Source: Asterias amurensis
Lineage: Eukaryota; Echinodermata; Asteroidea; Forcipulatida; Asteriidae
Length of the DNA: 64,000 nt
Assembly (NCBI RefSeq): GCF_032118995.1
Contig: NC_092668.1
Span: 11,883,501-11,947,500, forward strand
Direction of reading: 5' to 3'
The position numbers and the translations under genes were made by a program. Shown here piece after piece: positions 1 to 64,000 of this stretch (position 1 is the stretch's first letter; the number at the start of each line of letters is the position of its first letter). A model generated the notes under the pieces. The model saw only the letters and a program-made list of their open reading frames with translations, was not told the origin of the DNA and made no database searches.

Positions 1-632
1 TTCAAAAATCTTTTACCCTTACAGGATTGATCAGCTGGAATTGACCAATAACATCTCCTACTTTATACAAACAAAGGCCATTACAAAAAGGGAACCAAAA
101 TGACATATTATACAAACATTGACTGCTTCGAGTGCTATCGTTAAAACTACGCCTCCCTGCACTATCAAACGGCAAACGATGCACTATCACATGGCCATCG
201 TCTAATAAAACTAAGACATATCATGTGATGCGCTCTAAACCAATGAAAAGGCAGAATGTTTAAAAGGGGTGTTTTAACATAAGGTATCACACAAGCACGA
301 GTGGAATACGGAAAAATATGGCGCTTCTGCGTCCCATATGAGAACTGGACGCTATTATATTTTATATTCCATGAGAGCGTATGTTATAATGAATTTATCT
401 TCCAGTCTCTCGCGCAACGTGCAAAATTTAAAATTTCCTAACGTTATTTTGCGAAAAACAGCATGTACACACACAAAGTTTAGAGTGTTATTTTGTACTG
501 TTCCTATACGGAGTGTGAAGCATTGACACTCACAAGACGCACTCTGCAATAAAAACAGAGGAAGTAGTATGTAGGTTTTTATACCACCCTCCAGTTGGAG
601 CATCTGATTGGTGGATTATGGCGAGAGAACAG
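1..632. other. VTI1A intron, nothing recognised
   Basis: No exon matching the Vti1 C-terminus or its membrane anchor; no clear repeat. Confidence 0.6.
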
Positions 633-875
633 GGCCCAATTTCATAGAGCTGCTAAGCACAAAAGTTTGCTAAGCATGAAAGTTCTTCCCTGATAAAAAC
701 AGGATTACTAGCCAAGTTTCCATTTGGTACATAGTGCTTGTTACTGGTATTCAGCTTTTGTTTGCTTATCCTTAAAATCACATGGAAATTTGGTTGGTAA
801 TCCTGTTTTCATCAAGGAAGAAATTTCATTCTAAGCAAATTTTTGTGCTTAGCAGCTCTATGAAATTGGGCCCTG
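633..875. mobile_element. Foldback MITE, ends GGGCCCAATTTCATAGAGC
   Basis: Inverted repeats: GGGCCCAATTTCATAGAGCT at the left and its reverse complement at the right (about 90-bp arms). It ends 39 bp from the VTI1A exon-6 donor (914). Confidence 0.88.
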
Positions 876-913
876 ATGTTGTCACATTTACAGGCAATTT
901 CCTTCTCACTTAC

Positions 914-3900
914 TCTGGCTCTTGATCTTTGTATTTTTTCACGGTCTCGTTGTAGATTGTCAAGGATGCCTTGTCCAAGTTGCTCTAAGAGGCAAAATAA
1001 ATAAGACAAATCATTGTAAAATATGTAGTACAATGAACAAGTAGTTAGCTAATAGTTTTAAAAATGCTGTGTTAGATTTGTGGCCGATTTGACCCCAAAA
1101 TTTTGATTTAACATTCAATTTTGATGGGGGTCGAGAAAGTTACAAGCTTGCATTTGAGCCATTGCTCGAGTAAGTCCGCCAATTATTAGTAGCAGTGAAA
1201 TAAAGTGCTTAAAATTAGTTTTTGTCGGGATCCAGACAATATATCACGTGACCAATTCTTATGTTTTTTATAAGAAAAGTTTAACATTTTTGTCATGGTT
1301 CCTGACCATTAAAAGTAAAAGTTTAACTTTTTTTCGTTAGAGCGGGTTATACTCTTTGAAATACCATTCACTCCCAAAAAATCTATTTTTTAATGCTTGG
1401 GGCCCAAAATCTGACATAGCATCTTCAACTGGGAGTTGAACTGCAAACCTTTCATAAACCAGATATCAGATGCCTGGTAATAAGTTTGAAGGTTGTAAAT
1501 GTTGCAAGCTGTCGGTAGACACGTAGGCCTACAGGACTTTGGTGACGTATTAATTGAAAAAGCTCAGATGTCCAACTGTGAACGAGGCACTGCACACACA
1601 TTCAAAGCTTTTACGGCAGTTGGTATTTACTCAAAATAACTATTAGCATAAAACCTTTCTTGGTGACGAGTAATGGGGAGAGGTTGATGGTATAAAACAT
1701 TGTGAGAAATGGCTCCCTCTGAAGTGACGTAGTTTTCGAGAAAGAAGTAATTTTCCACAGATTTTATTTCGAGACCTCAAATTTAGAACTTGAGGTCTCA
1801 TAATCAACCATCTAAATGTATGCAAAAAGGATGTTTTTTTCTTTCATTATTATCTCGCAAGTTCGATGACCGATTGAGCTCAAATCTTCACAGGTTTGTT
1901 ATTTTAATGCATAAGTTGAGATACACCAACTGTGAAGGCTAGTCTTTGACAATTACCAATAGTGTCCACTGCCTTTAAGGATCAATTGCCCTGAACAAAC
2001 AGAGAAACAAAAATGAATAGGATCTACTGCATGAAGTTTCCACAATACCAGATATTTGCTTTAAAATAAACCATTCCTAACTCATAAATAGGACAAACCA
2101 TGGAGGAAGACAGACAGACACACCTATACTGGAGTTGAACCTTTCCCACTCCTAGATAGATGGATCTTATGGAACAAGGACATACACCTACATTGGAGTT
2201 GAACCCTTCCCACTCCTAGATAGATGGATCTTATGGAACAAGGACATACACCTATACTGGAGTTGAACCTTCCCCACTCCTAGATAGATGGATCTTATGG
2301 AACAAGGACATACACCTACATTGGAGTTGAACCCTTCCCACTCCTAGATAGATGGATCTTATGAAACAAGGACATACACCTACACTGGAGTTGAACCCTT
2401 CCCACTCCTAGATAGATGGATCTTATGGAACAAGGCATACACCTACATTGGAGTTGAACCTTTCCTACTCCTAGATAGATGGATCTTATGAAACAAGGAC
2501 ATACACCTACATTGGAGTTGAACCTTTCCTACTCCTAGATAGATGGATCTTATGAAACAAGGACATACACCTACATTGGAGTTGAACCTTTCCTACTCCT
2601 AGATAGATGGATCTTATGAAACAAGGACATACACCTACATTGGAGTTGAACCTTTCCTACTCCTAGATAGATGGATCTTATGAAACAAGGACATACACCT
2701 ACATTGGAGTTGAACCTTTCCTACTCCTAGATAGATGGATCTTATGGAACAAGGACATACACCTACACTGGAGTTGAACCTTTCCCACTCCTAGATAGAT
2801 GGGTCTTATGAAACAAGGACATATACCTACACTGGAGTTGAACCTTTCCCACTCCTAGATAGATGGATCTTATGGAACAAGGACATACACCTACACTAGA
2901 GTTGAACCTTTCCCACTCCTGGGAAAGGAACCTTTCCCACTCCTAGAAAGATGGATCTTATGGAACAAGGAAATACACCTACACTGGAGTTGAACCTTTC
3001 CCACTCCTAGATAGATGGATCTTATGGAACAAGGACATACACTTACATTGGAGTTAAACCTTTCCCACTCCTAGATAGATGGATCTTATGGAACAAGGAC
3101 ATACACCTACACTGGAGTTGAACCTTTCCCACTCCTAGATAGATGGATCTTATGGAACAAGGACATACATCTGCACTGGAGTTGAACCTTTCCCATTCCT
3201 AGATAGATGGATCTTATAGAACAAGGACATACACCTACACTGGAGTTGAACCTTTCCTACTCCTAGGTAGATGGGTCTTATGGAACAAGGACATACACCT
3301 ACACTGGAGTTGAACCTTTCCCACTCCTAGATAGATGGATCTAATGGAACAAGGACATACACCTACACTGGAGTTGAACCTTTCCCACTCCTAGATAGAT
3401 GGATCTTATGGAACAAGGACATACACCTTCACTGAAGTTGAACCTTTCCTACTCCTAGGTAGATGGGTCTTATGGAACAAGGACATACACCTACACTGGA
3501 GTTGAACCCTTCCCACTCCTAGGTAGATGGATCTTCTGGAACAAGGACATACACCTACACTGGAGTTGAACCTTTCCCACTCCTAGATAGATGGATCTTA
3601 TGGAACAAGGACATATCTCTACACTGGAGTTGAACCTTTTCCATTCCTAGATAGATGGATCTTATGTAACAAGGACATACACCTACACTGGAGTTGAACC
3701 TTTCCCACTCCTAGATAGATGGATCTTATGGAACAAGGACATGCACCCACACTGGAGTTGAACCTTTCCTACTCCTAGATAGATGGATCTAATGGAACAA
3801 GGACATACACCTACACTGAAGTTGAACCTTTCCCACTCCTAGATAGATGGATCTTATGGAACAAGGACATACACCTACACTGGAGTTGAACCTTTCCCAG

Positions 3901-6900
3901 TCCTAGATAGATGGATCTTATGGAACAAACACATACACCTACACTGAAGTTGAACCTTTCCCACTCCTAGATAGATGGATCTTATGGAACAAGGACATAC
4001 ACCTACACTGGAGTTGAACCCTTCCCACCCCTAGATAGATGGATCTTATGGAACAAGGACATACACCTACACTGGAGTTGAACCTTTCCCAGTCCTAGAT
4101 AGATGGATCTTATGGAACAAACACATACACCTACACTGAAGTTGAACCTTTCCCACTCCTAGATAGATGGATCTTATGGAACAAGGACATACACCTACAT
4201 TGGAGTTGAACCCTTCCCACTCCTAGATAGATGGATCTTATGGAACAAGGACATACACCTATACTGGAGTTGAACCTTTCCCACTCCTAGATAGATGGAT
4301 CTTATGGAACAAGGACATACACCTACACTGGAGTTGAACCCTTCCCACTCCTAGATAGATGGATCTAATGGAACAAGGACATACACCTACACTGGAGTTG
4401 AACCTTTCCCACTCCTAGATAGATGGATCTTATGGAACAAGGACATACACCTACACTGGGGTTGAACCCTTCCCACTCCTAGATAGATGGATCTAATGGA
4501 ACAAGGACATACACCTACACTGGAGTTGAACCTTTCCCACTCCTAGATAGATGGATCTTATGAAACAAGGACATACACCTACACTGGAGTTGAACCCTTC
4601 CCACTCCTAGATAGATGGATCTTATGGAACAAGGCATACACCTACATTGGAGTTGAACCTTTCCTACTCCTAGATAGATAGATGGATCTTATGAAACAAG
4701 GACATACACCTACATTGGAGTTGAACCTTTCCTACTCCTAGATAGATGGATCTTATGAAACAAGGACATACACCTACATTGGAGTTGAACCTTTCCTACT
4801 CCTAGATAGATGGATCTTATGAAACAAGGACATACACCTACATTGGAGTTGAACCTTTCCCATTCCTAGATAGATGGATCTTATAGAACAAGGACATACA
4901 CCTACACTGAAGTTGAACCTTTCCCACTCCTAGATAGATGGATCTAATGGAACAAGGACATACACCTACACTGGAGTTGAACCTTTCCCACTCCTAGATA
5001 GATGGATCTTATGGAACAAGGACATACACCTTCACTGAAGTTGAACCTTTCCTACTCCTAGGTAGATGGGTCTTATGGAACAAGGACATACACCTACACT
5101 GGAGTTGAACCCTTCCCACTCCTAGGTAGATGGATCTTCTGGAACAAGGACATACACCTACACTGGAGTTGAACCTTTCCCACTCCTAGATAGATGGATC
5201 TTATGGAACAAGGACATATCTCTACACTGGAGTTGAACCTTTTCCATTCCTAGATAGATGGATCTTATGTAACAAGGACATACACCTACACTGGAGTTGA
5301 ACCTTTCCCACTCCTAGATAGATGGATCTTATGGAACAAGGACATACACCCACACTAGAGTTGAACCTTTCCCACTCCTAGATAGATGGATCTTATGGAA
5401 CAAGGACATACACCCACACTGGAGTTGAACCTTTCCTACTCCTAGATAGATGGATCTTATGGAACAAGGACATACACCTACACTGGAGTTGAACCCTTCC
5501 CACTCCTAGATAGATGGATCTTATGGAACAAGGACATACACCTACACTGGTCGTTGAACCCTTCCCACTCCTAGATAGATGGATCTTATAGAACAAGGAC
5601 AGATACACAATTTGAACCCTTGCTTTGTCGCAGTCTTGTAAACAGTTGTGGCGTGACATACCTGTTTCTACAGTCATCTTGTAACCAGCGTCCAGCTTCT
5701 TGCCTGAACGCTCTAACCTCTCAGTGTTATCCAGTAATCTTGCTCTCTAAATATAAAACGAAAAGGGACAAAAAAAGATAAACAAGTCTCTAAAAACAAG
5801 GATGAAAGCAAGTTTTGTTTGAAGCTTTGCATGATGTTGAAAAGTAGATGAAAGTATAAAAAGTCAACTCGAGGGAACAACTACGTGACAATCTCTTTTG
5901 AGAGAGTGTTTACTATGTTTGCTCCGTTCTCCTGAAGACGAGCAGAGTATACTGTTCAAAGACAACACTGGCTCTTTGTCAGAGCAAACACTCCCACAAA
6001 AGAGATTTTCACTTGGTTGTTCCTGCAGTTTACTGTTTGTTAATAGTATCTTAGGAATGCAAGTAGTTATTCATATTAAAACCAGTTCAAATTAGACTGA
6101 ATATCTCGTGAACACAACAGGATTGAAAGTTACCATGTAACCAAAAAGCTGATTTTGCGCAGAGCTAGTGTGAAAGCGAAGCTGTTTGTATCCGTGTTAA
6201 AATTTTACCGAACCGGCACGGACCCTATCCGGATAAGGTTAGACAGGGATCCATCGAAGGCTGATGGTGTGAAAAGGCATTAAGTTGTTTTCATACTTAG
6301 CCAAAATAAATTAATTGTTTAACCTCATTTACATGTACTGACCTGATCTTCTGATTGTCTCCCATCATCAAGTCCAAGAAGCTCATCTCTCGATGCTTCT
6401 CCATCTCGGAATGCAATCTTGGCTTTCCTCTGCGTAAATAAACAAAACCACTTGACAAAGGCTACGCTTCATTAACCACTCAGTGCTACGATTTCTTAAG
6501 TTTTTAGTGCTCAGCCGTCGATTTCACCAAACTCTTCCTAACTTGGGATTAAAGGCAGTGGACACTATTGGTAATGAGTCAAAATAATTATTAGCATAAA
6601 ACCGGTCTTTTTGACGAGTTATGGAAAGAGGTTGATACACTGTAGTATAAAACATTGTGAGAAACAGCTCCCTGTGAAGTGACGTAGTTTTCCTCAAGTT
6701 AAGAATTTGAGGTCTCGAAATCAAGCATCTTAAAGCACACAACTTCGTGTGACAAGAGTGTTTTTTCTTCCATTATTATAGTTATCTCGCAACTTACTCC
6801 GACGACCAATCGAGCTCAGATTTTCACAGGTTTGTTATTTTATGCATATGTTGAGATACACCAAGTGAGAAGACTGGTCTTTGACAATTACCAATAGTAT

Positions 6901-9900
6901 CCACTGCCTTTAATCTTGAGACTTAGGACGATTTGAGATCATCCTTTATTGGCTGTTTAAATGTAATTGTGTAAAACTCTACCATACTAGCCATTCTAGC
7001 AACCAGTGATATTAACAGGTCGCTAAATATCACTTAAATATTAGCCTTTTTTTTAAAGACATGTGAAGCAGTGCATTCTGGACTACAATTCTCTTTTTGT
7101 AAGAGTAAAATTGTTATTAACAATGTTAACTGCTATCTGTGGTGTCTACTCGACCATACAAAGAAAAAAATATTAAGAGCAACTTAGAGTGGCACACTAA
7201 ACTGTCATGTTTTGTTGTCAGGGGTTTGCATACATGTACAATAAGCTTGGGCGGTACCACGATATTATCGAATATCGCGATATTAATTTGGAAACGATTT
7301 CGATATCGGATCGATTTGGTTTTAATCGAAATCGCAATATCGATCAAGCACAATATCGCGATGTATTTCCTAGCTGAGACATCTTGCACCCCATAGGTTT
7401 GGAGTAAAACGAGAAGAATAGGTCATTAGAACACCTCTCTTATGATACGACTGTCTCTTCTACAACTTTCACTGGGAGTTTGAAGACTGATGATGTCAAA
7501 TTTAATTAATCGCGATTATATCAAATATCGCGATATATTGTCAGCGATATATCGTGAATATAATAAATTGATATCGCCCAAGCTTAGCATACAAGTCTGA
7601 TATTAATTAAGCATATTACCAGATCTTTTTCTAGTCTGGTGAGTTCAGTCTCATAGCTTCGCAATCGTGTACTGTATCTCTGACGATCTGTTGATGGAAT
7701 GCTTCGAATCTCGAGGTCCATCTGCTCTAACTGTGTCATAAAGAAACAAATATTGATGTTCAGATAGATTTGTAAGCACAGTTAAGAAGTGATAACAGGA
7801 GACGGGATAATTATATAATATTGGATGGCTTTGAGGGGGATACAATAATATATTGCACAAGCTATGACAATATTGCACAAGTCGAAGACAAGTGCAGCAT
7901 GGTCATACATGTAGCTCGTGCAATATATTCTTATGTCCCCCGAAAAAAGCTATCCAATATTATTATTATTTATATCTGGCTGAGAACTTGATCAAAGCAA
8001 CACTACCTATTTTGGCTCACCTGATTCCAGATTTTCAAATTGAATTAAAAATTTTTGACAAAACACCAGCTTATCTACTCTAAATTCGTTGGAAGATTAC
8101 TTTCCGTCAGGTAAGCTCTCAAAACATGAACTGCTTGTTTTGTAGCCTTGTGTTTCCTGCGGCTTTGTTCTTCAAAAGTTTTTCAAAATCCTCATCGGAA
8201 ATCCGAAGCGAATCTCGCGCCGCTAGTCTAGTAGAAGCAGTCATTGGTGTTGATTATCTGCAGCTCCGTTCACTGGTTAACAACAGTGAGCGCGCGCTCT
8301 TGACTATATGGGAACCAGCGAAACTTGTTAAAATGCCCAGATGGAGCAATATTGAAGCAATATTGCTCCATCCGGGAACTTTTACTGACACAATATTGCT
8401 GTCATCCGGGTACTTTTTACAAAAGCGTTCAATACGCTAATTATTTTTGCCGATATAAATAATAATACATAATATGGCAACAGACACAAAATATGTGTTT
8501 TAAAAGTGTATGTTGGAGTGCATTGCATAGTTCACTGAGTACACTACGCATGTACCTCTTGCAATCTTAGTGACAGCGAGTAACAGAGTTGACATGTGGA
8601 GCAGTACTTTTGTACAAAATAAATGCATTGAAATAAAAATGTTGCTGCATGCAGTCTTTAGAGATGCTATGTCAGATTTTTGGTCCCAAACATTAATAAT
8701 AGATTTTTTTTTAATGAATGGTATTTCAAAGAGTATAATCCGTTTTAACAAAAAAAAGTTTAACTTTTACTTTTAATTGTCAGGAACACTGACAAAAATT
8801 TAAAACGTTTCTTATAAAACACATAAGAATTGGTCACGTGATACATTGTCGTGATCCCAACAAAAAATAATTTTGAGCACTTTTTAACATTGCTATTGGC
8901 GGACTTTTTCAAGCAATGGCTCGAATGAAAGCTTGTTACTTTCTTGACCCCCATCAAAATACCTAAATCATCGAAATCCACATTTTTGGGTCAAATCGGC
9001 CACAAATCTGACATAGCATCTTTATTTTGCATTATTGCTTGATTTTTACGGCGATTGTGTCCCATCTCAATACATCTTCAAGATCGCGGTGATCGGCATG
9101 GTCTTCGTAACATCTTAGGGCTGTGTAAATGGGGTATTAAGGTATAGTAATGGGGAGTATACTAGTAATATTTCAAAACACTTCAGAGTATTTTGTAATT
9201 TAAGTGAGTAATATGGATGCCCTATTTCTCAATTGACAGTAAAAATTGACACATTTCCACAACCTTGATACTTACCAGTTCCCTTGCCTCATCAAGCTGC
9301 CTTTCTGCTGAACTACTCTGCTGTTTTTTCTCATCTAGAAAGGAATACAAAAAAGAAAATCATCATATTTATCATTTGTAAAAGAAAAGGGTATTATGTA
9401 CTATGGTATTGGGGTCATTTATATAACACCCAAGCAGATCCTTCCCAAGTTCCCATTTGATTAGAGGATTGTCCATCACGTGTTAGCAAATAAAAGTACT
9501 ATTGCACGGCGAGTCACTCATTGTGCATTTTTCGTTCCATCCGAAAAGTACTTTTACACGCTGAGCAAAAAACATCACTGCTTGTGCGTGTCTTTGGTAG
9601 CACAGCAGTGGTACTGCAAGGAACATACATGTACATGTATGCATTCGGCAACCGCGTGTCTCAAAATAGCTGTACAGAACTGACATTGTCAAACAGGCCG
9701 ACCCAAACGAAACGTAGGCCTGATACTTCACAGAGGCAACGGAGGCGATTGCCTCCGTTGCCCCTTGCCATTGCCTTGGTGCCCTTGAAATGTTCCAGTA
9801 AAAATTTACAATTTCCTCATAGGGTGCCCTTTGCCAAAGAGAAAATGCCTTGGTGCCCTTACCCTTTCAAAAACGAAGCATACATACAGGCCTGGAAACG

Positions 9901-11229
9901 GGTGTAGTTCCACAATTAGAAATTGTAAGCCTACGCTTTGTTTGTGTTGTGAAAGTTGTACTCTCTAGTCTAATGAACAAAAAGATCTACTTGGATGTTA
10001 TGTAAAACAATTTAAACAAATAGGGTCATTCCATGTCAAATCACCCAAAAAAAGGCAATTTTAAACCCTACCCTCTTCAAATTTGCTCATATTTGGTTGA
10101 TGGGGTAATCGTGGCTCAACAAGCTCAAATTTTAAATTTCAGCTCCATCCGACAAACGATTTTCGCGCTGCGGCATGCTCTTTCTTGTTGATTTCGGTCA
10201 AAATGCGCCTGACCTGTGACATTCAACTGACCATAAATCAGTAACCTTTGGGTCAAATTGGTTGAAGTTGGTGTCTTTGGAAAGGAAATTGTGCACTGTT
10301 CTTTTAACTTAGTCTTGAAGTCAAGACGGTAATTGTGAAGCGGGGTGTGTAGTTACAGCGGGGTGTGTAGTTACAGCGCGGTGTAGCTACGGGCCCAAAA
10401 CACACACCCTCGATCCCAGTATATGTGTGTGGGTCAGTCACAATTAGAGATGCCTCGCACTACCTACGACTGTTGCATGTGTAACATCACACTGTGACTG
10501 TTGCATGAAAGGCAGACAAATAGGCAGCGCCTAACGACTTGTCATCAAGTCTACATTCAACTCGGCTCATCTGCATCTGCATCTGCATCTGCTCCGCCTC
10601 GTTGAATGGAACATAACGACTTTCAACTCAAGAACATATACACACCATTGCACTCATAAACATTCTTTTTTTTTTAACAAGATTCTTGAGCTTGTAGTTT
10701 TTTTAGCTCAGAAAATGTTAGGGGGGACATGATCAAAAAGTGGAGGAGGCATCAAACGGTACTTGCTCACAAAATAATAAAAAATTAGAAGCAGATACTA
10801 ACCATGCTAACTACAGTGTTATGACTTAGTTAAGGCAATTTGTAGGTAGCCAATTGAACAATGGAAGGATAACTTTCGGTATAGCGCCACCACTTTTTCA
10901 CTCATTTTTACAAAAAGGGATATATCATTATCAATCAGGTAAATAAGTTCCTATATTATTTCATATCGAATGAAAAAGTCGTGGCGCCATACAGAAACTT
11001 TTCCCAATGGAAATTCAAGCAATACTCTAGTTGCGATAATGTAACCCTCCTCCCCGAGAGAGTAGGAGGATTATGTTGTGGCAACTAGCAGATCTTAATC
11101 CTAACATCTATTATGATTATAAAAATAAACACTTTTTTAAAACTTACTTCCACTCAACTGTGGTATTTTGTTGATTTTAGTAGTTATTTCAGCTGAGATG
11201 GAAGCAAACTGATGTTCAAATTCCTCCAT
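914..11229 (-). CDS. VTI1A: VTI1A-like Qb-SNARE, exons 1-6 (3' end outside window)
   Basis: Vesicle-transport SNARE of the Golgi/endosome system; it contributes the Qb helix to four-helix SNARE bundles. Coding exons in transcript order: 11229-11148, 9334-9276, 7730-7620, 6429-6343, 5746-5662, 984-914. All have GT-AG junctions and matching phases and give 165 residues. The start MEEFEHQFASISAEITTKI matches the Vti1 N-terminal three-helix domain. LEQMDLEIRSIP, RKAKIAF followed by DELLG, and RARLLDNTERLERS are family hallmarks. LGQGILDNLQRDREKIQRSR is the first half of the SNARE helix; from memory, animal Vti1 proteins carry aspartate at the ionic layer, and this segment has a D at the expected place. 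The rest of the SNARE helix and the C-terminal anchor (about 50 residues in human VTI1A, 217 aa) must lie left of position 1; I found no matching exon in 1-913. No upstream in-frame ATG competes with 11229. VTI1B is the less likely alternative. Confidence 0.93.
1055..1430. mobile_element. TIR element, ends AAGATGCTATGTCAGAT, copy 1
   Basis: About 375 bp with inverted ends. A second copy in the opposite orientation is at 8,655-9,027, sharing CACGTGA, TTCTTATG and CTTTGAAATACCATTCA blocks. VTI1A intron 5. Confidence 0.82.
1600..1977 (+). mobile_element. Family-A MITE
   Basis: Family A is ~380 bp with ends like GGCAGTGGACACTATTGGTA and an internal GATTTCGAGACCTC inverted repeat. This copy is full length with a worn left end; VTI1A intron 5. 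Confidence 0.88.
2120..5612. repeat. 64-bp minisatellite, ~55 copies, in VTI1A intron 5
   Basis: The unit runs from TAGATAGATGGATCTTATGG to the next and is 64 bp; about 54-55 copies. Variants recur as blocks: a rare ATCTTCTGG variant recurs 1,603 bp apart (25 units, +4 for an extra GATA, -1 for a missing base), and an AAGGCATAC variant recurs 2,199 bp apart (34 units +24 -1). The array stops 50 bp from the exon-5 donor. As 64 is not a multiple of 3, open frames through it are chance. Confidence 0.97.
6551..6914 (+). mobile_element. Family-A MITE
   Basis: Full-length copy with both termini; VTI1A intron 3, ~120 bp upstream of exon 4. Confidence 0.9.
7238..7588. mobile_element. ATCG-rich TIR element, ends AAGCTTGGGCGATATC
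   Basis: Inverted ends and a core (TGAGACATCTTGCACCCCAT) shared with the copy at 15,266-15,650. VTI1A intron 3. Confidence 0.88.
7589..8654. other. VTI1A exon 3 and intron 2 sequence
   Basis: Besides exon 3 (7,620-7,730) holds inverted TTGCACAAG/ATATTATTGT motifs (7,795-7,965) and a GAGCAATATTG foldback at 8,340-8,412. Confidence 0.5.
8655..9027. mobile_element. TIR element, ends AAGATGCTATGTCAGAT, copy 2 (inverted)
   Basis: Opposite-orientation copy of 1,055-1,430, in VTI1A intron 2. Confidence 0.82.
9700..9903. mobile_element. CAGGCCTG-ended repeat
   Basis: Contains GAGGCAACGGAGGCGATTGC and TTTCAAAAACGAAGC; inverted copy at 50,337-50,515. VTI1A intron 1. Confidence 0.8.
9904..11026. other. 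VTI1A intron 1 remainder
   Basis: A dispersed-repeat-like block at about 10,022-10,300 (TCATTCCATGTCAAATCACC), a short GGGGTGTGTAGTTACAGC tandem at 10,340-10,385, and a CTGCATCTG microsatellite at 10,570. No exon seen. Confidence 0.5.
11027..11092. mobile_element. Small foldback CTAGTTGCGATAATGTAACC
   Basis: 66 bp, two inverted ~25-bp arms; 57 bp from the VTI1A exon-1 donor. Relatives at 12,132-12,196 and 55,384-55,440. Confidence 0.8.
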
Positions 11230-12131
11230 GGCACTCGCAGCTAAAGCCATTTCACAAGAAGAATGGTCAGTCAATGGTTGGTTAAATCTGGTCCAGAGAG
11301 AAGAACAGTCGTACAAGGGAAGGGGTTCATGTAGCTGTGTAGATTGTATTGTAGAACAGAATGTGTATGCGGATATTCAGCTCACTGACGACCCAATTAA
11401 CAAAGAAATCATCAGAATTCAGGGAGTTCCTGTCACCAGGTTACAGTTTAATGTTAATGTAGTTGTACAATCAATACAAAGAAGTAGCACAGTTCCTTTC
11501 TGTACGGTTTGAAGCTAGCTGGACCATCCAAGCAAGCCTGGCAGTGTCCAGTGACATCCGACGACTGTCAATGATGAGACTGATTTGAGTAGACCATCAT
11601 GCACGACCCACGTTCAGAACGAGCGAATTCCAGAACGAGTACTGTACTGTAGATAGATGTACGACTGTCAAGTCCACAACATCAACATGGAGGTTACAAT
11701 ATCCCGTCCGTGAAAACCTTCTTTAATTGGAACACACGAACATGTCGAACAATTGCTTCCTTTTATTGTAATGAAAACAACTGCTCATCATTCGACATTA
11801 ACGGTTCCATATGTATATAGAAAAGTAGGAAAATGAGTACCCCATCAGTCGTGTACGTTTAATCGATTCAGTGATGAATTTTCACCGGCTCGGAGGACGC
11901 CACCTATTGACGTGTAATGCGAAAAAAAAACAAGTGCTAATTTAATTATGTCGAAAACCAAACGAGGGGTGTGGAGACGTGTCATGGGTTTCAAGTGGGA
12001 TAATCAAAAACCTCTTTGTTTTTTTTAATCACACAACCTTTTTGAAAGACACTTGCACTTCATCGTGTGTTGAAATCTTAAAAGTTTTGGTAGTCTTACG
12101 TTGGGAGAGATCGTCCGCCATTTTGCAGTGG
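11230..12131. other. VTI1A upstream region
   Basis: 5' flank and likely promoter; no TATA box or recognisable core element, no ORF of note. Confidence 0.4.
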
Positions 12132-12196
12132 TAATGCTAGTTGCGATAACGTATGGAGGTAGACCTCCATGGATAACGTAACCCTCCTCCAGGCAC
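12132..12196. mobile_element. Small foldback, relative of 11,027-11,092
   Basis: GCTAGTTGCGATAACGTA, a GGAGGTAGACCTCC centre, then GATAACGTAACCCTCCTCC. Confidence 0.65.
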
Positions 12197-12540
12197 TGGT
12201 ACACTATTGGTATTGTCAAAGACTGGTCTTTCCAGTTGGTGTGGTCTCAACATTAATGCATAATAACAAACCTCTGAAAATTTGAGCTCAATCGGTCGTT
12301 GAAGTCGGGAGATATTAATGAAAGAGAAAAAAATACCTTGTGGTCACACCTCAAAATATTTTAAATCTGAGGTCTCGAAATCAATTCTGGGAAAATGACT
12401 TCTTTCTTGAAAAACTACGTTACTTCAGAGGGAGCTGTTTCTCACAACGTTTTATATCTCTCCCCGTTACTCGTAATCAAAAAAAAGTTTTATGAAAATA
12501 GTTATCGTGAGTAGTTACCAATAGTGTCCACTACCTTTAA
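12196..12540 (-). mobile_element. Family-A MITE, opposite orientation
   Basis: Nearly complete copy between VTI1A and RPL34. Its right end and the adjacent flank are tandemly duplicated at about 12,643-12,840. Confidence 0.88.
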
Positions 12541-12840
12541 CCCTCAAAAACACCATTATTATTTCTTTGGCCATGTCACAAAAACGGCCGTGGGGCACAA
12601 TTCCATTCCTTGGAGTCCAAAACCCAAACCATCTACATGTATAATCTACGTTACTTCAGAGGGAGCTGTTTCTCACGTTTTATATCTCTCCCCGTTACTC
12701 GTAATCAAAAGAAAGGTTTTATGAAAATAGTTATCGTGAGTAGTTACCAATAGTGTCCACTACCTTTAACCCTCAAAAACACCATTATTATTTCTTTGGC
12801 CATGTCACAAAAACGGCCGTGAGGCACAATTGAGTCCAAA
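12408..12840. repeat. Tandem duplication of a MITE end plus flank (~236 bp)
   Basis: The block from ACTACGTTACTTCAGAGGGA through the MITE terminus to GGCCATGTCACAAAAACGGC occurs twice in a row (second start ~12,646). Confidence 0.85.
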
Positions 12841-13238
12841 ACCCCAACCAGCTATAACATTCACAAGCTAAACTGCTCACAAAAAGTTAGCAAACTTTTT
12901 TCAATCAAGTATATATTTTTTTATTTATTACTCTCCGATACCACAGTTTTAGTGATTACATGTTGCTGGATTTGGCCACACGAGTGAGAAAGAGAAAAAG
13001 GTCACAAATCAAATGTGCCAAAATTAACAATTTGTGTTTATGTATGAACAAACAATTGACACTGCATTTCAAGCAAGCAAGGCAACTTTAGTGATCTTAA
13101 TCCACTTTGTATTGAGACAAGTTCAGTAATAATATGAGCCTTGCAAATGCCCAAGCGAGGAGTTTTTCAAGAAATTGGGGGTAAATTTGTGCGGTGTTCT
13201 CACTGGTGCAAATCTTTGAGAAAACCATTCATGGTTCT

Positions 13239-13617
13239 TAAAGGGAAGGTACACGTTTGGTAATTACTCAAAACAGATATTAACTTAAAAACCGACTTGG
13301 TAACGAGCATTGGAGAGCTGTTGATAGTATTAAACATTGTGGGAAACGACTCCCTCTAAAAGTAACGTAGTTTTTGAGAAAGGGTTAATTTCTCACTAAA
13401 ACAATAAAATACTTCTAGCTAGAAGTCGTTTATTCCTATCTGAAAGCACACAAATTCGTCCAATAAGGGTGTTTTTTTTCTTTCATCATTTTCTCGCAAC
13501 TTCGATGAACGATTGAGCCCAAATTTTCAAAGGCTTGTTATTTTATGGTTATAATGGGATGCACTAAGTGAGAAGACTGGTCTATTGACAATTACCAAAC
13601 GTGTACCTTCCCTTTAA
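13239..13617 (+). mobile_element. Family-B MITE
   Basis: Ends AAGGGAAGGTACACGTTTGG and the reverse complement. The interior is alignable with family A (ACTCCCTCT, TTTTCTCGCAAC, TTGAGCCCAAATTTTC) but the termini differ. Confidence 0.88.
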
Positions 13618-13917
13618 GATAGACCGGTTGGATTATTGATCATTACCTATTGACTGTTTAGTACAGATAACAATAATTTTTGCACATTTTGATTTGCGAC
13701 TTTGCCTCATTGTCATTCAAGTTGCCAATTTCAGCAACATGTCATCATTGCAAATGGTATCATTTTTAAGAGGAACACTTCAGCTGTGCATTTATATATA
13801 ACACAAAGTGATAAATGGTAAAAAACATACTTGTTTTAAAAAAGTTGCCCAACTTTTTCTGGGCAGTTTAGTTGTTTCATGCATATAGGGCACATCAAGT
13901 TTGTACACTGGTCTTTG

Positions 13918-14147
13918 ACAATGGACCCTTCCCATGAAATATGCTAATCACATTCACGCATGCGTACAGACCCTGTTGGTTGGCAAACGCCATAGAGTTG
14001 TGCACTAAGCAGACGCGCAATCGTGTCTGCGTCACGCACCCATTACCCGTGTACAAAACAGCGCGATGTTCCCTCAATTTGGCCACCAAAACGTTAGTGC
14101 GCATGCGCTATGTGCAATTTACATATTTCATGGGAAGGGTCTATTAC
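13918..14147. mobile_element. TIR element, ends GACCCTTCCCATGAAATATG
   Basis: Inverted ~20-bp ends; a left-half copy is at 46,212-46,300. Confidence 0.82.
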
Positions 14148-14303
14148 TTATGTTGACCCCGTGCTATAAGTTGAGCATCTTTTTTAGACAGGGACAGTCA
14201 GTTACTGTCCAGACATAAATACTTGGCTAAAACAAAATCCAGAATGAAGAATACAAATAAATCCAACAAGAACACACAGGTCGATTTGAAATCACTTTGT
14301 TGT

Positions 14304-14309
14304 TTATTT
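14304..14309 (-). terminator. RPL34 poly(A) signal AATAAA
   Basis: A canonical AATAAA on the minus strand, about 107 bp past the RPL34 stop codon, in a plausible short 3' UTR. Confidence 0.65.
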
Positions 14310-14415
14310 ATACATGTAAGCTCTTGTACATCTTGTTCCAGTGGTGGCTTTAGAGTCAATTCTTGTTAAAAACCATGTTTTTTACGGATGGGTATAACTA
14401 AACTGCTGCTTCTGT

Positions 14416-16793
14416 TTATGGTTTCTTAGACTGTTGCTGTGCCTTGAGAACTCTGCGTACAATCTTCTGCTCTTCAATCAGGAAAGCCCTGATGATCCTG
14501 TAAAACACAAAATAAAAACATACAATGAATGTAGCTTTATATAGAAGAGTTTGCGGTAACATCATGTAATGACTATCTCTAAATGAGTTTGGGTGGTTCT
14601 AAAAAGAACTGTTGGTTTCGATCAGTATGCTCTGATCGTCTTCTGGAGAATGCTGGACTCTGAATATAGCTTTTCTTTATCTGTCATTTTCGATTTTGCA
14701 GGCTGTTGGTATAAAACATTGCGAGAACGGCTCTGTCACATAACCACGGGAGGTGGCTCCAATTAACAAATGTAAGAAAGACCAACAAGCCATGCACTCA
14801 TGAAATAAATGAACAGTGAAAGAAACACTTCTAATTTACTATATACATCAATATTTAATTATTCTCTGATCAACATTGTTTTTAAGAGAAGAAATTTTCC
14901 CAAATTGATTTTGAAACCTCAAGTTTAGAATTTGAGGTCTTGAAATCAAGCATTTGAAAGCACACACCATCGTGTGACTGTCACAGGGGTGACAAGGGTG
15001 TTTTTTTCTTTCATAGTTATCTCGCAACTCCGACAATTTTTCACGATTTTGATTTTGAGAACTCAAGTTTAGAATTTGAGGTTTCGAAATCAAGCAGCTC
15101 AAAGCTATCTCTCGACTCCGACGACCAATCGAGCTCAAATTGTCACGGATTTGATGTTTTATGCATGGGGAGAGATACTTGCTTAATTTGTTTGATCTTC
15201 TCTTTATTTTGAGTAGTTTTCATTCATACTGCAGCTCAACAACGATAGATTCCTGTACAGCAAGTTAAGCTTGGGCGATATCGATTTATTTTATTCACGA
15301 TATATCGCCGACAATAATATATATTGCGATATTCGATATAATCGCGATTAATGAAATTTGACATCATCAGTCTTAAAACCCAAGTGAAAGTTGTAGAAGA
15401 GACAGTCCTAGCATAAGAGAAGTGTTCTAATGACCTATTCTTCTGCTTTTACTCCAAACCTATGGGGTGCAAGATGTCTCAGCTAGCAAATACATCGCTA
15501 TATTTAATCGATATATAGATATATCGCGATTATCACGATATATCGCGATATATCGATATTTCGATTAAAATCAAATCCATCCGATATCGAAATCTTGTCC
15601 AAATTAATATCGCGATATTCGATAATATCGTGATATCGCCCAAGCTTACAGCAAGTACTGTACCTTCCCTTTAAACACTCTAACATCGTACCTCTGTTTA
15701 ACTGCTCCAGCACTCAAACAGCCTCCATAAGCTCTGGTGACACGCTTTCTGGGTCTTGGAACTGACATCAACTTCTTTGGACGGGCAGCTAACACCTGAA
15801 AAAATAGACCAACATGACATGAATACAAAACAACAATAATTCAAAAGTTGATTGCAAGCAAGGCCCACCTGATTGCTGCAGACTCCCATAAATGGCCGAC
15901 CGCGTTAGTTCGCACAGTTTAAGGAAAACCATGCAATTTAGAGGCAAAGGTGTGTGGATCACTGTATTCTACTTTAAAGACATCTTTCAAACCATATGCA
16001 TTTTATTTTAAAAATACGGTTACAAACGCTTTGATAGACCAATGCGTCCGATCCAGGGCAACATGTTCCTTTAATATGGCGTTAGGGCAGGAATAATTTG
16101 CGCAGTTTGGCGATAGGGCATGATGTATCTGACAACAGTGCAGAAATGGTTTGCGCAATTGGACGTTAGTGCAGGATTGCTTAAGCGCCCAAACAAAATT
16201 TAACCCTGCGGAGAACTCTGGCTGGACGACTAATTTTTAATTCCCAAGTTGCATTGGGGCATAATGTGACAATGTGCAGAAGAAAGGCAGTTGCGAGTGG
16301 GTCATGGAAAAAAAAGAAGAAACAAACTTGTCCGGATCCTACAGATTGACAGCCCATGACAATGGGCCGCATTCATAAAAAAATAGCAATTGCTTTTTCT
16401 AGGCTTTTGCTTACATCTTTATACAGATATGTATGTATAAAGATGTAAGCAAAAGCCTAGAAAAAGCAATTGCTATTTTTTTATGAATATGGTCCATTAG
16501 CTTTCAAACATTTTATAAGTTTCCCATAGACTTCACAAAATTGTCCAATGGAAGTGCCTTTTGAACATTGAATATTCCAGGCAGGCCTGAATAGAATTAA
16601 TTAAATACACGTAGATCCAACTGTAGATTCTTACCCCCATGAGCTTAACTCCAGTATCTCCACATCTTGCAGGAGAGGGCTTCTTCTTGGGATAATGGTA
16701 TACAAGCTTGCCACCTGGTGTTTTCACGATCTTCACCTTGTTGGATTTGGTGTTGTAGGAATGCCTACGCCTGTAATGAAGTCGCTGAACCAT
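14416..16793 (-). CDS. RPL34: 60S ribosomal protein L34 (eL34)
   Basis: Structural protein of the cytosolic large ribosomal subunit. Coding exons: 16793-16635, 15795-15692 and 14497-14416, giving 114 residues (human 117). It starts [19 protein letters not shown], close to human MVQRLTYRRRLSYNTASNK. VTRAYGG and the C-terminal [18 protein letters not shown] are diagnostic. Junctions are clean: CAG|GTGTTAG, AGAG|GTACG, ACAG|GATCATC. An acceptor lies 7 bp upstream of the ATG, so translation starts in exon 2, as is usual for ribosomal protein genes. Introns are full of repeats: a foldback half-element (15,878-16,075), a perfect 55-bp-arm palindrome (16,371-16,488) and an ATCG-rich TIR element (15,266-15,650). 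Constitutive expression is expected. Confidence 0.97.
14539..14658 (+). repeat. Single-arm copy of the giant palindrome sequence
   Basis: ATAGAAGAGTTTGCGGTAAC to CTGGAGAATGCTGGAC, matching the outer 120 bp of 32,541-33,372; RPL34 intron 3. Confidence 0.8.
14690..15185 (+). mobile_element. Family-A MITE fragments, RPL34 intron 3
   Basis: Degraded and partly duplicated family-A interior (two CTCAAGTTTAGAATTTGAGG blocks at about 14,918 and 15,062), no clear left terminus. Confidence 0.7.
15266..15650. mobile_element. ATCG-rich TIR element, inverted copy
   Basis: Opposite-orientation copy of 7,238-7,588, rich in ATATCGCGAT; RPL34 intron 3, ending 42 bp from the exon-3 donor. Confidence 0.88.
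15878..16075. mobile_element. GGAACACGTTGCC foldback element, half copy
   Basis: One arm of the family-2 foldback (ACTCCCATAAATGGCCGACC onward), RPL34 intron 2. Confidence 0.85.
16371..16488. repeat. Perfect palindrome, 55-bp arms, RPL34 intron 2
   Basis: ATTCATAAAAAAATAGCAAT to CATCTTTATACA, an 8-bp spacer, then the exact reverse complement. Flanks extend the match with mismatches. Confidence 0.95.
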
Positions 16794-17099
16794 ACTGACT
16801 CTGAAATAAAAATTCAAAAATAAATTTAAACTAAAATTCTATTTTATTTGATCTAACTGGGTTCTGAAAAACATGGTTTCCTAATGTTGCCCTCATCGGA
16901 TGATTGAACTGATAGAGGAAGTCACCCTGTACGGCATGCGTTACCGATGACGTAGGGGGTTCTGCGCCAAATGCAAAACATTGTTTACATACCCGAGTCA
17001 AAGACAGGACATCTGAGTTTGCTGAAGAAATTTTGGTCTACGAACTACGTAGCACGTGCACGTAAAAAGTACACAAGCTTAATTCACATAAAACAGCCG

Positions 17100-17225
17100 T
17101 TGATTTGTATTCGCGCCCTCACGGGCCCACAGCTCGGCAGGCCGATGACGTCATGTTGATTCGCATATTCCAAGATGGCTGCGCCGTGTACGAAACGATA
17201 AAATTAGAGTCGGCGAAAGGTAGCA
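17100..17225 (-). promoter_or_regulatory. RPL34: Probable RPL34 promoter and non-coding first exon
   Basis: About 310-430 bp upstream of the RPL34 exon-2 acceptor (16,801). On the minus strand there is a pyrimidine start-like stretch (ACCTTTCGCC near 17,215-17,222) that could be a TOP-type start. Then follow GCAGCCATCTTGG (17,168-17,183), the reverse complement of a YY1-type CAAGATGGC site common in ribosomal protein promoters, and a full CRE palindrome TGACGTCA (17,146-17,153). A candidate donor, CCC|GTGAGG, lies near 17,118-17,127. The exact start and donor are inferred. Confidence 0.5.
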
Positions 17226-17997
17226 AAGTTATTTATCATTAAAAATTTCTTTTAAATGTTTTATTTGTTTCTCTTTTCAATACACACAAAGCAAGCTAAG
17301 AGTTAGGTGAAACACATTCAGCCGGTTTATACTGCCAGGTAGCTCGAGATAAGGCGCCAGAATTTTTTTATTTCTTAGCTGCATGAGGAAATGGGGTGGA
17401 CGTGTGGCCACACAAGTCAAGTGGGGCTAAAAATAACTGCGCCACCACTTTTTTTCACTAATCAATCATTTTGAGTAAATACCACACATAATTACATCAT
17501 AATGAACAGAAAAGTGGTGGCAGAATACAGAAATGTTCATACCAAATCCGTGTATGGATTATACAAAAACTGAAACAAATAAAAAACGGCAAAGCATGTC
17601 CGTAATCTGGACAATTGTGGTCTAACACGCTACATTGCATACATTTTGGGTTCCATTAACAAGATCTGACATAACGTTAAGTAATTACGAATTACTCAAA
17701 AAGTGAATAAATTTAACCATGCAAAATGCAAGAAATAAAATCACTGATAAGTACTTCTATTAAAAATAACAAGTATTTCTAAAAACTAAACATTAACAAG
17801 GAGATGATTGTTGATTTATTTCTTACTCTTTTCAGGCAACGAGCAGCCTGTTTCAGCCAGTAGAAGAAAAGGCAGATAAATCTAACCGCAAGAGGGCGTC
17901 CCACTGATGCACGTCACGCGCTGGAGAAGCAGCAGTACCGATATCAATGAGCAGTACACACACATAGAGGCGAAGAGGTGTGTGTGGTGGTGGTGGT

Positions 17998-18031
<34 letters not shown>

Positions 18032-18677
18032 ACAACCCTAGCCTATCGTCAAGGCGGACAGGTACAGAATGTCGACATAGTGCGTCATGTCATGGTCACG
18101 TGTTAAGGGGACACTGGGGCGCTGTACTTCATTGTTTCGAAATTAACTTGTAATTTTCGGTGTACGCCGTACTAGCGCCCCGTGCAAATACTTTTTGTAA
18201 TAACCCTCGAAGTCACCATTTATTCTATGACGACTCTCATAATAATATACAAAAAATATTAACCAAAAGGACACACAACCATTATCTTCAAAACCGCCTA
18301 GGGGGCCTCCTGGCTTCTCAATTATGACATCAGCCGTCGATTTCACCAAACAATCGTAGGACTTAGGACGAGTTCAGTTCCGTATCCTTACACGTTAGGA
18401 CGCATTGAACCCATCCTAAATTAGGACGAATAACACTAAAATTATTTTCCGGGCAATTCCCGGGACATGAAATGACGATCTTTTCACACTACAAAAAAAA
18501 AAACTCCCGGGAATTTCCTGGGATAAAATTTAAATATAACTTTAATTACTCCCAGGAAATAATTAACCCTGCTCAGGGTCCGGGTTTTTTTCCCAGCAGA
18601 CGAAGGCAAATTCCATAGAATTGTGTGTGACGGCCCTTTTTGACATGGCCAAAGAAATAAATGGTGTTTTTGAGGGT
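17226..18677. other. RPL34 upstream intergenic
   Basis: AT-rich; poly-G tract, a fragment of the GTCGATTTCAC MITE (18,328-18,430), and the composite flank CCATGTCA/AAATGGTGTTTTTGAGGG shared with 12,540-12,840. No gene. Confidence 0.5.
17997..18029 (+). repeat. Poly-G tract (~33 G)
   Basis: Preceded by GTGTGTGGTGGTGGTGGT. Potential G-quadruplex and assembly trouble spot. Confidence 0.95.
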
Positions 18678-19484
18678 TAAAGGTAGTGGACACTATTGGT
18701 AATTACTACCATTCTATTATCATAAAACCTTTCTTTTGATCACAGGTAATGGGGAGAGGTATAAAACATTGTGAGAAACAGCTCCCTCTGGAGTAACGTA
18801 GTTTGTCGAGAAAGAAGTTATTTTCCACGAATTTGATTTCGAGAAAGAAGTAGTTTTCCACGAATTCGATTTCGAGAAAGAAGTAATTTTCAACGAATTT
18901 GATTTCGAGACCTCAGATTAAGAATATTTTGAGGTCACGAAATCAACCATCTGAAGTGTGACCGTGGAGCGACAAGTTTTTTTTATATATTATCTTTGAT
19001 TCATTAATTATCTCCCGACTTCAGCGACCAATTGAGCTCAAATTTTCACAGGTTTGTTATTATATGCATATATTAATGTTATTATACATTAATGCTATTC
19101 TTATAATGACCATTGTTAGTTGCATCATGATGCAACTTGCTCTCTAATCCTACCCTTTCATGTTTCCCTGAATTGCTGTCGAACAATACATTTACCACTT
19201 CACTCCTATTGGTTCTTAGCCATCAATATTGTTTCTGAAATAGAAACTTTGATTGGCTGTTATTTTCCCGCTTCTTTCTGGATCCTTTCCTTAATCCCTT
19301 TCCCCTCTCTTTATCTATAAATGGATATGCATTTGTTTGTACTTGTTTTATGCCTCTGAAGAAGGTCCGGTTTGGATCGAATGCTAAGGCCACCTACCCT
19401 ATATTCATTACATATATTAATGTTGAAATACACCAACTGTGAGACCAGTCTTTGACAATACCAATTGTGTCCAGTGTCTTTAAA
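18678..19484 (+). mobile_element. Family-A MITE split by a nested insertion
   Basis: Starts AAAGGTAGTGGACACTATTG. Interrupted by 19,082-19,408, which is flanked by a 14-bp duplication CATATATTAATGTT, then resumes to the right end. Confidence 0.85.
19082..19408. mobile_element. Retroelement-like insertion with 14-bp target duplication
   Basis: About 330 bp inside a MITE, flanked by CATATATTAATGTT on each side. Holds CTGAAGAAGGTCCGG followed by GGATCGAA, a motif I associate with 3' parts of Penelope-like or LINE elements. Family uncertain. Confidence 0.6.
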
Positions 19485-20023
19485 GACATTGGACACTATA
19501 AGTAATTGTCAAAGACCAGTCTTCTCACTTGGTGTATCTCAACATAATAATATAACAAACCTGTGAAAATTTCAGCTCAAGTGGTCGTCGAAGTTGCGAT
19601 ATTATTTATTCGAAAGAAAAAAACACCTTTGTTACACGAAGTTGTTTGCTTTAAGATGCTTGATTTCGAGACCTGAAAATTCTAAATCTTAGGTCTCGAA
19701 ATCAAATTCGTGGAAATTTACCGAAAAGGCCCAAATTCTACTGCTCAAATTTTGAAGGCTTATTGTTCTGTTTGATTTGCCATAATTGGGTCTCTAAATG
19801 GCAAAAGATTGCACCACAGGGCACAGAGCATCTAGAAGAAAAAAAAATCGTGAAAAATTCCTTCTTTCTCGAAAACTATTTCACTTCAGAGAGGACGCCG
19901 TTTCTCACAATGTTTTATACTCTTTATCAACCTCTCCCCATTACTCGTTTATAGGTAAAGGTTTTATAAAACCTTTGCTATAACTATTTTGAGTATATTA
20001 CCAATAGTGTCCAATGCCTTTAA
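19481..20023 (-). mobile_element. Family-A MITE with ~130-bp insertion
   Basis: Abuts the previous copy, sharing TTTAAAG. Unrelated sequence at about 19,715-19,850 interrupts it. Confidence 0.82.
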
Positions 20024-20110
20024 TACAAAAGTGCCGCCCGAGTGACGTCATAGACATCGGGCAAGTCACTTTGTATTGGCATAAACATAACATTGAGCAC
20101 TCTTCATCTT

Positions 20111-20300
20111 AAAGGAACACGTTGCCTTAGATCGGTCGAGTTGGTCTTTGAAAAGTGTTTGTAACCAATTTGTATTAAATGCATAATGGTTAGAAAGATG
20201 TTTTAAAAGTAGAATACAATGATCTACACAAAATATGGCTATATAAAATTATAAACACGGTTTGTGTCGTTGGCATGAAAAATACAGAGTGAAATGGGTT
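20111..20300. mobile_element. GGAACACGTTGCC foldback element, half copy
   Basis: Starts TTAAAGGAACACGTTGCCTT; one arm only. Confidence 0.82.
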
Positions 20301-20753
20301 GGCCAAAGTTGAAACAATGGTCATTATAAGACCAAACTACAGGCTAGAAATCTCTTTTTTTAAACAACTAACGACCAGACAACACTGATGATTAAACCAA
20401 AGCTGCAATGCTCAATCAAACATTCATTTGGTGAAACCCCTATTATCATCTGAACGAACCAGTTCCAACCATCCCTTCCACTGCACATTACTGCCACTGC
20501 AGTGATGACTATCTCAGTCTTCACTTTCACAACTTAAGTGACACTTAAAGAACTCCGTAATATTGATAATTTGTGATCGGCTCTACAAAATTGGGTATTA
20601 AGGGACAAAATAAGTTACATACACAGCTGAATTGGGGTTAGTATAAGCTTTATTTTGGCGTAGGTTTGAACCCTGTGGCATTTTGCCTTCTGGAGATATA
20701 CTGATATTTGCAAATTCATATTTTACAATTTAATGAAAGTGCTCCTTCAAGGC

Positions 20754-20835
20754 AGTGTACACTATTGGTAATTACTCAAAATAATTATCATCATAAAACC
20801 TCACTTGGTAACAAGTAATGGGGAGAGGTTGATTA
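20754..20835 (+). mobile_element. Family-A MITE, left-end fragment
   Basis: Left terminus GGCAGTGTACACTATTGGTA to GGGGAGAGGTTGAT, then LINE-3'-like sequence. Confidence 0.75.
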
Positions 20836-21056
20836 TTGTTATTTTTGTTACCTTTTAGGATGTTTTTTCTTAAAAATTGCATTTGTATTATTGTATTCTA
20901 TACCACATGTTCTAGATTTCTCTCAACTTAGGTTTACATTTTAATTTTTGTTGTTGTTATTGTATATTAATTAATGCTATTGTTTGTATTTTAGCGCCAT
21001 GAGCACTTCTGTGGATTTGTGCGCTTTATAAGTTTTCATTATTATCATTATTATTA
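20836..21056 (+). mobile_element. LINE-like 3' end with ATT tail
   Basis: T-rich sequence ending GCGCTTTATAAG then TTATTATCATTATTATTA, typical of a non-LTR 3' end. Family uncertain. Confidence 0.45.
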
Positions 21057-21282
21057 GCAAACTTTAAGGGAAGTACCTAAAATTGATACAAAAACCTTTG
21101 TTTTTTCAACTGAAAAATAAAAATGATATTTCTGTGAATAAAATATAGAAGTATTAATGCAATAGAAGCCAATAAACCAAGAAAGACAAATCTATGCGTT
21201 GAAAATATTTTCAGGATCTCAACATTTAACGCCTCTTTAAATGTAATTAGCATATCGTCCCTAAATACCCTTTTCTGCAGAG

Positions 21283-21640
21283 CGGATCATATTTATAAAG
21301 CCAGTGGTCCCGATGCCATTCCTCCAAGAGTGCTTTAGATTGCAGCTCCTGAACTGGCTGTTCCTAATATATACACATCATTTTCGTAAATCTCTTGATT
21401 TATATCTGCTTTGTACCCTCAGTCTGGAAGCACGCAAATTTTACAACTGTTTCCAAACCGGGCACATCAAGCGATCTGAAAAACTACATACCGATTGCAC
21501 TCTTTCCAGTAGTCTCTAAGATCATGAAACTAGTCCTTAATCGGGCCCTTCTAAACCATTGCTGTGTAAATACAAGCTCCTGCTAGTGCAGTTTGACTTT
21601 CCACCAAACCGATATACAATGATGATTGCTTTTGGTCACG
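21283..21640 (+). pseudogene. LINE reverse-transcriptase relic
   Basis: Frames read KASGPDAIPPRVL, then SVWKHANFTTVSKPGTSSDL, NYIPIALFPVVSKIMKLVLN and RALLNH, the finger/palm region of CR1/Jockey-type LINE reverse transcriptase. Interrupted by stops and at least one frameshift; no full ORF. Confidence 0.85.
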
Positions 21641-21644
21641 CAAC

Positions 21645-22038
21645 TTAAAGGAACACGTTGCCCTGGATCGGGCGAGTTGGTATATAAAAAGCATTTGTAA
21701 CCGTTTTTTATAAAATGCATGTTTACAAAGATGTTTTAAAAGTAGAATACAATGATCCACTCAACATTGCCTCGAAATTGCGTGGTTTTCCTTAGCGAAC
21801 TAACACGGTCGGCCATTTATGGGAGTCAAAAAGTTGACTACCATAAATGGCCGACCGTGTTAGTCGACGAGGTAAAAGGAAAACCGCACAATTTCGAGGC
21901 ATGTTATTTTTTGTGTGGATCATTGTATTCTACTTTTACAACATCTTTCCACACATAATTTATGCATTTCATAACAAACGGCTGCAAATGCTTTTCAAAG
22001 ACCAACTCGACCGATCCAAGGCAACGTGTTCCTATAAA
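21645..22038. mobile_element. GGAACACGTTGCC foldback element, full
   Basis: About 390 bp, almost entirely two ~190-bp inverted arms meeting at AAGTTGACTACC. Confidence 0.92.
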
Positions 22039-22443
22039 GTTTTTCTGGCAAATTTTCACCCCTTTCTTGTCATTTTCATTAGCAATACAATACACTATTT
22101 TGCGATTATGATATAGGCCAATATTTTGCTAAACAAAATTACGAAACTGCGGAATTACAGATAGAACGGTGCATTGAGATAAGGTAACAGTAAAAATCGC
22201 TTAGTTAAAGCATTTGTAGCTAAATAAATGAACTTAATTTTGTTATATACAAATAATTGTTATAAGTGACTATGTGGGATTTAACTTGATAATGTTAACA
22301 CCGTACTTCCATTAATAGTATTGCCTAATAATAACAAACTATGAAACTAAAAATCATGTTTGACACGGGTCGTACTGTTAACAAACGAAGGCCTGCACAC
22401 AAACTTACGCCGTCTAACAAAAATAATATTCTGCGGTATAAAA

Positions 22444-22513
22444 TTATCGCCTACATAATGTCACGTGATGTTCAAACGAGTCCCATTCACTTTCTGTAAA
22501 CATTTTCTGGCAC
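22444..22513 (-). CDS. TNIP-A last exon: NOA-type C2HC zinc finger
   Basis: Part of TNIP-A, listed separately because it is easily missed (23 codons). After the acceptor CTCCACAG|G it reads CQKMFTESEWDSFEHHVTLC then RR and stop. Joined to the preceding exon's VCPR it gives C-x2-C-x14-H-x3-C; an adjacent extra histidine (H690) could substitute. This matches the C-terminal ubiquitin-binding fingers of NEMO, optineurin and TNIP2 in layout. The phase-2 junction AG|G is shared with the paralogue at 34,678. Confidence 0.82.
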
Positions 22514-25500
22514 CTGTGGAGCAAAAAACAAAGAACGATAAACACCTTCATTGTAAAAAGTCTCGTGCTGTGTGGACATCGGCAATTTCCCCTTCAAACT
22601 AAACGAAACATCATCTTAAAGGCAGTGGACACTATTGGTAATTACTCAAAATAATTATCAGCATAAAACCTCAATTGGTAACGAGTAATGGGGGGAGGTT
22701 GATAGTATAAAACATTGTGAGAAACGGCTCCCTCTGAAGTAACCTACTTTTGGAGAAAGGAGTAATTTTCAACGAATTTGATTTCGAGACCTCAAGTTTA
22801 GAATTTGAGGTCACGAAATCAACCATCTGAAAGTACACAACTTCACAACTTCGTGTGACGAGGGTGTTTTTTCGTTCATAGTTATCTCGCATTTCCGACG
22901 ACCAATTGAGCTCAAATTTTCACAGGTTTGTTATTTCGATGTATATGTTGGTACACACCAAGTGAGAAGACTGGCCTTTGACAATTACCAATAGTCTTTA
23001 AAAAAAGAAATACCTCTTAAATGAATTCCACGTCATGATGTTGAAGCGAATGACATCTTACCTTGGGCATACGAATGGGTCTTGACGAGCTGGTACCCCG
23101 CTTCTACCCCTGACTGTATCTGATTCAGCATGGAGATTAATTTGTAACCAACGACCTTCCGGACCAGGCTGTAACATGATGACTTGTGAGCCAGTTGACA
23201 CCTTAGACGTTGCCTTGTGACTGGGTTTTACAACATCTTTATAAGGAGTCCTGCTCGACTTTACCTGTGAAGATGAAATGGTCAAACAATGTATTAATTG
23301 AAAGGCAGTGGACACTATTGGTAATTACTCAAATATTTATTAGCATAAAATTGTTCTTGGTGACGAGTAATGGGGAGAGGTTGATGGTATAAAACATTGT
23401 GAGAAACGGCTCCCTCTGAAGTGCCATAGTTTTCGAGAAAGAAGTAATTTTCCACGAATTTGATTTCGAGACCTCAGATTCAGAACTTGGGGTTTCGAAA
23501 TCAACCATCTAAACGCACACAACTTCGTGTGACAAGGGTGTTTTTTCTTTCATTTATTATCTCGCAACTTCGATAACCAATGGAGCTCAAATTTTCACAG
23601 GTTTGTTATTTTATGCATATGTTGAGATACACCAACTGTGAAGACTGGTCTTTGACAATTACCAATAGTGTCCACTGTCTTTAAGTCAGACGTCATTTAT
23701 TAACATTGAAGACTGAGCCCCTGTGGCGACTTTCGCTGTCATGTCCTTATAATTACCTTTAATTTGTTGTGATCCCTTCGTGATGGCTCTGCTTCTATTT
23801 TCTGATCTGAAGGCCTGTAAGCACCATGCTTTGGTGGTCCTTGTGTAGTCTTTATATCGTCTTTAATCTGAAATCAAAATATAAACATTAGAACTTCCTT
23901 TTCATGTATTTCCACACTCTAAAAACTAAAGAGTTGAACCCAACACTTGCATGAGTTCGGTGAGTGACTACACTTTGAAAGTGTTGGATCCAGCATTTTA
24001 TATGTTAAATCCAGCATTTTAAGGTATTCGGTCGACAATTAACTCGGTTTAACTTTTTAAAATCTGATTCAACAATTCAAAGGATTTTATTTTAGAAATG
24101 TTGAAATAACACTTAAATTGTTGAATTAACCTTTTTTGTGTTGGATCAAAAGTTTAAAATGCTAGTTTTAACAAACAAAACGCTGGCTTCAACACTTTCA
24201 AAGTGTAGTCACTCACCGAACTCATGCAACTGTTGGATTCAACTCTTTAGTTTTAAGAGTGCACTCTGCACAGCTGGATTTTCTCTCAGCAGCTCTCATG
24301 TTTAATTGATTTGATAGTTTGGGCACTTGTGTTGCATGCCAAGCGTTTTAAAACTCTGGGAAATTATCCCACCTTATTTTTTGTACCAATATTGGGAATA
24401 CAACAATGTTTTTAAGGCGAACAATACTGATTCACTTTAATGGGAGACTTTGAGACGCTGGGTGGCAGCAGGCTTACCAGGTAAATTTCCATTGTTTGCG
24501 TAGTTCTGAGCGTGCGCACATGACCGAAAACATTGGATGATTTTACCTGGTAAGTCTGCTGCCACCAAGCGTCCCAACAGTCTCCCATTGCTTGCACAAA
24601 CATAGACATTCCACTGGTTTACCTTTTCCATACGTTTTTATCAAAAATTTCTTAATTTTAATAGGGTTTACACTTTTATGTAATCTGAACTTGGTTTTAT
24701 TCTTTATATTGTGTTGTTTAGAGTTATACAAAATAATGAATTGAACCTATTGAGACATACCTGATCCTTTGTTTGTTTTTTCTGTTTGCTTATTTGATGA
24801 CGTAATGTTTGTATTTCGTTCCGGGCTTTCTGTCTGTCGGCTCGTTCCTTCTTAAAGTCCGACTCGTACATTTGATTCTGTGCAAAACGACAAAATCAGT
24901 TGTCAAAACTAAGATGTAGAAACTTGTACAACTCATAACTTTTTAAAGTAAACCATAAAAAAATAATTAAACATAATGGATCTGTATTATATAGGACCAG
25001 AATCTTGTATGTACCTGATGCCTCAATAATTCAACTTGCTCCATAATCTCTTGTTTGCTTAGACTCTTGTCAGTCACTTTGGGTACGTTTTCCTGCGGTT
25101 GCTTTCTCTTCTCCGTCACTGCCTGATGTTGGGAGGCAGTAAGACAATCATCTTGTTTTTCTTCATCTGCCGGTGCCTTGAGTGGCATTGGGGCGGTGGT
25201 AGGGAGGTTCTTGGGAGTTTTAATTGGCATTGGGGCGGTGCTAGGGAGATGCATGGGGGTCTTTCTTTCAACAATGTTTGGTTCTTGTTGCGAGTCATGG
25301 TTACGACCCGTCCTAGATGACTCCGTTGATCCTGTAGACTGCTTTAAAAACGTTGCTGCTGTCTCTGTAGATGGTGACTGATTAACATGTACATGCTGAT
25401 GGTACTTTTTCTCCAGTGCCTGATTGTTCATCGGAAAATAGGTTCATTGTCAGAACTTTATAAAAATAATAATAATAATAACAATAACTAGACATGATTG

Positions 25501-28500
25501 CATTCGTGCACAAATGCAGAGCTGTTTCGTTAATAAAATTTTCAAATTTCAGGGTTGAAAGGTATTGGGGCAATGATCATTGCAAAACAAGGGTGTCATT
25601 ATGACATCATCACAAGTCACGTGACGACATCTTAAAGGTGTTGTGTTTTAAATGTTTGAAAATTTATAACAAATCAGCCACAAGAGACCGTAGGTTTCTG
25701 TTTGCGGGATTGGGTAGGGATAATTTAGGTCTTCATTTTATTTATTTATTTTATTTTATTTATTTCTGTTTATCCTGGGAAATCCATTCAGTAAGAAAAA
25801 CTCACTGATCTCCCATGGATCCCAGCTAATAACAAACTACAGAAGTGAACTTAAGATAAAAATATTACAAATTATAATGCTTTCCCAAAACAATATACTC
25901 CCCATTGTTACCTGCTTAAGGCGCACGATCTCTTCCGTCATACTCAGATTCTGTTTGCTCAAAGTTCGATTAAGCATTTCAGATTTGTCATTCTTCTGTC
26001 GTTCTTCAGACACAGCTTTCTTCAGCCGTTGATTTTCGTCCTAACAAGAAGACAGAAAATGTTTGTTTTGTCATCATCATTAAAAGCATTATTGCTGAAT
26101 ATTATGTGATTAATTATAATTATTATAATACAGGTTTTCTCGGCCAATTTCGGAAAATGAGCAGCCAATTTAACCATCAAGCTATTCAATTTCGCGCGAA
26201 ATCGAATGCTACTGAAAAGGGTCATTCGATTTCGTTTTATGGTTAGTCAAATGTAATGTTGCGTCATTCGATTTAACAAAATAATCATTCAATTTAACAA
26301 TTCATCAAAGCAGCATTCAAATTCGCAGTCGCTTCTTGAGGCGTGTGTGTCTCGAAAAAGACTGACGATACACACTAAATTGAACATAGTGCTAAAGGAA
26401 TTTGACTCGACTCTAAACGAAATTGAATGGCCGAATTCTAAATTTGAAACGCAGTAACAACTGGAGAGTTAAAACAGCTTTAACTCGAACGCATGAAAAT
26501 GAAATTGGCTGCTCATTTTCCGAATTTGACCGAGAAAACCTATATTATGTGACATAATAATTATAATACATGTTAAATTTACATCGGGGATAAATAATAT
26601 TATTATTTTTTTTTTTACCCGCACACCGATGTGTGTTCACTTTATTCTCAGTACTTTCCCCGAGTTCTATGAAAAAAATATCACAAGAATATTACACGGG
26701 TGGGATTCGAACCCGTGTTGGTAGAGCACTGTCTCACCAACTAGACTACCGAGATTGCCCGGTAGCTAGAGGCAGTTCGAAACCTATGCTTTGGCAGCGG
26801 GTACAGCAACGATAGATGTTAAATTTGCATCGGAGATAAAGCCATAGTTAAAGAAACAATTGGTCCATTATTGTTAATCTGGTTTACCTCAATCAGTTCA
26901 ATACGTGTTTTGGCTGTGAGAAGAGTCTGCTCATAATGATTTGCCTTTATATCTGCCTCTTTAACAGCGTCATTAAGCTGGGTTTGAAGTCCTCCAATTG
27001 TCTCATTTTTTTTCGAGAGTTCAGCAATTACATCCGATTCCTTCTGTTTCAAATGATTCTTCCATTCGGTGTTGGCTTTCTTAAGCTGCAAAACAATATG
27101 AATTATCTGAGTTAAAAACCATTTTTTTATGCAGAGTTTGAAATGCCGGTGTATATCTTGGTTCAAAATAATTATAAGCGATAACAAAAGGTCTATGGAC
27201 AAACCGATTGAATTCACATGAGGGCGAGGTCTACTAGTTAGAAGTGACGTCCAAGTTCCACAAGAGAACATTACTATATACTATCTCGATAGTTTTAATC
27301 TATTAGAGCCATTATACACTTTCGGAAAAGAAACAAAAAAGTTGACAGATTTTCAAATAACTAACAGGGTTTACAGAAGGTAAAGGTAAAAGACTTCTCT
27401 TGAAATATTATTCAATGAAATGCTTTACTTTTTGAGAAAACATTGAAACAATTATCAATTCTCGACAACGAGAATTACGGATTTATATGTCACGACACGG
27501 CGAAACGTACGGGAACAAGGGTGGGTTTTCCCTTTATATTTTCTCCCGACTCCGATGACCGGTTGAGCCTAAATTTTCACAGGTTTGTTATTTTATATAT
27601 AAGTTGTGATACACGAAGTGTGGGCCTTTGGACAATACTGTTTACCGAAAGTGCCCAATGGCTTTAACTGCAAATGTACAAACCTCCTGTACTTGAATTT
27701 TAAGGCTGGATAACTCTTGTTGTTGCAGGTACGTACTAGCGAAGCTATTGGTAATAGTCGCCACTGATCTACAGTTTTCTGATACTATCTCTTTATGTGG
27801 TAGAACCTTGCCTAAAGTGTCTGGTGAAATCAGAGCGTCCATATAGGTCTCTGGATCCTCTGTGTTGACGGTGTCCACTTTGCACTCATTTGCTTCAAAT
27901 CCTGTTTGACTGATATCTCCATTTGAGTTATCCTTGGTAAGTTCGCTCTCTCTGTTTCTTACTTGGCGTTCCAATGGAGTTCTATCAAGAGGTTGAGTCA
28001 ACTTGGATTGATTTACCAATGTAGTCGTATAATATTCAGTTTGACCAACGCCCTCTAATTTTGAAAGTTCTCCAAGAAGTTCCATCTCTTCAATGGCACC
28101 CTCTGCATCATCTCGCTCACCAGCACCTCCATCCTCGTCTATTGGTGACGTCATTACATATTCCGCCTCTATGGCGCCCTCTATGTCATCTTCTGTATCG
28201 CCCAATGTTTCATCATCCAACGTTACTACATTCAACCACAAACATTAATATCAAATTAATTAAACTTTTTTTTAATTTACTATAATTAATCATATAAAAC
28301 AATGAAAAAAAAACACACAAAAAAACCGAAAAACCCCAAATGTTTGTTAGCCCGGGGTGGACAGAGATTCTGTGCCCCCCCCCCTTCCCAGTCTTGGAAT
28401 CAAGTCGGTATTTAAGCTCACACAAAATAATAATACTGCGCACATTTGCAGACAGCCTACGCTGCACATAAAATTTAGAACCTTTAAAGAAAAGGAACAA

Positions 28501-29413
28501 CACAAAATGTCTTATTTTACTGTGTACAAAGATTACATGGGTCGCACACAGGAAAATATATGATATGAAAATATAACTATATTTAATTATGTCTAAAAAT
28601 TAGAGGGTGGCGAATTCCCCTGGCTGACAGAAAACCCTAGGGGGCACAGGAGTCCCCTAGGAGTTCTGTCCCCCCCCCCTCCCCCGACCGTTGTGCGGGG
28701 GGACAGAATTCCCTGTGACACCGGCACAATATCATGGGTGCGTTCGTTTAGCTTCCCGGGTCGACCCCGGTGTGTGGCGTGTTTTTTTTTCCAGGACGAA
28801 CGTGTGCGGATAATTACCCACGTTCGTCCTGGAAAAAAAAACCCGCCACACACCGGGTCCGACCCAGGGAAGCTTAACGAACGCACCCAATGTTGCAATG
28901 ATTGTTACCTTGGGGTTTGTCTGTGGATGTCGCGTGTTTATCATCCGTGTCGTCAGGGTGCAAGTCTTTATCTGCTAGCAAACCACGCAGTCGGTGAACT
29001 TCCTCTTTTGTGTCTTTTAGAGCACGACCTAGCATTTCGTAGGAAAAAAAACATGTAATTGACTCAACTATATTTTTGCCACAAATATCACGAGTTTCAA
29101 CGTAGTTAATGATTTCAATGTGCAAGCTGTTTTGTTGCCATTTATTATCATACGTAACGGAGCTATATACGTGTGTTTTAGTTATGGTGTTATAAAAGAG
29201 ATATGTAGACTAACCGAGTACCCGAACGCCTCCCACACACCGTCTCAATCGTCTGTTCTCCACTCTGAGTGGTCGTAGGTCTTCCAGCTCATCCGCATAT
29301 GCATTGGCCATCCTTTCCCAATCAACTGACGTCATTGTGGGTAGTTGGTTAACTTTTATGGCGTCATCCTCAATACCGTTTGCTGCCGATGGCTTATTAT
29401 CAACTGTCTCCAT
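22444..29413 (-). CDS. TNIP/ABIN-family adaptor (TNIP-A), complete
   Basis: Predicted cytosolic ubiquitin-binding adaptor of the TNIP/ABIN family, which in vertebrates restrains NF-kB and cell-death signalling with A20. Ten coding exons: 29413-29215, 29028-28909, 28225-27684, 27085-26888, 26040-25912, 25419-25015, 24877-24761, 23867-23757, 23264-23062, 22513-22444; 697 aa, all phases consistent. Residues 1-66 are unfamiliar, 107-287 form an acidic low-complexity exon, and 288-396 are coiled coil starting LKKANTEWK; its LLTAKTRIELIE resembles the human TNIP1 stretch LLLAKSKIEMEE (recalled). Residues 397-531 are Pro/Ser/Thr-rich. UBAN motif at 532-570, SDFKKERADRQKARNEIQTL (D538 F539, E542 R543, D545 R546). 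The C-terminal C2HC finger uses C673, C676, H691 and C695. Exon 1 joins exon 2 through a weaker donor, CTCG|GTTAGT, chosen because it is the only one that keeps phase. Optineurin/NEMO are alternatives, but the helix before UBAN favours TNIP. Confidence 0.86.
22617..22999 (+). mobile_element. Family-A MITE
   Basis: Near-complete copy in the last intron of TNIP-A, 104 bp upstream of the zinc-finger exon. Confidence 0.9.
23300..23684 (+). mobile_element. Family-A MITE
   Basis: Full-length copy in TNIP-A, starting 36 bp upstream of exon 23264-23062 and so close to its acceptor and branch site. Confidence 0.9.
23913..24264. mobile_element. TIR MITE, ~72-bp ends
   Basis: Ends CACTCTAAAAACTAAAGAGT and reverse complement, with shared GAGTTCGGTGAGTGACTACA; TNIP-A intron between exons 24877-24761 and 23867-23757. 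Confidence 0.9.
24439..24592. mobile_element. Foldback element, arms ~50 bp
   Basis: AATGGGAGAC and GGTGGCAGCAGGCTTACCAG with inverted counterparts; same intron as above. Confidence 0.85.
26131..26542. mobile_element. TIR element, ends AGGTTTTCTCGG
   Basis: ~40-bp inverted ends (GGAAAATGAGCAGCCAATTT and reverse complement) around an ATTCGATTTCG-rich core; TNIP-A intron 4. Confidence 0.85.
26572..26840 (-). mobile_element. tRNA-derived SINE
   Basis: On the minus strand an A box (TAGTCTAGTTGGTGAGACA) and B box (GGTTCGAATCCC) in a tRNA-like head. Bounded by TGTTAAATTTACATCGGGGA on the left and a close variant on the right; a third copy of that end is at 43,482. TNIP-A intron 4. Confidence 0.72.
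27304..27667 (-). mobile_element. Family-C MITE
   Basis: Ends AAAGCCATT...CACTTTC; interior shares GGTTGAGC and TTTTCACAGGTTTGTTATT with family A. In TNIP-A intron 3; its right end stops 17 bp from exon 3's end (27,684). Confidence 0.82.
28735..28890. mobile_element. Foldback element, ends GGGTGCGTTCG
   Basis: ~70-bp inverted arms (CCAGGACGAACGTG and counterpart); TNIP-A intron 2, 19 bp from the exon-2 donor. Confidence 0.9.
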
Positions 29414-29482
29414 TCTGCTATTTCCGCAAATAAATACAAAACAATTAGTGACTGGACATTTAAAAGCCTACAACTTAAGGGT

Positions 29483-29622
29483 ATAGACCTTATGCACATG
29501 ACGTCATTTCAGTACGGCGCCCTCGCCTTGAGGTCAAAGGATGTTGTTCATTGGCCAATCTATGTGTGTTTCGATTGACCTCAAAGATGGTGGCTGGATG
29601 ACGTCAATGCATAAAGTCTATA
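29483..29622. mobile_element. Foldback MITE carrying TGACGTCA, copy 1
   Basis: ATAGACCTTATGCACATGAC with reverse ATGACGTCAATGCATAAAGT; 70 bp upstream of the TNIP-A start codon. Confidence 0.9.
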
Positions 29623-29895
29623 CTGATACGGCATTTCAAAAAAATGTGTCCAGCTACCGGTTTCCTATGTTGTATTTGTAAGGAGATCTAACACATAATA
29701 TTCATTTTACCATTATTGTTACGAACATGTTAACATTTACCAGTACATGATTATGTGGGAAAATGTTTTAAGGTTACACAATATTTCGCTAACGATGTTT
29801 TGCAGTTGAAGCTCGTTTTGTTGTAAAATCTTCTGTTCAACTGCAATGAACTACGTCAAACTGAAATAAAAACTTCTATAAGATATGAAAACTAC

Positions 29896-30060
29896 GTACC
29901 GTGTGGATCTTTTAAATATATCGAGAAATTCCTGCCACAAAAGTAGCCCTTGCGTTCGAGTGTAGGTCTTTCCAGTCCGGTTCCATGGAAATAATTGTAA
30001 TCGACATAACGGGCGGGAACGGGATATTACTGGCTGGATTGCGGAACACAAAGCATGATG
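29896..30060 (-). other. Candidate TNIP-A 5' non-coding exon
   Basis: The TNIP-A start codon lies 1 bp after a possible acceptor (ATAGCAG|A at about 29,414), suggesting a spliced leader. Upstream, a strong donor CACACG|GTACGT ends a candidate exon at 29,900. It contains short ATG-initiated reading frames (one of about 31 codons beginning MSITIISMEPDW) that end before the donor, so it looks non-coding with uORFs. The frame that would fuse to METVDN is open but has no ATG. Confidence 0.35.
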
Positions 30061-30065
30061 CAAGG

Positions 30066-30123
30066 GGGAATTCCCTTTCAGTGTAAACCCGATTGGGCAA
30101 TCCAGTGACGTCAGGGGAAACCC
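30066..30123. promoter_or_regulatory. kappa-B-like sites and CRE upstream of TNIP-A
   Basis: GGGAATTCCC at 30,066-30,075, the CRE palindrome TGACGTCA at 30,106-30,113, and GGGGAAACCC at 30,114-30,123 directly abutting the CRE. Both G-rich sites fit GGGRNWYYCC. They sit just upstream of the candidate first exon and outside the foldback element starting at about 30,126. Function is inferred. Confidence 0.4.
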
Positions 30124-30125
30124 CG

Positions 30126-30290
30126 GTCTATACAAATGTAATAGTGCATATGACGTCATTTCAGTACGGCGCCCCCCGCATTGAGGTAAAAAGGAGGTTG
30201 TTCATTGGCCAATCTAGGTGCGTTTCGATTGTTTTGTCACCGTTTGACCTCAAAGATGGCGGCTGGATGACGTCAATGCATAAGGTCTAT
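30126..30290. mobile_element. Foldback MITE carrying TGACGTCA, copy 2
   Basis: Same family as 29,483-29,622, directly upstream of the TNIP-A kappa-B-like sites. Confidence 0.9.
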
Positions 30291-31189
30291 GTGCAAGATA
30301 GTACAGGTTTCTTAGAACCGCTCAATGTCCTTCATTCGTTGAATACAACAATAAAAGTGATCATAATCGAGCAGTTTCAATTTGAAGTTTATTATGCAAC
30401 ATTTATTCTGTTAACAATCTGACAATGGGAACAGCAATGAGTATCATTCACGAGGAGCTACATCATCATAATCATAAAATGTTTCATTGAGTCATTTTAA
30501 CGATCATAATTAAAATGTAATTGATTTTGTCTTCTCATCTTACTACAAAATCTTAAACATCTCAAGTGTATTCATTGAACTTACACGGGACTCAATAACA
30601 GTCAATGCTGAACCTTTCTATACATTACAGTATTACAATGTTTACAGCTAATTACATCTACGTAAATATAGAGCTAGCTACAAATACCAGCCACATACCC
30701 ACAAGTGCATCCTTACCAAAGCAACATCTGTTGAAACCATTATTTCTATATTCAAACCGAATTTCCAAACAAGTTGGCGTTCGTTCTGCACTTTGCAAGT
30801 ACACATCTGAAACGCTAATAATCTAAAAGCAGTTAAATAAACCAATAAAAGCCATGTTTGGTGAAAGGGCGTACAAAATGATCAAAGAGCTGAAGGCTAA
30901 CAGCCAAACGTAACGTGGAGGAATGTCTTTTTCTAACATTTCACCCAATAATGTTACCAAACATTCATTTGGATCAAACCAAACACTCATTATCGTAGGC
31001 TCTTGTCTTAAATTCAGACAATGATTTCACCAAACATCAACTTTATTTAATGTCTTGATTAACTAAATAAACAAATAAAGTAAGGGGCTATAATGTTGCA
31101 ATATTGTTGTATTAAGATGAATGTGACATCCACGATTCTAACAGAGTTTGTAGGCGAGATGCAATGTGTATAATTATTCTTTCTCCAAA
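30291..31189. other. Intergenic, nothing recognised
   Basis: AT-rich sequence between TNIP-A promoter and a foldback; no gene. Confidence 0.5.
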
Positions 31190-31665
31190 GTATGAGTTGG
31201 TATTGTTTGTGTCTCTTCATTAGGTTGCTCCCCTGAAAATGATTTCTTTCTGACAAATACAGCTTTATTTCTGGTGATTCATAATTATGTGAAACTGTAC
31301 ATGCAATAGGGACTGGGACTGACCATGAAGCTCCAGCTGAGGAGTGAAGCACTCCCTTGAGTGCCACTAACCAGGACCAGACCACATTACAAACGAAGCT
31401 CCATGGCAATTAGTACCACAGTGAACAATAAGTTGATGTGGTTATACATCAATTTATTTGTTAACTGGTGTACGAACTGACATGGGGCTCTGTTTGCAAT
31501 GTGGTCTGGCCATGGCCAAGTGATATTATGGGAGTTCTGCACACTTCTGCTCGAGCTTAAATGGTCAGTCCCAACCCTGCTGCGTGTACAATTTCACATA
31601 GTTATGAATCACCCGCAAATAAAGCTGTATTTGTCAGACAGAAATCAATTTAAGGGAATAACTGC
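31190..31665. mobile_element. Foldback element, ~170-bp arms
   Basis: CTGACAAATACAGCTTTATT on the left pairs with its reverse complement near 31,620-31,640; centre near 31,440. Confidence 0.85.
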
Positions 31666-32540
31666 TGAAGAGTTAAACAACTGATTCAAAATCTTGCGCT
31701 GATTTGTTGTCATGAAAGGTATGTCCTATGACCTCTTCCCACTTAGGCATACCACATGAGCCATGCACATGAGTAGTATGTTAAGCATAACCAAACGTCG
31801 CAGTCACAAGTTGCCATCTGCAGTACCGTCTATAATGGTTCCGTTTGATCATAAATCGCAATTAAAATGTAAATCTTTTGTTTCTTCCGATGTGCAACTT
31901 TATTTAAATTAACACACTAAAATATAATCCTTTATCATGAAAAGTAAACTATCGATACATGTGCTAGTAAGTTAAAAGCGAAAGCAAACTATCATAACTA
32001 TCATAATATATTTATTATCATTTATTTGAAGAAACAAGTACTTAAGAAGAATTAAAAACTCAAACAGTCAGCAATTAATTTATCTTAGTTCTTCACCAAT
32101 GCTGGACTTCAAAGCTTAGTTTTTTTCAGAGTCCTTCAGAAAAAAACACCTATAAGGGTCTAATATTATTTGGAATGGAACCCGAGACCCGAAATCTGTT
32201 GCAAGGGTACATCTAGATTTGTGAGATTGCAAATGGAGTAGTTCTTGTGTTATTTGGAGCATTTTAAAAGACACTTCTTAATAAAGAGTCACTACTCCTC
32301 AATCTGAATTGTAATAAACTTGTTTTCTCTATCTTTTTAACTGAGTGTAATGTTTTGTGAATTACAAAATGTATAGCAAGTTTGAAATTGTTACTTTATA
32401 GAGCTCTGGAGAAGCCATCTGACATGTCGACATCTGACATTATTATCTCGGTTGTCGACTTCTTTGAGTTTAGGATTATGTAAAGTTTGTTAACATCCTA
32501 AAAGTAAGTAGGATTTGAAACTTTGCATGGTGGAAATAAG
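31666..32540. other. Intergenic, nothing recognised
   Basis: AT-rich, no ORF or clear repeat apart from a CATCCTAAAAGTA arm at 32,494. Confidence 0.5.
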
Positions 32541-33372
32541 ATATAGAAGGGTTTGCGGTAACACCATGTAATGACTATCTCTAAATGAGTTGGGGTGGTC
32601 CTGAAAGGAACCGTTGGTTAACTCGACCAGTATGCTCTGATCGTCTTCTGGAGAATGCTGGACACTGATGCTGCATGCTGCTTAAGTACTGGGCGGCGGA
32701 TTAGCTTGGTGATGCACGAAGGCGGGAAATACAGGCGGGAAGTAGAACTCGATGATGCGTGGTGAAACCTGTTGTGGAGCCTTGGGCAGTGTGTGGGGGG
32801 TGTGTGCTCACTGAACCGTGTCAGTAGGAACAAGCACAGGGGATGGTGAGGGTGTGGGACCTAGGTGACGGAGGGTATAGATGACCCAAAGCAGTCTAAT
32901 GGTTGGGGGCCAAGAAGAACTGGATAGATATAGAAGATCCTTCGGTCGGGAGGTCCTCCCGACCAATGGATCTTCTATATCCACGGTCACCCCCTAGGCC
33001 CCAACCATTAGACTGCTTTGGGTCATCTATACCCTCAGTCACCTAGGCCACACACCCTCACTGTCCCCTGTGCTTGTTCCTACTGACACAGTTCAGTGAG
33101 CACACCCACCCCACACACTGCCCAAGGCTCCACAGCAGGTTTCACCACGCATCATCGAGTTCAACGTCCCGCCTGTATTTCCCGCCTTCGTGCATCACCA
33201 AGCTAATCCGCCGCCCAGTACTTAAGCAGCATGCAGCATCAGTGTCCAGCATTCTCCAGAAGACTATCAGAGCATACTGATCGAAACGTCGAGTTACTAA
33301 CGGTTCTTTACAGAACCACCCCATTCATTTAGAGATAGTCATAACACGGTGTTGCCGCAAATCCTCCTATAT
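32541..33372. repeat. 832-bp near-palindrome (arms ~410 bp)
   Basis: The left arm from ATATAGAAGGGTTTGCGGTA is mirrored by TTGCCGCAAATCCTCCTATA at the right; centre GGTCGGGAGGTCCTCCCGACC region near 32,955. Includes CTGATCGAAACGTCG, reminiscent of Penelope-like 3' ends. Confidence 0.92.
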
Positions 33373-33430
33373 CCTAAAAGTAGTATGTCGTCTTCCTGTG
33401 ATAGACAGATGACATACTACTTTTAGGATG
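33373..33430. repeat. Hairpin CATCCTAAAAGTAGTATGTC
   Basis: Two ~22-bp inverted arms around TTCCTGTGATAGACAG; an arm-like fragment is also at 32,494. Confidence 0.8.
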
Positions 33431-34375
33431 TCAACATCCTGACAATTTGGATGGCACCTCCAGAGTTCCGTAGTACTTGACTCTATGGAATACCTAATCA
33501 GTCATATTTACTGATTAACTGGTTTATAGTCTTCTACAGCTTCTTGAGATGTTTATGTCAAACGCTAAGAAGAATAGATTGTCATTTTTAAGATTTACAT
33601 CATGCCGCACATATAAGGGCATCTGTGGCACAACACATTCTAAGATGGTTTAGAACCATAGATTAACAATGAGCAAACAAATTAATTGCTGACTAAGTCC
33701 CAATACAGAAACCACAAAATTTAAAGGTAACAATTAAGTGATAATGATAGATTAATCAAAATTTCTGCCTAATATTATAATAAGCTACTGTGATAAAGTT
33801 GACTGTCTGCCATCAATACAAAGTTAACCTACCACAAAAATGAACAAGAAACTAAAGTAATTTCATTGTAATACCAAAGGTCACCTGCACAGCAGTGTGA
33901 TCTTTGATATAAAAGTCATTGAGAGAGTTCAGAACAAGTAAAATGTTAATTAATTCCCCTGCAAAATAATGATCAATCATGTGAACAATAAAAACAAATA
34001 AATAAAGAAACCTCTTATAATTGCCAGAATTCGTTTTTGATTGAAAGTTTTTTTTTTTAAGTATTCTCAAACAACTTTTGAGGAACAACTATTTTTTTTA
34101 AAAACATTATCACGAAGAGTTCCTGCATCATCCCTTTTTAGGTAATAAAATATCAAAGATATGAATAATATTTTCTACAATAGCTTGGAGAGTTATTTTT
34201 AAAGTGAATTTAAAGTGCAACGTAGAAGCAATTAATTCCAAACGGCAAAGTGTTGAGATATTTGAAGGCAATATGGCCCTTTAAAACTCCAGTAAGATCA
34301 GCTGATTAAAGGTTGGTGTTGTCTCACATGGCTTCATACATCGCTGGGGGATCTCAACATGGAGTAATACATAAA
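33431..34375. other. TNIP-B downstream flank
   Basis: AT-rich; no gene seen. Confidence 0.5.
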
Positions 34376-34593
34376 AGAACTAGAGGGCGCACTGGTGATG
34401 CTTCTTGCACAAACGCAACGGGACCGCGAGAAAACACACGCACCATTCAGCACGCGCGTTGAATATGAAGTACACGTTGGAGTTTGTGTTTATTGAACGC
34501 TGACGCTAAGCAATGCCTGTTTGTTCAACTTAGAAAATGGCCGCCTGCGCGCATGTCGGGGTGCATGTATAAGCCAGAGCGCCCTCTAGTTCT
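34376..34593. mobile_element. TIR element AGAACTAGAGGGCGC in TNIP-B 3' UTR
   Basis: 15-bp exact ends, 218 bp, starting 18 bp past the TNIP-B stop. A partial copy is at 36,786-36,890. Confidence 0.85.
34489..34494 (-). terminator. Candidate TNIP-B poly(A) signal inside a foldback element
   Basis: Minus-strand AATAAA 118 bp past the TNIP-B stop, within the repeat at 34,376-34,593. It is the nearest canonical hexamer I saw. Confidence 0.4.
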
Positions 34594-34611
34594 CTAGTAA
34601 CTTTATGGATC

Positions 34612-34678
34612 TCAAGCATTCATACACTCACTGATGTGAATGTGGAAGCTGCTATCGTCATCGAATCCTCTCTCACAT
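34612..34678 (-). CDS. TNIP-B last exon: NOA-type C2HC zinc finger
   Basis: After acceptor TAAACTTAG|A it reads CERGFDDDSSFHIHISECMN then A and stop. Joined to VCPR of the previous exon it gives C-x2-C-x12-H-x3-C, exactly the NEMO/optineurin spacing. It is 2.0 kb... to the left of exon 36666-36512, across an intron holding two foldback elements and a full family-A MITE. Confidence 0.83.
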
Positions 34679-37600
34679 CTAAGTTTAGATAAGAAGCAAA
34701 TAAAACAAAAATAATATTAAGGCAGTGGACACTATTGGTAATTACTCAAAATAATTATCATCATAAAACCTTTCTTGATTACCAGTAATGGGGAGAGGTT
34801 GATAGTATAAAACAATGTGAGAAACAGCTCCCTCTGAAGTGACGTAGTTTTCGAGAAAGAAGTAATTTTCCACAAATTTGATTTCGAGACCTCAAGTTTA
34901 GAATTTGAGGTCTCGAAATCAAGCATCAGAAAGCACACAATTTCGTATGACGAGGGTGTTTTTTCTTTCATTATTATCTCGCAACTTCGACGACCGATTG
35001 AGCTAAAATTTTCACAGGTTTGTTATTTTATGCATATGTTGAGGTACACCAACTGTGAAGACTAGTCTTTGACAATACCAATAGTGTCCACTGTCTTTAA
35101 GGGAATCAATGTGTGGTGAAGAGGTTTTCAACTAGTGGTTTAATCCCTTGGAGGCCTGCCGTCGATTTCACAAAACTGTTCCTAACTTAAGACTAATCTT
35201 AGGACTTAGGACGAGTCCCAACCCTGCACTGTAGCATGCAGACCTTAAGATTAATCCTAACTCGAGATAAGACGAGTCCTAACTCTTTGTGAAATCAATC
35301 CCAGGTTCTTGATAATTTTACCGAGACGAAGTCGATGTAAATTATCAAGAACCAGGCCACGAGTTTAAAACCGATTCAACACACTTTGACTCCCATTCAT
35401 AAATATCTTTTTGGTTAAAAGGCGTAATAAAGTAGGAAACTCTGTAACACTTATCCGTTTCCTTCCGAGTGCTTGAGCTCTGTATATTTCCACCTCCATG
35501 GTATGTTCATACGTACGACGTCCGTACGTGTGTGTTTTCCGGTTCCGTTAGTGCGCATGCGCGTATAGTCTTGGTGCACATTCGCTGGTTTTCCTTTCAC
35601 ACACAGCGCGGCTAACTCACCGACAGCGCCTGCATCGCCCTTAACAAGAAACGTCTTGCATCAAGACTAGCGCGAAGTCTCCGCTCACAATCGTTTATAA
35701 ACACTGGTCATTATCAGCGGTTTAAACACCCCCACGTGATGCGCTCTCCACCAATAGGAATAGCGAAACTGTCTGAGGTACTTATGAATGCTGATTTAAA
35801 GAGCAATGTCCAGGGTGTTTAATGCAAACGGGTACCCAAAATAAACATAGAAAGCTCAGTTTGTGCAGCACCTCAACATTCATTCCTGGCATTCCTCGTT
35901 CAAATCCACCTGCACTCAATTTGCTTTTGCTTATCTCAAACTTAACTTCACGTTTTACAGTGCTTAAATTGTATTATGTGTGCAGTTGAACGCTGAAAGG
36001 ATTGTGCATGGCAAAGGTTTTAAATAAATTACTGAGTAAATGGAGAATGTGTTTCTTCAAAGAACCCAAGCTCTGCCTCTAGCCACCAGGCTAGCTCAGT
36101 GATCTAGAGGTAAGACATCTGCGCTAACAATGCAAAGGTCAAGGGTCCAAATCCAACCCGAACGATATCTATTCTTTATCTACACAGAATTTTGGATAGT
36201 ACTGAGGCAAGAGAAATCACGATTAACAGAAGCATTTCAAGAACTTTGCCACTTAACAGTGTAGTGGTGAGTAGCCACTGATCTGTGTAGCATTGCAGAA
36301 TACTGTGAATTTGGTTCAGCCCTTGAGGAAATGATACATGATAGACTAGTATACATGATAGACCTCGAGGGGAAATGGCACCCTCGGCTTCGTCTCGGGA
36401 CCATTTCCCCCCTTGAGTGTACAAAACGCCATGGACTCCGTCACAGCGTGCAACAATTGTATAATGAATCCGTAAACTGCAAGTCTGAACTTGACTTTGG
36501 ATGTAGCTTACCTCGGGCAGACCAACATGTTGTCTTGAGAGCCATTTGGATTGGATTCCAAACTCTCTGGTTGATTTCCATCTTCTTCGATACCATCAAT
36601 GTAGACATCATTGCCAGCAGTGTTGAACACATAGTTTCCTCTGCCATGTGCAATCAAGCGGCCTGGCTGTAGGACAATAATGTTGATAACATATTGATTA
36701 CATATAAGGTACATAAATGGAATAAAGACACTAACATAACAAAGACTGGACTGTTATACTGTGTTCTGCTCATAGAGTTGTATATAAGAACTAGAGGGCG
36801 CACGAGTGATGCTTCATGCACAAACGCCACGGGACCGCAAGATGACAATCGCAACGTTCTGCACGCGCGTTGAATATGAAATACACGTTTAATGTGGTTT
36901 AATTGTCAACCTCTTCAGTATCCAATAAACAATGAGAGACAAGCATCAGTCAATGTGGTTTGAGTGTCAACCTCTGCAGTATCCACCACAATCAATGACC
37001 AATACAGAGCTACAGAACATTAAATAATAAAGTACCAGTTACTTGCAAAAGACACATACGTTCTACTCAACTATTACCCGTGATTCTCGCGCCTAAGCAG
37101 CACCAGCAATCGCCTAGTCAACCTCCTAAATAAAGGTCCAAACGCAACGCGTTAACAAGCACGCGCTGCAGCAGTGCCAACCACACATCCGGTATAAAGC
37201 ACCAAAAACGTCAACTACACCGCAGGTAAACCACAACACAGCAGTCAACCACACCGCAGGTAAACCACAACACAGCAGTCACCCACTCCGCAGGTAAACC
37301 GCAACACAGCAGTCACCCACACCGCAGGTTAAAGCACAAAGCAATCACCCACACCTCAATATAGCCCAGCTATATCGACAACCACAGGTAAAGCACCAGC
37401 AATTACCTACACGAGTCCCGCAGCCGCCACGTTTGAGGAGAAGTGGACTAGCACAAAGCACAGTCTTCCCTGCTTCAACTCACGTGTACCCCCTGAGACA
37501 TTCACACAGATACCCTGAACCACAATCCTGCTAGTCAACCACAAAACTAACGTTGGCTAACTCAGCGACGGACTGCTACCCCAAAAGATCGACAAGCACT

Positions 37601-40600
37601 CAGCTTCCGTCAATCCTCTCACCCAGAGATATTCTCACGATCAACAGCACAAAGCCTTTCAGCTAATCAGTGAGACCTAGAATTCGCTGCATATAACTTG
37701 CAGTAACTCACGCACGCTAGCGCAGATTGCACAACAATAACACTTGGGTAATAATCAGAGTAAAAGAACGTACCTGTTTCTTCCTTGAATGCTCGCTGCC
37801 GACTGACGATGCACGCCTGGTCCCAGAATTACCAGCGTGCTCCGCAAGCCAACGCATGCGCAGATCGTGCATAACCTCGCGCATGCTCATAACCAAATAA
37901 TTTATAACATACACCCAGCACTGTCCATCACAATAGTATAAAACATTATGAGAAACAGCTCCCTGTGAAGTAATGTAGTTTTCGAGAAAGAAGTAATATT
38001 CCACAAATTTGATTTCGACACCTCAAGTTTAGAATTTGAGGTCTCGAAAACAAGCATCAGAAAGCACACAACTTCGTGTGACAAGGGTGTTTTTTCTTTC
38101 ATTATAATCTCGCAACTTCGACGACCAATTGAGCTCAAATTTTCACAGGTTTGTTATTTTAGGCATATGTTGAGTTGAGATACACCAAGTGTGAAGACTA
38201 TACTTTGACAATTACCAATATTGTCCACTGTCTTTAATTGAATTGAATTGAATTGAATTAAGGCTATGAGTAGAAAGAACTACACTTACAGGTACGTCAT
38301 GTCTTCTGGTTGGTATGGCATATCCAGCTCTAGGGGGAGCAGACACCTGGTTGTATCTTGGTTGTGGAGCCTGAAAGAGAAGTAAAAGCAAATTGATTTC
38401 CTTCCTTTATTAAAGAGAAGGCCGTGATTGGTGTCATTTTGAGCATTAAAGCAGCTTTTGGATAGTATAAAGCATTCTGAAAAAACATTTCACTGCGAGA
38501 TAATGTAGTTATGCAAAAAGATCAGGTTTTTTGCCCACAATTTTCAATCTGAGACAAACATCTTTCAGATTGTGTCTTCCTATCAGAAATTATTCTATTT
38601 GTGTAGACAAATTCGCTCCGGACTTTTGGCAATATCTAAAAACTTGGTAACTATAGCATTGGAAAGCTGTTGATAGTATAAAACATTGTGGAAAACGACT
38701 CCCTCTGAAGTAACGTAGTTTTTGAGAAAGAGGTAATTTCTCACAACAATAATGAAAGACTTCTAGCTACAAGTCTTTTATTCCTATCTGAAAGCACACA
38801 AATTCGTCTAACAAGGGTGTTTTTTGTTACATCATTTTCTCGCACCTTCGATGACCGATTGAGCCCAAATTTTCACAGGCTTGTTATTTTTATGCTTATG
38901 TTGGATACACAAAGTGGGAAGACTGGTCTTTGACAATTACCAATAGTGTACCTTCCCTTTAAACAATCAGCAAAAGATGTCCCTAATTCAGCATTCCCTG
39001 TACCGAAGCACCAGAGCAACCTAACACACTCTGCACATGCTATTATTTTACTTTTATTATTATTATTAAAAAGATTTATATAGCGCCTTTCCAAAATAGA
39101 CCGATGCGCTTTACAATAAAAATTGAAATAAAATACAATAGAAAGCAAATTTATGCACACACATAAAAAGCACAAGAAACAGCACATTAAAGGGTCTATG
39201 TACCTTATGTAGGACAAAAAACATCAACAACAATGACCACAGATTCACACCAAACCCACACCGTCCGAAGACAGCGCTGCAGCTCCCGAGAAACAAGTAA
39301 AACAGTGATGGTGAGACGAAAACTATTTTAGCATGTCAAATTGTATTTTCATGACACCGCCCCACCCACCTCTCAAACAACTTTACACCCTGTCACATGG
39401 TTTCTATACACCATGACTACTGCAGGAATCTACAGATTATAGTTTCAATGGTAATAATACACTGTCGATAATAGTTTCGACAATAGGATTCAGTAATGTG
39501 AACATACGGATGTTGAGTAGGGTCTGTTCTGCTGATAATACAGACGTTGCTCCCCTTTCGTGTAGGTATCTTGCTGTTGAATCTGTCTTTTAGCTCGCTT
39601 CAGTTCTTTCTGCAAAGCATCTAGCTCTCCCATGACACGCTGACGATCTTGACGCTCATTGAAGAAATCCGATTGGAAAACCTCAGTCTATCAATCATAT
39701 AAAGCATTCTAGATTTAATACATCTTTCTCAAATAAACCCATAAAATAACTTGTGAATGACATTTTTGATATTTTGCCAAAGAGTTTATAACAAAAATAT
39801 TCAATCCGACAAAGTTGGGGCGGAAATTATTTCAAGGAAACATGTCCAGGAGGGATGGAAATAATCTCCAATTTAGTTGCTTTGACACTACAGGGTACTG
39901 TTTATGGTCCTTTTTTTAGATTAATAATAATAATGAATTTTCATATAAACTTTCTCACTGCCCAAAGGGCGTATCAAAGCTCTTCTGACTCAACTACCCC
40001 TGGTCACTGGGCCATATGTTTCATTCCTTAAACCATCTCAGCTCCTTGCCGAGTATACAGACGGTGCTGCGAGTTACCACACTCCAAGCTTATCATTCAG
40101 TTCACATAAACCATCTCTGCTTCCGTACTACAATTAGCGCTGTGAGGATGCCAACCTGATTGCTTGGATGACACTTGTGTCACTAAGCAAGACACTTAAC
40201 CATTGCTTTGCCTTCGAATGGGACAGAAAGCTGTTGGTCCAGTGTGTTGTGTAAACGCATGTTAAAGAATCCAGTGCACTTATCATAAAGAAAAGGAGTT
40301 CGCCCCGGTGTTTCTGGCCGGATTGGCAGCATATTGCGCCACAGCACCTTGTAAACCATTACATTGTGCTAAGGATTAGGTCTTATATCTCAAACTTCGT
40401 CCCACTCCTTGCAGGAATAATACCTGGCGCTTTGTATCCTTTGGCAAAAAGCGCGTTATAAATACGGTTATTATTATTATTATTTATTATTATTATTATT
40501 AGTTACCTGTTGTCTCAGTAGCTCCAACTCCTCCTTCAATTCACTCTCGGTCATCTCATTGACTCCCTTCACATGAATAGACGAAGAACTTGGTGTTGGA

Positions 40601-43600
40601 TCGATCTGTGCAGTATGATTTGCACTTTGTACGTTTCCAGACTGCTCTTTACCAATTCTCAGATTTTGAGAAAGTGCCTACAAAATAAGAGTAAGTAAAG
40701 TAAAAACGCTAATAATTCAACTGAGATACATTTGAAGATACATCTGACTGATAGAGAAATCTAAACACCAGAGGTCACGGCTCCAGCTTCTTCTAGACTT
40801 CCTACTGCAGCTCAAAAGTGTACCCTTCCTCCTTCCTCTTCTTCCCTAGCACCAGCTAAGAGTGGAACTCCTTACAGAAAGATCCTGGAGAGTTCACAAC
40901 ACTCAGAGCATTTAAGGCGGCATTGAGGAGGGAAGGATCTACCTAGCTTGCAGGCACTGTTTTTAACCGCTCTACACTGAATATATTTTCTGCTTTTGTT
41001 TGTCTGCGCACAAATTTGGACAGTGCGTGAACCAACCTCACAGTGCATTATTTTTAACCATGATGTCTGCACTTTACTTGGAAAAAAAAGCATAAAAGAA
41101 AAGAAAGAGGGGATGCCTGCCCTGAATCCGATGTTTACAGAGTGATCCTTGTACATATCTCTAGTTCGATACCTTTACATCAATTTGAAACTTTGACAAT
41201 CAATTCGCAAAAAAATATAGAACACCGTTCCTGTATAACACAATCAAGAGAGCTCCCTAAACACTTGGGGTAAGATAAGAAAGGGACACAGATTTGAGTG
41301 ATGAATGTTTACCTCGTTCAAACGTTGGATTTCTTTGTCCATTTCCTTGCGTTGTCCAGTAAGTGTACGTGCATAACGTTCCAGTTTGTCACATTTCTGT
41401 TTCAGAGCAACTACCTCTGCAACAGCTTCAGCTTTTTCTTTCTGCAAATATAAACCCGATTGAGTCAATCCTGACAGAGCAATAGATAACATTGCATCAA
41501 CAGTCTCAAAGCTACATGTACAGACATAATGAAGGTGTATAAGACTGGTGTTTTCTTTATTCAAAGATCAGTTGACACTCCTTGCTTACCTACACTAATT
41601 ACAGTTAAACAGTATTTGCAATATCTATAGTTGAATGTTAAAATGCATGCATTGGTATACAACTACTGTTAAAGTCTTTGGCATAGTGAGTGCTACCAGT
41701 AAAATGCTCTACAAATCTTTGTCAAGACAACAAATACATTAAAAGCTCTTATCTAAAATCATTTTAATAGGGCCTATATTGATAAATTTCCTGGTCTTAA
41801 ATGTATATAAATGTAGTCAAACTGTATGTACATTTCTGGCAGGCCCTTGTTTTGTGATTTTTGTTATCAAATGTTCACTATCTATTTTCTATTGTAAAGC
41901 TTTTTAACAATTATTTTTAATGTTTGTAAATTATGTCGCAATCCAGCGGTATGCTGCGATGGTAAACCATAAACCATAAACCATCCTTGATGAGCTCCTA
42001 GGGATTGTAACTGTAATAACTGTTATGATACTTTACCTCCACTTTGTCCAGTCCGATGTTAGTGAGTTGATCTCCATTGCTCTCCGCCATGGTCTTGGCA
42101 TCAGTAAGCTTCCTTTGAAGATCTTCTATTTGATTCTGCATCTGTGTCTTCATGTTGTGGTAGTGCTCGTCCCATGAGTGGTTGACCTTCACAATCTGCA
42201 TAGAACAATGTAGAACAATGCAATTCATTTAACATTAGTGGCTCGGATGGCTGGGTTGGTTTGTGGGTAAAGCGCTTGCCTCTCACCAAGGTGACCCCGG
42301 GTCGATTCCCCGGTCGGGGCCATATGTGAGTTGAGTTGTGCGTTGGTTCTCTGCTGTGCCACGAGGGTTTTCCAGACTATCCGGTTTTCCTCCCTCAGGA
42401 AAAAATCAAACACTTTCGATCTTGGCTGTGCTCCGTGGTCATAATGGGTTGATGTGGCTGGCAGCTGAATGTGCCCTTACATGCCTGCTTCTTTAACACG
42501 TTGTAGCCGCGTCCTTCTCAATTCAGCCCTAGCTGCGAGTAAGGACGATTAGCCCCCCAAATTATTATTATTATTAGTAATAGTCATTATATGGTGTTAC
42601 CGCACACCTTTCTATATAGTAGTCATTACATGGTGTTATCGCAGACCCCTCTATATCATTTAACCTTAACCCTTTAACACGCAACCGCCCTGCGAGTTAC
42701 ACCGCATACTGTCTGCTTGCACCCATGAAGGTTTACACGGTGTACTTTGAGTTATAAAGATGCCATCAAAATGCAGCAAATAGCCGTACATAGAGCGTGA
42801 TCTCAAGATGACAAAAGTCTAAAAATAGCACTTGGTCAACATAAGAAAAAATAACGTATAATTCAAAGGTCAGAAGTCCTTTCACAATCAACAATGCACG
42901 CAGGTGTAGGTGCGTTTTCTCTGTTCGGAGCTGCCCGTTTTGTCTGTTGGCAGCGGACGGTATTGGGAACACATGTATACCAAGTACCACACGCGCATTT
43001 ACACAGTAATGGCCATCTCCCACTTGTTTTGCAACTTACTGGTCTTTTTACAGACAGATTTGAAAGGATTTAACATAAGGTTTTAGGTACAGAAGTTAAC
43101 TGTGGGTGATAGAGGCATTCATTTTCATTTCTTAAGGTATGATGTGATTATTTTCAATCACCTTTGTAGCTTTGTTTACCTGTCAGACGACGGTACAGTT
43201 TAGAAAACTTGTGTATACAACTTTCCACACATAATCTGCACTTCATTGCTATGGACCTATTATTGATCATTGATTTGATAAAATGAAGTATTATACCTCT
43301 TCCATCTGTTTCTTCAATGACTGGTACTTGCGCTGAAGCATGAAATGAACCTCTTCACTGACTCCAGTGGTTGCTGCTGTCACAGGTTGCTGTATGGCCG
43401 TTTTCTACCATGATAGAAACAATGATGTCAGTGCAATTAATTAATATCAAAATATCATTACAAGATTGACAAATAATATATGTTAAATTTGCAGCCATCG
43501 GGGATAAAGAATATTAATGTGTGTGTTACCACTGTAAATTGACAAATGAAACATTTTAATTGTAATGAAAGAAAAGAGCTACGAATCGACAAATTTTCTG

Positions 43601-46600
43601 ACTCCATTTGACAACCATAGTACACCATGGCCAAATATCAGTAAACCTGAATTCAATTGGTTACTAAATTCTACAAAAACTGTGAACAGGCAGTGAAGTC
43701 AATGACTGTACCATTGATTAAGTACAGTCTCCATTTTACCAATTAAACCATGTAAAACCAGTCTAGAATACAACATCCAATGCCAACAACCTTAAATAAA
43801 AGCGTTGAAGCTTTGCAAGATATAGAAAATTAAAAATAAAAGTGTTTACGGAAAGAGCGCACCAGTACTTAAAGGGAAGGTACACCTTTGGTAATTGTCA
43901 AAGACCAGTCTTCTCACTTGGTGTATCCCATTATATGCATAAAATAACAAGCCTGTGAAAATTTGGGCTCAATCGGTAATCGAAGTTGCGAGAAAATGAT
44001 GAAAGAAAAAACACCCATGTTGGTCGAATTTGTGTTCTTTCAAATTGGAATAAAAGACTTCTAGCTAGAAGTCTTTTATTATTTTAGTGAGAAATTACCT
44101 CTTTCTCAAAAACTACATTACTTCAGAGGGAGTCGTTTCCCACAATGTTTTATACTATAAAGAGCTCTTCAATCCTTGTTACCAAGACAGTTTTTAAGGT
44201 AATATTTGTTTTGAGTAATTACCAAACGTGTACCTTCCCTTTAAAAATGAGATGGTGAACTCTGTCTGTCATAAGCCGTGTTCACACTGGGCACCTTTGG
44301 CTCGGTTAAACTAACCGCGCAGCGTGGGTTAAGTACCTGTCAGGAAAACTACCCAGGCTGTTCGCACTGGACTTAAAATGGGTGAGTTATCCATTGGCTC
44401 GGTCAGCTTGCCCAAATTAAGACCAGTGCGAACACGGCTACAGGTAGACTGCTGCATTCCAACTGGACTATGGGCCACAGGTGCTGGAAGCATTGGGTGT
44501 CATGGACGAGTGGTTTAGACCATAAAGTTCAAGTTCTGGTGGTTTATTAAAGTGCTCCAGTGATAGGTTGACTGACACCATTGGTCCTTTGTACAGTGGT
44601 TCTCCCTTAAGACCTGGCGATTGCGGAAAAAAACGCAGGGCATGCAGGTTTTCTTTTGTCTTACATTTGGAACGAGGCGTGCCAGTGACATAACTTATCC
44701 ATGCTCCCTTTATAGTCATAGATGTGTGATGGGTTAGAATCCCGGTCATGACACTTGTGTCCTTGAGCAAGACACTTCCCTACAATCGGTTCTCTTCACC
44801 TAGGGGTAGAAGTGAGAGTTTGATACTTTGTTTGAAACAAAAGACTATTTACAAGCCTACCTGTTTCTGAGCCTCTTTGATTTCTCTTGCTTCCTTGGTA
44901 GTCACAAAGTCAAACCCTCCACACTGTTCCTCTTCCTTAGCTTTTCGCATCTCTGAAATCTCCTCCTCCAACTGCCTCATCTCTTCCCTGATAAATCAAT
45001 CAAAATCATCAACAATCAACAAAATGTAATTTAGTTACATGAAAATTGTATACCACAACATCAGGTTAAAATGTGGGTAAGGATATATTGACTGGTGCAC
45101 AAAGGTGGGATTGAGGCATTATTAGGACATATTGACTGGTACACCACAGTGGGGTGGAGGCAGTACAAGGAACTGTAACACACCTCTTGCTTGTTCTGTA
45201 TTCTGGTTGGCTGAAACATGGTCACGTGGGTTGAACTAATAGTCTAGTGATCGCGCGCGCGTGCTTTTGGGGAAGAGTGCCCGCCGGGAACTAGTCTTTG
45301 AAAACAGCGCCCTATCTTGACTTGAACTACAAAACTTCCTTTCTTTTCATGATTTCTGTTTTTATCTCACATTTAAGACAGAGGTGTGTTATAAAACACA
45401 TATTGACTGGAATAATTTGAAAACTAGTGTAGGTCTATTCCCCTTCGGGCCTGTGAGTGACCACAAGAGGGGCCTATTTCTCGAGGCCGGGTTACTCATT
45501 GTCCCTCGAGGGAACAGATAGATTTCACAAAAAGTTCTTATCTCGAGTTAGGACGAGTAACTCGTCTTAACTTAGGATTAATCTTAAGGTCTGCATGCTA
45601 CAGTGCAGGGTTGGGACTCGTCCCAAGTCCTAAGATTAGTCTTAAGTTAGGAAGAGTTTTGTGAAATCGACGGCTGGTAGAGTGGAGGCAGGCATTAGTA
45701 GGAAAACTAGATTACCTCAACTGGTTGATCTCCTGTTTCCTTTCCTCAGCTTCACTCTTCAGATTTTGGTTTTCTTCTTCAAACACTGTCCGCAGAGTCT
45801 AGTCAAATACAAATACTGAACTATTAAGTAAAACTTAACTTCAAACAAAATCTGTAGATTAGTTGTGAATTTCAAAACAATCGAGGTTCAAGGTTCACTA
45901 AATTTCCACACCCCTCCCCCTCTCTTGTTTAACAGTGTAACGAGCTAGGAAGTTCAAGTGTAAGAAATGAAAACGGTAGAAGCAAATCAGGAAAAATTCT
46001 GAATGTAAATTTGAGTTTTTAAAGAAAAACAGAATGGCACTGGAGGGAAATTATTCCATGACATCTAACACCCCATGGGACCCCAACTGAATAGGACAAA
46101 ATATACCCTTAATTTAACAGTATTTTATTTGAAAAGGGGATCTGTAAACAATGCAGGTATGTTAATATCTGCAAAATTACTATGTACATGCAGCAGAAAT
46201 AGCTCCCCGTGCAGTGGACCCTTCCCATGAAATATGCTAATCACTCTCACGCATGCGTACAGACCCTGTTGGTTGGCAAACGCCATAGAGTTGTGCACTA
46301 TTGAAGATAAAATCCAATCTGTAAAATGACCTCAGGCAGGAAAGAAATGTACAATGCCACCAATATTTTAAGAGATTCAAGAGATTATTTAACAAAATAG
46401 AATCCACAAGGCATGGGTGACTAGCAGGACCAAGCGTCAAAGGCAAGACTATTGCTACATGCCAAGTCCTGACATCTAAAAAAGTAGTTTCACCTTGTGT
46501 AAAAGTTGGGACTATTGTTTGCTATGTTCAGTCCACTCTAATTGAAGCACTACTTTTTTGGTAGTGAAGTTCACTTGTTGCCTAGGCTGAGAGATGTACA

Positions 46601-49600
46601 TTTCACATCAGGGAATTCCCCTTTGTGTGTAACCTAAAAGGCGTGTGTCACCTCCAATCATTCATGTATGAGACGAACTTTAAGATCCCCAGCACGTCTT
46701 GAGCATCTTAAAGGAACACGTTGCCTTGGATCGGACGAGTTGGTCTATAAAAAAACACTTGTAACCGTTTGTTATAAAATGAATATGGTTGGAAAGATAA
46801 TTTAACAGTAGAATACAATGATCCACACAAGTTTGCCTCGAAATTGCGTGGTTTTCCTTTTACTGTGCAAACTAACACGGTCGGCCATTTATGGGAGTCA
46901 AAAGTTTGACTCCCATAAATGGCCGACCGTGTCAGCCGACGAGGTAAAAGGAAAACCGTGCAATTTCAAGGCATGTTTGTGTGGATCATTGTATTCTACT
47001 TTTACAGCATCTTTCTACCCATATGCATATTATAACAAACGCTTTTCAAAGACCAACTCAACCGATCCAAGGCAACGTGTTCCTATAAAGGATTTTAATG
47101 CATCACTGTTACATTCCACTTTTAGGTTACACACAAAGGGGAATTCCCTGATGTGAAATGTACATTCGATGTGGTTAATTTAACAAAATATTTACTGTAT
47201 AACGATGCATCCGATGTTAATTTGTTAACTCTTTGCGTATGAGTTCAAAGTGTTCTGCGTTTGATCAAACCTTTACTGATTGAGTTATCCAGCAACTTTA
47301 GGGTTTTTATTTTATCTTCCAATGAATATCAAGTTTACTCTTCCAAATGGTTTTCCCACTTTAATCTGGCCAATTCCTCACAATGTTTTATACTATATGA
47401 ACAGCTTTTCATTGCCCATTAACAAGTACAATGTTTATGCTATCAATTATTTTGAGTAATTAACAATAGTGTCCAGCAGTATTAAAGACAGTGGACACTA
47501 TTGGTAACTGTCAAAAACCAGTCTTCTCACTTGGTGTATCTCATCATATACTTAAATAACAAACCTGTGAAAATTTGAGCTCAATCAGTCATCGAAGTTG
47601 CGAGATAATAATGCAAGAAAAAACACCCTTGTCACACAATGTTGTCAGCGTTTAGATGGTTGATTTCGAGACCTCAAGTTCTAAATCTGAGGTCTCGAAA
47701 TCAAATTCGTGGAAAATTACTTCTTTCTCGAAAACTACGGCACTTCAGAGGGAGCCGTTTCTCACAATGTTTTATACCATCAACCTCTCCCTATTACTCA
47801 TCACCAAGTAAGGTTTGATGCTAATAATTATTTTGAGTAATTACCAATAGTGTCCACTGCCTTTAACAGTATTAAGAAAAAAACAAGTTGAGCCTACCGT
47901 TTGCATTTTAACTGTGCGTTCTAGTCGAATGATCTTGGGTACCAGTTTTGATAAGTGAGCAGTAATCTCAGATGTTCTCTCATCTTCAACCAAACTCTGA
48001 AGAGCGTGCTCGACGTTACGAATCTGCATAGAAATCTCTGGACGATCGGCTTTGATCTGGTAGAATGGAAACAAATATTAAAAGTATCCACTGAATAAAT
48101 TACAGGATTCATTACTGGATGAAGAAACCATAGTAACTAACATACATAGCTATTTGGTACTATTTCAAAAGGTATTTGGTTAATATCAAAGCTCAGGGTG
48201 TGTTGTAGAATAAGATGAACTCACAAAAAGATCGCTGTATAAAAAAAAACACCTTAAAGGAACACGTTGCCTTGGATCGGTCGAGTTGGTCTTTGAAAAG
48301 CGTTTGTAACCGTTTGTTATAAAATGCATATGGGTAGAAAGATGTTGTAAAAGTAGAATACAATGATCTACACAAACATGCCTCGAAATTGCGTGGTTTT
48401 CCTTTTACCTTGTCGACTAACACGTCGGCCATTTATGGGGGTCAAAATGTTGACTCCCATAAATGGCCGACCATGTTAGTTCGCACAGTAGAAGGATAAC
48501 CACGCAATTTCGAGGCAAACTTGTGTGGATCATTGTATTCTACTTTTAAAACATCTTTCCAACCATATGCATTTTATAAAAAACGGTTACAAACGCTTTT
48601 GTTTTGACCAACTCGTCCGATCCAAGGCAACGTGTTCCTTTAACATCATGAATAAAACAAAACTTTCATTCACTTACAGTAGCAAACATAGAAAACATAC
48701 TGATAATCAAATTTGCCTTAAAGGGACACATTACCTTGGATCGGACCAGTTGGTCTATAAAAAGCATTTGTAATCGGTTTTTTTATAAAATGCATGGTTG
48801 GAAAGATGTTTTAAAAGTATAACACAATCCACACAAATTTGCCTCGAAATTGCATGGTTTTCCATTTACTGTGCAAACTAACACGGTCCGCAAATGCGAC
48901 CAAACCGACAGTCACGTATTATTGCTTTTTCCTAGTATGTCAATAGCGACGACATCAACATCGGCTAAAAACCTTGGTGTTACCCTGGACTCTACTCTTT
49001 AACATGCATTCTCAAATCCAAAAAGTGTAAAGAGCTGCGGTAACGCCATCTTTTGCTAACACGTGACGGACAATCCTCCAACCAAATGGCAAGGATCTGC
49101 TTGGGTGTTACATAATAAGACGATGTGACCTCTGACGTCACACGAAAACCATAACATGATTCGCGCGCATACCGCCGGGCAAAACCTTTGTGTTTTGGCA
49201 GCCAGCTAGAAAGTGTATGCAATCTTGCCATGACTACGTGTCGTTTCGCCCGGCGAAATATGACGTACATGTATACAGTGTTTTTTCAACAGAGGGCGGT
49301 TTGAATGTAAACATAGGTCACATCGTCTACACTTACTTGGTGATCGGGCAAAACCTTGGTGTTTTGGCAGCCAGCTAGAAAGTGTATGCAATCTTGCCAT
49401 GACTACGTGTCTTTGCGCCTGGCGAAATATGACGTATACAGTGTTTTTTCAACAGAGGGCGGTTTGAATGTAAACATAGGTCACAGCGTCTATACTTACT
49501 TGGTGATCATGTGATGGTCTATCACCAATAAGATATCCAGGAATTACATGCTCAAAGTCTTCAGATATGGCGCCAATGGAAGAGGATAGTTCATGTCCCT

Positions 49601-50301
49601 TGCCTATATCATTGTTGTCACCTGTTTAATAAAATAAAACATTTTCTCTACACACCTATTGCACACTGCGTCTCCTGTCTGCCATTTTGGGTCAAAATGT
49701 GCCGCACAAAAGGATAGTATCCCACGTGTAAACGCACCAATGTGCATTAACACGTACTGTACCATCCTTTTGAGCAATGTGCGATCACGTTGTGCAATGG
49801 GTCTATATTCATCTTTGTTAACTTTTCCTCCAAAAAAGACACAAAGCAAAGATTTGACAATAAGCTTTGATTCATTGTGAGAGTGCTTTAAAACACAATT
49901 CACTCTAGGATTGTTATACAGTTACCACAGTGGATCCTGAGTGTGACCATAACAGATGAGGAATGGGAATTCTCTGGTTATAATGGGAACATCGCTGGGA
50001 AGTTAAAGCTCTCATATATTTAAAAACATAAGAATTATGGAAAAGAATATCAACACTGCAGTCAATTGAAAAATAGAACGCTTTGGAAAAAGTTAGCATT
50101 TCGAAACACCTCCTCTTCAATTCATTCCTTTTTTTTGCTAATCTAGTTGCCCTCCAGTCATGTTCTTTTCTGTTTTTTTTTAAATATTTATTGTGTGCTT
50201 TTTGCTTGAATAGTTATTGTATTCGTTATTATTTTGATTGGTTTGTTGTGTTACGTTTAACTTTTGCTGTGCTTTTTTATGTACTTTGTTGAGGTCAAAT
50301 A

Positions 50302-50335
<34 letters not shown>

Positions 50336-51743
50336 CAGGCCTGTATGCTTCGTTTTTGAAAGGGTAAGGGCACCGAGGCATTTTTTTCTGGGTAAAGGGC
50401 ACCCTATGATGAAATTTCAAATTTGTACTGGAGCATTTCAAGGGCACCAAGGCAGTGACCAGGGGACACGGAGGCAATCGCCTTCGTTGCCTCCGTGAAG
50501 TATTAAGTCTGATAACACCCACATGCCACTCTTACAAGCACTATGAAGAGGAGGACTGGCAAATAACATCATCCCTGTGATTTATTGTGATAGGCCTCAT
50601 GTTGATGCATTTTCCAGTAGCATTCTTATATGATTGAGTTAAGATTTAAAAGTGTCATCTATGAGCGGTTAGTTCATATCAGATAATAAATTATATTACA
50701 GGGCAATTTTTCAACTGGACTGGCTCTCTAAAATTGGATTGCATCATTTGAAGGTCGCCATTGCTGCAATCAGATTTTCATGTCATGGGAGCGCATAACA
50801 GGCAAATAAGGTTTAAAGCCATTGGACACTTTCCGTAAACAGAATGGTCCGAAGGCCCACAATTCGTGTATCACAACTGGTATAAAAAATAACAAACCTG
50901 TGAAAATTTAAGCTCAATCGGTCATCAGAGTCGGGAGAAAATAACAGGGAAAACCCACCCTTGTTTCTGCACGTTTCGCCGTGTCATGATGTGTTTAAAA
51001 TAAATCCGTAATTCTCTACAACGAGAATTGATAATTGCCTTAATGTTTTCTCGAAAAGTAAAGCATTCATAAAATAATATTTCAAGAGAAGTCTTTCATC
51101 ATTATAATTGCCTTAATGTTTTCTCGAAAAGTAAAGCATTCATAAAATAATATTTCAAGAGAAGTCTTTCATCATTACCTTCCGTAAACCCTGTAAGTTG
51201 TTTGTTAATTTGTGAACTTTTCTTTTTTGCTGTGCCGAAAGTGTATAATGGCTTTAACACAACAGTCACAACAGAGAAAAACAATACCCCAAAATGCCAG
51301 TAATTAAGTTCTTGTTTTAAAGTTCTCCAAACACTGTTTCATCTAGAGTATTTTAAAAAGTAACATTAGCAGCAATTCAGTTCAGCAAATGGTCAGGCTA
51401 TGTTTTATGTGCCAGGCCTATAGACGATGTGACCTCTGACGTCACACGAAAACCATAACATGATTCGCGCGCATACCTTTGTGTTTTGGCAGCCAGCTTG
51501 AAAGTGTACGCAATCTTACTATGACTACGCAACTCAGTGCCCGGCGAAACATGACGTGTTTAGTGTTTTGTCAACAGAGGGCGGTTTGAATGTAAACATA
51601 GGTCACATCGTCTATAGATCCAAAAGATGCAAATGTGGCCCTCTTTGCTCAGTTTTCACCAATGTCTTACCTAAGGGTTGTCCTGGTGGACCTTTGAATG
51701 AGGATGCCATGATGACACCCACAGGTTTTTCTGCACTTGCCAT
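34612..51743 (-). CDS. TNIP/ABIN-family adaptor (TNIP-B), complete
   Basis: Second TNIP/ABIN homologue, predicted cytosolic ubiquitin-binding NF-kB regulator. Thirteen coding exons: 51743-51671, 49621-49500, 48056-47898, 45798-45716, 44987-44861, 43404-43297, 42195-42037, 41441-41313, 40677-40507, 39687-39508, 38370-38290, 36666-36512, 34678-34612; 1,614 nt, 537 aa, every junction GT-AG and in phase. Residues 66-224 form coiled coil. VNHSWDEHYHNMK (228-240) resembles human TNIP1 VNKQWDQHFRSMK, and GQRKEMDKEIQRLNE resembles TNIP1 RQREYQEKEIQRLNK (both recalled). UBAN at 378-437: SDFFNERQDRQRVMGELDAL (D384 F385, E388 R389, D391 R392). Then a Pro/Tyr-rich link and a C2HC finger C514, C517, H530, C534. 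The first coding exon begins in the leader after TTTCAACAG|A (51,810), with a short uORF (MNMY, stop) before the ATG. Paralogue of TNIP-A. Confidence 0.86.
34718..35100 (+). mobile_element. Family-A MITE
   Basis: Full-length copy in the last TNIP-B intron, starting 40 bp upstream of the zinc-finger exon. Confidence 0.9.
35155..35312. mobile_element. Foldback MITE, GTCGATTTCACAAA ends
   Basis: Arms with ACTTAAGACTAATCTTAGGA. An inverted near-full copy is at 45,525-45,678; fragments at 6,512-6,545 and 18,328-18,430. Confidence 0.87.
35313..36074. other. TNIP-B last intron, GC-richer stretch
   Basis: CACGTACG- and GCGC-containing segment 35,500-35,720 with no exon; remainder unremarkable. Confidence 0.4.
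36075..36170 (+). repeat. tRNA-like SINE head
   Basis: CTAGCTCAGTGATCTAGAGG resembles an A box and GGGTCCAAATCCAACCC a B box; not a foldable complete tRNA. Confidence 0.5.
36786..36890. mobile_element. AGAACTAGAGGGCGC element, partial
   Basis: Left half of the 34,376-34,593 family, in a TNIP-B intron. Confidence 0.8.
36889..36990. repeat. Two-copy ~66-bp tandem repeat
   Basis: AATGTGGTTTAATTGTCAAC at 36,889 and AATGTGGTTTGAGTGTCAAC at 36,953, followed by CAGTATCCA in each. Confidence 0.75.
37200..37345. repeat. ~34-bp tandem repeat, 4 copies
   Basis: ACACCGCAGGTAAACCACAA then CACAGCAGTCA, repeated with small changes. Confidence 0.8.
37774..37890 (-). other. Possible alternative exon of TNIP-B (39 codons)
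   Basis: An ATG at 37,890 opens 39 codons (MSMREVMHDLRMRWLAEHAG onward, basic end SRKKQ) ending at a good donor CAG|GTACGT in phase 0, the phase needed to join the exon at 36,666. It lies between TNIP-B exons 38370-38290 and 36666-36512, beside a family-A MITE. No good acceptor precedes it, so it would be an alternative first exon or chance. Confidence 0.2.
37932..38237 (+). mobile_element. Family-A MITE, left end lost
   Basis: Interior and right terminus; right end is followed by an AATTG short tandem repeat. It stops 53 bp from TNIP-B exon 38370-38290. Confidence 0.85.
38620..38962 (+). mobile_element. Family-B MITE, left end lost
   Basis: Right end TGTACCTTCCCTTTAA intact; TNIP-B intron between exons 39687-39508 and 38370-38290. 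Confidence 0.82.
39050..39125 (-). repeat. SINE/LINE 3' end, reverse orientation
   Basis: ATTATTATTAAAAAGATTTA then GCGCCTTTCCAAAATAGACC, the reverse complement of a GCGCTTTAT-type tail. Confidence 0.5.
40105..40500 (+). mobile_element. SINE/LINE-type element with (ATT)n tail
   Basis: Contains GACACTTGTGTCACTAAGCA, GCGCGTTATAAATACGG and an ATT tail ending at 40,500; it abuts the donor of TNIP-B exon 40677-40507. A related block GACACTTGTGTCCTTGAGCA is at 44,750. Confidence 0.75.
42240..42565 (+). mobile_element. tRNA-derived SINE with (ATT)n tail
   Basis: A-box-like GTTTGTGGGTAAAGCGC, B box GGGTCGATTCCCC, a central block CCGGTTTTCCTCCCTCAGGA, and an ATTATTATTATTA tail at 42,558. Opposite orientation to TNIP-B, 45 bp upstream of exon 42195-42037. 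Confidence 0.85.
43869..44245 (-). mobile_element. Family-B MITE
   Basis: Full-length copy in opposite orientation, in a TNIP-B intron. Confidence 0.88.
44680..44815 (+). repeat. SINE fragment
   Basis: B-box-like GGGTTAGAATCCCGG then CACTTGTGTCCTTGAGCAAG, matching part of 40,105-40,500. Confidence 0.6.
45525..45678. mobile_element. Foldback MITE, inverted copy of 35,155-35,312
   Basis: Ends GATTTCACAAAAAGTTCTTA and TTGTGAAATCGACGGCTG; TNIP-B intron, 38 bp from exon 45798-45716. Confidence 0.87.
46592..47166. mobile_element. Outer inverted-repeat element carrying a nested foldback
   Basis: About 50-bp inverted ends (ATGTACATTTCACATCAGGG and its reverse complement), each with a GGGGAATTCCC. 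Confidence 0.8.
46708..47090. mobile_element. GGAACACGTTGCC foldback element, full, nested
   Basis: Lies inside a larger inverted-repeat element, 46,592-47,166. Confidence 0.92.
47370..47866 (-). mobile_element. Family-A MITE plus preceding fragment
   Basis: Full copy 47,482-47,866; a degraded right-end fragment lies at 47,370-47,481. The right end is 32 bp from the donor side of TNIP-B exon 48056-47898. Confidence 0.87.
48254..48643. mobile_element. GGAACACGTTGCC foldback element, full
   Basis: Both arms present; TNIP-B intron between exons 49621-49500 and 48056-47898. Confidence 0.92.
48719..48890. mobile_element. GGAACACGTTGCC foldback element, half copy
   Basis: One diverged arm ending at ACTAACACGGTC. 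Confidence 0.82.
49112..49508. repeat. MITE plus ~169-bp tandem duplication copying the TNIP-B exon donor
   Basis: A foldback (GACGATGTGACCTCTGACGT to GGTCACATCGTCTA) is followed by a duplication: the unit 49,177-49,345 repeats at 49,346-49,508. Both units end CTTACTTGGTGATC, whose reverse complement is the end of exon 49621-49500 plus its donor (CACCAA|GTAAGT). Confidence 0.88.
49655..49805. repeat. Imperfect foldback around ACCCATTGCACAAC
   Basis: Left CTATTGCACACTGCG and right CGTTGTGCAATGGG arms with internal CAAAAGGATAGTA/CCATCCTTTTGA pair; 34 bp upstream of exon 49621-49500. Confidence 0.65.
50337..50515. mobile_element. CAGGCCTG-ended repeat, inverted copy
   Basis: Same block as 9,700-9,903 in reverse, next to an (AAT)n tail at 50,301-50,332. 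Confidence 0.8.
50812..51257 (+). mobile_element. Family-C MITE with internal 73-bp tandem duplication
   Basis: Ends AAAGCCATTGGACACTTTCC. An internal block (51,035-51,107) is repeated exactly at 51,108-51,178. First intron of TNIP-B coding region. Confidence 0.85.
51420..51617. mobile_element. Foldback MITE, ends TAGACGATGTGACC
   Basis: ~197 bp with inverted ends; same family as at 49,112; TNIP-B first coding intron, 54 bp from the donor at 51,671. Confidence 0.87.
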
Positions 51744-51889
51744 AGTTGTCGAATGTTTTCTAGTACATGTTCATGTTGAAGCTCTGGTTGTTTCTGTTGC
51801 TCGATTGGATCTGTTGAAATCAGCCAAAAACATGTTATTTCTAAACAAAACAATCCTGTTGCCGATTTCACAAAGAATTATGATTGATC

Positions 51890-52267
51890 TTAAAGGAACA
51901 CGTTGCCTTGGATCGGTCGAGTTGGTCTTTGAAAATCGTTCTGTAATGGTAAGAAAGATATTTTAAAAGTAGAATACAGTGATCTACACAAATATGTATC
52001 GAAATTGCATGGTTTTCTTTTAACCCTGACAACTAACATGGTCGGCCATTTAAAATTTTGACTCCCACAAATGGCCGACCGTGATAGTTCGCGGCGTAAA
52101 AGGAAAACCATGCAGTTTCGAGTGATACTTGTGTGGACCATTATATTCGACTTTTAAAACATCTTTCTAACCATATACGTTTCAAACGCTTATTCTTACA
52201 AACGCTTATTCTTTCAAATGCTTTTAATAGACCAACTCGTCCGTTCCAAGGCAACGTGTTCCTTTAA
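51890..52267. mobile_element. GGAACACGTTGCC foldback element, full
   Basis: Full copy 80 bp upstream of the acceptor of the first coding exon of TNIP-B, so in its leader intron. Confidence 0.9.
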
Positions 52268-53813
52268 AGACAGTGGACACTATTAGTCATTGTCAAAGAC
52301 TAGTCTCCTCTCCCTTGACCAAAACTTAGAAACAGATAAGACTACACTGGTTATTTGCACTTGTAATTTTGTATGCAAAAACTTTGGTATTTTAGGCATT
52401 TCTACAAAGTACAAAAATATGTTATAATGTTGAGGCCATAAGAAATATTAAAAAAAATTGCCCACCGAAAAAGTTTTATCAAGAACTATTTCAATTCACA
52501 ATTCACAATGATCAAATCAAGTGACAGGAACATTCTGCTGAGCATTCTGGGAAAAAAAATACAGAAGCTTAAAGAAGCCATGTGCCTTATAATATTTTCT
52601 AATATTTTTTTTAACCCTCATATCAGTATTAAAATTAATATTAACGTTTAAACATCAGCTTGGTGATTCAATTATCACTTTTTATTTCGCTTTATTGAAA
52701 AATATTATGGGGAAAAAATATATGAAAAAATAAATAATAATCAGATTTGAAAGCCAATAGTTATTTATAATTTTTATTTAATTTTTTATTTGTTTCATTT
52801 TTTGCAAATTACCACGGTAATTTTCAAAATGTTATAAACAATGTTTTGAATAAAACGAAGACAACTGCTGGCTAATTAGTGTCATACACAGATGTTTATT
52901 CCACATACATATGGCTGCACCGGGAAACGGTTATTTCTTGTTTACCATGAAAACAGGAAAAACTCAAAATAAATGGGACCAGTTGATTGAAGTCATCGTA
53001 GATTGGTGTATGTTGTGCAATTTTCAAAGTCCATCAAGTTTTAATTTATGTTTGCATACTTTATATTAAAAAATGAAGATAATGAGGGCATCGGTTGATA
53101 TAGCATCATTATTGTTTTCCCAATTCAAAGAAAAGGGCATAAATACCGTGAAAACTGGTAAGAGCAAGGATATGTTTAGCTTGAGATACACACACTACAG
53201 TCACCAACCAAGTGCAAGTAAGAAGACTGGTCTTTGACAATTACCACTAGTGTCCAGTGTGTTTAATTAATCTTCTATTAGCCGTCGACATGGGGTGCGG
53301 TCCCCTCTTTTTGAAACCGGATATAGCATACTACACGGTACTTAATTATCCTAATAAAATACGTGTTCCGCCATCGCTAACAAAAGTAACCACGCACTGA
53401 TGTAGGCCTATGTCTCCGTGCCATCAAAAGCAATGGAAATGTTGAGGGGCCGCCAGTTCGTTCACTTCAAATGGTAAAAAAATCGCAAGTAACATACCTA
53501 ACGGGAACAAGTTTGGACATATTATGATGTACAGTTTATTATAAATACTATAATCAAAGAAAATTTGACTTGAACTGAGTAAAAACAGTTGAAAAGCTCA
53601 CCCAAAATTGCCTTCAATGAGTATACATGTCCTGCGTTTATGTTCTTGTTGAAATGTAATGACAACATTGCGCGCGCTGTACAAAGTACAAGTGGGGTGC
53701 TCGTCCTCGAGTGCGAGTTTGACCACTCGTTGGGGACGAGCTGGACGATGATGAGAGGGAAATCCCCTTTATTTCTGGCCGCTATTGCAACATATCATGG
53801 CGGTACATATTAT
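52268..53813. other. TNIP-B upstream region
   Basis: Includes a family-A terminal scrap (53,230-53,265) and one kappa-B-type match GGGAAATCCC (53,757-53,766). The TNIP-B promoter or first exon may be here but no start is identifiable. Confidence 0.35.
52911..53069 (+). other. Small ORF MAAPGNGYFLFTMKTGKTQN, unknown
   Basis: 52 codons from an ATG, on the strand opposite TNIP-B and 1.1 kb from its first coding exon. Composition looks protein-like up to EVIVDW, where a weak GTGTAT donor lies. May be a divergent first exon or chance. Confidence 0.2.
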
Positions 53814-55095
53814 CATTGATCTCCATTATACTGACTGGATAGGACATTGCGCTATGCTGCGTGCATAAACACGCGGCCCAACAATGGCGGCGCAATTCCA
53901 CCAAACGGGTAAATTAATGTGCACTTGGTCGGGTTGAGTCTGTCAGTTGAAGTTGTAAATTGAGAATAGAAATGTGGGGAAAACATGACGATCGATAGTT
54001 TGAAGTATGAAAAAGTTTCTGATTGAAATGCAATAAAGCAAACTAACTTTACATTTGTTTCTATCAAATGCCCTATTAGTATTATGATAATGATATTTAA
54101 ATTTCTAAACAAACACTCGGCCGAGAAACTGTATTGGGATTCAGGTACATGTTTTTTTTATTCTTTCAGTTCATTGAGAAAATGGCAATAAACCATATAA
54201 AGACAAAACAAGAGTCGCTCCTACAATAAACAATTCGAGTAGGCACTAGAGTGAGAACTACATACTCGCTAAAATCGAGGGAAAAGAACAAGAAAGATGA
54301 AAACAAAATACAATGTGATAATTGAGAGTTGACTCCATTAACAAATTTAAACTTTTTATTGTTAAGCTTCTATTCATCATGTTAATTGAAAAACAATCCC
54401 AACAGCAAAACTTCCATAACCGTTTTACTGTTCCGCCAGAAATAAATATTTTTATTTTGGTCACAAATAACAAAGTCGGCTATTTCCGAGATGACTGATC
54501 CTCTCAACGAACTTGTATCGTCTGTACATAATTCGCATATACTTGTCGCTTTCCCGAACCTTTTAATTATTGATGCTATGACAAACATCTGTTGAAATCC
54601 GGGCTTCCCGTCCTCGTCGATTCCAGACAACCATCTGTAACGGAGCGAAAACAAAAATAGTATTGCTCGGTAAAAATAACAAATACTTGGCCTATAATAA
54701 TTATTTTATGAAAGATAGTTTAAATTTCCGGCTTATATTTGTAACGTTAGATATAATAATAATAATATGAATCGCTCATATAATGCAAAGGCCTACCTAC
54801 TTATGGAAAGACAATCCCTTTGCCGACTCAGTTTTCCCTCCTCCAGTGATTGACAGCCGCGCACGACTTCACCATCAGCATTTTTAGTTTGTTTGATCCG
54901 ATTCCAAAATTTTAAATCCCCAAATGGCAATTAAAAGGACGAAAACTTCTCTCTGCTTGCAGCAACTCCGTTTAAAAGTGTACAACGCATTTCGTGTGAC
55001 GAACGGTCTTCACCCGTTTGAAAAAATACGCGCGCGGCCTGCGTTTGGACGCGATGTCCTATCCAGTCAGTATAATGGAGATCAATGGTGTAGAT
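53814..55095. other. Segment between ~33-bp inverted repeats, unknown exon-like frames
   Basis: CATTGATCTCCATTATACTG (53,814) is mirrored near 55,060-55,095. Between them, on the minus strand, 54,634-54,382 follows a good acceptor (CGTTACAG|A) and reads RWLSGIDEDGKPGFQQMFVI onward to a stop (84 codons). An open stretch ending at a phase-matched donor AG|GTAGGC (54,797) precedes it. I do not recognise the protein and see no start codon. It could be a transposon gene or a host exon pair. Confidence 0.35.
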
Positions 55096-56351
55096 TTACA
55101 GTGTAATGGAGATCAATGATCTACACCCAAATGTGAAACTACGGAATATGGCGTGTCAAACGTTGCAATATTCGATAATGTACAATATAGTGTGCGATGT
55201 TTCTCATATATATGCGATAATTGTCACATACGTGCGATATTCATTTGATGTATGCAATAAATGTAGTATAATGCAATAAATGTAATATACATGCAATAAA
55301 TTGTAACTAGCTAGTACGACAGATGAAGTCAAAAATTGTTTAAAAGGAGTACAGCGCCCCAGTTACTGGGTCTATGTCTGCACTAGTTCGATAACGTAAC
55401 CCTCCTCCTCCCGACGGCCGCCAGGCCGGAGGGTTACCAGATTATTTTAATCGGCAGCTTGTCACCAGACTTGCCCCATTTTTACAACTTTCAAAAATCA
55501 TGAAACTTAATCCTCAATCAATGTCTAATGAACACTCAAGTCAAACACCTTTGAAAAAATATTTTTTGAACAAAAACTTACCAGATCCCGGAGCGATTTC
55601 CCAGGTTTATATATTTTGAACTTGTCGCATCGCTTTGCAAACGCTTTATTCAGGCACAACGCCTTCATTGGTAATAGGTAGCATAAAAACTCCTGGATCT
55701 ACGGCCGACAGGACTGACATTACGAGATCATACCGAACATTAACGATACTGTCCAAATGTTGACGACAACACGTTCGGAACATTTCGGATAACTTCGAAA
55801 GAGGAGGAATTCCTCCTTTTTGGTCACGTGATTTTGGGTGATACCGGATCCTAAATTCGACAGAGCCTAGTCGGAGATTTTTGGGTCTGGGGAACCAGAC
55901 TACAAAACCATGTGCAAAACTAAACCATTGGGCGACCAACGTCACGTGACCTAATGAGAGGGGTAACTAACACTTGACGTTAAGCCTAGATCAACGTGTG
56001 CATTTGTATGTTTGAGGATTTTCTTTCTCGAAATCCTTGAAGAATATTCTGCAGTTTGTGCTGTTTTTCACGCATAGCGTGCCTTTTGTCACACATTATA
56101 TATCTGGTCAAACGCACAAGTGAAATATCGTGCCAGGGAAATTCCCTTTTCATCCAGGCGCGACGATAGCTGTTACCACCCCGGAGGTCGCGAGTATAGA
56201 GATGTTCACAATCATTTACACCAAAATTTAGTTGAGTCTGCCGAACCTGCTGCTGGCTCAGTTTTAATTCAACTGTTTTTTACATGTTCAGTACTTTTTT
56301 CAATACATCGTATGAGGGCGCCCTTCTCATTCTCTGCGATCAGCAGTCAGA

Positions 56352-56483
56352 GAAGGCCGTGTCCGAATTGGCGACTTCGGCTACAGCTACGGCTAGGGCG
56401 CGCGCGTCTGCCATTCTTCAACACTGGCAGACGCGCTGATCTAGACGTAGCTGTAGCCAAAGTCGCCAATTCGGACACGGCCT
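56352..56483. mobile_element. Foldback GGCCGTGTCCGAATTGGCGA
   Basis: ~55-bp inverted arms flank CGCGCGTCTGCC and its complement. Confidence 0.92.
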
Positions 56484-57040
56484 AAGACCAGGACTAATTA
56501 TGTTGTACATGTATGTATTCTTTCTCCATGGTATGCCATTGCACATTATAGACCTTCCAGTCTGCTTCATGTAGAACTCTTTGTACCTACGGTGCACAGC
56601 CTCCCTGGGGTTTAAAAATAAAAACTTGGCCTACTTTTGTTACAAATTTAGATGAATAATCGAGTCAACCTACATTTTACTTTATTTTGCGAAAACTTTG
56701 AACAATTTCGTCCCCTAAAAATAAGCTATAATCAAAAATGTATACTCTTCTGAAAACGTCTGCCTTATTAAATTTCTTAAAAGTTAAATCGCGGCCTAAA
56801 GTGATCCCAAACCATTCTCGAACTGCGTTGTGGCCCTCGTTGTATAATGATTTTGCTACCAATATTTTCAATAAGCTCAGCTGCAAATTCTTTATTTTCA
56901 CCCTAGATTTGAAGGGGTGTAGCTTTTTATCAGCTGGAATTTGACAACTTCGCGGTCTCCCTTTAGCACAGCCCGATGACGCCGCATGCACTGGTAACGC
57001 AAAAACCAACGCATGCTTGAGCTTGCTTCCTCGGTATTAA

Positions 57041-57187
57041 ATGCTTCACAAAATCGCTAAGAGAATCAGACACAAACTAGAGAGTGAGTTGCCACCCGAG
57101 CAAGGTGGATTTCAGAGAGGGAGAGGAACACGCAATCAAATAGAAAATCTGCGAAATCTAATAGAAAAATATCAGGAGTTTCGGTAA
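57041..57187 (+). pseudogene. LINE reverse-transcriptase fragment
   Basis: ATG-opened 48-codon frame with PPEQGGFQRGRGTRNQIENL followed by RNLIEKYQEF, matching the EQxGFRxGRxTxDQI block of LINE reverse transcriptases. Truncated on both sides. Confidence 0.8.
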
Positions 57188-57998
57188 AGATCATTTTTAT
57201 TTTATTTCATATTAACGATAAAAGAAAAGAGGAACCAGCCCATGGTATAGATGGGCGCTTTTGTTATTGACTAACTTAGGCTTGGTGGTCGGGGTACCAT
57301 ACCAACGAAAAACAGCAATCAGCATGCTGCCTATCAGTCGATGATGTCATCGTCAGCCAATCACCGTGCAGGAAATCATGCTGTCTAATATTTGATTTTT
57401 TTCGTAATGGGAGTTTTTGATTAACGGTGGAAATCGCTGTATCCTGACTGGACTAGGTACGATCCGGTCTCGCTTTATAGCATTTCCGGAAATAATAATT
57501 ATATTATTTATTTATTTTATTTTAAATCTTTACTTTAGACATACACAATAGTTACAAGTTGTACAGGGGCTGTCAAGGTTAAAACAAAAGTATAAAAACT
57601 GTCATCAAAAGATGACTGTGTAAAACTAGACCCCTAAAATAATCTATCCATTGGGGAATGTTGCCTACATTCCTAACGGGAAAATTTGCCGTGTTTTTGT
57701 GACTTGTTTTTTTTTCTTTTTGAAGCCATTTTTTACGTACAAATTTCTCTTTTTAATGAGTTGCACCGATCTGTTTCATAAAAAACGACAGATATGCTTG
57801 ATTTCAATATACTGCTACATTATTTCTGTCAATACTTTTCAGATAAGGCCGAAAAAGACTTGATTTTTTTTTAATGTGAATTGCCAAATAAATAATAATA
57901 ATTTCAAAAGCTCTTTGGACTAATTCATATTCAAACCGAGGTCACGCTTGAAAATAATCAGCGCAGATAAATCACAAAGGAAACGAGTGTACTGCGGG

Positions 57999-58298
57999 TA
58001 GACTGTGAAAGTTTGAGCTCAATGGTTGTCGAAGTTGCGAGATAATAATGAAAGAAAAAACACCCTTGTCAAGTTGTCACAAAGTTGTGTGCTTCCAGGT
58101 GCTTGATTTCGAGACCTAAAATTATAAGTCCGAGGTCTCGAAATCAAATTCGTGGAAAATTACTTCTTTCTCGAAAACTACGTCACCGTTTCTCACAATG
58201 TTTTATACCATCAATCTTCCCCAATTACTCGTTACCAAGTAAGGTTTTATGCAAATAATTATTTTGAGTAATTACCAATAGTGTCCACTACCTTTAAG
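57999..58298 (-). mobile_element. Family-A MITE, one end lost
   Basis: Interior plus terminus TAGTGTCCACTACCTTTAA. Confidence 0.85.
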
Positions 58299-59590
58299 TT
58301 ATTATTTGACCATCATACCTGTTTAAATTTTCAGGCCATAAACTCACAAAATACCCAATACAACACCTGATCTGATATTCATTAATATTGTATTACGTAC
58401 TGAAACATTTTAACTGACTAAAAGATTTAAAAGAACCCTACACACAAAATGTACATCAAAATGTCGGATTACGTGCGAGTATAAATCCATAATTATTAGC
58501 TAGTACATAGCGATGTAAAACCTCCTATGCTGACACACACATTCATTACTATACGCAAAAATTGTTCCCGAGATGATGTGAAATAACAACAGACTCTAAA
58601 GTCAAAGAATTCAAATTTAAACCGGCAACTAATTTTAGTAATAAAGAAATTTGTCCCACCAGACTTTGTTAAATTCTAGCCTTCAAATATGGCGTAATGT
58701 TTCTGCTTAGGCCTATGGTACATACTTATAATAGCGCCTTTTATTATGACACAACGTACAAAGTATACAACACTATAACAAGCGGTAATGTGTCGTGCGT
58801 GGCATGGCAACAATAACCCATCACTGCGTGATACTGATAGCATTAGCTTTATTTTATTATTACTATCTTTTTACAACTTTTACTTTGGTGTTTACGTCGT
58901 AATTGATAAGAGTTATTAATTAGTATAGACTAGCGGGATGCCGTGCTTCGCGCGGCACCCCGCTAGATGATGAAAATCCTTAACACAAATATTTCGAAAT
59001 GTAATGTGGGTGAGGGTGTTATACGCCTCTCTCAATATTTATGCATGGCGTCATAATTCTAACCCAAAATGAACCTATTTCGTACGTCCGCCACTACTTG
59101 CAGTAGCTGCGCCCACCTCGTTTTGGGTTAGACGATGTACCGTACGCATACTTCTAGAAACCAGACCTACCAAGTCTCACTCATTAGGCGTGAGACTCAC
59201 GCATTTTGGGCTCTGTCTCACGCTCACACGCACAGCAACCATTTTCTCATGCATTGGGGCCAGACCGGGGAAAAAAATAAAAATTAACGTCATGCATTGC
59301 CAAGTCGCGCTCGTGTGTACAAAAACGCAATCCACAATGTTTGCACAATTTCTAGATTGCACGCAGTTGATCAGAATCATCATTTGTTTGTACAAACTTT
59401 GTACAAACAGAGCACAAGTTTGCAGATTGCGCACGCTTTTGCTCTTTCAGCAGGTTCAACTAAAATTCGGCAGAGCGCAAGACGCTCATTGCGCACAAGT
59501 TTTTCCCGATTCACTTAGCAAACTCGTTAAATGCAGAGGCAGAGGAAGTGAGCGGAGGATTTTGGACATCAATTTTTAGTCAATTTTGTT
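58299..59590. other. Intergenic, no gene recognised
   Basis: Hairpin at 58,929; paired CTAACCCAAAA / TTTTGGGTTAG motifs (59,058-59,133) suggest another small foldback. Open frames at 59,190-59,579 lack protein features. Confidence 0.4.
58929..58967. repeat. GC-rich hairpin CTAGCGGGATGCCGTG
   Basis: ~17-bp arms around TTCGC, in otherwise AT-rich DNA. Confidence 0.8.
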
Positions 59591-59872
59591 TAGTTTGGAA
59601 GGAAATAATCTGACACAATCGTACCTGCACATTAACCACCAACATATTCTGTGTACCTCATGTTAGTTTTAATTATTATGAAGAGGTTTTTGATGCATTT
59701 TGGAACACTTTTTTGTCCATAATTAAATTTCTGATTAAAAAAAAAAAAAAAAAAGAAAGTTGGGCGGCGATTTCGAAAGGCCTTCTAAAACTGGCAACTT
59801 TTTTTCGGGGGGGGGGGGGTTGAGCTTTGAAAAATCTCACGCATAGCTGGCCTCTGGACTTGGCATCTCTGG
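59591..59872. repeat. Direct repeat, copy A, left of the 30-bp array
   Basis: From TAGTTTGGAAGGAAATAATC to ACTTGGCATCTCTG, near-identical to copy B at 60,750-61,053 (offset 1,159 bp). Includes a poly-A run and a G run (59,807-59,819). No TG...CA ends, so not LTR-like. Confidence 0.9.
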
Positions 59873-59885
59873 AATTGTGTATGGT

Positions 59886-60745
59886 AGTGTATATTCCCAT
59901 TGACTTGTGTATGGTTGTGTATTTTCCCATTGACTGGTGTATGGTTGTGTAGTTTCCCATTGACTTGTGTATGGTTGTGTAGTTTCCCATGGACTGGTGT
60001 ATGGTTGTGTAGTTTCCCATTGACTTATGTATGGTTGTGTAGTTTCCCATTGACTTGTGTATGGTGGTGTAGTTACCCATTGACATGTGTATGGTTGTGT
60101 AGTTTCCCATTGACTTGTGTATGGTTGTGTAGTTTCCCATTGACTGGTGTATGGTTGTGTAGTTTCCCATTGACTTGTGTATGGTTGTGTAGTTTCCCAT
60201 TGACTTGTGTATGGTTGTGTAGTTTCCCATTGACTGGTGTATGGTTGTGTAGTTTCCCATTGACTGGTGTATGGTTGTGTAGTTTCCCATTGACTGGTGT
60301 ATGGTTGTGTAGTTTCCCATTGACTTGTGTATGGTTGTGTAGTTTCCCATTGACTGGTGTATGGTTGTGTGAATTCCCATTGACTTGTGTATGGTTGTGT
60401 AGTTTCCCATTGACTTGTGTATAGTTGTATAGTTTCCCATTGACTGGTGTATGGTTGTGTCAATTCCCATTGACCTGTGTACGGTTGTGTAGTTTACCAT
60501 TGACTTGTGTATGGTTGTATAGTTTCCCATTGACTTGTGTATGGTTGTATAGTTTCCCATTGACTGGTGAATGGTTGTGTCAATTCCCTTTGACTTGTGT
60601 ATGGTTGTGTAGTTTCCCATTGACTTGTGTATGGTTGTGTAGTTTCCCATTGACTTGTGTATGGTTGTGTAGTTTCCCATTGACTTGTGTATGGTTGTGT
60701 AGTTTCCTATTGACTTATGTATGGTTGTGTAGTTTCCAATTGACT
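59886..60745. repeat. 30-bp minisatellite, ~28.7 copies, open on both strands
   Basis: The unit contains GTGTATGGTTGTGTAGTTTC plus CCATTGACTT. The period is a multiple of 3, so both strands stay open: minus repeats SMGNYTTIHK, plus repeats VWLCSFPLTC. There is no splice or coding context, so I treat it as a tandem repeat. It is bracketed by direct repeats at 59,591-59,872 and 60,750-61,053. Confidence 0.95.
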
Positions 60746-60749
60746 TTTT

Positions 60750-61053
60750 TAGTTTGGAAGGAAATAATCTGACACAATCGTACCTCCACATTAACTATCA
60801 ACATATCCTGTGTACCTCATGTTAGTTTTAATTATTATTAAGAGGTTTTTGATGCATTTTGGAACACTTTTTGTCCACAATTAAGTTTCTGATTTTTTTT
60901 ATAAAAAAAAATAAAATGAATTTAAAAAAAGTTGGGCGGGGATTTCGAAAGGCCTTCTAAAACTGGAAATTTTTTCGGGGTGGGGGGTGGGGGGGGGGGG
61001 AGTTGAGCTATGAAAAGTTTCACGCATAGCTTGCCTCTGGACTTGGCATCTCT
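60750..61053. repeat. Direct repeat, copy B, right of the 30-bp array
   Basis: Second copy of the 59,591-59,872 segment, about 22 bp longer in its A/T and G runs (G-rich tract at about 60,977-61,001). Confidence 0.9.
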
Positions 61054-62576
61054 GAGAAACTATAAGGCTCCCCGTGAGCCCTTAAAGGGGTCTAATATTT
61101 TGGGCCTCCTTAACGCTACACGTTTTTCAAATCAGCGTTGATAGGTGAAACTGACCGTTAGCCAGCAATAACTAAAGTTTCTTTTGTACTACAATACCAA
61201 AACTTTCCCCACACACTCAATATACATTCATAATGCTTGCATTTCCTTTTTAAAAAACATCGTCAAAAAATGACATTTTCACGTCCCACGACACATAGCG
61301 TTGCTACAGCACTATAAGTAAAGCGAGTTTTCGGAACATGCTGTGTGCCACAAATCTAGTTTATCTACTGTTATGGGTTTTTTTTCGGGGGGCGGTAAGA
61401 GCGTAGGCCTCTTTTTAGTTTATTCTCATCTGAATTGGTTAGTAGGCTGCACATTACGGGAGCACTAAACGTGAACGTCAAAAAAGTGTATTGTTTATTG
61501 TCACTTTGGGCTTATTGCATCTCGCGAAATCTTAACGACAAAACACACAATTTCTGACCGCGTTCATGTTCACGCTGCTCTAGGAACAAACCTCCATACA
61601 TCCCATATCTCTGGAACCCTACATCGTACATACTAAATAAAAATGATAAATTCATCCTCACTCCTTAATTTTCTCTAACTTATTTCACTTTCAGAAAGCA
61701 TGTCAAGTTATTTTTAGGGTTTGTTACGTCCAGTTTGAGTCAATAGACAAACTCCTAAAAATGAACCCCATTCAGCCGCATGAGGTCTCTTTTGTTAATA
61801 ACGGGCCGACTGCTAAAAAAATAAAATTAGGCTACAAAATGGATTTGGCAAAATGTACATTCTGAGACCAGACCGACACACTGCTCTAACCAATTTTGTG
61901 AATGGACTTATTCAAAAGGAAACTTAATGCCGTTTTGCTTAACAAGTTTAACCAAATGCAAAGTTCTTTTTTACAGCTTCAAAACAGCCTTTGTCGTACG
62001 TGTATAAGTTTCACAAACTTCCGTGATGGGGTAAACTCTGAAACTTCAAAACTACCTCCATGAACAGACCGTATTCTAAAACAGTATTCATGTACTCATT
62101 TGAGTTTACTGGCACAATATAGCGTCCATAGTTTAAAAAACAGCAAGATACGTTTTGCATCAATAGTACAACTTCTGTTTGGAGATTTTTGTAAGTACGA
62201 GGTCGCCACCCACTTTCAACCTAAAGTGGTCCTAAAGCGACCTCCTTCACCAAGCAACATGTGGCCTGTCTCAAAACCAAACACCACACCACTCACAATA
62301 CACTGACCAGAATGTAAGGAGCGGTTATAGGCTCTTTGCGTAAGGCCCCCCCCCCAACCCCAAAATGTTATTAATTGTAAAGTTCCCTGAGACACCTCCC
62401 AACCTATAGCCGGCCCTACCCAATGTTTCAAAATTATAAAGCTTCCGTTTGATCCCATCCTTGTCCATCATGACAATTCTCATGCCGTTTGGAAGTGAAT
62501 TTTTTTTTTTATAAATATTCTACATTTAATCTTTTCAACAAATGAGTCACTTGTCAGAAGAATTTTTAGGAAGTCT
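61054..62576. other. Intergenic, no gene recognised
   Basis: AT-rich; no convincing exon or repeat family seen. Confidence 0.4.
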
Positions 62577-62826
62577 GATAAAAAAAAACACCAGTCGTAC
62601 TAGTTGTGTGCTTTCAGATGCTGAATTCAAAACCTCAGCTGAGGTCTCGAATTCAATTCAAATATTTTAGTGAAAAATTACTTCTTTTTCATAGACTATG
62701 CTACCTTCAGAGGGAGCCGTTTAACAATGTATTATACTATCAACAGCTCTCCACTGCTCGTTACCAAGTACGTTTTTAAGCTAACAAATATTTTGAGTAA
62801 TTACCAATAGTGTCCAGTGCCTTTAA
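62577..62826 (-). mobile_element. Family-A MITE, partial
   Basis: Diverged copy with terminus TAGTGTCCAGTGCCTTTAA, downstream of the BMP-type gene. Confidence 0.8.
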
Positions 62827-62857
62827 ACACTACATTCAAAAAATTAGGTTATACAAT

Positions 62858-62863
62858 TTTATT
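62858..62863 (-). terminator. Candidate poly(A) signal of the BMP-type gene
   Basis: Minus-strand AATAAA about 325 bp past the stop codon at 63,188, just beyond a foldback element and before a family-A MITE. Confidence 0.4.
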
Positions 62864-62974
62864 GTAATAATATAACGCTCTTTTACAATAATCAAGTTGG
62901 AATAACTATTTGTATATACATAATGTTATATCTTTAATAATTGACAACTGAAGTTGGTTCTCCATGGTAATACT

Positions 62975-63178
62975 AGGGACTTTTCGTTTTCGACGACGGA
63001 TGGTTCTGCGACAGTAAATATGACATTTGGCGTCATCTGCGCATGCGTCGGCTTTGAGGACGGACGTCCCTCAATTTCTACGACTGTACTTGGGATGGAT
63101 CTTCGTTGTGCTGAAAACGACAACGTTTAGCTGAACAACCGTCGCAGAACCATCCGTCGTCGAAAACGATAAGTCCCT
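62975..63178. mobile_element. Foldback in BMP-type gene 3' UTR
   Basis: Arms AGGGACTT and CGACGACGGATGGTTCTGCG with inverted counterparts; ends 9 bp past the stop codon (63,188). Confidence 0.9.
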
Positions 63179-63187
63179 GTTTTTAAC

Positions 63188-64000
63188 TCAGCGGCAACCA
63201 CACGACTCGACCACCATATTCTGATACGTCTTGAGAGCCACGTCATTCTCTTCGTTGAAATACAGGATACTGAGCGGTGACATGCTCTGTGGAACACAGC
63301 ACGGTGGTGGTATGTCTTGAGATGTTACTGCACTCATTACGCTCTGGATATGGGCATGGTTTGACGGGTTGGACGTCTGGGTCATAAAGAATAAGAATAA
63401 TAAAAGAATCAATCGGAATAACATCATTTTGGTAAAGATATTATGGTCTGATGCAGAACCATGCACGGGCGTCTGTGCGACACCTAAATGTAGCCCGAGC
63501 CCTATGTAGCCTGACCTAAATGTAGCCCCAAACTAAGTACGATGTAGTACTTTGGGGCTACATTTAGGTGCAAGTTTACTTGTGTAGAGTGCATTGTTTG
63601 AGCTGAGCTTACTGTGTAACAAAAAACATGCAAAAACTAACTTTGGCGAGATCGAGTTTCAAAGGAGAACTCCAGGTGCATATACACGTGAAGGGCAATA
63701 GTGTTGAATACGATTCGTACATGATAACCTATGATGTTTGTGGAGACTATAGCGGAGCTAGGAGAAAATTACAAACCTTTGAGAGAGGAAAGCTGCAAGA
63801 TCCAGCACAATAATAAGCCTCGAATCCTCCTGATGGTGCAATCACGTACCTATCCCAGTTCATTGTACTAAAGTTAACAAACATTGGATGTCTTGAGCAG
63901 ACACCATTACTGGGATTCACGGTGTTCATAGCATCATCGTCATTCAGCACAGGCTCTTTAATAACATCATCCGATAATGAGCTTGTCGGATCCAATAGTG
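63188..64000 (-). CDS. BMP-type TGF-beta ligand, C-terminal part (5' end outside window)
   Basis: Secreted cystine-knot growth factor. Two exons are visible: 64000-63777 (partial) and 63376-63188, joined in phase 0 (TCAAAG|GTTTGT and CCCAG|ACGTCC). The mature domain has all seven cysteines: CSRHPMF, YYCAGSC, PPCCVP, ESCGCR. Features such as FEAYYCAGSCSFPLSK, PSNHAHIQS, LSILYFNEEN and NMVVESCGCR sit closest by eye to BMP3/GDF10 (human PSNHATIQS, LSILFF, VESCACR, recalled), with ADMP and BMP2/4 as alternatives. The spacing between CSFPL and SNHA is six residues, as in BMP2 and BMP3. No RXXR furin site occurs in the ~22 residues before the first cysteine, so cleavage lies further upstream, off the edge. 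The reading frame continues to the window end without an ATG. Confidence 0.88.
63514..63572. repeat. Hairpin CCTAAATGTAGCCCC in BMP-type intron
   Basis: ~25-bp inverted arms (CTAAATGTAGCCCCAAACTA and reverse complement). Confidence 0.85.

Follow-up and report, generated by a model that had tools for sequence, protein, structure and literature searches.

A tandem pair of probable TNIP1/TNIP3-type genes

Two neighbouring genes are predicted on the minus strand of the Asterias amurensis window (the whole stretch analysed, 64,000 nucleotides of contig NC_092668.1), gene A at 22444-29413 and gene B at 34612-51743. They probably (at a rough probability of 0.8) arose long ago by tandem duplication of a single TNIP1/TNIP3-type (ABIN-1/3) gene and would act as UBAN/AHD1 ubiquitin-A20 adaptors that restrain NF-kB; the duplication as such we infer. 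TNIP proteins bind ubiquitin chains and A20, and human TNIP1 (ABIN-1) damps inflammation by reading ubiquitin chains. A and B are additional members of this known family and not a new kind.

Splice-site and frame modelling gave each gene a complete open frame with GT/AG sites, of 2094 nt (697 aa) in 10 exons for A and 1506 nt (501 aa) in 12 exons for B. Both follow the order coil, AHD1-like RLxxAL, linker, UBAN and C2HC finger, and in both the finger is interrupted by an intron at the same codon. The exons are as follows.

Gene A
Exon 1, 29215..29413, minus strand: ATG and first half of the N-motif ENRRLRRCVGGVRVLG; open frame, alignment with human TNIP1 N-terminus (approximate sequence)
Exon 2, 28909..29028, minus strand: 120 nt, second half of the N-motif; splice sites, phase, TNIP1 alignment
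Exon 3, 27684..28225, minus strand: acidic, 542 nt (180 codons + 2 nt); frame and splice sites
Exon 4, 26888..27085, minus strand: 198 nt, coil (NTEW); tblastn with TNIP1, 7.6e-6
Exon 5, 25912..26040, minus strand: 129 nt, 3' end within AHD1 (RLKQ/AL)
Exon 6, 25015..25419, minus strand: 405 nt, linker
Exon 7, 24761..24877, minus strand: 117 nt, UBAN
Exon 8, 23757..23867, minus strand: 111 nt
Exon 9, 23062..23264, minus strand: 203 nt, finger begins (CPR)
Exon 10, 22444..22513, minus strand: 70 nt, remainder of C2HC finger and stop

Gene B
Exon 1, 51671..51743, minus strand: ATG, 73 nt, provisional; frame and donor only
Exon 2, 49500..49621, minus strand: 122 nt, provisional; splice score and phase fit
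Exon 3, 47898..48056, minus strand: 159 nt, middle coil
Exon 4, 45716..45798, minus strand: 83 nt, middle coil
Exon 5, 44861..44987, minus strand: 127 nt, coil
Exon 6, 42037..42195, minus strand: 159 nt, coil (VNHSWDEHY); tblastn with TNIP1, 3e-5
Exon 7, 41313..41441, minus strand: 129 nt, 3' end within AHD1 (RLNE/AL); tblastn with TNIP1, 3.4e-4, 41% identity
Exon 8, 40507..40677, minus strand: 171 nt, linker
Exon 9, 39508..39687, minus strand: 180 nt, UBAN
Exon 10, 38290..38370, minus strand: 81 nt
Exon 11, 36512..36666, minus strand: 155 nt, finger begins (CPR)
Exon 12, 34612..34678, minus strand: 67 nt, remainder of C2HC finger and stop

The initial annotation had proposed two adjacent same-strand genes with coil, UBAN and C2HC finger, and the complete frames and motifs bear this out. 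Its seven exon lengths for A (198, 129, 405, 117, 111, 203, 70) and for B (159, 129, 171, 180, 81, 155, 67) were reproduced with GT/AG sites as exons 4-10 and 6-12, as were the junction phases 0,0,0,0,0,2 in both genes. Exons 1-3 of A and 1-5 of B are additional to those series. In gene B, an alternative acceptor of exon 7 (158-nt form) outscores the 129-nt form, the acceptor of exon 9 is weak, and exons 1 and 2 were placed by splice signals and frame alone. A single gene spanning both was rejected, as A and B each have their own start, AHD1, UBAN and finger; the spacing also opposes it, with the stop of B 5.2 kb before the ATG of A.

Predicted ubiquitin- and A20-binding motifs

The UBAN sequences, YESDFKKERADR in A and FQSDFFNERQDR in B, both keep the DFxxERxDR core in the helix. 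The Asp preceding Phe occupies the D472 position of TNIP1 (alignment numbering), and two papers report that D472N in TNIP1 (PMC11940065), and likewise mouse D485N (PMC11854354), attenuates ubiquitin binding. Upstream of UBAN, the AHD1 of A (RLKQ/AL) and of B (RLNE/AL) aligns with that of TNIP1, as located in PMC11940065; that of B reads KEIQRLNEAL versus human KEIQRLNKAL. When the whole 491.5-Mb genome was scanned exon by exon with PF16516 (E up to 10), at least five matches were returned; two of them are the UBAN exons of A and B, on one strand and 14.8 kb apart, which argues that the pair is not due to chance. The other CC2-LZ exons listed belong to a TNIP2-like tandem pair on C8 (C8a and C8b) and one OPTN/NEMO-like gene on C2.

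The C-terminal pattern C-x2-C-x12/14-H-x3-C occurs in both proteins. A home-made finger profile of seven relatives ranked A (E 0.003) and B (E 0.081) as the two best of 6079 untrained targets, and Pfam zf_C2H2_10 reached E 0.5 on neither protein. The finger spacing differs, being C-x14-H in A, as in TNIP2, and C-x12-H in B, as in OPTN/NEMO.

A likely role, predicted from these motifs, is that of two A20/ubiquitin adaptors that restrain NF-kB. The product of each gene would most likely be a coiled-coil dimer, in which the UBAN helix would bind linear or K63 ubiquitin chains and the AHD1 motif would dock A20, while the C-terminal C2HC finger may add a second ubiquitin contact. By binding ubiquitin through UBAN and docking A20 through AHD1, the adaptors would deliver A20 to ubiquitinated receptor complexes and thereby hold NF-kB signalling down. 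One of the two genes could instead be a decaying copy and not a working ubiquitin adaptor, which would fit their low similarity (22-26% identity over aligned parts), the weak exon 9 acceptor and provisional exons 1-2 of B, and the Pfam CC2-LZ score of B (29.5 bits, below the cut-off of 35.3, with A above it at 39.5). Such decay is very improbable, as no stop occurs across the 12 exons of B or the 10 of A, the UBAN core and AHD1 are conserved, and B is nearer to TNIP1 than A is.

Family placement

BLASTP was run among eight sequences, A, B and six human ones, the latter approximate outside their structurally solved parts. In this set B matches TNIP1 best (2.3e-21 over 201 aa, 30% identity) and then TNIP3 (8.6e-13); A matches TNIP1 best in three collinear pieces (3.4e-9, 3.1e-8 and 0.002), followed by B (1.0e-6) and TNIP2 (1.6e-6). 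In a PDB sequence search, the UBAN exon of B found TNIP1 first (0.0064), then TNIP2 (0.82) and NEMO (6.3), with OPTN absent among the matches listed; that of A found TNIP2 (0.0072), TNIP1 (0.016), OPTN (0.097) and NEMO (8.1). The TNIP/ABIN assignment made initially is supported by TNIP1 as best match for both genes, by the AHD1-linker-UBAN order and by the annexin and GPX linkage described below.

The trees are weak, and none of the tested placements of A or B is rejected. In a tree with CEP55, A, B, TNIP1 and TNIP3 form a clade at 86/89.7, within which TNIP3 is sister to TNIP1 at 98/99, so that neither A nor B can be assigned as a one-to-one partner of TNIP3. A second tree leaves the position of A and B relative to TNIP1 and TNIP3 without resolution, and a third groups A weakly with TNIP2, C8a and C8b (61/81). 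A and B form a clade in none of the three trees, and AU tests on two alignments neither show nor reject one (p-AU 0.321 and 0.32).

One alternative is that only B is the TNIP1/3 ortholog, and that A belongs to a TNIP2-like lineage, adjacent because the ABIN family arose as an ancient tandem array. The top PDB match of the A UBAN exon, the third tree, and a finger with TNIP2 spacing that resembles the C8a finger (CPRC...HHVTxC) point this way. Over its full length, however, A matches TNIP1 best, a long linker separates its AHD1 and UBAN, and it shares three introns with B that the C8a and C8b models lack. The CEP55 tree also returns A to TNIP1/3, although the accompanying AU test does not reject a grouping of A with TNIP2, CEP55, C8a and C8b (p-AU 0.116). 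We consider this alternative improbable. TNIP2 (ABIN-2) resembles A and B in its UBAN with ERADR and its C-terminal C2HC finger, but differs in a coil (NxxWQRY) that is one residue shorter and in having no linker, and the C8 pair is a separate TNIP2-like pair in this genome.

In none of the three trees did either gene join optineurin, a join that the initial annotation had named as refuting its reading. Optineurin and NEMO share the UBAN core and finger with A and B, but carry ER[AQ]AR in place of ERxDR, and their place is occupied by the C2 gene, which joins OPTN and NEMO at 100/99. The trees give no support to A or B as optineurin, and the UBAN residues differ, though AU tests on this short alignment do not reject A (p 0.267) or B (p 0.378) beside OPTN/NEMO. 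CEP55 was set aside for B: only the UBAN helix is CEP55-like (46.5% identity over 43 aa, 3.7e-6), whereas the remainder matches TNIP1 and B as a whole matches TNIP1 far better. The p-AU for B with CEP55 is 0.0906. No EABR match was found in either protein.

Shared introns

Three introns (mid-coil, RLxx/AL and finger) are common to A and B and missing from the models of the C8 pair, where a single exon, modelled at 480 or 498 nt, covers the mid-coil and RLxx/AL part. The matched exon series could have been inherited from the TNIP1/3 ancestor or a wider superfamily, and would then be no proof of local duplication by itself; this reading is compatible with tandem duplicates. In its favour, each of the five gene models in this genome has a phase-0 intron directly upstream of the UBAN exon; against it, the mid-coil and RLxx/AL introns are missing from the C8 pair (the comparison made for these two) and the finger intron from C8a, C8b and C2. 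We hold such inheritance to be somewhat less probable than even. For the tandem duplication itself, as claimed initially, position and the three shared introns speak in favour, and the trees neither show nor reject it. The three introns may be ancestral to TNIP1/3.

N-terminal halves

Exons 1-2 of A match the N-terminal end of human TNIP1 (approximate sequence) and exons 3-5 of B match its middle coil, with none of 1000 shuffles as good in either case. The acidic exon of A matches neither the TNIP1 middle coil (460 of 1000 shuffles as good) nor that of B (849 of 1000). Profile searches for the N-motif in B, covering the window and 20 kb past its right end, matched only A's own exons; as a profile built without A scores the two halves in A no better than E 1.5 and 2.2, a split, diverged N-motif in B would escape detection. 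At the level of sequence, A retains the TNIP1 N-terminal motif and B a TNIP1-like middle coil, and neither detectably has both. The initial view that the N-terminal halves had diverged or been rebuilt is correct only in part. As A and B match different pieces of TNIP1, they seem to differ partly because each kept another portion of the ancestral N-terminus. A more speculative scenario, which we think unlikely, is that a finger-bearing TNIP1/3 ancestor underwent tandem duplication among echinoderms and that the two copies divided its N-terminal functions (A keeping the short ENxxL..LG motif and losing the middle coil, B the reverse), giving two specialised A20/ubiquitin adaptors, with the finger later lost on the vertebrate TNIP1/TNIP3 branch.

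Comparison with TNIP1 and TNIP3

Human TNIP1 shares with A and B the coil with NxxW, AHD1 (EIxRLxxAL), linker and UBAN (DFxxERxDR), as well as the ENxxL..LG motif with A and the middle coil with B; it differs in that A and B each lack, as far as detectable, one of its two N-terminal pieces. TNIP3 (ABIN-3) shares the AHD1-linker-UBAN order. Both genes carry a finger that neither human TNIP1 nor TNIP3 is known to have, and this makes them useful as members of a known family. The finger is suggested to predate vertebrates and to have been lost in TNIP1/3, and A and B offer a natural pair for dissecting the roles of the N-terminal parts of ABIN-1.

In open-access literature, no report was found for TNIP1 and TNIP2 with invertebrate and zinc finger, or for amphioxus ABIN2, and a search for an echinoderm TNFAIP3-interacting protein gave only sea-cucumber peptide and tilapia papers, by their listings. 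In broader searches, 'echinoderm' was absent among the 12 matches listed of 274 and 'TNIP1' among the 12 listed of 2,286.

Genomic neighbourhood

FAM193, which we take to be a neighbour of TNIP2 in human, lies on the same chromosome as the C8 pair and 13.6 Mb off, so there is no microsynteny. The surroundings of A and B include five annexin exons (C21:11814393-11823323), which are 83 kb from gene A, and, 0.7 Mb away, two glutathione-peroxidase (GPX) genes at C21:11.209 Mb. Two human studies describe a psoriasis SNP whose distance is 2 kb to ANXA6 and 8 kb to TNIP1 (PMC4289690) and treat GPX3/TNIP1 as one risk locus (PMC8767698). On the gene content recognised here, the annexin and GPX linkage of A and B echoes human GPX3-TNIP1-ANXA6. 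This places a probable TNIP1/3-type ubiquitin adaptor in an echinoderm, in the neighbourhood of annexin and GPX genes, and the same genome has a gene for a putative A20-like partner at C14:1.500-1.504 Mb.

A tandem pair of TNIP1-like genes

The two adjacent minus-strand genes in the window are a tandem pair of a known family, real and correctly read by the initial annotation, whose exon lengths and phases were all recovered in the spliced models.

29413 down to 22444, minus strand: gene A, 10 exons, 697 aa
51743 down to 34612, minus strand: gene B, 12 exons, 501 aa

There are no inner stops in either frame, and GT and AG are found at all introns of both genes. Exons 1 and 2 of gene B are based on splice signals and phase, its exon 9 acceptor has a poor pyrimidine tract, and a rival acceptor at exon 7 gives a higher-scoring form of 158 nt. 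Introns of both genes carry a dispersed repeat with the translation EVSKSN.WKITSFSKT...FYTI (for example at 23329-23508, 34732-35022, 37902-38153 and 47656-47811). Elsewhere in the window are a 64-bp tandem unit in 54 copies (2120-5601; alternatively read as 192 bp x 18) and a 30-bp unit in 29 copies (59875-60746) with long open frames of up to 372 aa on both strands.

Family members across the genome

Compared with human sequences whose agreement with solved chains was checked in part, A and B each had TNIP1 as best match. For the ubiquitin-binding UBAN helix (Pfam CC2-LZ), protein A scores 39.5 bits, above the cut-off of 35.3, and protein B 29.5 bits against the same cut-off. An exon-by-exon CC2-LZ scan of the genome (491.5 Mb, 23 contigs, E up to 10) returned at least five exons, listed here with scan scores.

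C2:24305033: gene on contig C2, 39.7 bits
C8:1117775: contig C8 pair, 34.9 bits
C21 11923074: gene B, 27.9 bits
C21 11908267: gene A, 26.5 bits
C8:1102701: contig C8 pair, 17.3 bits

The C8 exons belong to another tandem pair of family members, which are TNIP2-like.

C8:1101800-1123705, minus strand: C8a and C8b, with UBAN, finger and EABR match in each

These two genes lie on one strand with 15 kb between their UBAN exons, and have NxxWQRY coils and unsplit fingers. The best match of C8a is TNIP2 (6.6e-12), with gene B a close second (1.3e-11), and that of C8b is also TNIP2 (2.2e-10), followed by CEP55 (3.7e-6). In both, EABR is above the Pfam cut-off and CC2-LZ below. A review (PMC11854354) groups NEMO, optineurin, ABIN1-3 and CEP55 in a single family of receptors for ubiquitin chains. 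Judged from the sequences of its UBAN (DFDAERAAREK) and finger (CPKCQDEFPDIDTLQIHMLDC), the C2 gene is of OPTN/NEMO type.

Only one of the seven genomic zf_C2H2_10 matches listed passes the cut-off, 0.7 kb from the C2 CC2-LZ exon, and the split C-terminal C2HC fingers of A (CPRCQKMFTESEWDSFEHHVTLC) and B (CPRCERGFDDDSSFHIHISEC) are absent among these seven. With a finger profile built from seven relatives, including the two C8 fingers, A and B ranked third (E 0.003) and fourth (E 0.081) of 6079 targets, behind the two C8 training fingers; next came the unspliced exon of A (0.09), and the best other target was at 1.7.

Introns, alignment characters and linkage

All five gene models (A, B, C8a, C8b and C2) have the phase 0 junction preceding the UBAN, so this junction is old. 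The mid-coil and RLxx|AL junctions, compared among the two pairs, are found in A and B and absent from C8a and C8b, where the models show the matching region as a single exon (480 or 498 nt); an alternative 360-nt form in C8a has a better donor and a lower total score. The phase 2 finger intron (CPR|C) is likewise present in A and B, and the fingers of C8a, C8b and C2 are unsplit. In the alignment of tree 1, the coil after NxxW is one residue longer in A, B, TNIP1 and TNIP3 than in TNIP2, C8a and C8b, and the first four also have a linker separating AHD1 (RLxxAL) from the UBAN.

The window spans C21:11883501-11947500, and annexin and GPX genes are found on the same contig.

C21:11814393-11823323: five annexin exons
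C21:11305148-11309033: four annexin exons
C21:11208985-11211151: two GPX genes

The genome has 34 annexin matches in total (besides C21, on C1, C7, C10 and C20) and seven GPX matches (besides C21, on C3 and C13). In human, the reported distance of rs17728338 is 2 kb to ANXA6 and 8 kb to TNIP1 (PMC4289690), and GPX3/TNIP1 is described as a single risk locus (PMC8767698).

Phylogenetic placement

Tree 1 (ten rows, MAFFT auto, mixture model) recovered TNIP2+C8a+C8b (94/95) and OPTN+NEMO+C2 (100/99), with a long-branch warning and the branching order of A, B, TNIP1 and TNIP3 not resolved. In tree 2 (L-INS-i, LG+G4), TNIP2+C8a+C8b had 90/91 and A joined that group at 61/81. Its p-AU values were 0.321 for A+B, 0.283 for A+B+TNIP1+TNIP3, 0.164 for B with TNIP2+C8, 0.267 and 0.378 for A and B, respectively, with OPTN/NEMO/C2, and 0.0538 for the genome's four TNIP-like genes as one group. 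Tree 3, with CEP55 added, gave A+B+TNIP1+TNIP3 at 86/89.7, TNIP1+TNIP3 at 98/99 and OPTN+NEMO+C2 at 100/99, with C8a and C8b separate; here p-AU was 0.32 for A+B, 0.116 for A with TNIP2+CEP55+C8 pair, 0.0906 for B+CEP55, 0.132 for C8a+C8b+TNIP2+CEP55, 0.0694 for C8b+CEP55 and 0.0797 for C8a+TNIP2. None of the AU tests on trees 2 and 3 fell below 0.05, and an alignment this short and diverged does not settle placement.

N-terminal halves

The pair is of some interest because of the retained finger and a possible division of N-terminal parts. For the N-terminal ENxxL..LG motif of TNIP1, ENRRLRRCVGGVRVLGRALKDTKEEVHRLR of A aligns without gaps to TNIP1 ENSRLKEKMQGIKMLGELLEESQMEATRLR with a score of 62 (shuffle mean 21.4; 0/1000 as high), and the motif is also present in C8a (56 against a shuffle mean of 19.5; 0/1000 as high). 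The first 66 residues of B do not match it, with 587/1000 shuffles as high for the motif of TNIP1 and 387/1000 for that of A. Exons 3-5 of B match the TNIP1 middle coil (score 70, shuffle mean 35.9, 0/1000 as high), to which the acidic exon of A gave no match (460/1000 shuffles as high). By these shuffle scores, one of the two TNIP1 pieces is thus detectable in each gene and the other is not. The shuffles preserve composition and not heptads, so the middle-coil result is weaker than that for the N-terminal motif. A split, diverged motif in B could escape detection, since a profile built from TNIP1 and C8a alone recovers the split motif of A at no better than E 1.5 and 2.2. The N-terminal pieces are possibly divided between the two genes.

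A candidate A20 partner

C14:1500778-1504117: A20 (TNFAIP3)-like gene, two zf-A20 matches above cut-off, 2 kb apart

The first match lies inside a 694-aa frame (C14:1500778-1502860), the start of which looks like the final part of an OTU domain of A20 type. Further zf-A20-like Cys patterns are visible by eye in this gene. ABIN-1 is described as an adaptor without enzymatic activity that interacts with A20 via AHD1, with a UBAN whose binding to polyubiquitin favours linear chains and is weakened by D472N (PMC11940065). Both A and B retain the key Asp-Phe along with the core of AHD1, B being closer. The two genes would encode two adaptors of the ABIN-1 kind, and we hypothesize that they have different partners via their N-termini.

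Mitochondrial sequences

COX1 was found on contig C23. In a gapless comparison with solved COX1 (5j4z), AAA stands at Asn in 8/8 codons and AGA at Ser in 2/6 (codons 21 and 88), the other four being followed less closely, some at non-Ser residues. Because of AAA at Asn and AGA at these two Ser places, the mitochondrial code looks like the echinoderm or flatworm type; the genome is probably that of an echinoderm. Two COX1 matches on nuclear contig C5 (658874-660214 and 675294-676634) are probably copies of mitochondrial DNA.
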